From Heterotrichella gracilis (taxonomy: Eukaryota; Sar; Xanthophyceae; Tribonematales; Xanthonemataceae), in contig JAULBX010026964.1 in assembly GCA_032358255.1 (NCBI GenBank), positions 1 through 41,661 of the forward strand: 41,661 bases of DNA. Direction: 5' to 3'. Positions 1-41,661 of the stretch are shown here, piece by piece (positions within the stretch are counted from its first letter, which is position 1; every line of letters begins with the position of its first letter). The position numbers and the translations under genes were made by a program. The notes under the pieces were generated by a model. It ran no database searches. It worked only from the letters and a program-made list of their open reading frames with translations, and was not told where the DNA came from.

Positions 1-188
1 GGCTTCACGGTCACTGCACGAGCGTGTCCCGCGAATTTCCCGCGGGAACTTATACATATCTTTCAGAAACTGAAAACAACTTATTAAATGTTGTCGAAAC
101 AGGAAATTGATGTCAAAATTGACAGATTTTCTATCTAAGTAATCTATCTTTAAAATGGTCAAAATATTGCTGATAAAAGAAAATAAGA

Positions 189-223
189 GGGGAGGGGAGG
201 GGAGGGGAGGGGAGGGGAGGAGG
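189..223 (+). repeat. GGGGA tandem repeat
   Basis: Seven or so uninterrupted GGGGA units run along the + strand in an otherwise AT-rich stretch upstream of the first recognised riboflavin synthase exon. Several runs of four G lie close together, so a G-quadruplex is possible. It is probably intronic, because the N-terminal exons of the gene must lie further left. I see no coding sequence in 1-468. Confidence 0.85.
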
Positions 224-468
224 TCATTTGCAGCTGGGGACCAGAGTGATGGAGGCTGCCTTCCAACCTTGCGGTGTGACAGGATGCAATATACCTATGT
301 GTACGATAGTCTCATGGGCGTTCCAGATGTCCATGCGGATTCCCAGCCACCTTTGTATGGCGGGAATGCTTCCAATTATTGTATTTTGGCCCCCTAACTC
401 CGCCTTTGTGCATTCCCTTGTCTTACTTCCATACCTCCCTGCCTACCTGCTTGTTCACACGCGTGCAG

Positions 469-2074
469 GTGACTGGCATTGAGGGTGACCTCCTGCAGTT
501 CGACATCATCGTGGAAACCCTAAGGGCAACCAATCTGGGGGGCCTGGAGGAGGGGTCGCTGGTCAACTTCGAGAGGTGGGGTGGGGGGGGCAAAATGCAG
601 TGGTTAGTGCTGCTGCGTCAGCATCTTGCATGTTGCACCTTGAGATTAGGGCATAGGGTTAATGGTCTCAGGTCTCAACCATATGGTCGTTCCCCTTGCC
701 CAGGTTGGCACGTGTGGACGATGCGTTGGGCGGGCACCATGTGTTCGTGCCTCATGCACGCCCTACCACACCCTCACACCCGGAGACATGACCACACAGC
801 GAGATCAACATGCCTGCCTCCTCCCAACCCTGGACCCTATTTAGAGCCCTACCCACCCAGCCTTTTCTCCCTTGCCCAGGTCAGCGCGGGTGGGTGACGA
901 GATTGGTGGACACCATGTGTCGGGCCACGTGCACACGGTGGCGGCGCTTGCAGGCAGCGAGGAGAGCGAGAACAACCGGCGGGTGCAGCTGCAGGTGGAT
1001 CCAGCCTGGATGAAGTATGTGTTCCCCAAGGGGTTCATTGCAGTGGATGGGGCCTCGCTCACGGTGCGTGGGGGTGGTGGCGGGGGGTGCTGGTGGGTGG
1101 AAGGGTTGTGTGTTTGTTTGTTTTGGGGGGTGTGGTGGGGATGTTGGTGGATGGGTGGGGTTGAAGGAGGCCAGCCTGAGACCCTAAATCCTAGCCCTGA
1201 TCCTTGCAGGAATGGTAAGACAGTCCCTGATTGGTCCCTGTGTACCCTAAACCCTAAATCCTTACATTTCGCAGGTTGGCGAGATGGGCCTCGACTGGTT
1301 CAGCGTGTACCTCATTCCTGAACCATACCTGAACCCTGCCCTAAACCCAATACCCTACATCTCGCAGGTTGGCGAGACCGGCCTCAACTGGTTCAGCGTG
1401 TACCTCATCCCTGAACCCTACCTGAACCCTGCCCTAAACCCTAAACCCTTACATCTTGCAGGTTGGCGAGACGGGCCCTGACTGGTTCAGCGTGTACCTC
1501 ATCCCTGAACCCTACCTGAACCCTGCCCTAAACCCTAAACCCTTACATCTTGCAGGTTGGCGAGACGGGCCCTGACTGGTTCAGCGTGTACCTCATCCCT
1601 GAACCCTACCTGAACCCTGCCCTAAACCCTATACCCTACATTATGCAGGTTGGCGAGACCGGCCCCGACTGGTTCAGCGTGTACCTCATCCCCGAGACGC
1701 TGCGCATGACTGTGATGGGGGTCAAGGGGGTGGGCGACACGGCAAACATAGAGATAGACGCGCAGACGCAGGTGCGGAGGCTATGATTACAGGACGAGGG
1801 TGTAGGGTTGAGGGGTAGTGGGTGGTGGATATTTGCAAACATGGGCATAGGCATTCAGATGTGCTTCAAGCCTACATTGCAGAGTATATATCTTACAAGA
1901 AAAAATGACAAGGGTGTGCGCCCATGGACGGCATCTACATATCCCGCCCCATGCTGCGCTGACACTGCACCCCCCTCCTCCTTGCAGACTATTGTGGACA
2001 CCATTGAGCGGGTGCTGCCGGCGTACTTGGTGGGGCAAGGGGTAGCGCTGCCGACGGCCGGTGAGGGGCGCTGA
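469..2074 (+). CDS. riboflavin synthase (5' partial, 4 exons seen)
   Basis: Riboflavin synthase joins two 6,7-dimethyl-8-ribityllumazine molecules to give riboflavin plus a pyrimidine by-product, the last step of vitamin B2 synthesis (plastidial in plants). Exons: 469-575, 880-1063, 1649-1771, 1988-2074; all are GT-AG and in frame. The first holds the end of the N-terminal lumazine-binding barrel (ETLRATNLGGLEEGS, VNFER). The second opens the C-terminal barrel with GGHHVSGHVH and ends VDGASLT. The third carries WFSVYLIPETL, and the last is the C-terminal helix (TIVDTIERVLPAYL) used for trimerisation. The start of the family, MFTG and the first NG-CLT motif, is missing and must lie left of the window, so this is a partial gene. 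Introns 1 and 2 contain echoes of the following exons (separate entries). The family call is secure; the exon boundaries are inferred from frame and homology. Confidence 0.93.
704..750 (+). repeat. echo of riboflavin synthase exon 2 5' edge
   Basis: This intron stretch repeats the acceptor and opening of the real exon at 880. Both begin with cccttgcccag, then a G, then a diverged copy ending in GGGCACCATGTGT (real: GGACACCATGTGT). The copy keeps frame for several codons (reading about LARVDDALGGHHV) but has no usable donor in register and is not needed for the protein. It lies about 176 bp upstream of the real exon start. Confidence 0.75.
1211..1648 (+). repeat. tandem array of acceptor-plus-exon-edge echoes (93-94 bp unit)
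   Basis: Copies of the riboflavin synthase exon 3 start (GTTGGCGAGAC..GACTGGTTCAGCGTGTACCTCATCCC) begin at 1275, 1368, 1462 and 1556, each preceded by a pyrimidine/C-rich tract and CAG; the real exon starts at 1649. The steps are 93, 94, 94 and 93 bp. A more decayed copy starts near 1211. After CATCCC each copy switches to TGAACCCTACCTGAACCCTG followed by CCCTAAA units, and then the next acceptor. Copies differ by a few substitutions, so they are not identical assembly duplicates. Every copy has an intact AG, so each is a potential competing acceptor, but only the last continues into the conserved ETLRMTVMG sequence. Confidence 0.95.
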
Positions 2075-2737
2075 CGTGGCGGGAGACGGTGGGCTGGCAG
2101 GGGATGGGTGGGGGGTTATGGGTGGGGGAACTTGGCCAGGGAAGGGAGGAGTTTACAATGTTCTATAGGGTTGAGGGTATTCCTGTGAAGCGCCACCGGG
2201 TGTCTAAGACAACAGTCACTAGCCTAAGGACGATCTGGCGAATTGGTCTGGTGTGTTTCCCCTCCTCCATGGCTGTGAATACCCACTATTCCAACCCCTG
2301 CATGCACGGCCCCCCATCCCCCCACTCCTCATTGCTGCGTCCCCTCCACCCGCTGCATTGCCTCCTCCAGTGCCTGGCGGGAGACGGGGGCATGCACCTG
2401 CGCATGGGTTGGCGGGGTTGGGGACACGGGCATCACGGGGGGCGCACCATGTGACACACATGTCTATCAGCATTTGGCGACCGCCACATGGCGCATCAGG
2501 GCGTTGTGATGAGTTCCGATCAGAGCGTGGCGCATCAGCGCATAATGATCAGTTGTAATCAATTGTGATGGGCATATCATGGCGTTGTGATCAGTGCATG
2601 GCAGATCACCACAATGTGCACATGTCTATGGCAATCAACTGGTCAAATCAGTGCTTGTACACGGTAGCCATCACCTGCTATATGCCCACCACCCTGCGGC
2701 ACACCACCTATAGGGGGGGCCCACCACAACATGCGCC
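2075..2737. other. convergent intergenic region with GATCA-rich repeats
   Basis: This is the 3' flank shared by riboflavin synthase (+) and RNase H2C (-). No gene recognised. Positions 2470-2610 hold short imperfect repeats built on TGGCGCATCAG, GGCGTTGTGAT and TGATCAGT, each present at least twice. TGTAA at 2554-2558 (+) is a candidate chlorophyte polyadenylation signal for riboflavin synthase, about 480 nt after its stop. Confidence 0.5.
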
Positions 2738-3614
2738 CTAGGGGTAGACTAATGTCCTATATATAGTCCACCCCTGATGCCCCACCACCTCATGCCCACC
2801 AGTCACACATGGGCATGCACCACACCACCCACAACCGCATCCCACCCCCCATCCACCCCACCCGGCCCCCACCTGTTGCGCCACCGCCAGCCAGTCCAGC
2901 GCCCGCACCATGGGGTCTGTGTCAGTGGGACAGGTGTCGTGGTTCCAGTAGGTGAGGCCGCTGAAGGTGGCGTGCGTTTGCCACTTGGCGCCACCGCAGC
3001 CCGCCACGTCAGCGCCGTTTTCCGCCTGGCGCTGCAGCACGTAGCCGGTGTAGGGGGGGGGCAGGGGGAGGTCGGTGCCTATGGAATAGGGGGGAAAGAG
3101 GGGGGGGGTAAATAGGCAATTTGGGTGGGGTTGTATAGCGAGGTGAGGGGTGCAGAACGTGGGCGTTGTTTTGGGGGGGGCAGGGGGAAGTCGGTTTCTG
3201 CGGGGGTGATAAGGGGGAGGGGGGAGGGGGGTGCCAGGTAGCGGGTGTAGAGGGGGGCAGCGGCAGGCAGGTCTCTCTCTCTCACACACACACACATGCG
3301 CACACAGCACTTCTCGTGTGCTAAGAGGCATCCCACACACCCCACACCCACACCCCACCAGCGCCCCTCCCACCCACCCACCCACCTTTGAGGCTCCTCC
3401 CCCTGAACCACGCCTGCTTACTGCTGCTGCTGCTGCTGCTGTTGTTATTGTTATTGTTATTGTCCCCCTGCTGGCCACTGCTGGCCACTGGGTCCTGTGT
3501 GAGCAGGTATGCGCCCACTGGTGCCGGGCCTGTGTGGGCCAGGGTGCAGGGCAGGAGGTGGAGGGGGGGTGCAGGGGCGGCGGGGTCAAGCACCGCTGTG
3601 GATGGTGCCGCCAT
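2738..3614 (-). CDS. RNASEH2C: ribonuclease H2 subunit C
   Basis: RNASEH2C is a non-catalytic subunit of the nuclear RNase H2 heterotrimer, which removes RNA-DNA hybrids and misincorporated ribonucleotides. Exon 1 is 3614-3386 and exon 2 is 3078-2873, joined in frame (G|GC). Exon 1 has the family N-terminus (LHLLPC, then GPAPVGAYL) and ends FRGRSLKG. Exon 2 gives PYTGYVLQR and the C-terminal signature FSGLTYWNHDTCPTD..ALDWLAVAQQ. Between GPAPVGAY and FRGRSL lies an Asn-7/Ser-7 tract encoded by a trinucleotide repeat, in a loop where the family varies in length. The ATG at 3614 is chosen because conserved sequence starts soon after it. The last codons are unsure: after VAQQ the frame stays open to 2738, or a short third exon (acceptor near 2776) is used. 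A degenerate copy of the exon 2 start lies at 3173-3197. Confidence 0.85.
3173..3197 (-). repeat. echo of RNASEH2C exon 2 5' edge
   Basis: On the minus strand CAG is followed by AAACCGACTTCCCCCTG and a C run. This copies the real exon 2 start at 3078 (CACCGACCTCCCCCTG and a C run). It lies upstream of the real exon within the intron, in keeping with the pattern seen in the other genes. The region is low-complexity, which lowers confidence. Confidence 0.5.
3419..3463 (+). repeat. CTG / TTATTG microsatellite inside RNASEH2C exon 1
   Basis: A CTG run followed by GTTGTTATTG units is read on the minus strand as polyasparagine followed by polyserine. Such tracts commonly change length by slippage, so this site is likely polymorphic. 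It stays in frame because the units are multiples of three. Confidence 0.85.
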
Positions 3615-5331
3615 GGGTGTGTGTGTGTGGGTTCCTGCGGTGGACTTGGCGAGGTGGGTGGTGGGTAGGGTGGGGAGAGGCTGGGCAAGGGAGCGTGTGC
3701 GGGGCTGCGCGCTGGATGGCAGAGCAGCAGGGAGTGTGCGATATAAATGTGGTGTGGCGTTGACGCTGGAACCAGGGTGGTGGCGGGCTGCGGGGAACCC
3801 CAAGGGGCGTGTGTAGGGTTTAGGGTCTGCGGGCACCACGACAGGGTTGTAGGTGTGGGTTTTGCACAAGTCACATGCACGTGGCCCCTGCACAGCACCT
3901 ACAACTAGCTACCTCAGACACAGCCCAACACAGGAATAGCGCACAAGTGCTGGCCAAGTAACTTTCCGGGGGCATGGCGGTGAGGTGGCACACCGCTATG
4001 TATGGGACAAGATGCGGGTTGCAATCTGCTGAGGATATATGAGTGCGAAAAAACGTCCTTGAACATGGACCAGGGGTGGGCAGCTGCCTCTGGTTTATGT
4101 GTTGGCCTTTATGTATCTGCCCCCTACCCGTACCACATGCATGCATATGAGGTGTTCTGGCCAAGGCAATCGCCCATCGACAATAGGCAGGATTGCAGCT
4201 TTCCAGCGTTAGGAAATGCACAAAATGTTACGAAGCGTTGTATACTGACGCAGGGCAGGGCAGGGCGCCCGGTGCACTTGTGCGAGTGCAACCATGGGTC
4301 ACTTCCTTGAGGGGTCACATTGTTCATGGTGCAGCCTGCAAAGTGTGAGGAGGTTCAGGTTGCGTACCACTTATAATTATGCCAAATGTAAATTTAGGAG
4401 CGGCGTATGTGTTCAGTTGTTGGCGGAGGACCGTTCAGTGATGCCGCGAAGCATGCATGCACCTCGAACAGGACAATCTGCTTTTCGATAGCTGAACTGC
4501 AGGTAGGTTTGGAGTTTGTCAAATGCAGGTTGTAATTAACGCAGTGTCCTTCTTCTAAAGAAACGGAGCAACTACGTATCAGGGCGCGGTTTAAAGTGGG
4601 CGGTTTTGAAAAAGGTTTGAATATATGACCAAAAGCAAAGAACATCAATGCAATTTTGGATAATCCACTGAGATTTCTCTGTCCTCAGGTGAGTGCTCCT
4701 CTCATAACAGCAACTGGAAGTAACTTTGGCAATATCGCAGTGCTCGATTTCTAGTGGCACGTGTTTTGACTTGACACGTATAGTTTTCAACATGCATGCA
4801 TACACTGTCACATGATACACTGTGGCATGATACCGCGCCCAGCAACTCTCCGCGTGTCACCAGTGTATCCACCCACTGCCTTCACTCTCAAGGTGTCCTC
4901 TTGAAATACATTACATGTGCCCACTCGCCCAGCGTGCAGCGTGGTAGGGGTCCAGGGCCTGTGATGGTACACTTCCATAGCACAAGATGATGGATGGTGC
5001 CAGGCAGCAACCAGCCCCACCACAAAACTGTGACAGGTGGAACCCTTCAGAGTGTTAAATCCGCCGTTTCATGTGTGGAACCGTGCCAAGGGCTGACATT
5101 GAGGTTGACAGCCATCCTTGGACCAGTCCAATAGCGGCAACAATAGCACAACACCTCAGGCCTCCACAGGACACCTGACGTGGCTCCCTGTCTCAACAAT
5201 CGCAAGCAGACCATTGGTTTCCCCTTCAGTCCCGCCCTTCCACAGCCTCCATCAGACCTCAACCTGGCCTTCCATACAACCCTCATCCAACCCCCAATCC
5301 CCACCATCATTCCTGAATTCCAATCCCCACC
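3615..5331. other. divergent intergenic region, RNASEH2C / APC5
   Basis: About 1.7 kb lies between two divergently transcribed starts, so both promoters and 5' leaders should be here. I find no conserved coding sequence in any frame. A single pair of telomere-like TTTAGGG-type units lies at 3813-3825. A palindromic catgcatgcatat is at 4138-4148 and a further CATGCATGCA near 4793. I could not assign core promoter motifs. Confidence 0.5.
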
Positions 5332-8300
5332 ATGCCCGACCTCAAGCCCCACCACCTGTCGCTGTCCCTGCTGCTGCAAAACTTCCTGCAGCTGCTCCCC
5401 GATCCCCAGTCCCCAGGCGGGGATGACGGGGACCCCCAGGGCCCCACCAGGCGCCAGCTGGCAGCCTTCGTCCACTCACAGCTCACCTCCACTGCCACCT
5501 TCACATACCCTACCCTGGCAGAGCTGGTGGAGCAGCTGCAGGTAAGGGTTTTAGAATTGGTCTGCCACTCGACAGAACGACACCAAACCCTAACCATAAA
5601 ACCCTAAACCCTAAGACAGTGCACAGCGCACGCCGCCAAGGCCACACCACATCACAACGCTTTCTGCGCAACCCTGAGACAGTGGCATATGGCCCCACTC
5701 ACAGGCCACACACTGCCTCTCACCCCCACCCCCTCTTCGCCCACCTTGCACCCCCATCCCCCCCAAACCCCCACCCCTGCAGGCTGCCATCGATGACCCT
5801 GAGGGGGCCTCCGACCTAGTAGGGTTTTTGGTGAACACCCTACGCAGCGTGTCATGCCCCGAGGACCTTGCCCAGCTGGTGGGGGGGCTGGCTGTGTGTG
5901 TGGTGGCTGCACCGGCTGTGCTCGAGGAGGAGGAGGGTGGTGGTGGTGCTTTCGACACCCACACGCAGGGGGGGCTGTTCCTGCGGAGGGTGGTGGCAAC
6001 CTATGAGGCGCTGCCATTTGAGGTGGGGTGGGGGGAGGGGGGTGGAGGGCGGGGTGGCGGGGTCAGGAGGGTGGTGAACAGGATGATATTTTCCTCCCCT
6101 GAATCTAAATCCCCATGCCCACATGCAAAGAAGTTTTCTCCCATCCTGACATGTTATCAGATGGGTATCTGCTGTCCTGCATCCTGCGGATTGCTGATCT
6201 GGCAAGTAAAATAATTTGCTGCCCGGCATTTTTAGTGATTATGTCCCCGCCCATTTGTGACCAATCTCGCCCCACTCCCCCGCAGGCCACCTGCCAGCTC
6301 ATCCGTGAGCTGCACACCTATCTGGAGGAGGGCATTCGAGCAGCACATGCGTCGGGGAGGGGGGAGCCGTTCCCCCCTTGCACCCCCTACGTCAAGAACC
6401 TACTTGACCTCGACAGCTTCCTCAACCAGGAGATTGCGGATGCGGAGAAAACGGTGCGGGTGGGGGGGCCATGTGGCGGGAATGGGGTGTGGTAATGGAT
6501 AATGACGCCAATGAGGCCCGCCCGCTGCGGCGTGCTTGCAAAAATGGATAATGATGAAAAGCGCGCCGCGGCGTGCGGCAGTGGTTGCAAACCATGGGGT
6601 ACAATATCAAATATAGAGGCCCCTATGGACCTACTACGTGTGTTTTTGTACATTTTGTTTTACTTGAGTAATGTGATTCGCTCCCCTCTTGACCCTCCCC
6701 CCTGCTCTCCCCTGCTGCGCAGGTTGGTTCGCTCCCCTTTGGCTACGCCCACCGCCACATGTCGAGCCTGGAGGCCGCAGCAGGCTCCACCCCCAAGGTG
6801 CACCTGGCCCGCCACCTCAGCGCACTCACGCACCGCCACCTGTCAGAGGCAGTGCACGCGCTGCACAAGTGCTTCGACTGCGCCCTAGGTAGGGTTAGTC
6901 AACCACAGAATCCTGGCAGGGGCTTTGCAACTGCTTCATATGCAGACTGGGTATGGTTTCGGGTGTGGAGTTTTAGGGTTTTGAGGCACCGCCACACTGC
7001 GCCCTGGGTAGGGTGGTAGGGTTGGTAGGGTTCTTCAGGCGCCATTGATCCCCCATACCAGACCACATCGCATGCATGGCGAATCGTCATTTTTTAAATC
7101 CCCATCACGTCATACAGCCGATCCATCTCCCCTCCCCTCCCATGCCAATTCCCAACACCGCACAAACCCCCACCCCATCCCTCACCCACCCCTCCACTCC
7201 CACCCCCACCGCAGCCGCCCCCACACCCCCCCACGGCGACCCCGATGCGCCCCCCCACAGCCCCGCGGGCCGCTTCCCCTCCGCGCTGCTCTCCCTGGCC
7301 GCCACCCACGCCGCATTTGGGAGGGTGGAGCAGTCGCTGGCTGCGCTGAATGAGGCGGTGCGGGGGGCGCAGCAGCAGGCGGACGATGTTACGCTTGCGC
7401 ATGCGCTGGCGGCGCTGTGTGCGGTGCTTGCAGCCACTTCGCCTGGTGAGTGGATGAGTGGTGGTTTCATTCTGTCACCAAATCATTATATGTGCGATCA
7501 CAGAGCGTGGTCGCTGGCTGGTGCATTGTCACCCACCTCGCCTGGTGGATTGTGGTGGTGTGTGTGTGTGTGTGTGTGTGTGTGGTTGCATACACGTCAC
7601 TGGGTGGGGATGGGCGCGCAGCGGCAGGCGAACGATGTGACGCATGCGCTGGCGCCGGTGGCGTTATACGCGATTCTTTCCTGGCACTGCGTACATCATT
7701 CCAAAGCAATGCAAATCACCAAATGTATGTACTTTTTCTCAGTGGATGTGCAGAACACGTGGCCTGAGATGTCCATCATCCATTGGCTGGGCGACCTGGA
7801 TCAACCAGGGCATGCGTAATTCTCCCCACACAACCCCATGCCCCAAATCACCCTTCTCCGCCCCCACACATGCAGGCGCGGCGCAGGACGTGGGCGACCC
7901 TCGCGCGGCCCACACAGGCGGTGCGCACCACGTGCAGCTGCTGCGGCTGCTTCAGAGGTGCCTGCTGAGGGCGCAGGGCCTGCAGCTGCCGCACTTGGTG
8001 GCCTTTGCGCACCTGGCCCTGGCAAGGTTCTTCATGCGGCACCGGGTGGAGGGGCCGGAGGGGGCGGGCGTGGGGGCGGGCAGCGGTGAGGGGATGGGAG
8101 GTGGTCTTGGTCTGGGGTGGGGTGTGGAAGCTGGTTGTGGTGCCTAGAGTAGGGTTTTGGGCGGGGTAGGGTTTTAGAGCAGGAGCAAAGTTAATTGAAG
8201 GGTGCACCTAGAGTATGCAGCAGCTTGCAGGAGACGGTTTACAAAACATGTTTGTGCGAGTTTCCACAGTTAGAACCCCCAAACAACTCCTCATCCCCCA

Positions 8301-11300
8301 CACCCACCTGCCCTCACAATGCCCACACCACACATCCCGTCCCGCAAAACTAACATGGCTTCACCCCTGGCCCCCACCCCCCAGCCGCAGCCTCATCTTG
8401 GCCCAACCCCACCATACGCGCGGGAGATGCCCTGCGCGACTGCCTTCACTTGGAGGCGGCAGCCACCATCGCCGCAGCCGTGCCGCTGCCCCCGCCTCCA
8501 GCCCCCACCGGTGGGCCGCTGGGTGTGCCCCGGCGGCCCCCACCGCGCGGCGCTGCTGACCTGTTTCAGACCTCAAACCCTGTGTTTGGGGCCTCGCTGG
8601 CAGGTGCAACCAAACCCTAAAACCCTAAAATAATAATTTCACTTCATCCTAAACCCGCTTCAAGAAACTGTACCGCCAAGTCCAACTCCATGTTAGAGTT
8701 TGCTCCTGGTGTGGCCGAATTGCAGACCCTTAAACCCTAAACCTGAACCCCAACCTTGCCACGAAACCCGGGTTTCGTACTCGCTATATTGCAATGGAAG
8801 TCACGAGGTATCATTTGGAGGCTAAGTGTATTGCTTGTATCTAAACGTTACCAAAACCCTCCCCCCCTCCAGGTGGCCAGGCCCCCGCCTCAGCAGCCGC
8901 CACCTGTCAGCTGGCAGGCGAGTCGCACCTGCTCAGGGCTGCCAGCTGGCGCATGGCTGCCTGCTCCTCATTGGCCGATGGCCATGTGCTTGCCCACATG
9001 GTGGCATGCAGGGGGTCAGCCACTGCCGAGGATCGGTGTGTGGGGTATGCACAGCTGGCGGTGGCTGCGGCGGAGGAGAGGGGGTACAGGTGGGTGGGTG
9101 GGGGAGGGGGGTATTGGCCCCGTGTGAAAATTGTGCGAGACACTGCAAAATACAAACATCTACTTCCATATTAAATTGTAATAGACTGAAGTGGTGCGTT
9201 GGCTACTACTCCATGCTGCATGCTGATAGCTGTGCACAAGGGTGTTTCATTGGCTGGAGCTCAAGCCAATGCCAAGAGACATGCAGATAGGACTATGGAA
9301 TCCAGCAGATTACACCCTGTGCACTATTCCAAATTTCTGCAAATTCTGCTTGTTTCACCACTGACTCGCCCAAGCGCTGAAACCAGACCTTGACCCCCTC
9401 TTTCACGCACCCTGCGCCCACTTGCAGGGCCGCAGAGCAGGTTCTGGCGCTGTGCGATGCCGAGTTCCCCGCGGCATCCTCCCGCGCGCTGGCCATGGCG
9501 CGCGCGGTGATTGCGCAGGGGCGGGCGGTGCGGCGGCGGGACGTGCATGCGGCCCGCCAGATTGCGCAGCGGGCCTGCGGGCTTGCCTCCCCCTCCGACA
9601 CCACTGACATGGACCTCAGGTGGGGGGTGGGGGTGGGGGAGGGGAGACTCCAGCCCAGGGGTTGTGTGTGCATGGCTGGGAAGCTTGCCGCCGGATGTGA
9701 TCAATGGTGTGTGAGTGGGTGGTACATGTGGCTGACTGGCCTCTGCCTTGCCCTACCACCCTCCTGCCTCCCCTTTCCCTCAGGACACATAGGCTGCAGC
9801 CTGACCATATGTGTGTGTGTGTGTTGGCTCCGCCCTACCCGTACCCCCACCCCCATGTGTGTGTCGGCTCCGCCTGATCGCAATTCCCATACCTATTTCC
9901 ACCTTGCAGGCTTGCGGCCCAGGAGCTGTGCGTGCGCTGCCTGCTGCTTGAGGGGCACACCCTAAACCCTAAACAGGCTTCAGGCCAAGGAGCTGTGCGT
10001 GCGCTGCCTGACCCTACAAACCCTTCCCCCCTGCAGGCTTGAGGCTGAGGAGCTGTGCGTGCGGTGCCTGCTGCTGGAGGGGCTCCCCGAGCGAGCCACC
10101 GCGGAGGCCACCAGGCTGTTTGCAATGTGCACACAGGCGGGGCTGCAGGTAGGGGGGGGCGGGGGGGTCAGGGGCCCATGTGGCGGCACCTGCATATACG
10201 CACGTGGCAGCGCTTTTTCGCATTCTTGAGCGGCCGCCACATGGGCCCCTTCAGGCAGTAATTATAATCACAACCGCTCACTTCCATCGCCTCCCACCAT
10301 TCAACCACCACCATTTACAAAATGGCATGACCTCCCTCCCATCCCCTCACTTCCCCGACCCCTCCCGCAGCTCCCCGCTGCCCGCCTGCTGCTGCTGATG
10401 GGTGAGTCGGCTCTGGCCTCCCGCACACCCCTCACAGGCCTGCCCCACGTGCTCAGCTGCCTGCTGCAGGCGGGGGCAATGGGACTGGAGGGGGTGGCGG
10501 CGCACGCGGCGGTGCTGCTGGTGGGTGGAGGGCTGGGGGGAGGGGTGTTGGCATGTGCTTGGCGCGCTGCATGTCACATGCGTATGTGGACTTGTGTGTG
10601 TTTGGTGGTGCGCATGGGATTGGCCACATGCATGCCATGTCCTACATAACTTGATGCATCTGTACTTCGCCACAATGATGTGGCCAAAGCTGGTCCTTCG
10701 TGTTCAAGCCTTTTCTGTAGCCATTGTGTCTTCTTGCACACTCCCGCACCCGCCCGCCCCTCCCTATGAACACCCCCACCCTCTATCCCCCTTGGCAGGG
10801 CGAGCTGTGGCTTGCGCTGGGTGGCGAGTACGCCAGCGAGGCGCTGGGTGCGCTGGCCCCCGTGATGGCGCTGGTGGAGGGCCACGGCCCGCTGCTGCTG
10901 AGGTGCAGGGCCAGGCTGCTGCTGTGCGGGGCCACGCTGTGCGGCAGGGACCCGCAGGGGGTCAAGGGGGAGGCGGCCAGGTAGGGAATGGAGGGGTGTG
11001 AGAAAGGGTGGGGTGGGTGGGTAGATCATGCTTGCAGAAACAGCTGCTTGTGCATGCACTAAATGGCCATGCATAAGGTTATGATACCACAACATGCAAT
11101 GACACATGCCGCATCTATCTTCATGTACCCACACTTTACCACCGCCCACCCTCATGTGCCACCGCAACCACCCACCCACCCTTCCCGCCCATGTGCCACC
11201 ATGACCCTCACTGCCCCATTATCACTTGTATCCTATAACCACCACCACCACCCACCACCTGATCTGCGCACTCCTCCCTTGCTGTGCATGCGACACTCCA

Positions 11301-11618
11301 CTCATGCACCACCACAGCCCACCATCCACCACCACCACCACCCTGCAATCCGCTCCCGCTGCTCCACCACAGCGCACACGCATGTACCGCCGCCACCCAC
11401 CCCCGCCCCACCCCACACCCCGCAGGCTGCTGCCGCTGCTGCACCGCTGTGCGCACGACGCCGCACTCATGGAAGACGCACAGCTGGCCACACGGGCGCA
11501 CCACATGGCGGCCATGCTGGCGCACATGGCGGGGGACACTGACGCGCGGGCCGCAAGCGCCAGGGAGGTGCAGCGGCTGGCGGCGGTGCGCGCGGCGCAG
11601 GGGGCCATGGCCACGTGA
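5332..11618 (+). CDS. APC5: anaphase-promoting complex subunit 5
   Basis: APC5 is a TPR-like scaffold subunit of the APC/C ubiquitin ligase that drives anaphase and mitotic exit. Thirteen exons: 5332-5541, 5783-6022, 6286-6453, 6723-6888, 7215-7445, 7876-8085, 8385-8603, 8873-9089, 9428-9619, 10037-10148, 10371-10520, 10799-10980, 11426-11618. All are GT-AG, phase-compatible, and sum to 2490 nt (829 residues; plant APC5 is about 900). Family signatures: PFE|ATCQLIRELHTYLEEG near residue 150; ALLSLAATHAAFGRVEQSL (about 290-310) then LNEAVRGAQQQADD; LLRAQGLQLPHLVAFAHLAL; ESHLLRAASWRM; GELWLALGGEYASEAL near the end. The ATG at 5332 opens an N-terminus (SLSLLLQNFLQLL) like other APC5s. Introns carry echoes of exons 4, 5 and 10. 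Short exons were placed by frame and resemblance; transcript data would settle them. Confidence 0.92.
6985..7016 (+). repeat. echo of APC5 exon 4 3' edge with donor
   Basis: CACTGCGCCCTGGGTAGGGT repeats the end of exon 4 (GACTGCGCCCTAG then GTAGGGTT at 6877-6896), including a GTAGGG donor. The copy lies about 120 bp downstream, inside intron 4, next to TTTTAGGG and GTAGGG tracts. Short, but the junction itself is preserved. Confidence 0.55.
7511..7667 (+). repeat. two echoes of APC5 exon 5 3' part and a TG microsatellite
   Basis: First copy, about 7516-7560: a diverged version of the exon 5 end and donor (CACTTCGCCTGGTGAGTGG in the exon; CACCTCGCCTGGTGGATTG here). Second copy, 7615-7667: GCGCAGCGGCAGGCGAACGA followed by TGTGACGCATGCGCTGGCG, matching the slightly more internal exon segment at 7367-7411. 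Between them lies a (TG)n run at 7559-7584. Both copies are downstream of the real exon. Confidence 0.75.
9910..10012 (+). repeat. two echoes of APC5 exon 10 5' edge with telomere-like filler
   Basis: Acceptor-plus-exon copies start at 9910 and 9977; the real exon starts at 10037 (steps of 67 and 60 bp). All three read G-CTT.. then GAGCTGTGCGTGCG.TGCCTG. The first copy runs on to CTTGAGGGG and then breaks into CACACCCTAAACCCTAAACAG, which itself serves as the acceptor of the second copy. Only the 10037 copy continues into conserved protein. Confidence 0.92.
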
Positions 11619-12593
11619 CCGGCACAGTAGTTGACTGCCACGTGATGAAGAACAGTGTGTCACACTGTTCGAGGTGGCGAGGGCTGGGAAAGGCCCTTGA
11701 CAGTGGATGGCAAATGAATTTGGCGCAAGGAAGTGCCCTGTATTTTCGCCACCCCTATATGCGTCCCGGCCTGGCCGAACCAGTTGCTCCAAATTGTGCA
11801 TTTTGGAACGTTACCGATTTCCCTCAACCCCCCACAGTAAATGACGGATCTTAATTTTGACAGCTGCAATGATGACCACAGTTGTAGACGTTTCAATCCA
11901 GGTGTTTGAGTTTACAAACAGTTGTGGTTTTCATCATGGTGGCAGGCCTTGCTGCCATGTGTCATGTCGCCTACAAACTCTACTAGAAAAGACACATCAT
12001 GCATCCCAACCCAGTGCAAAAAGCAAAGAACTGCTCTACAGCCCTCCCAAGCTTCTCTCTAAAGGTGGAGAGTGCACAGGGATTGATGGAACAGGTGCAA
12101 CCGTGCAGCTGCAAAAGGGGATTAACCCCCATAGCTTCCTGTGTCTCCACGCGCCACCATGGTGCAAGCCAACTACCCTGTAGGCTGCACAAGCGTGACA
12201 TGCCTCGTTCAAAAACTGCACTGATGGGCACTGGAGCTGGGGAAAGACACCCAGAACCCAGGTCTGTGTAAACCCATTGTGTGAGCTGTGTATGTAAGTG
12301 CTGCAGTTTGTTTTGAAGCAAGCGAGCGAAAAATGTTGTCCAGTGTTTAAGCAGGCACCTCGATATGTATGGTACAGGGCAGGGTGGCAAAGTACAACCT
12401 CAACCCAAAAAATCTGATTTCAGCCGCCCTCCACTTGGCAGCCAGCAAGGAATTGGTTCTGTGCATTTCATCCCTGTCTCACAAAGTGGGAAGATCGTTC
12501 CACTGTGAGATATAGTCCCGCTCGCAGCTATCTTCGCCCACCATGGCCCAAAGCCCCCGTCCAAACCCAACCCCCGCAAGTGCCGAACCGGGT
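11619..12593. other. convergent intergenic region, APC5 / UBC13
   Basis: These are the 3' flanks of APC5 (+) and UBC13 (-), with no gene recognised. TGTAA at 12267-12271 and 12293-12297 (+) are candidate APC5 polyadenylation signals. TGTAA on the minus strand at 11912-11916 could serve UBC13, in which case the two 3' UTRs would overlap. Composition is less GC-rich than the APC5 introns. Confidence 0.45.
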
Positions 12594-13638
<1,045 letters not shown>

Positions 13639-14857
13639 TCTGTCCAAGTTTGCAACGACCCAGCAAGGCCTTCGTGTGTTGTCACGCTATATCTGCAAAT
13701 TTGTATCAGCTTTGGCCTCCATGCTTGTAGTTGTGCTTCTGAAAGTTCGAAGTGAGGGCTTCGAGGGGGGCTGGCCAGGGCGGGTAGGTTACTGCACTGT
13801 TTCCTCCCCAGTCATCACTCTCCCCTCCTCTGAACACATCCAACACCCACCATGTGACAGTTGATTGTGTCTTTCTTTCTGTTATTTCTTATCAATCCTC
13901 CTGGGAGATGATCATTTTCCTGTCACACGGGTGATGATCCTCTGCAAGCCGTGTAGTACGGTGGTAGGATCTACCTTTGGAAGAGAGCCATCAGCAGCGA
14001 TTGTTACAGCAGCTCGCAGGCTGTCTCGAACGACTCACCAACAACACTTGCTCTGACCACCGTGTGCACTATTGCCACTATTGCCCTTCAAGGCCATGCT
14101 CACAACTGGCAGTTGCCTGATCTCAAGGCAGCCGGGTGCAAGGTACCCCACTGGACAAAGGTGTGCATGCTCGTGTTCCCGCCATCTGCGTTCACATTCC
14201 CACCCTGCCAACCATGCCCGCACAAGCATGCAAACATGCAGCAATCAGCCCGGTACAAACACCGAATAGTGTGGCACACCATCCACCATCCAACACAGGG
14301 TGCCAAGTCACAGCACCCCCACACCACGTGCGCCTCCCGCAGCCAGGTGCTCGACTTGCGAGGTGTGCAGACCCTTGGCGCCAGCGCAACCTCCAACACC
14401 GCCAGCCTGCTGTACACCAGACCCTGGGCGCCAGCGCCATCTCCACCACACCCCCAGCCTGGTTGCGTTCACGGGCCTGTACCAACTCACGTGGGCATGG
14501 CGATGACTCTGCCCGACAGCGTGTGAAATCGCCCACATGCCGCCCAGAGCACTGGATACCGCTGGCAATGGCTCGTGCACCCCGGGCTTCCAGCACCAGC
14601 AGCCTTCAATCACACACAGCTACCGGCAAAGCCTATGCCCAGCCACACAGTCTTCACCCCTGAATGCTGCCGCCCCTTGCCATACAGCCTGCTGCTGCTG
14701 ATGATACCCTGCTGACCCCGCTGCACCTCCCAGCAGCCCTGGCGCCCCTCTCCCCTCCGGCACGCCACGCGCCATCCACCAGGCGCCACACAGCAGCTTG
14801 ACCCACTGCTGGCAGTGCCGCGTCAGCCGCGGCGGCGTGCGTGGGCCTCACCGGCAC
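13639..14857. other. intergenic region upstream of UBC13 and 3' of ataxin-2
   Basis: About 1.2 kb holds the UBC13 promoter side and the ataxin-2 3' flank. No gene recognised. TGTAA on the minus strand at 14004-14008 is a possible ataxin-2 polyadenylation signal. An imperfect direct repeat with a 50 bp step (CAGACCCTTGGCGCCAGCGC at 14368, CAGACCCTGGGCGCCAGCGC at 14418, each followed by a CTCCA-C / CAGCCTG segment) has no coding explanation. Confidence 0.45.
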
Positions 14858-17800
14858 CTACTGCTTCCTCCCTTGCGGAGGGGCGTGAGGCGGGTGGGGG
14901 GGGTGCGGCGGCCCGTGTGGTGCGTGGGGCCCATGCGGGGCGTGGGGCGGATGTGGCGCGTGGGGCGGGTGCGGGCCGTCATCCCCAGGCCCATCCCCAT
15001 GCGGCCCCTGCTGAGGCGGTGGGGGCTGCACCGGCACCATTTGCATCCCTTGGAATTGGGGAGGCAGTGCGGGGCGGCTGCCTGGGCTCCCCACTGGGTG
15101 GCCGTGGGGTGGTGCGGGTACCATGTACACCGGCATGGGCATGGCGTACTGGGGAGGGAACTGCGCCCCCCTGGGGCCTTGGGCGAAGTACGCGGCTGCC
15201 ATCATCTGGCCCTGGTTGGCCGAGCCTGCAGGGGGGAGGGGCGAGGGGGGAGTGAGTGCCAGCAGAGGGGAGTCCAGCACCGATGCACATGCGTGTGTTG
15301 CATACGGGGGGGAAGGGGGTGTGTGTTGTGTGCAGACAGAGGGCCAGCTCCATGGTGCAGTAAGAAGGGGCATCAGGGACATACGTATACGCTCACTGTT
15401 AGTATACTAGTTTACCCCCGAGAGCATAGATACAGGGAGTGTGCGCGGGTGGTATGAATGGGGAGGGCATGCATGCATGTACATGAGGCACTGCCTTGGG
15501 TTGGTGGGTGCCACGTTACCTCCGGGCGCCATCCCAGGCATCATGTACTGGGGTCCCATAGGGTACTGCGCCACCCATCCCCCGGGCTGCATGGGGCCCA
15601 TGGGGCCCATGTGCATCTGCATGCCCATAGGGGGGCCAGCCATGCCTCCGGAGGGGCCTGGCCCACCACCGCCGCCGCCACCGGGCCCACCACCACCACC
15701 ACCACCACCGCCACCGACTTGTTTGTGGTGCAGTTCACGCTTATGGTGTGGGGGCGGCGGCCCGTCGGGTGGGGGGTGGGGGGCCGGCACGCCCTTGTGG
15801 CCGTGGGTGGGTCTGTGAGGGGGCGTGGCGATAACGGGTGGCGGTGCAGGGGTTGGTCGTGGTGGGGGTGGAGGGGGGGCGGTGGCTGCCGGTGGAGGCG
15901 CTGCTTTTGGTGCAAACGTGCCTGCGGATGGGGGGTCAGCCAGTCAGTTTGGTGCAACACACTGCTGTACATGCACCTGTGCCAGTCCAATCAGCGCACA
16001 TTGCTGCCCGTTCACCCAGGCTCCTACCATTAGCACGGCATGCCTCTATCTCTGTCCTCTAGGCTGCATCCATGCCACACACTGTGCATCTAACAACCAT
16101 CTCTTGGCGCACCGATAGCTGCCCCTTCCATGCATGCCTGCCCTGGCATGTGAGCCTGGACAAGTGGCGGCACTTGGAACACACCCGTGGCATGCATTCA
16201 AAGTGGCGAGTGCACCCAACCCCTCTCCTTCCAGCGCACAGGCCCATGACCCACATGAACCCCCAGCCCCAGCCCCACCACCCCCACTCACCCGGCTTGA
16301 ACTCCTTTGCGTTGGGGTTGAAGGAGAAGGACTTGGCAAAGGGGTTGAGGGTGGACTTCTTGACCACAGGCTCCCCATCCTTAGCGGGGGCGGACGCACC
16401 GCCAGCACCACCACCACCAGCCGCGGCACCAGCAGCAGCTGAGGTGGATGCGTCGGCTGGCTTGGAGGTGGGCGACGCCCCTGGCTTGGCTGCGGCTGCC
16501 TCGGGCTTGGTGGGGTCGGAGGGGATTTTGACGGCTTCGGGCTGCACATGGAGAGGGGAAGGATGAGTGTTACGGCGCAATGTGTCTGGGTGTCTGGGCG
16601 CACTGTACTTGCACAGGCACAACGCCTCCCTAGCAATGCACCCACACCCACCGAGCAACCAGCCACCCCGCCCCTCTCAGACCCCACACACCCGCATGCA
16701 TTCGCATCACACCACATTGCTGCAGATCATGCCACCACAGGTGCCACCACAACGCCGTCACATCCACATCCACAGCCACCACCACCACAGTCATGACAAC
16801 CACCACAACCACAACAACCGCCTCTGCCACCCCCCACCTTTGCCCCTTCCGCATGCGTCTCCGCCTCCGAGGCCGCCTTGCTCGACAGGCTGGAGGACGA
16901 CAGGTTGGACGGCATCTTGCGGGGCACGCGCTTGTCAAGCTGCTCCTTGTCCTTGCGGAACTTGTCAATCATGCCCTGCACACGGCGTAGGGTTTAGGGT
17001 TTATGGAACCCGTGCGAACATGGTTCATGCCCCATGGTAGGCGGCAAAAGACAACTCTCAACCTTGTAGGTGTTGGATGAGAGTATACAGGGCAATGACA
17101 CCTTCCACACGTCCCCTCCTATGTGCCACCCACCACGACCAGCCACCTCGTGCATCCCCTCGTTGCACTCCCCACACCAACCCCTCAACCTATGCCCGCC
17201 ACCCCCGCCCCACAGCCTCGCCACACAGCCTCACCTTGCGCATGGCCTCCTTCTGTGCCGCTGCTGCTGCCGCCTGCTGCTGCTTGAAGTCAATGAACTC
17301 CTGGCGGGTGTCGTCGTCCACGCGCGTCTGGCCAGGGTCCAGGTTCAGGGCGTCAACCTGGGGGTGAGAAAATTGGGGTTTAGGGTGCTAATTAGAGTTT
17401 AGGGTTTAATGTGGTGTTGTCCAGCGCGCGTCTGGCCGGGGTCCAGGTTCACGGCGTCAACCTGGGGGTTGGGACGATTAGGGTTTAGGGTGTTGTTGTC
17501 CAACAATCAGGGTTTAAGGTCCAGGTTCAGGGCGTCTATAGCAGAGGGGGGGACGGGGCACTGGGTTTGGGATTCACAAAGTCAAACGTGATGCGTTGAA
17601 TACCTGCACCAAGGCCAGCTTGCCATCGATAACATCCAGGCAAGCATGTGACACGCTGTACCACTGAGAGCGCTGCGGTACAAATGCCTGTAACACGTTG
17701 CCCACCAGCGGCGATGCAGACTCGAACCCTTAAGGGGGAGCGTATGGTTCAGAGTTTAGGGTGTAGCTGCCCACCTGCGACGCGTTGCCCACCAGCGGCG

Positions 17801-20561
17801 ACACCGTCTTGCCCTTGGGCGTGCCGTAGGGCGAGGTCTGCTCCTTGGTGGCGCCAACCTTGGAGCCGGTGAACTGCATGCGCACCTTGTTGTGCTCGCG
17901 GCGGGGGTCGATCTCAACAGGGGCTGAGGGGCGGGGGCCGGAGGGGCGCTCCCAGCCGCGGCCACTGCAGGGAAGGGGGGCAGTGGCGGGTGAGGGTTGC
18001 ATAATGGGAGGGTGAGCGAGTGTGCACTTGGTGCCAAGGTTATCATGATGGGTGGCTCAGCTTCCAATTGTGCATGTACTAGATGCGCCTCCAGAGTTGA
18101 GACAGGTGTACAACCGTCCCACATGCCACCCCCGTCACTACTGGTCGACCCTCGCTGGTTCAGAGCAACGCATGGTCAGGAGCAATGCACATTGTTGCAC
18201 ATGACCCTTCACCCTGAACCCTACAGCTACCCTTGATGCTGCCTGCAGTGACCACTGCCACCCTGCGCCAGCGGTGCTCCACGCCACACTAAACTCTAAA
18301 ATGCAAAACCCTACATCTGGCCCTACCCTTGTTGGTTGCCCGCAGTCACCGCCGCCACCCCCGCGCCAGCAGTGCTCCATGCGGGCTTGTTGGGCCCCTC
18401 GGAGCGCACATCCTGGCTGACGGGGGGCGGCCGCTGGTGCTGGTGCTGGTGTGGGTGCGGCTGGTGCTGGTGCTGGTGCTGGTGTGGCTGTGGGGGGGGT
18501 GCGGGCCGCAGCACCGACGAGTACTTGTCTTCCTCGTCCAGCTGTGGGAGTAGGGGGGGTGGGGTTGGGTGTGAAGGGGAGGTGTGGCACCTCAGGTACG
18601 CTTGCTGTGGCGTGTGGCGCATTGCATGCATGTTGTGCGCGGTGCATCGCCCACATGCTGTGCAGAGTAGGGCACAGGCACTGCATCGTAGTCCATGTGC
18701 GTGTGTGCATGTGTGGACGTTGTCCCACAGCAGCTTCCTGTGCCTCACTGGAACGACACATGGCAAGCAGCATGGTCCACCACCTGGTCCCTCATTTGTG
18801 ATGCATCAATGCGCCCCCACCTCCATCCATTACACCCCAATCCCCACGTGTATGCGGGTGGACGTCATCTTCCACTCCACGCACTGCAACTCCACACCCC
18901 ACCCACCGACCTGCGGGTCGTCCCTCGTGTGCGCGTTGGACACAACCTTGCCCCTCTATCTCAGCCGCACCCCCCTCCCCTCGCCGCTGGTGGGCCAACG
19001 CGCCGCAGGCGCCCATCGCAGCGCAACCCTACACCCCAGATACCCTCCCCACTCCTCCCACACACCTGTGAGTCGTCCGCAAAGCCCCGCTCCTCCCGCA
19101 TGTGCGCGTTGGACACCGTCTTGCCCTCTATCTCGGCCGCGATGCGCGCAGCCTCGGCCTCAGTGATCCTGCTGCCCCCCTTGTCAAGCTTGGTGGTGTA
19201 CAGGTCCTCATCCCAGGTGGTCTCAACACCAAACTTGGAGCGGTTGAGTGCAAACTGGTCCCAGGCGCCCGACTGGTAGGACCGGTCCTCGATCCCGTCC
19301 ACGCCCAGCTCAAAGTCCTCGCCCTCTTCGGGCGCCCAGCGTTGGAGCTCACGGCCGACCAGCCTGGTGGTGGGAGGGGAGTGGGGTGAGTGGGGTGGTT
19401 ACTACCGGCAATGACACGGGTGGGCCCTGGGTGTAGGGTTTAGGGTTTTGTGCGAGGTGCAGTATCATCAGGATCCAACTCAAAGGTCCTCGCCCATCTG
19501 GGCGCCACGCTTTATGGCGACAACCCATAGTGTGGGTGTTGTAAAGCATCGGTGGTAGTGGACGGGTGGGACAGCATTGCACAGCAGGGACTTGCACTGT
19601 GGTATGTTACGACTGTGGACGCTTGGTGGGCAAGGGTAGTACATGCGAGTTGCGAGCCACCAGCTCGCGCCAACCCTCTACCAAGCGCCGCCACTCCATC
19701 AACTGCCCCAGCCACAGCACACCAACTCACACCGCAGGGACACACCCTGCCTTGCTAGCTCTGCGGTATGCTGGTGCAGGGATGCAAAGGGACCCTATAG
19801 GTGCCAAGTTTGTCTGCAAACACAACCCCATAGGTACGCTTACTCACCCGCCCCTGCCCCCCGAGATGGCTGTATCGGTCAGGAGGTCAGCATCCTCGAT
19901 CAGGTGCCCGCCATCATCCACCCCCGATGCCATGCGGATGTCCTTGGCCACCACTTGCACCAGGTCCGAGGAGTAGATGATCAGGGTCTTGGTGCTGCGC
20001 TCAAGGGCCACCTCCTCCTGCTGCGCCTGCTGCTTGTCTGGCTGGCGCACCAGCTTGGCCATCTTGAGGACTACATTCATGTCCTTGGCGTCCACTTGGG
20101 CTGCATGGAAGATGCCGGCGTACACCGCGCCGTTCTTCACCTGCAGCGTGCACCGCATGAAGGTAAATTACCCAAAGTGGGAGGGGTTAGGCTAGCGGCT
20201 TCTTGGCTAGTTGCCATGGCTTCCATGCCTGTAGGGTTCAGTTTTGCCCGCACCAGAGGAAAACCCAAGGTGGAGGAGAAACGCCAGAGCAGGAAGCACA
20301 GACGCTGGGTGCAAGTGTTGAGCAACTGGGCAGGCCCAGGGTGTGTTGATGGCTCACCTGAACCTCCACCGTGTGGCCCGTGAGGACCTGGGATGCGAAG
20401 AGCAGGCGGTCGCTGCTGGATGGGACGACGGGCTTTGGGGCAGCAGCGCCGGGTGGGGCTGCTCCAGGAAATGCAATGGGTTTGCCATACTTGTCGAGCT
20501 TGGGCCGCGACCCTCGCCCGTTGTTGGGCAGGGGTTTGGGCTTGACGTTGGAAGCTGACAT
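14858..20561 (-). CDS. ATXN2: ataxin-2 family protein (LSm, LsmAD, PAM2)
   Basis: Ataxin-2/Pbp1/CID4 proteins bind RNA and poly(A)-binding protein and act in mRNA stability, translation and stress granules. Eleven exons: 20561-20358, 20140-19848, 19363-19066, 18541-18327, 17964-17775, 17687-17604, 17357-17235, 16975-16838, 16541-16292, 15921-15520, 15225-14858; 2565 nt, 854 residues, all in frame. LSm domain at about 50-115 (LTGHTVEVQ|VKNGAVYAGIFHAA). LsmAD at about 190-265 (SGAWDQFALNRSKFGVETT). PAM2 motif at about 578-596 (STLNPFAKSFSFNPNAKEF), which binds the MLLE domain of PABP. A His/Gln tract lies in exon 4, and the C-terminal 250 residues are Pro/Gly/Met/His-rich, as expected of a disordered, condensate-forming tail. 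Introns carry echoes of at least four exons. Start: the ATG at 20561, in a short N-terminus before LSm. Confidence 0.94.
17420..17545 (-). repeat. echoes of ataxin-2 exon 7 5' part with TTTAGGG units
   Basis: Exon 7 begins at 17357 with GTTGACGCCCTGAACCTGGA on the minus strand. Close copies of this start and following codons occur at about 17420-17465 (GTTGACGCCGTGAACCTGGA, then CCGGCCAGACGCGCGCTGGA) and, shorter, at 17518-17540. Each is separated by TTTAGGG (sense strand CCCTAAA). All are upstream of the real exon in transcript order. Confidence 0.9.
17691..17760 (-). repeat. echo of ataxin-2 exon 5 3' edge
   Basis: The minus strand reads ATCGCCGCTGGTGGGCAACG followed by TGTTACAG, copying the end of exon 5 (GTCGCCGCTGGTGGGCAACG then CGTCGCAG, ending at 17775). 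The copy lies downstream of exon 5. Its altered end, TTACAG, is directly used as the acceptor of exon 6, which starts at 17687. An echo may therefore have supplied a working splice site here. A sense CCCTAAA unit sits between original and copy. Confidence 0.85.
18225..18290 (-). repeat. echo of ataxin-2 exon 4 3' edge with donor
   Basis: On the plus strand TACCCTTG..TGCCTGCAGTGACCACTGC, then CACCCTGCGCCAGCGGTGCT, matches the exon 4 end at 18325-18380 (TACCCTTG..TGCCCGCAGTCACCGCCGC, then CACCCCCGCGCCAGCAGTGC), including the GGGTA donor. The copy is downstream of the real exon in transcript order, about 95 bp away. Confidence 0.85.
18905..18968 (-). repeat. echo of ataxin-2 exon 3 3' edge
   Basis: Plus-strand GGGTCGTCCCTCGTGTGCGC followed by GTTGGACACAACCTTGCC and CTCTATCTCAGCCGC copies the exon 3 end (GAGTCGTCCGC, then TGTGCGCGTTGGACACCGTC, TTGCC and CTCTATCTCGGCCGC at 19071-19142), with about 15 bp of exon deleted. 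It lies downstream of the exon in the following intron. Confidence 0.88.
19455..19510 (-). repeat. echo of ataxin-2 exon 3 5' edge
   Basis: Plus-strand AACTCAAAGGTCCTCGCCCA followed by TCTGGGCGCCACGCTTTATG matches the early part of exon 3 (AGCTCAAAGTCCTCGCCCTC, then TTCGGGCGCCCAGCGTTGGAG at about 19309-19350). It lies upstream of the exon in transcript order, next to a GTAGGGTTTAGGG tract at 19433-19446. Confidence 0.82.
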
Positions 20562-21717
20562 AGTGGTGGGACCCTGGCTTGTTTCGTCACTAGCGTCACT
20601 ACCTACGCTATGGTGTCAAGCTGCTGCAAACGCCGTGCATGCAGGCGGTATGTATATGGCAAACGAAACTACGACCTATGTGCCAATAGGCTAGCGGATG
20701 GTGCCCGCAGCGGTGCCCATCAAACTCAACAGCTGACTAGATGCCGAGGGAGGGTGACAAACAGGCCTGCAGCCGCGTGTGAAGCATCACACGCGTGAAC
20801 ACGGAGACGTTACTTTCTATGCTGCCAAACCCTGTATTCCTAACGCAGAGTATACCTGTCTCACTGGGTTTGCACGGACCCATCGCCCATGTTTTGAACC
20901 CATCGTGTTCAAGGCAAAAAGCAAGCCTGGCCAGGGGAGCACGGAGGTACAAAGAAGACGGGGAGGCAGGCCATGCGCATGGCCAGCCATGCCATCGGAG
21001 AATCAGCCAGGCACTGCTTGCTTGCATGACATGTTTGCTGCGTTTCCTTGAAGGGTTCTTGCTAGCGCAGATCTTGCGCAAACATCAGCTTGCAGGGTTT
21101 GGTACATCACTTGTTGTTGTTGTTGCGCCTGAAGCCTTCCGAAACAAACCAAGGCGTAGGCTGAGGAGTTGTGCATGTTGCTGAGAAGCGTTCCTTGTTG
21201 CGTGAACAAGGCTCAGCACGGAGATGTCACAACTGGCCCAAGTTGGACTTGGGTTGCTGTGCGCCACGTTTATAAGTGGTGGCGTACACGGGCTCAGGGT
21301 GTGATCTGCCCTTGCAGTTCCATTGGGCAACCACCACCAACAGAACGCCGTGCTCTTGCAAACGTGCACCTCACAGTTCACAAGGATCAGTTATTGGTTA
21401 CAGCTTTCAAGTGGGTGGTTGTCAATACTCCACTGGCGCTTGCTGCATAACGCCTGATGCATGTTAACTTAATGCACTTTCAATATAGTCTTTACCAAGT
21501 GGGTTGCTGAAATTGGGGGTGGCCTCCTACCCCAGCCAGTGCAAGAAGTGACAAAGCTTGCATTGGGGCTGAATGCATCTCCGAGTTGCCCAATTTGCTG
21601 CGCCAGAGTTGCTTGACCCTCCTCCAGTTGTGGAGTGAGTGGGGCTACATGAATAGGTTATCGCTAGCGCTGCTGAGTGCCGCAGAAAGGGCAAGCTTCA
21701 GCTCCACCTCCTGGTGA
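20562..21717. other. intergenic region between two minus-strand genes
   Basis: About 1.15 kb holds the ataxin-2 promoter side and the 3' flank of the small membrane-protein gene. No coding sequence recognised. TGTAA on the minus strand at 21398-21402 is a candidate polyadenylation signal, about 316 nt after the stop of the small gene. Composition is clearly less GC-rich than the flanking genes' introns. Confidence 0.5.
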
Positions 21718-22315
21718 TCATTCCTTGGGGAAGTTGTTGCACCACTTCTGAGATAGGATGGGGCGACTTGGGGCAATCGGCCGTTGCTGTGCACCAAGCG
21801 GAAATTGCTTCAGACTTCAACCCACACTGTGGCCACTGGCTAAACAGTTGTGGAAGTTAACAACATAAAGACATTCGAGGTTGCAGTACATGTCACTCAC
21901 CTCCAATTTGATAGACTTAGAGAAGATGTACGAAGCTGAGACTGCAACAAACCTGCAGTTGGAATATGCAAGCTTTAACACTGGTGAAGGATGTAAGGCT
22001 TCACACACCTCAGAGATCGACGGGCAGTTTTGAGAGGAGAAACCAAACAATTCTGTGCAGCCAAAGCACCTAAAACACTGTACTTACAGCATGGCAAAGC
22101 CAGTGTTCCTCCTCCAGTTCTTGGGATCCGCATACCAGCCTCCGGTGGGTGACCACACCCCTGCAAGAGGCAACCAGTTACATATGCATCCTTGTCAAGC
22201 AGGTAGGAGACTCTGCTACAACCATAAGGAGGCTGCGGCAAGCACACGCAGAGAAGAGCTAGCTGCGTGCAAACGCTGTACCTTTAGGATAGTCGATGTG
22301 CCCTCCACCACCCAT
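21718..22315 (-). CDS. 75-residue single-pass membrane protein, probable mitochondrial complex I accessory subunit
   Basis: Four short exons, 22315-22282, 22160-22088, 21952-21901 and 21786-21718, join in frame (34+73+52+69 = 228 nt) into a complete 75-residue protein with good GT-AG sites (GTACAG, GTAAGT, GTGAGT donors). The protein starts MGGGGHIDYPKGVWSPTGGW, has ADPKNWRRNT at 22-31, a hydrophobic segment at about 32-47, and the tail KLEQRPIAPSRPILSQKWCN. A Gly/His-rich start, a conserved W/P/RRNT block before one membrane helix, and an RP..P tail resemble small plant/algal accessory subunits of respiratory complex I (NDUX1/At4g20150-like), but that match is from memory. The splicing pattern and full open frame across four exons support a real gene. 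It has no echoes and lies head-to-head with IFT122, 860 bp apart. Confidence 0.72.
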
Positions 22316-23177
22316 GACGGAGGTGCCCTGTGCCCAACTGCTGCACAGCAGGATGGATAGTTTGCTCCAACTATGTACTAGTGGCTGTTACTGGCCACTC
22401 TCAGGATGCCAAAAGGTTCAACCCCGCCGTGGGCGGGCGTTTTGTGGATGATGGGTTTGGTGGATGCGACGTGTTGGGTGGGGCAAAGACTGAGGTGCGT
22501 TCAGTGCGAGCTTTGCCTGTACAGTCAGTGTGTAGTCTTCGAGAGAAACAGGGACGTGGGTGACAGTGGATGCTTTGTGCAACTGCGTGTTGTCGTGGGT
22601 TGAGTGGGGTTCTTTAGGAAATAGCCTGGAATTCGCACCCCAAAAATATTAATGCCTGTTTCTTGCAAAAACTTATTTTATTTTCTCGCCAACAAGCAAA
22701 TCAGATATCAGCAGATGGTTGGAGGACGCTCTGCGCTTCGTGTGCAAGGCACATACGCAAACACTGTCAATCGTTTGGCATATGTTTGTTGCCGCAACGT
22801 GTTGGTTGCTGTATACCCCCTGGGTGTGGGTGTGGCGTGAGAGGTCAGCCTCCTCTGTTAGGCAATAGGACCTGTTGGGTACAGCTGTCTGCAGTCTCAT
22901 ACGTATGCCCACGTATCAAGCATTTTGTATCTATTTTGACACAATTAATCGTGTTGCAAAATATAACGCACCTCCTGCTTGTGGTGGTCCGACCCTGTTC
23001 GTGGCATCCTTGGAATGCCGCGGGTTCGCGTTGGGCATACACGTAGGGCTCAGTTGTGGATGTTGAGACTCCATGCTATGGAACGCTTGTGGTAAAAGCT
23101 TATCATTTCTGAGCTTGTACAACCGCCACCCCAGCAACAACCTGGTCAGTGTCAGAGACGCCTGACCTCGTTCCAAC
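22316..23177. other. divergent intergenic region, small membrane protein / IFT122
   Basis: About 860 bp separates two divergent starts and should hold both promoters and 5' leaders. I see no conserved coding sequence. It is moderately AT-rich (for example 22620-22700), with no telomere-like units. Confidence 0.5.
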
Positions 23178-26100
23178 ATGCTTGCAACCAAGTTATGGGG
23201 TGACAAAGTGGTACGTGGGCAGTGTTTATAAATTTAAGAAAATGCTCCATCAGCGCACAGCATTGCCCCTTTGGGTTTCATTCTTGTTCGTCAACTCCAA
23301 TATCGGCATGCTCACATGCATGCATATACCAAGATGGATGTTTTGCAAGTGGTTAACCTGTTGGACCGCTGCAAATACATTTGATGGCTTATAACTTTTC
23401 TTTTGCAGCTTGAGCGGAACGGAACGCCCCATCCATGCTACAGTACCACGTTTAGTCCTGGTAGGGGTACAGATGCTTAGTTATTCGCTTTGACTTCTGC
23501 ATTCAACAACAGCTGAACGAGCACAGTGCACGCACACACTGTAAGTTTTGTGCTACAATATAATCTATTATTATGTAAGATTGTTAAACCTGGTTCCTCA
23601 ACAGATGGACTCAAGCTGCTTGCGGGCGTTGGTTCAAGGGTCCTTGTGTTTGAGGCTGCCACAGGGAACTTGATACACAAACTGAAAGGCCACAAGGTAT
23701 ACATCAACGTCTAATGCCGTGCTATGCCAAAGTACTGCAGTGAGCGCAATATTGCATGCTTGGCACTGGCTGCGTGCGCTTGTTGATCTCTACACCGGAA
23801 AACTTAGTGTCCCGAAGTCCAAGCTCGCCTTGTATCTGTTTCAGGATGCGGTTTACAGTGTGGCGTACAGCAACAATGGCCAGAGCTTTGCATCTGGAGG
23901 CGCAGACCGGGTGGTCATTGTGTGGAACAGTCAGGTGCGGCGGGAATTGCACACGCTGTTGGCAATCCGCGGAGGCTTTGTTGCAAAGGTGGAACAGCTG
24001 GCATCATAAACACTTGATTGTCGCCAAATGCAGGGTGAGGGTCTCCTCAGGTACAACCACAATGACAGTGTACAAGCAGTGGCGTTCAACCCTGTCACAC
24101 ATCAGCTGGCCAGTGGCACGGCCTCGGATTTTGGACTGTGGTCCTCGGAGGCCAAATCGGTCACAAAGCACAAGGTACCGGGATGGATATGTCCACCATG
24201 GTTGTGGTGTTGCTGTACCTTGCAGCCCCGTGGCTCAGGGACAGGTTGTGCATGCCCTGTGAGTTGCATCGCATCCTGCATCCATCTATCGCCTTCTACA
24301 CTGTTTCACCCATTGGAAGGTCCAGCGCTACCCTAAACCCTGGGTGTTGGGTTTACCACCTCAACCATGATCAATAGATGTGGGCCATTGTACCTGACGG
24401 CTGCAGGTTTACGAAAGTGCCTATCCTGTACTGCAGGTCTCTGCCAAAATTCTGTGCCTTGACTGGAGCCCAGATGGCGAGCTGCTTGCCATGGGGTTCT
24501 ACGATGGCAGCATCAACATACGCACCAGGGAGGGGGCGCTGAAGCACGTCATCCAGCGCACCAAGCCCATATGGACCCTCAAGTGGAACACAGCAAGGTG
24601 TGCATGCAATAAAGCGACTCCTTTTCCAGGAAGGAAACCAGTAAATGCAATGCAAATGCATGCGCTGCCTGTCTTCGAACTAGCCCATTAAAAGGAGGGT
24701 TGGCAACGAGGAGGACATGACTGTGATAGGCCTCTAGGCCTGCCTACTTACGTCCACAACATGTCCCCCAAGCCCCCTGGGTTTGCAACGTGTGCGTATG
24801 TCGTCCCATGTGCCAGCGTACACTGCAAGGCTTAAAAAACGTTGCATGGTTGCCCCATTGGTGACTGCATGCCCTGAGCAGCCACACTGCAAACTCAAGA
24901 ACAGCATGCGTGTTTCAGGGACCTCGATCCCAGCAGCACTGCATCACAGGTGCAGCTGCTTGTTGGGTGCTGGGATGGCACCCTCTCAACCTACAGCGCC
25001 ATTGGGGCCAAGGTTCACAACCCAGATACACAGCTGGGGTTTGATGCATGCAGCATTGCCATTCTAGCAGGAGGTGAGCCTTGCCACATGTGCATGCGTT
25101 TCTGCGCTGGACCAGCGCCAGCATCCCTTTCCTTCCTCATTTTGCTCTTCCTCGCCTGGTTGTACCCTTTCCCCCTCCTAATTCCAGCACGATGCCATGT
25201 TCCAGGCCAGTGCGCAACTGGCAGAATCAATTATGTTTCTTTCCTTCCCTCCTCCGTTGAGCAAGCTACCCTGCCTTGCCACAGGCCAGCACATGTGCAT
25301 GGGAGGCACCAATCAGCAGGTCGACGTGTACACCCCCACGGGCCAGCGCATCGCCAGCGTGAGCTGCGAGGAGGACTGGGTGTGGACGGTGTGCGCGCAC
25401 CCTGGGTCGGGCCTGGTGGCGCTGGGCTGTGAGGACGGCAGCCTCAAGGTGCTGAGGGTGGCGCCGCGGCTGGTGGTGGGGGCGCATGGCGCAACGCTGG
25501 CGGTGTGGTGCGTGCCGGAAATAAAATATTTTCCTTTGTTAGAAGTTATTTTGGTAAAGTATGTAATACATAGTCCTATTCCTATTCCTATTCCTGAAAT
25601 CCATAATATTATATCAGCCTACACTCTCCTGCACATAATGTGAGTCAATAGTCATGGTTGACACAAAAAGTATGTATCAGTATGACTGTATCAAGCACCT
25701 GCTGGAATCAGCGTGTGCAGCACAGTGTGTGTGCGTGTGCGCTTAGCGTTTCATGACCAGGTACTGCTCGCCGTTGCGCAGGCAGTCGCCTTCAGACCTG
25801 AACATCTGCAAGGCGCAAGGCACCAACCTGCTGCTGGGCAAGCTCCCTTGCACAGCAGAGTGCCGCGCAATCAGCGTGTATGGAGATAAGCTGGCCATCC
25901 AGCAGCCTGACAGTGTGGCTATATACAAACTGGAGTCAGCAACCAGTGGTGATGCTGCTCCGGGGGTCAATGCCAACCTGCTGCATGCGTGGCATCAGGA
26001 GGGTCCCGCGGGGCTGAAGGATGCAATTCTTGCATTGCTATCCAGCAACTTCCTTATTGCACAGGTGCGCTGGGGATCCAATGATGCCTTGCGGTGCAGG

Positions 26101-29100
26101 TGGACCACTTGTATGCATATCCAAATGGTGTCCACGCATGTGTTCTAGCCTGCGCAGCCGGCGCCAAGGATTCATGCGAGACAAAACCACCACTGGCTTC
26201 CCCTTACCATTCTTTAACCGTAATGGGGTGGTGCGTATGAGGGAATGCTGTTTCACGCTCACTGTGTCTCTCCACGTCCAACATTCAAGACAGACTATTC
26301 ACACAAACATGTCGAGAGCTCCAAGGTACACTCAATTGCTGCAGGGCACATCCCTCCAGCTGCGCACCTTTGACGGTCAGCTAGCACAGCAGTGGGGGCT
26401 TGAGGATGAAGTGCAGGCCATGGCGGTGGCAGGACCACCTGGCACCGAGCGAGTGGTGGTGGCGCTTGCCTCTGGTGCCTGCCTGCGGCTCACCATTGGG
26501 CAAAAGACTCCTGAGCTGCTGTGGACGCACAGTGAGGGGATCAGGTGGGGAGCGCATTGTAGGAGGTTTGGGAGCTACATGTATATGTCGGGAGTCACAG
26601 GGTCACTTGTGATGTCATTAGGCGCAGACTCAAGGGCTGGGCATGTACAATCCAATGCAGCTGAATCCTAGGTAAATGTTTTCACTGCATTGAGGTTGGC
26701 ATTTGACAGTAGTCTCATGCATTGGCCATGCAGGCACGTGGCCATGGATGCAGCAGGTACCAGCCTAGCTGCCATCGACCACAAGAACACACTTCTGGTG
26801 TACGACTGCACTGCACGCAGCATCACACGCACTGTGCCGGCAGTGTCATCCTGCGCTTGGCACGACCTGCGGCCACACATGCTGGCATACCGCAGCGGCA
26901 TGCATCTGTACTACACAGAGGGATGCCAGGAGCCCCAGGCGGTGCCCTGCCAGGTGAGGAATGAGTCCTGCATTCAAGGGTGTCAGGGATCATGCGCTGC
27001 AAAACCCTAAACCCTGGGCTTCAAAATCCTATGCCACAGATATCACACCTTAGCATTTCCCCACACAATGGACGCACCCATGTACAAGAGTACTACACAC
27101 TGTGTCAATTCATGGCAGCCTCTTCAGAAAGACTTGATAAGGACTCGTGAGGGATTGGCGGTTGTACACTGAGCTGTGCTCCATGGGGTAAAATAAATGA
27201 AAATGATGATAACAATGATTGAAGGATGAAGGACTTGGTGTTCTCCCCCGCCCTCTCTCTTCCCCAGCAAACAGCCAATGTTTTGCTGGTGGGGTGATCA
27301 AGTTGCCTGCTGCAGGGGGAGGTTTGTGCCTTTAGCGGCGGCCACGCCATCTGCCTGCACCCTCATGGAGCGCCCTTCCTGCTCCCCCTGCCCACGGAAC
27401 CAATCCTCCAGCGCCACCTGGCGCAGCAGGACATGGAAAAGGCGTACCAGGCAAGCAAAAACAATGAAAAGGAATTATATCTCACTGCCTGTTTTTGAAC
27501 GCGCTCGTTAATTGAGGGAAGGGGCGTTGGCAATATAGGCGTACCCTCCTGTCAACTATGTCCCTTATCAAGGCAGGCAACCACCTTGTGTTTTAACCTT
27601 GTAAGACCCTTTGCCTCTGCAACCAGCGCCAGGTTGATGTCGCATACAGAGCACTGTGGTGCGGGCAGTGTGTGATATGGGGCTCCTGCCACCATGCGTA
27701 TCTTAGGGTTCTACCTAAACCCTAAACCCCAGTGCGGCTAATCATCCACTGGTGCTGCCCTGCTCGCACAGCTCCAGGTGCCCCAGGCGGCGCAGAAGCT
27801 GCATGATCTGCAGGCAGGCAGCGGCAAGGAGGGGGAAGTGCAAGCGCTGGTAGACAGGGCCAGGCATGCGGAGGAGGGTGGCCAGGCACCGCAGGCAGCA
27901 GCAATGTATGCGCAGGTAATCACATGCATTTTGATGGGCACTGAGCAGCATTCATTCTGTAGCAATACCCATTGTCCCTCCCCTGTGCAGGCCTTCTTTT
28001 ACCTCATTACGGTATGCGTCCTCCTGGCTGCGGCCTGCCCGAGAGCTTGGAAACCCTGAAAACCTACACTCCAAGCGTAAACCCTAAATCACCTAACCAT
28101 TGCAGAATTAACCTTGAATGCGTAAACCCCTAAGCATGAGACCCTACATGCCTGAACCCCTATGCATAACTGCTACCTCCCCCTGTGCAGGCCCACATGT
28201 ACCCCCAAGCGGTGCGCGCACTCCTGCGGGGCAACCTGCCTGAGGATGCTGCCGAGGTGGTGGAGCGGCACATGCACATGGATGTGGGGGGCAATGCGGC
28301 GCTGGTCAGGGAGTGTGCTGCGGCGCTGCAGGGGAGGGGTAATGTGCAGCGTGCGGCGGGGCTATACAGGCTGCTGGAGGATGATAAGGTGGGTTGTGGG
28401 TGTGGGGCCAAGGACGGTGGGGTGCGTGGACGGTGGAGGGTGGATAGTGGAGGCATGAACTTTGGACATGACATGTCCAAACCACATGCGGCCCAACTTC
28501 AAATGGCATTTGAATGGCCAGCCTGAACGGCATTGTGAGGCCCATTTAAAATGGCCAGCCTGAAAGACTGGATCTGTCAACCACTCATGTGCCTTTGCAC
28601 CTGCAAAAGGGGCATCAAATTGTTCTTCGCATTTGTTGATTTTTTTTTGTGTTTTTGCAGGCCCTGGGTCAATTACTGGTGCGCAACCAGCAGTGGGGCG
28701 AGGCGTGTGAGGCGGCGCAGCGTGCGGGGGGTGGTGTGGCGCGTACTGTATACCAGGCCTACGCCAACCACCTGCTGCAGAGGGGGGAGCACAGGCAGGC
28801 AGTGGATGCACTGAGGTCAGGATTTGACCCATAGGTGTCAAATTGTAGACCAGGTCAACGAGCAGCAAGCTGTTTGAATGATCCTTGTTAAAGCTTGTAG
28901 TAGTGGCGTTTGGTGGGTTTTGGCACAACTAAAACCTCCTTGGATCATAGTGGATGCACCTGTCAAGGATATGCCTGACCCCGATCATCGATGCGGCATA
29001 CCACCTGCCCCTGGCAAGTGACACGCGTGGCCTTCCTCCCCACCCCCCTCAGGTGCAGTGGCCAGCCCGCCCCCCTCCGCTCCCTGCTGCAGCGCCTGGC

Positions 29101-31919
29101 GGAGGGGGCGGTGGTGCAGGGCAGGTTCAGAGACGCAGCCATGTGGAGCTACCAGCTGGCAAACGAGGCGGTCATGGAGGTGGGTAAGGGGCTCAATTTT
29201 CATGTTTACCATTTCCACTGTTTTTAAAATTTAGCCGCAAAGGTGGTGCAGTGCGCTGCTAGAGGTGCATGGATGGGACAGGGCGGTGATTCGATCCCAT
29301 TGCCTTTCTATAAATCATCACTCACAGCAAAATCATCCTTGCCCCATCTTCTTCTCCTTTTCTTTTGTAAGGGTGTCCACGTTACTTGAATGCCGCCCTC
29401 CCCTGCCCAGGTGTCCCACCCCCTGTCTTCTTTCACCCCCCCTGACCGCACAGCCCTGCGCACCTACCTGCGCCTCTATGCCACAGCCGAGATGTACTAT
29501 GCATACGCACGTGTAGCTGACTACATGGCCCTGCCCGTGCACAGCATGGCACCGGGGGATATGCTTAATGCAGCGGCGTTCCTCATAAACAGGATATGGC
29601 CGGTGCGTGGCAGGAGCACGCCCTATATCTGTTCATTTTGCGCCATTTGTATATTAGTTTCATCCCTCGTGAACAGGGTCTGGCTGGTGCGTGGCAGGAG
29701 GGCAGGTTCCTGGGGAAGAGTGCTCTATTTATCTATGATCCACGTGATGCAACAGCGTTATCATTTTTTTAATCTATCTTCCACGTGATGCAACAGCATT
29801 ATCATGTTTATTTATCTATCTTCCACGTGATGCAACTGCATTATCATTTTTGTTACTTCAATTTCTATCACGCCCAGGAGCTGCCCGGCGCCGGTCCACC
29901 CCCCGGCATCAGCCCCACCCGCGTGCTGCTGGCCCTGGCCCGCACAGCCACCCGCACGGCGGCACCCGCCACCGCCACATGGGCACTCAACCGCCTGCTG
30001 GAGTGCCGACTGGACGGGGGGGAGCGGAGGGAGGTGGAGAGGGGGGCGCTGCTGGCGCGCGCTCGGGAGGGCCAGGGGGATGCGCCTGGGCTGGGGCCGC
30101 TGTGCCACCGGTGCGGGGAGGAAAACCCCATCATAAATGTGAAGGTGGGGTTTGGTTTGGGTCTGATTAGGGTTTGCATGAGCCCTGCAGATCTGCAACC
30201 ACGGTTGGTGTTGGGCAAATCCCCCAGGGTCACAGAGGGGTGATGGCCAAGGAAATGTTGGGTTGGGCATGCGCACTGCCATAGTTGTCAAACCAGGTTC
30301 AGTCTTTATGTTTTACATTCCTGATAAGTATACAATAGCATTATCATGAAAGTTTGACCATGTGAGAAAGGGGCCTACTGCGATCCCTCTCTGACATGCA
30401 CCCACCTCCGCAGGGCGACGTGTGCGTGCACTGCTCCACCGAGTTCACCCGCTGCTTCCTCACCTTCGATGTGCTCCCCCTGGTGGAGTTTGAGCTGGAG
30501 CAGGGATTGACCACAGGGGAGGCGCTGGAGGCAATCGGGGCACAGGCGGCGGGCAGGGGGGGGGAGGGGGCGGGGCCACGCACCGAGCATGACGGGGCCA
30601 GGGTGTTCAAGGTATGTCAGTCACCAGTAGAACCTGTTGCGATCACATTCACAATCAGTGTTGCATAATAATACGTGGCTTGCATCAGCCAGACTGGTGA
30701 AGAGCATATGCGTTGATATGCTCGTTTCCATTGCCCTTGACAGGGTCTTGAAGTGCGAAGTAGCACCTCACTGCTTTTCTCTGTATTATTTCCCCATTTT
30801 CTTTCCCCTTTTCACTACCTTTCTAGTCCTAAGTAGGAGTCTTGTGCTGCTGCACAGGAAGGGGGCGCGCAGGTGCTGCAGCTAATGCAATGGGGAGGGG
30901 AGGGGGGCACAGCCAATGGTGACACTGGGCATGCGGGTGGTGCTGATGATGGCAGGAAGGGTGGGGACGTAGATGTGGGTGGTGGGAAGTGGGAGGAGCA
31001 AGCGGATGCATTTGAGGAGCAGATGCTGCGTGTTGAGGGGCCGATTGTGGCAAGCAGGTGGGTGACGTAAATTGTTTGCTTTGCCAGGAGACTGTAGGGC
31101 TGGGGCTAAAATTGCTGAAGTCAAAATCAGGCACAATGTGTCGTAACCCCCATGTCCTACCGTAATGCTGGATTTTCTATGCGCCACGCATGATGCCTGA
31201 CGGCTTCTGCATGGCATATTTAGGTTTACATGGCATGTCCACTCATGCACATGTGGGCAACAATGAACGTACCCTGCGACAGTAGTGTGCTCATGTTCGT
31301 GTCATGTCACACTTCCCTCTGTTTGCCACCACATGCCCCACCACCTCCACACTCTACACACCCAGACCCACACCCACACCCACACCCACACCCACACCCA
31401 CACATCCAAACACATTCACACACGCACCCACACCCCCTGCCTCCAGGTCCATGCTCAACACCCTGCGCCGCCGTGAGGTGGTTGTGCGCCTGTTCCCATC
31501 GCCCCACCTGCCACCGCAGATGTTCCGAATCACTGACCCCCATGCGCCCCAGCTGGCCATTGGCCCATGCGGACACGTGTTCATGGCAGATGAGTACAAC
31601 CAGGTGGGCCTGCAAAACCCTAAACCCTAGGCCTAAACCCTAGCATGCACACCTGAGAGGCTCATGCGGACACGTGTTCATGGCAGGTGAATGCAACCAG
31701 GTGGGACTGCAAAACCTTACACCCTACACCCTACACCCTACACCCTTACATGCGCACCTTGAATTGGAGCAGCTACTAACCTTGATTTCAAATTGCAGCA
31801 GTGAGCCTCAGTATCGCGCCTGTGTCTGATCCTGCCTCGACGCCCTGTGCCCGCAGGCCGTCCTGTCAGACCCGCAGGGCGCAGCGCCTTTCAGCAGGGT
31901 GGTGGTGGGGAGGACGTGA
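23178..31919 (+). CDS. IFT122: intraflagellar transport protein 122 (IFT-A core)
   Basis: IFT122 is a WD40 plus alpha-solenoid subunit of IFT-A, needed for retrograde transport and ciliary membrane-protein entry. Exons: 23178-23210, 23409-23460, 23605-23696, 23845-23934, 24034-24174, 24437-24597, 24919-25073, 25285-~25470, ~25796-26064, 26345-26544, 26734-26953, 27316-27450, 27772-27915, 28191-28388, 28661-28815, 29053-29179, 29411-29602, 29878-30144, 30414-30611, 30858-31057, 31447-31603, 31857-31919. The N-terminus MLATKLWGDKV then FSPDGLKLLAGVGSRVLVFE matches the family. WD blocks include DAVYSVAYSNNGQSFASGGA and ASGTASDFGLWS. The solenoid includes LVRNQQWGEACEAAQRAG, and CHRCGEENPIINVK|GDVCVHC is the first zinc pair. 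Oddities: the junction between exons 8 and 9 is unresolved; about 110 residues of solenoid found in the human protein are absent between exons 12 and 13; the last zinc site is degenerate; the intron after exon 12 has a GC donor. Confidence 0.9.
24665..24770 (+). repeat. dispersed repeat, copy 1 (IFT122 intron 6)
   Basis: CTGCCTGTCTTCGAACTAGC..TTAAAAGGAGGGTTGGCAAC, followed further on by CAACATGTCCCC, is similar in order and spacing to intron sequence at 27483-27575 (CTGCCTGTTTTTGAACGCGC..TTAATTGAGGG..CGTTGGCAAT, then CAACTATGTCCC). It looks like two diverged copies of a short non-coding element of about 100 bp. Confidence 0.45.
25505..25740. other. AT-rich island in IFT122 with TCCTAT repeats
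   Basis: About 235 bp is much richer in A/T than its surroundings, containing ATAAAATATTTTCCTTTG, a TCCTATTCCTATTCC run at 25574-25590 and TAATATTATATCAG. It falls exactly where the exon structure of IFT122 cannot be reconciled. It may be an inserted element or an intron with foreign sequence. No terminal repeats or coding capacity recognised. Confidence 0.5.
27483..27575 (+). repeat. dispersed repeat, copy 2 (IFT122 intron after exon 12)
   Basis: This is the partner of the element at 24665-24770; see that entry for the shared blocks. It occupies the stretch where solenoid exons present in other IFT122 genes would be expected. Confidence 0.45.
27975..28045 (+). repeat. echo of IFT122 exon 14 5' edge
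   Basis: CCCCTGTGCAGGCC followed by a diverged copy (TACCTCATTACGGTATGCGT then CCTCCTGGCTGCGGCCTGCC) aligns with the real exon start at 28191 (TACCCCCAAGCGGTGCGCGC then ACTCCTGCGGGGCAACCTGC). It lies about 200 bp upstream, and sense CCCTAAA-type units (28076-28150) separate the two. Confidence 0.7.
29232..29302 (+). repeat. possible tRNA-derived element (SINE-like head) in IFT122 intron
   Basis: The stretch has a B-box-like sequence (TGATTCGATCCC at 29288-29299) about 45 bp after an A-box-like GTGGTGCAGTGCGC. The ends GCAAAGG and CCATTGC could pair as a 7 bp stem with one mismatch. The T-arm does not pair well, so it is not a functional tRNA. It may be the head of an old SINE, or chance. Confidence 0.3.
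29656..29705 (+). repeat. echo of IFT122 exon 17 3' edge with donor
   Basis: TTTCATCCCTCGTGAACAGG followed by GTCTGGCTGGTGCGTGGCAG copies the end of exon 17 (GTTCCTCATAAACAGGATAT then GGCCGGTGCGTGGCAG at 29576-29612), including the GTGCGTGG donor and the next bases of the intron. It lies about 90 bp downstream of the original. Confidence 0.85.
29726..29855 (+). repeat. three-copy tandem repeat in IFT122 intron
   Basis: TATCT(T)CCACGTGATGCAAC followed by AGCATTATCATTTTT occurs three times in a row with a step of about 40-47 bp, ending just before the acceptor of exon 18. The copies are AT-rich and differ at a few sites. They contain no exon sequence, unlike the echoes. Confidence 0.88.
31370..31405 (+). 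repeat. CCCACA hexamer microsatellite
   Basis: About six CCCACA units lie in the intron before IFT122 exon 21, within the pyrimidine/C-rich tract upstream of its acceptor. No coding role. Confidence 0.9.
31663..31717 (+). repeat. echo of IFT122 exon 21 3' edge with donor
   Basis: CATGCGGACACGTGTTCATG then GCAGGTGAATGCAACCAGGT and GGGACTGCAAAACC is a near-copy of 31566-31620 (CATGCGGACACGTGTTCATG, GCAGATGAGTACAACCAGGT, GGGCCTGCAAAACC). It has four substitutions in 55 bp and covers exon end, donor and intron start. Original and copy are 97 bp apart and separated by CCCTAAA/CCCTAG units; CCTACAC repeats follow the copy. Confidence 0.96.
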
Positions 31920-33471
31920 CGGCCCAGCCCCCTCTGAGAACTAGGGCATGATGCATCAAAACACACCTCAATCAATTGAGGTCAAGTGGGCCATTGCCCA
32001 GCGCTGTATGAAGATTGCAGATTCTGAACATGACACACTATTTCTATGTTAGTTTTGCGATAGAATTTTCCCGAAATTTCTGGCCAGATTCCCGAAGTTG
32101 CCGGCAGTGTTGAGAGTTTAAATTCCCAGCAAAGCAACCGTTGCTTGGATTTAGACAATCCTTTTTTATTGCAAATAAAATTAAAATTGTTACCATGAAT
32201 TTGGCAAACGTCATGTGTCTCAATTGACAAACATTCGAGTTGTTACCAATTGACTTCGTTGGGTATGCCAGTCTGCCAGGGAATAGAAGAAATATACCAT
32301 ATTATTTACAGTTATGGTAAGTAGCAGGTTCCAGTTCGACAACAGACGCCCGAGCCTCAGGCTGGGCCAATACCTTTCCTCCCCTTGAAGGAGGTTTCTC
32401 TAAAATCCAGCAAATCTACCAGTCTCAATTAATGATCGCAGAGAGTACTGCAGTGGACAGTGCTGTACTCCAAAACATGCGTGCTCCCTCTTCTAAATCT
32501 GCACCGCTCCATCCACGCAGTAGCCCATCACACCCTAAAATTGCCCAAAAAAACCCGCACTGCCATTCGCCCAAAATTGATAGTATGGCCGATACCCGGT
32601 CAACGGCAATCTACCCAATGCTACAGCGCACTCGGGTCATGGCAGGAGACCTCTGCCATCAGGTAAAAACCCTAAACCCTCCAGCACACTCGGGCCATGG
32701 CAACTGCCACAAGGTAAAAATGCGCCACAGCGGCGGGCTCTGAGTAGTATAGGGCAGATATATAAATGCCAAGCCTTGACACCGTGCATGCCACTCAATA
32801 GAAAACACAGGTAGGCGTGTGCGCAGTGCAACGTGGGGGTGTGGTCGCATGCGGGCTATCGCAGCGCCGCAGAATGAAATACTCGAAGGCAAAAGGAACA
32901 AACAGCCAGGTGCTGTGTGGCTGGTCAACCAGCGTGCGCCTCAGCTGGGGCTAGTCCTAGATCAGTTTTGATGGCAACACAAGGGCAGTGGGTAGTCCCT
33001 GGGAAGCCAGCTGCGCCCTGGAAAGCTACTGCAGCATGATGGCCGAAAGCTGATGGCGGGAACGGCGCCTGCCTAGCGCCACCCCATCCCAGCACACCAA
33101 GCGAATTAGGCAGGGCGGCCTCGCTGCGGCATTTAGAACCCCACACACGCCTGACGTCTGCTGTGCTGCAAAATGGGAATCCCCCTCCGCCTCCCGCCCA
33201 CACCCCGCCGCAGGCAACGCATGCCAGGGCCCCTGTCACTTATTCCCACCACAAAACGTGCGTACTGGCCCCCATGATCGACCCCACCCATCCACGAGGG
33301 CCTACCCGCTTCCTACTCACGTGTGGACAGCGAGGGGTAAAAGTAGCCTGGTCCCGGCTCCCAGTCGCTCCACGACAGGTATCCCAAACCCTTGCTCCAA
33401 ACCCTTGCAGCACAGGCAGCCCCTGCTCCAAACCCACCCCACCCACCACCCACGAGAGCAGAGCCAGCCCC
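31920..33471. other. convergent intergenic region, IFT122 / KCS
   Basis: About 1.55 kb holds the two 3' flanks. No gene recognised on either strand. 31980-32420 is AT-rich. TGTAA on the minus strand at 32306-32310 is a distant candidate polyadenylation signal for KCS. CCCTAAACCCT occurs at 32667-32677 beside a direct repeat (GCACTCGGGTCATGGCA.. at 32628, GCACACTCGGGCCATGGCAA at 32683). 33318-33390 holds an echo of the KCS last exon. Confidence 0.5.
33318..33390 (-). repeat. echo of the KCS terminal exon, with its own stop codon
   Basis: On the minus strand, GGAGCGACTGGGAGCCGGGA then CCAGGCTACTTTTACCCCTC and GCTGTCCACACGTGAGTAG copies the last coding stretch of KCS (33474-33535: GGAGCGACCGGGAGCCCGAG, CCAGACTACTTCTACCCATC, TGTCTCCACACAGAAGTAG). 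The copy lies downstream of the real stop and also ends in an in-frame TAG. It is preceded by no obvious acceptor of its own in register. Confidence 0.9.
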
Positions 33472-36400
33472 CTACTTCTGTGTGGAGACAGATGGGTAGA
33501 AGTAGTCTGGCTCGGGCTCCCGGTCGCTCCACGCCAGGTGCTCCACCGTGTTGTTGCGCAGTGAGCGCCACACCGCGCTGTTGCACTTGAAGCCCGAGCC
33601 AAAGGCGATCTGCCACACGCGGTCGCCGCGCTTCACGCCCTTGTGGGACTCGATGTTGGCCAGCACGTACCTGTGGCGCAGGTGTAGGGTTTAATTTAAA
33701 GTTTTGGGGAGGGTTTAAGGTTAAGAATAGGGTTTAGGGAAAGTAAGCCCTTGCCTAACTCAATGTTGGCCAGCACGTACCTGCGGAGCAGGTTTAGAGG
33801 TTATGATAGGGTTGATGGTTTAGGGCAGGTACGGTATTTTAAAGAACTTCATTGTATTTTGTTCGTCCTTAACACCACCGGAGCAGGATGTGTTGCCACA
33901 GCACGACACCGTTCCGCCTGGCGCTATTCTACCTGGCGTGGTTCCGCATGGCGCTAGGTCAAACAGCGTGAGCGACAAGCCCCCTGGACCCCCACCTGCC
34001 TCCCCCCCCACCAGATTACCAATAACATACTAAAAATGGATTCCATTCAAATCTCTTGTTTCTAGCACCCACCAGATGGAGGAGGAGGATGTGTTGCCGT
34101 AGCGCGACAGCGTCTGCTTGGACGGCGCCACCTGTGCCTCGGTCAGCTTCAGCTGCTGCTCGATTGCCTCGATCACGCCCCGCCCGCCGGTGTGCAGGCA
34201 AAAGTGCTCAAAGGCAAGCTTGAAGTCGGGGATGTAGGGGCGGATCTTCATGCGCAGAGCCTGGGATAGCAGGAAAAGAATTGCATTTAATTTCCATGCA
34301 GCATGCCAGGCTCGCTCGTGCCCCAAGGTGTGCATTTCATTTCTACGCGGGGTTGCACGGGTTTGGCTTCTTGTTTTATTCCCCAAGCAGAGAATGCTCA
34401 AAGGCCAGCTTGGAGTCGAGGATGTAGGGGCGGATCTTCATGCGCAGAGCCTGGGGGGAGGGGAAGATGCATCCAATTTCTATGCAGCGGGGGGCACGGG
34501 TCCGGGACCTGGGTGCATTTGACGCGATCCGCAGCGCAAAACGTCGCCCAGCAATGAACCACATGCCCTAAATAAGGTGGATTCGGGGATGTAGGGTGGA
34601 CATTTATCTGAGGTCAACTTATCGTGTCATCTACCTTGCATAATTCCCCTCCCCAACCCCCACATTCCACCCCCAACCCTTCCACCCACCTACCTTTCGC
34701 GCCACCAGGTTGAAGAAAAACCCCAAACCCTACACCCTACACCCCCCACGACTTGCGCACCACCAGTTGAAGAAGAATCTCAAACCCTAACCCCTACACA
34801 CACCTTGCGCGCCACCAGGTTGAAGAAGAACAGCAGCTGCTCCGAGAGCGGCAGCACCAGCGGCCCCAGCGTGGTGATGTTTGCCTTGAGGGCGTGTCCA
34901 GCGATGGCCATCAGCTGCTTGGACAGGTAGATGCCAACCTGGGGAAGGAAACAGAATGCATATATATACCTGGCTAAAACCCAATATAAAAAAGTTCCCA
35001 GCCCTGTCCCTGGAACAGGCGCGCCCATTCATCGTCGCCCACCCTGACCCATGTCAGCAAATGCGCTCCAGCAGGACAGCAGTGACAACCCATGACATGC
35101 GCTCCAGCAGTACAGCAACAAGAACCAACCCGGTCAGGATTTCTGCTGCCTTTACCCACCTTGCCCACGGCGTCCTCCCGCTGTATGACGCAGTTGTAGT
35201 GCCCGTCATCTGCCCCCATGTGGGTGCGCACAGTGTGGACCAGCTCGTACTTGGCGCGGCGGCGGTCGCGGCGCCTGGGGACGGGGGAAAGGGTTGGTGT
35301 TGGTGTTACTTTAGGCCTTTTATGTGAGGTCCTTTCAGGGTTTCAGTGTGTGAACCAGCATATTGGCGCGACAGCAGCAGTCGCTCGATGTGGGGCTAAG
35401 GGATCACGCTCGGGCACTACACAGGAGTTGTCCTCGCTCCAGCCAGCTCTAGCACAAAACAGCCCTCCCAGATTCGCACGTCGCGCCACACAGTTTTGGC
35501 AAACCGCATCCAGGACATGGAACAAAACAGTCCTCGGCCCACCCCGATCCCTGGGACCGTTCCCAGAGGATGGCCTCTTTGCTGGCCAGGAATTCACTCC
35601 AGGATACTGCACCCATGCAATGCGTAGCATGATCCATTCGTCATCCATTCTATTGTACCATAGCCAGGCAGACAGCCCCCCCCCCCCCCTACTCACTTGT
35701 TTGACAGCAGGATGGCTGCGCCCCCCAGCCGGAACAGGCAGTTGGGGATGAGCATGGACTTGTCGTTGCCAAAGTACCAGTTCTGCGTGATGTTCTCTGT
35801 GCTGACCACCAGGGCGTTGCTGTTGGGGTACACCTGCGGGAGGGGGTGGGGGTAGGGTTTGAGAAGTGGGGTTTAGGGTTTTTTAAGTCCCGTTCTGGGT
35901 GGTGTTCACACCAGCGGCGCATTGCTGTTGGGGGGGTGCATTTGCATGTTGTTTATTTCCATGGAGTTTGGGGTACACCTGCGGGGGAGGGCTAGGGTCA
36001 AGTATTTAGGATATGGCGGGAGCTTGACGGTTTTAGACTACCAGCTCAATGAGATGTTGTCACTGCTCAGAAAAAGCCCTAGGGTAAACCTGCAGAATGG
36101 TAGGTCTGTGAATTAGATGATTTTGGGGACGGTTGTACCCTACTCCAGCAAGCGCAAAAACAGATTTGGGCTGATCTCCCCACCTCCTCTGCAGCGCCTT
36201 CTTTGGAAGGCCGACTGCCATTACCCCCACCCTGCCCCATGCCGCCAGGGGAGGGCTAACAGCGTCCTAAACCCACAACCCTAGCCCCTCACCTGCAGCA
36301 CTTGCTTTGCCAGGCACACCGCGATGACCCCCAGATTCAGGAACACATACTATTAACCCTTAACCCTAAACCCCCACCTGCAGCACCTCCTTTGCCAGGG

Positions 36401-39351
36401 CCACCGCGATGACGCCAGCGCTGCACCCCATGCCCGCCAGGTTGTAGGAGTGGATGTTTGACCGCATCTTGAAGTGGTTGATCACCATGGCTGACAGGGA
36501 GGGTGTGGGGTTGAACAGCGAGCAGTTGACGATCAGGATGTCGATCTGGCTGGGCTTCAGGCCTGGGGAAATGACACACAACAATTTTCACAAGGAGAAA
36601 ACCCGATGGGAGTGCTGCTGAGGGTTTAGGGCATACGGCCTAATACCCTGAAGAGTAGGGTTTACGGTAGCCCGCACCTGTTTGGTCCAGCAGGCGCTTG
36701 ACCGCTGAAAACACCACCACCACCCTAGGGGACGTGCTTTAGGGTAAAGAGCACACGGATTAAAGTGTAGGAAACAGTACTCCCACCCAGCACCTGTTTA
36801 GTCCAGCAGGCGCTTGACCACAGCATCTCAGCCTCCTCCCATACCGCTGCATGAAGTTAGGGTTTACAGTGCGTGGGTTAGGGTTGAGGGTTTAGGGCAG
36901 GCCCGTACCTGTTTGGTCCAGCAGGCGCTTGACTGCTGAGAACACCACCATCTCAGCCTCCTCGCGAGCCGCTGCCATGGTGAGCTGGGGGCGCTCAGTC
37001 CCCGGGACCAGGTTGTAGATGGAGGGGTAGGTGTCGGGGGGCAGGGGGCGGCCGATGCTGGCAACCAGGACTGCGAGGGTGGGCAGGCGAGTTGGCCGGG
37101 GCGTAGGGATGCAGGTGGCCTGTTTAATTGCACAGCCAGGTGGCGTTTTGCGTGGCATGTGGGGCATCGGCAGCCCGGTTGACCGTTTCAATGATATAAG
37201 AAGAGCCACAATAGAACCGGTTCAATGTCAATTCTTCGAGTGTGGTATGTAGCGTTACCGGTGCCAGCCCCGCACACTGAGAACGCCGCGTGTGAACTAG
37301 ATTTTGCTTGTGGGGTTTTGGGGTGTAAAATTAGGGCCTGTGGTAGCCCCTGCTTGTCCTAAAATGCAAGGGTACCCGAGGACACCCCGCCTGACCCTAG
37401 ACCCTTACCTGGCGGCAGGTAGGTCCCCTCGCCCAGCCCCGACCGCTCCAGCACCTTGCGCTGGAAGTTAAGGGCGTCCTGGTCAAATGCCTGCAAGGGA
37501 AGGAAGCGCATCGTGAGAAGTGTACATTATTTGGTATAATTTAATCTAATGAATATAATTTAAATATAATGTGTGTACACTACCAAATAATGTCCATACC
37601 ACCAAAAGGCCCGCGAGGGCAAGAAGGGGGAGGAAGGGGGGCGCGTCCTGCTGAGTGCGCTACCAAGGCTGATATGATATAATAGTCCTATTACGGTATA
37701 TCTAGTGACCCTTGCCGTTAATGAGGGCACTTTAGCCTTTTGGCCTCCCTCGCGCTACCAAGGCTAATACCATATAGTCCTATCATATCTTATGACCCTT
37801 GCCGTTACTGACGGCACTTTAGCCTTTTGGCCTCCCTCATGACCAAACACGGCTCAGTGTGCCCCAGATCGGAGCGTGCTGATCACTTGTGCAATAGAAA
37901 GGTGCGGGCATGCAGCACACTAGCCAGGCGCCATGTAGAGCCGTTTTGAGGCAGACGGGAAGCAGGCAGGTAAAACTACGTGCACTCCCAGCAAAAGTAT
38001 GTGCATTCCAACTTCAAAGGCCAGGTGAGCATGACAGGGTACGCGCTCGCCCCAATCCAGGAGCCAACGCTCAACTGACACTGATTCCAGTGTGGCAGGT
38101 GGGAGAGTGTGGGTGGTAGGGTGTAGGATTGCTTTGCACCTTGCACCGCACTGAGCCGTAGTCAAAGTCTGCATAGTTCACGCGCAGGCTGCGAGCAAAC
38201 AGTGAACGGTGTCAGGAGGGGTCGCCGAGCACTATGGCAACGAAAAGCACAAAATATTTATATATAAAAAGTGTCAATAGGCCACCGGCTGCCACACTGC
38301 AGTGGGAAGCACAATAACGCAGTGCAGTGCGCCACTGGTTGCACACATAACGTTTCATGTGTTCAACCAGTGGCACACTGCACAGCGCCCTTCACCATGT
38401 ATACAACCGGCTGCCACAGTGCAACCAGTGGGTCCGTTTATCTTACAAGCCTTGGACCCAGGTGGGGTGATGCATACCCAGCAGTGCTACCCTGGCTGTT
38501 CTGCTGAGTGCATGTACTTCAGAGCAAAAGTGGCAATGGGTAGAGTGCCCACGACATGTAGCGTCAGATCACAGTTGCCTGCAGTGATATGCTGTGACAA
38601 ACATACTGTCAAGGGGGGTCCAGGCGTTGTAGGAACTTACTATTCTGGAGGCTTGTAGCAGTGGAAGTCAACCAGGTACACTGGGCGGGAGCCAGAGAAT
38701 AGATAGGTGGCGGCGACAAACGCCAGGGCCAGGCAGCACGCAACCATGGTCACCTGCACCCACCCATGGCACACCTCAGACCTGCCTGGCGTCACCAATA
38801 TGGCCCTTGGAGGGGTGGGTTTGATGGTGGTGCAAGCAGGAGGGTAAAATTGGGCTGCTTACCAGGTTGAATTGCAGGTCAGTCTGGCGAGCCACCTCCC
38901 AGATCCTCACCAGCTCCCCAGTCTTATATAGATTGGCCAACTCGACCTGAAACCAGGGACAGCGATCAGGAATACAATACTTCCTAAAAGCTGTGTGCCT
39001 CGGTGTAGACCAACCCAAAGCCCTCCCACCGGCTCTGGTGGAGGCTTTTGAACAGTCACATGCAGGGTATCTGCCCTCAACTGCACCACCCACCGTTACG
39101 CTTGCCGCCACCGGAATGAGAACCAGCGTGAGCACATGGCGGCACAGCACCGTGTACCCGCGCTTGACATACTTCAAGGCCACCTCCGTCCGCCGGAAGT
39201 CTGTGGGCCAATACAGTACGTCAGCGGCTGTCAGTTGAGAAGTCAAAGATACTTTCTGCGATATTGCCACGCAGGAAAACGAAGGAACGCCCAACTCACC
39301 TGGAATGGCACGGGATGGCTCCTCGGCAGACTCTCCCGCTCCTTTCCCCAT
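33472..39351 (-). CDS. KCS: 3-ketoacyl-CoA synthase (FAE1/KCS type)
   Basis: KCS condenses malonyl-CoA with acyl-CoA in the ER elongase that makes very-long-chain fatty acids. Thirteen exons: 39351-39300, 39200-39094, 38946-38863, 38753-38641, 38188-38140, 37490-37409, 37070-36909, 36562-36378, 35833-35697, 35274-35160, 34938-34804, 34260-34073, 33670-33472; 1608 nt, 535 residues, all in frame. Two membrane spans lie near the N-terminus (exons 2 and 4), then [13 protein letters not shown]. The FAE1 catalytic triad is intact: Cys at about 263 (AGMGCSAGV), His at about 430 (FCLHTGGRG) and Asn at about 463 ([11 protein letters not shown]). Also seen: [20 protein letters not shown] and the C-terminal [18 protein letters not shown]. 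The start [17 protein letters not shown] has no family match, so the N-terminal 17 residues are less sure. Introns are rich in echoes and hold a hairpin and an AT-rich element. Confidence 0.95.
33761..33800 (-). repeat. echo of KCS exon 13 5' edge
   Basis: Plus-strand CTCAATGTTGGCCAGCACGT followed by ACCTGCGGAGCAGG copies the exon 13 start (CTCGATGTTGGCCAGCACGT, ACCTGTGGCGCAGG at 33649-33682), including the CAG acceptor. It lies about 110 bp upstream in transcript order, and sense CCCTAAA units flank it. Confidence 0.92.
34385..34455 (-). repeat. echo of KCS exon 12 5' part
   Basis: Plus-strand ATGCTCAAAGGCCAGCTTGG, AGTCGAGGATGTAGGGGCGG and ATCTTCATGCGCAGAGCCTG nearly match the exon 12 start at 34204-34263 (GTGCTCAAAGGCAAGCTTGA, AGTCGGGGATGTAGGGGCGG, ATCTTCATGCGCAGAGCCTG). 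It differs at five sites in 60 bp and includes the acceptor side. It is 181 bp upstream of the real exon in transcript order. The frame is open, so it could be mistaken for an exon. Confidence 0.95.
34693..34790 (-). repeat. two echoes of KCS exon 11 3' edge with donor
   Basis: The exon 11 end and donor on the plus strand read ACCTTGCGCGCCACCAGGTT then GAAGAAGAAC (34802-34831). Copies are at 34750-34777 (ACTTGCGCACCACCAGTTGA, AGAAGAAT) and 34693-34721 (ACCTTTCGCGCCACCAGGTT, GAAGAAAAAC). Each is followed by AAACCCTA-type sequence, here in the antisense orientation. Confidence 0.92.
35895..35990 (-). repeat. fragmented echoes of KCS exon 9 5' edge
   Basis: Plus-strand GGGGTACACCTGCGGGGGAG at 35970-35989 repeats the exon 9 acceptor and first codons (GGGGTACACCTGCGGGAGGG at 35825-35844). 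CACCAGCGGCGCATTGCTGT followed by TGGGG at 35910-35934 repeats the next codons (CACCAGGGCGTTGCTGTTGG). Both lie upstream of the real exon in transcript order. Confidence 0.75.
36292..36345 (-). repeat. echo of KCS exon 8 3' edge with donor
   Basis: Plus-strand CACCTGCAGCACTTGCTTTG, CCAGGCACACCGCGATGACC copies the exon 8 end at 36375-36414 (CACCTGCAGCACCTCCTTTG, CCAGGGCCACCGCGATGACG). It includes the donor and is 84 bp downstream in transcript order. Confidence 0.95.
36674..36840 (-). repeat. two echoes of KCS exon 7 3' edge with donor
   Basis: The exon 7 end reads on the plus strand TACCTGTTTGGTCCAGCAGG, CGCTTGACTGCTGAGAACAC (36906-36945). Copies start at 36677 (CACCTGTTTGGTCCAGCAGG, CGCTTGACCGCTGAAAACAC) and 36790 (CACCTGTTTAGTCCAGCAGG, CGCTTGACCACAGCATCTCA). 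In the second copy an internal GAACACCACC has been lost. Steps are 113 and 116 bp. Sense CCCTAAA units and a GTAGGGTTTACGG tract separate the copies. Confidence 0.96.
37524..37593. repeat. AT-rich inverted repeat in KCS intron 5
   Basis: ACATTATTTGGTA (37524-37536) and its exact reverse complement TACCAAATAATGT (37581-37593) flank 44 bp of almost pure A/T. The stretch contrasts sharply with the GC-rich host gene and adjoins the tandem element at 37657-37840, so both may belong to one inserted non-autonomous element. Confidence 0.85.
37600..37845. repeat. two-copy tandem element with inverted ends in KCS intron 5
   Basis: A unit beginning GCGCTACCAAGGCT and ending TTTAGCCTTTTGGCCTCCCT occurs at 37657-37751 and again at 37752-37838, with internal substitutions and a small deletion. 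Each holds GACCCTTGCCGTTA..G.GGCACTTTAGCC. To the left, CCAAAAGGCCCGCGAGGG (37603-37620) is an imperfect inverted counterpart of the unit's CCTTTTGGCCTCCCTC end. This is the structure of a small fold-back/MITE-like element. No coding capacity. Confidence 0.8.
38319..38386. repeat. 30 bp inverted repeat (long hairpin) in KCS intron 4
   Basis: The left arm (38319-38348, GCAGTGCAGTGCGCCACTGG then TTGCACACAT) pairs with the right arm (38357-38386) at 27 of 30 positions around an 8-base loop. A related CCGGCTGCCACA segment lies on each side (38285 and about 38407). The hairpin would form in the KCS pre-mRNA. It may be a fold-back element or a small-RNA precursor. Confidence 0.9.
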
Positions 39352-40402
39352 TGCACAGGCGGCGGGGCTCGAGGCACTCGAGGCAGTTTAAGTCCAAGGG
39401 CCGTGGTGGGCCGATTTCAAATGTTGAACCGGGTTCAGTCCAGCGACGCCCCACGGGCCAAGGTGAATACAGCAGCACCCAACGCAACCCACAACAGCTG
39501 CCAGCTAACACGTTGCAACGCCTGCAACCACAATTTTGCTTTGTGATCTGGCGAATGCCAGCCACTTTTGTAAAGGGTCACGTAAAGGACCTGGACGGTC
39601 CTCGGTCGTCAGACAATTTTTCTGGTCGGTCGGGGGACAACTCTGGCCCCAAATGCCGCCGCCCGCTGCAGCGGCCCGGCGGCGGCAGGCGACAGCCCGC
39701 AAAGGGGGAGTAGTTTTTGGACCCAATTATCTTTTTTCAACAGCAAATACGGATTGGGATCCCCATTCGTGCACAACAAGAGTAGAGCACACCCCTTACC
39801 CATGGTCCCAATACAATGGCCTGGTAACTGCGTGGTTCATCCAAGCTAGATCCTCCGCAAATGCCATCAAATACAGTGCCACAGGTGCAAAGCACCACAC
39901 GCCCCCTGAAAACGGCTCGCAGGCCGCCCCACAAAAATGGACTGGGCGGCGCCAGCAGCACAGCTGTCAGTTGCATGCCGGAAAATAATGATAAATAAGA
40001 TGATAAAGAGGCGGATTGGTTCAAGCCGTTGTTTGGAAAGGGTCACTTCCAAGAGGCCAAAATCCTGCATGTCAGGGTATTCACCCTCCTGCAGGCCCCC
40101 CTTCAACGTGCATGGTACCGCTATTCGCGGCCCAAAGATTCATTCCATCCGCTATCTACATGCAGCAGCGGGCGCCTCTCCACATCAACACCCCGACCCA
40201 AAAGGAGGCCCCAAGACCCCAAGCCATTCACAAAGTCGCTACATTCGCTACCCACGCTGCTCTCCCTTAGCCTCCTGCAGCAACCAATCTCCGTCATCCT
40301 GCATGCGCACCCTCCTATAGGGTTTCACTGAGGCAGCGGCGCGTCGAACCTGGCTAGGTTTTCACAGCGCCGTGGGCGATAAAACCCTCATCAGGGTTTT
40401 CC
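39352..40402. other. intergenic region between KCS start and the next minus-strand gene
   Basis: About 1.05 kb holds the KCS promoter side and the 3' flank of the unrecognised gene at 40403. I see no conserved coding sequence and no telomere-like units except a GTAGGG-like TATAGGGTTTCAC at 40316-40328. A run of CGGCGGCGG-type sequence lies at 39650-39690. Confidence 0.45.
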
Positions 40403-41373
40403 CTACGGCAAGGGGGTGAACCCCTTCCCCGCCTCCAGCACCGACCGCCCCTTGATCGCGTTGGTCGACACGTAGGGCAGGTACTGCGCGGGTGCCACCC
40501 ACAGCGACAGCCCCCCCTCCCGCCTCCACAGCCCTGCGCCGGTCACAAAGGACTGGGGCGCGGGCGCGTAGGTTTGGCTGTAGACCGTGAAAGGGGAGTA
40601 AACGTTGTCCCCTTGGTAGACGGTCAGGTAGTTGAGGTCGGGCGGGGATGCAAAGTCTGTTTTTGGGAGCCCCTCGCCGTTGACTGGCTGTCCCAGGGAG
40701 CCGATGTAGGATGGGTAGAACCACTGGCCGTCGGGGTGCAGGTACAGGTTGCCTGGGGAGAGAGAGGGGATGGGGGTACATGGGAAGGAGGGGTGGAGGG
40801 TGGGGAGTGGGAGTACAGATTGCCTTTGATAAGGGGTTGGTATTGGTGCAGGCGGATGCCGGTGACCACAAATCCCTTGCGGGGTTACATGCCGAGTTGG
40901 TAGAACCCTATCCAGGGTCCAGCCCTCATGCAAAACCCTTACTCGAGGTTCAGCCATCACCAAGGCTTTTGATTACCTGCTTGCAACATGGTGTAGGCGA
41001 GCCGTACAGCATCCCCACTCGATTGACCTCTGGGCGCTGGTACAGCCTGGCGGCAGAAACCCTACCCAGGGTGCACACCCCATGCACCACCGGACGCCTA
41101 GCACAGATCCTTGCACACACAGACGTCATGATGCTGTTCTAAGCTCCACTAACGGCCTCTCACCTGCTTGCGACATGGTGTAGGGCGAGCCGTAGAGCCT
41201 GACTGCCACCCGGTTGGCCTCTGGGCGCTGGTAGAGGCCGATGCCGGTGGCCACGTAGCCCTTGGGTAGGTACACGGGGTTGGTGTCAAAGAACTGGGGA
41301 TTGGAGGCAAAGTCCTGTCCCCAGCCTGGCGAGGCCAGGAATCCAAACACTGAGCTGCCCACTGTGTACGAGA
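40403..41373 (-). CDS. unrecognised protein, C-terminal two exons (5' partial)
   Basis: Exons 41373-41164 and 40752-40403 join in frame (AG|GC) and end at a TAG at 40403; the gene continues to the right, beyond the window. The visible 186 residues include VGSSVFGFLASPGWGQDF, NPVYLPKGYVATGIGLYQRP, VAVRLYGSPYTMSQAGN, LYLHPDGQWFYPSYIGSLGQ and NYLTVYQGDNVYSPFTVYSQ. They are rich in Tyr, Pro, Gly and Ser, with few charges, no membrane segment and no cysteines, which suggests a beta-rich extracellular or surface domain. I do not recognise the family. It is a real gene because the frame continues across the intron and the protein composition is ordered. The intron carries two diverged echoes of the upstream exon. 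Exons further 5' must lie beyond 41374; 41374-41661 looks intronic. Confidence 0.7.
40832..41055 (-). repeat. two echoes of the upstream exon in the last gene's intron
   Basis: 40974-41052 (plus strand TACCTGCTTGCAACATGGTG, TAGGCGAGCCGTACAGC..TGGGCGCTGGTACAG) copies the exon end and donor at 41162-41240 (CACCTGCTTGCGACATGGTG, TAGGGCGAGCCGTAGAGC). 40832-40895 (GTGCAGGCGGATGCCGGTGA, CCACAAATCCCTTGCGGG) is an older copy of the slightly more internal part at about 41230-41265 (GTAGAGGCCGATGCCGGTGG, CCACGTAGCCCTTGGG). Both lie downstream of the real exon. Confidence 0.9.
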
Positions 41374-41661
41374 CTGCGTAGGGAGGGGGGAGGGGGTTGG
41401 AAAAGGAGGGGAGGAAAAAAAGGGAGGGGGTTGTGAGGTGGCACCGCAGGTTTGCACACGGTGTCAGGATATGACTTGTTGGCGTGGGTTGTGTGCTGTC
41501 GCTTTTACTCCACTGCTGGAATGCATACACCTGTATGTGCTGTAAATAATGCAATATACATTGCACATGTAAGGCAGGGGAGGCTTGGGGACATTTCCCC
41601 CCCCTTTCAGATATGCACCGGTTTGAAGCAGGGTTGCGTTTTAGCTCCTTCTCTTTTCAAT

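Follow-up and report, generated by a model that had tools for sequence, protein, structure and literature searches.

Why do the introns of this algal DNA contain imperfect copies of the exon edges that border them? A preliminary description of the window (the whole stretch of 41,661 nucleotides) had reported that exon edges, together with their splice sites, are copied into the adjacent introns of seven genes. The current work covers 185 kb of algal DNA, consisting of the window and 17 loci on other contigs. Gene models were built ab initio, without RNA, by a self-trained gene finder; that of riboflavin synthase was then adjusted manually. A search for rbcL, meant to place the organism, gave no match in the assembly. 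A total of 137 confident introns were obtained, 44 in the window and 93 outside it; the latter, unseen by the earlier reader, formed the out-of-sample set. Copies, hereafter echoes, were called by a gapless scan with a main cut-off of score >=17, and a laxer cut-off of 14 was also run. Among merged events, 4 that involved several junctions were set aside and 38 single-junction events were counted; one low-complexity gene of locus L021 (about 2400-3500), with 106 null hits, was excluded from the event counts. All P-values are given without correction for the number of tests.

About one-fifth of the sampled introns carry a decayed copy of a neighbouring exon edge, usually including its splice site (8/44 in the window and 20/93 out of sample, 28/137 in total, at score >=17). 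Self-BLAST of the window gave 33 local same-strand repeat pairs no more than 1.5 kb apart (E<=1), and the scan gave 54 pairs at score >=17 against 2 in the reversed-sequence null. In the out-of-sample introns, 6/93 acceptor edges and 16/93 donor edges were echoed at this cut-off, compared with none of 54 exon-centre controls. Shuffled pairing set the chance rate at no more than 0.0013 per query, and together with the reversed-sequence null it rules out chance similarity. An assembly artefact was also considered and rejected: divergence in most of the longer copies runs from several to about 30 per cent, although short pairs can be identical, and collapsed or doubled reads would not explain differences of this order. 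Two bacterial loci were used as controls; L008 had no pairs and L013 had 16, so this control was not clean. Twelve of the 16 L013 pairs start within 7910-8360, resembling one internally repeated stretch. After re-alignment with longer flanks, the splice dinucleotide was covered in 26 of 31 echo alignments from the window and the other loci; the 5 uncovered ones imply that a minority are exon-edge copies with an unrecognisable junction. The copied edges and splice sites are visible in the aligned sequences, at least one in each of the seven named genes, as the preliminary description had stated. Exon-edge copies are thus dense and real, and they span a wide range of decay; any function is so far only putative. 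Among the literature titles listed, none reports exon-edge echoes in green algae or telomere-type tracts at the ends of their introns.

The largest case is the riboflavin synthase gene (Pfam Lum_binding, forward strand). The acceptor edge of its exon at 880..1063 (+) is echoed 176 bp upstream, at 693..744 (+), by a 77% identical copy of ccttgcccag and the exon start. The acceptor edge of the exon at 1649..1771 (+) is repeated in a tandem array of 94 bp x 4.8 at 1245..1692 (+), in which a telomere-like CCCTAAACCC spacer is joined to the acceptor and the exon start. Four copies, all with GCAG intact, precede the real edge, and they carry AG|GT, as does the real copy. An older, degenerate copy of the 94-bp unit, read by eye, occupies 1190..1250 (+), with GCAG at 1206. 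When the first 60 of at least 120 listed homologues were aligned, none (0/60) had an insertion at either echoed junction (FER|SAR for the exon at 880, SLT|VGE for that at 1649), which implies that the copies are non-coding there. An allelic copy of the gene was rejected as a source: the partial match on C755 belongs to another locus, and the intron occurs only once in the assembly.

Similar copies can be observed in the other genes of the window. In RNASEH2C (Pfam RNase_H2_suC), self-BLAST placed an acceptor-edge echo of exon 3078-2873 at 3151..3232 (-). In APC5 (Pfam ANAPC5), the scan found a weak donor-edge echo of 19 nt at 6996..7014 (+), from exon 6723-6888, and the acceptor edge of the exon starting at 10037 is echoed twice, at 9907..9943 (+) and at 9974..10010 (+), the second with CCCTAAACCCTAAA immediately preceding it. 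Part of the first had been called an exon (9910-9927) by the gene finder, and an echo in locus L010 (9768-9834) was miscalled likewise. Ataxin-2 (Pfam LsmAD, SM-ATX) contains an acceptor-edge echo of exon 17357-17235 at 17424..17469 (-), within a 104-bp x2 array (17316-17524) with telomere-like tracts; an echo of the 3' end of exon 17964-17775 at 17687..17714 (-), with the donor dinucleotide uncovered; and donor-edge echoes at 18227..18284 (-) and 18890..18953 (-), from exons 18541-18327 and 19363-19066. In IFT122, the acceptor edge of exon 28191-28388 is echoed at 27980..28026 (+), and donor edges of the exons ending at 29602 and 31603 at 29665..29700 (+) and 31659..31726 (+); the last is 90% identical and its unit contains CCCTAAACCCTA. 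The 3-ketoacyl-CoA synthase gene (KCS; Pfam FAE1_CUT1_RppA and C-terminal domains) has an echo at 34395..34455 (-), upstream of an acceptor edge near 34260 to which it is 95% identical; the finder had used the echo, and the real copy was identified by eye as the one from which the reading frame continues. Its donor edges are echoed at 34687..34721 (-), from exon 34938-34804 and with a more decayed copy between; at 36270..36331 (-), from exon 36562-36378 (84% over 62 nt); and at 36670..36719 (-), from exon 37070-36909 (94%), with another copy at 36787-36818. In the last gene, which has no Pfam match, both self-BLAST and the scan found a donor-edge echo of exon 41373-41164 at 40975..41045 (-).

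These copies follow a positional rule, which the preliminary description had proposed: copies of 5' edges lie upstream of the exon and copies of 3' edges downstream. On the predicted side 31/274 edges were echoed and on the wrong side 0/237, and all 38 single-junction events obey the rule, being on the same strand and close by, with the real copy adjoining the rest of the exon. Out of sample, wrong-side echoes were absent at score >=17 (0/76 and 0/80), with a single match (1/76) at the laxer score of 14. Such a rule reflects survivorship, since it results from local duplication followed by conservation of the usable copy. The introns of this alga probably lengthen through repeated duplication of nearby sequence on the same strand, at periods of about 60-260 bp. 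In many cases the duplicated segment would comprise between ten and a hundred nucleotides from the end or the start of an exon plus part of the adjoining intron, so that the intron acquires a further copy of the splice junction. Purifying selection would then maintain whichever copy preserves the reading frame, and the other would decay neutrally, so that 5'-edge copies remain upstream and 3'-edge copies downstream. Recurrent local duplication at exon borders with the functional copy kept, in events that are not directly polarised, is as a whole the best explanation, at a probability of roughly 0.6.

The anatomy of the duplicated units supports part of the mechanism first suggested, that of repeated short tandem duplication followed by conservation of the functional copy. 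Survivorship fits the rule, and a slower divergence on the exon side of echoes is suggested by the 15 alignments with at least 15 columns on each side (identity 0.883 against 0.806 on the intron side; Wilcoxon p=0.012), although it is barely visible when all 31 echoes are pooled (0.836 and 0.826). Tandem duplication alone is too simple. Among 20 high-identity junction rows, some of them from one array, 6 are tandem-like, 8 have a spacer lacking a second copy, and 6 are ambiguous; plain tandem units include the riboflavin synthase array, W31562 and L025 4116. The 8 rows without a duplicated spacer are L027 2130, L022 5100, L022 6506, L010 9754, L017 529, W9907, W17687 and W34687. In L010 9754 and W9907 the spacer was still unduplicated when the other copy was taken as the real exon. 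In L027 2130, L017 529 and W34687 a more decayed copy lies within the spacer, which makes these arrays rather than clean insertions. A spacer resembling the outer flank (score >=12) was found in 10/29 cases, against 5% in the null. The several high-identity pairs without a duplicated spacer imply that a single tandem mechanism cannot cover all cases.

A purely neutral account would have tandem duplications fall uniformly over the gene, with only intronic or one-junction events surviving and junction events, of which one half is conserved, staying recognisable for a longer time; neither a hotspot nor a link to telomeric sequence would be needed. The positional rule follows from such a model too, and a simulation of uniform duplication and selection alone places about half of the detected events at junctions (expected share 0.50-0.53). 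In the observed data, merged events with periods of 60-260 comprised 27 junction-spanning and 11 exon/intron events against 10 in intron interiors. Junction duplicates, then, are commoner than those of intron interiors, a comparison on which the original claim could have fallen. Their share exceeds 0.53 both outside the window (23/31, p=0.013) and overall (38/48, p=0.0002), but the excess loses significance outside the window when only pairs visibly crossing a junction are counted (16/24, p=0.13). Donor edges were echoed in 21/137 introns and intron middles in 9/137 (p=0.03), whereas acceptor edges (10/137) were no commoner than the middles; the overall excess is thus due to donor edges. Duplication placement looks non-neutral, and the purely neutral account appears rather unlikely.

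No non-coding 10-mer in this DNA is commoner than the telomere-type repeat (CCCTAAA/TTTAGGG), which had gone unremarked by the earlier reader. In 68.5 Mb, CCCTAAACCCTAAACCC occurred 1206 + 1231 times against 1 + 0 in the reversed control, and some of these may be true chromosome ends. Counted on both strands, the density of the telomere-type word in introns is 1879/Mb. PMC3022908 gives 150.7/Mb for telo boxes in Arabidopsis introns and 72/Mb in rice, with enrichment in the 5'UTR; the value here is about 12 times the Arabidopsis figure, whose strand counting may differ. Echoed edges are linked to telomere-like tracts between the copies. The motif lies within 150 bp of 11/21 echoed donor edges against 23/116 others (p=0.004), and of 4/10 echoed acceptor edges against 13/127 (p=0.02), an association that also speaks against a purely neutral origin. 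Introns with echoes are longer (median 398 against 280 bp), and the difference in motif content of whole introns, echo-bearing against other, mostly vanishes within length classes (2/7 against 11/41 at 200-300 bp, 3/7 against 9/29 at 300-400, and 9/13 against 8/13 at 400-600). A branch-point role of CTAAAC was considered and set aside, as it is inseparable from the general C-rich nature of intron 3' ends.

A break-prone process of intron growth is likely. Its cause may be that exon-intron borders break or stall replication, aided by G-rich and telomere-like DNA, and part of the duplications would have arisen from staggered breaks into which extra sequence was filled, instead of as plain tandem events. 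An account based on staggered breaks throughout would leave the exon edge on both ends as a long 3' overhang, to which telomeric filler is added by telomerase or template copying before fill-in; the product, exon edge, filler and exon edge, would be a long target-site duplication around an interstitial telomeric tract. In the 38 merged events the motif was found in the spacer only in 14, in the outer flank only in 2, in both in 7 and in neither in 15. The excess in spacers and the 8/20 rows without a second spacer copy agree with this account, and a precedent is described in PMC7215372, where a few horse telomeric insertions with direct duplications are attributed to staggered breaks. Against it stand the 15/38 events without the motif, the decayed copy in 3 of the 8 unduplicated spacers, and the telomeric tract of L010 4814, which is an insertion within an otherwise duplicated unit. 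The tract orientation predicted from a telomerase-extended 3' end was also not observed (TTTAGGG nearer the upstream copy in 10 cases and the downstream in 7; CCCTAAA in 18 and 21), leaving telomerase-overhang polarity unsupported. Staggered breaks throughout are possible, though doubtful as a general account. It is equally tentative that exon-intron borders are fragile sites whose breaks are mended by inserting telomere-type filler between two copies of the exon edge, and that introns are built or lengthened largely from such scars, which would supply spare splice sites.

Two further accounts carry much less weight. Introners are dispersed mobile elements that bring splice sites with them or copy them, and they add sequence to introns with flanking duplication; they could resemble what is seen, as the direct duplications flanking the spacer look like target-site duplications. 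When 4 echo-bearing introns were searched against the whole genome, no dispersed family was found: those of riboflavin synthase and L027 matched only themselves, that of L017 itself and its own exon edge, and that of L022 itself and stretches of 33-63 bases, mostly at its telomere-like start. Simple and very common words are passed over by the search, which might therefore miss an extremely short element; mobile elements are nonetheless a highly improbable source. Echoes might also be retained for a splicing role, as competing, recursive or alternative sites. An intact splice dinucleotide is present in 24/26 covered echoes, compared with 53/87 when the same words are followed in the exon part (p=0.002), and the riboflavin synthase array retains AG|GT throughout, but the comparison is biased, as the real site is invariant and exon words also vary synonymously. 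With the 5 uncovered echoes scored as lost, the figure is 24/31 and does not differ from the control words (p=0.13). No sign of selection against decoy sites was seen among the echoes, and the apparent retention is possibly ascertainment. Given also the wide range of decay, functional arrays seem improbable.

Recurrent duplication at exon borders can be placed beside several known systems. Intronic minisatellites are arrays with units of tens to hundreds of bp; here, in contrast, each unit takes in an exon edge, and the array counts the real exon among its members. Introners differ in that no dispersed family turned up for the 4 introns searched here. The AGGT model, reviewed in PMC3443670, derives introns from tandem genomic duplication: a coding segment with a splice-like AGGT is duplicated locally and both copies provide splice signals, as here, whereas the present copies lie in existing introns, the segment spans a junction, and no gained intron is claimed. 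Mammalian interstitial telomeric sequences, as described in PMC7215372, are likewise short tracts inside chromosomes, some with flanking direct duplication. The present tracts are of the plant-type repeat, number thousands of copies, are densest in introns and lie beside exon-edge duplications; the orientation prediction does not hold for them, and they are read from one genome, without empty sites. Plant telo boxes (PMC3022908) share the word AAACCCTA and its rarity in coding sequence, but are enriched in the 5'UTR and not, as here, abundant in introns.

If the rate of 28/137 holds genome-wide, very many such events of different ages would exist, often beside telomere-type DNA, and the raw material of introns would be traceable to the neighbouring exon edge. 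Intron lengthening is usually ascribed to mobile elements or to unexplained drift. Gene finders applied to such genomes can take echoes for exons, as was seen here. This system would make testable where breaks occur in genes, how they are repaired, and whether many intact decoy splice sites are tolerated by the cell.

Decayed copies of exon edges, usually with the splice site, were found in adjoining introns (hereafter echoes) both in the window and on other contigs. Beyond the window, about 122 kb plus 40 kb were sampled from the same assembly (68.5 Mb, 903 contigs); the analysed set comprised the window and 17 loci of algal composition (184,701 bases), after exclusion of two bacterial-looking loci (L008, L013) and L016 (102 bases). 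When 50-nt queries of fixed length were aligned with gaps (score ≥17) in 137 introns, 44 in the window and 93 elsewhere, acceptor edges were echoed in 4/44 and 6/93 and donor edges in 5/44 and 16/93, respectively. At least one edge echo was present in 28 of the 137 introns; eight are in the window, and the other 20 come from 9 of the 16 further loci in which introns were confidently called. Intron-middle controls gave 2/44 and 7/93, exon-centre controls 0/32 and 0/54, and no match was found on the wrong side of the exon (acceptors 0/41 and 0/76, donors 0/40 and 0/80).

Local direct repeats were also sought without gaps (score ≥17, period 25-1000), which yielded 54 pairs in the window vs 2 in the reversed-sequence null. 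Elsewhere the null was 0 except in L021 (106), where the matches came from one highly repetitive low-complexity gene (about 2469-3390) that was left out of the event counts. When split alignments were joined, all 38 single-junction events had acceptor-edge copies upstream of the exon and donor-edge copies downstream; 4 multi-junction events were set aside. The copies and the strict positional rule of the preliminary description are both real. Repeats of other kinds also occur: a 42-bp tandem repeat in three copies in an IFT122 intron (29726-29850), and an internally repeated stretch in L013 (about 7910-8490; periods 75, 165 and 240).

Gene models were ab initio predictions of a hidden Markov gene finder, seeded with 30 window peptides and trained on the sample, which converged on AG/GTGAG donors and CAG/G acceptors. 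Pfam matches confirm lumazine-binding, RNase H2 subunit C, ANAPC5, ataxin-2 (SM-ATX, LsmAD), ubiquitin-conjugating enzyme and FAE1/KCS (3-ketoacyl-CoA synthase); IFT122 is backed by relatives with solved structures, and a Pfam search with the last gene (exon 41373-41164) gave no match. Among the listed proteins, riboflavin synthase has its top identity, about 70%, to Trebouxia and other green algae, which was taken to indicate a chlorophyte source lacking near relatives among those proteins. The echoes misled the gene finder in at least four places: riboflavin synthase, APC5 (9910-9927), KCS (34450-34376) and L010 (9768-9834). The riboflavin synthase model was corrected by homology; none of 60 aligned homologues carries an insertion at its two echoed junctions. 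The KCS echo (34376-34455) is open with a stop at its end, and so resembles a terminal exon to the gene finder. In L027, the last 81 bp of an exon together with the donor (756-836) recur 189 bp downstream, behind AAG, as a 96% identical copy (945-1025) that was called an exon; it is a possible alternative exon. Low GC and bacterial appearance are shared by L008, L013 and two contigs with riboflavin synthase matches, C111 and C442. Low-GC stretches mark C1, C100, C111 and C442, two of which carry a pair of neighbouring lumazine-binding matches belonging to a single riboflavin synthase; these four probably represent bacterial DNA that entered the assembly.

The positional rule itself is unsurprising, since whenever a local duplication crosses a junction the usable copy is the one adjoining the remainder of the exon. 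If only that functional copy were conserved, as proposed, the exon half of an echo would diverge more slowly than the intron half. Among the 15 echoes that have 15 or more columns on each side, identity was 0.883 for exon sides vs 0.806 for intron sides (p=0.012; all p-values are nominal, uncorrected for multiple tests), but the values hardly differ when all 31 are pooled (0.836 vs 0.826), partly, we think, as short intron-side stubs are detected only when they match. After re-alignment, the splice dinucleotide was covered in 26 of the 31 alignments and intact in 24 of these 26, so that cells tolerate decoys or have yet to lose them; no sign of purging of decoy splice sites was seen. The excess of intact dinucleotides over control words disappears when the 5 uncovered echoes are scored as lost. 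Dispersed elements were excluded for the four echo introns searched, which have no family genome-wide apart from short matches, most of them telomere-like or local.

The preliminary description had also implied that junction duplicates outnumber those of intron interiors, which was borne out in part. In a neutral simulation, uniform 60-230 bp duplications were placed on the actual gene structures, any that fell within an exon or took in an entire exon or intron were discarded, and spare copies were left to decay; of the events then picked up by the same detector, 50-53% spanned junctions. Of the merged events within genes (period 60-260), 27 spanned a junction, 11 were of the exon/intron class and 10 lay in intron interiors, with 16, 7 and 8 outside the window. 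Including the exon/intron class, the junction share is 38/48 (p=0.0002), and 23/31 outside the window (p=0.013); without it, 27/37 (p=0.011) and 16/24 (p=0.13). Echoes came from 21 donor edges and 10 acceptor edges, roughly a twofold difference (p=0.07); donor edges also exceeded intron middles (9/137, p=0.03), but acceptor edges did not. As the junction share exceeds simulation and donor edges exceed intron middles, duplications are likely, though not proven, to have a hotspot at exon borders, chiefly at donors.

Telomere-type repeats are abundant in the same introns. All of the 14 most frequent non-coding 10-mers in the sample are frames of the plant-type telomere repeat TTTAGGG/CCCTAAA. Allowing up to one mismatch, CCCTAAACCC was counted 175 times in introns (72 kb), 34 times in intergenic DNA (66 kb) and twice in coding sequence (46 kb), vs 15 in one dinucleotide shuffle of the whole sample; window examples of telomere words lie at 1245-1650, 31619-31746 and 17316-17524. 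Genome-wide, CCCTAAACCCTAAACCC has 1206+1231 (2437) exact matches (reversed control 1+0). Its first 100 places form 86 tracts, including 6 neighbouring same-strand pairs spaced 97-126 bp, which matches the period of the echo arrays; 1 further pair, on opposite strands, is 176 bp apart. Intron density of AAACCCTA on both strands is 1879 per Mb; 150.7 per Mb in Arabidopsis and 72 in rice have been reported, although the strand convention may differ (PMC3022908). Across the 137 introns, 25 of 27 tracts of the sense G-form (GGGTTTAGGG) lie nearer the 5' end, near the donor, and the C-form (CCCTAAACCC) occurs at both ends without preference (23:27). This distribution mirrors the introns' G-rich start and C-rich end, and TTTAG/GG would itself be acceptor-like, so splicing selection may account for it.

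The motif was found in 15/28 echo introns vs 31/109 others (p=0.02); echo introns also tend to be longer, however, and most of this difference is lost when introns of similar length are compared. Within 150 bp of the edge, it accompanied 11/21 echoed vs 23/116 other donors (p=0.004; 11/21 vs 21/96 in introns of at least 200 bp, p=0.007) and 4/10 vs 13/127 acceptors (p=0.02; 4/10 vs 13/107, p=0.04). If an exon edge and the motif were simply duplicated in tandem, equal numbers would be expected in the spacer between copies and the outer flank, but the motif lay in the spacer only in 14 merged events, the outer flank only in 2, both in 7 and neither in 15 (p=0.004). In line with this bias, 8 of 20 junction rows with at least 88% identity have a spacer without a second copy; 3 of these contain a more decayed copy inside the spacer, and two others, whose exon was misassigned at first, kept their class after correction. 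Short tandem duplication, proposed as the origin, does fit 6 rows (riboflavin synthase twice, 31562/31659, L022 7786 and 7014, L027 6093), and the remaining 6 fit neither class clearly. Staggered breaks repaired with telomerase-added filler would leave the upstream copy followed by TTTAGGG and the downstream copy preceded by CCCTAAA; the observed orientations (10:7 and 21:18) do not support this. The exon-border excess and the telomere-type tracts between copies are thus the two features left unexplained by recurrent local duplication and survivorship, which largely explain a pattern that is real, obeys a rule and affects one in five of the sampled introns.
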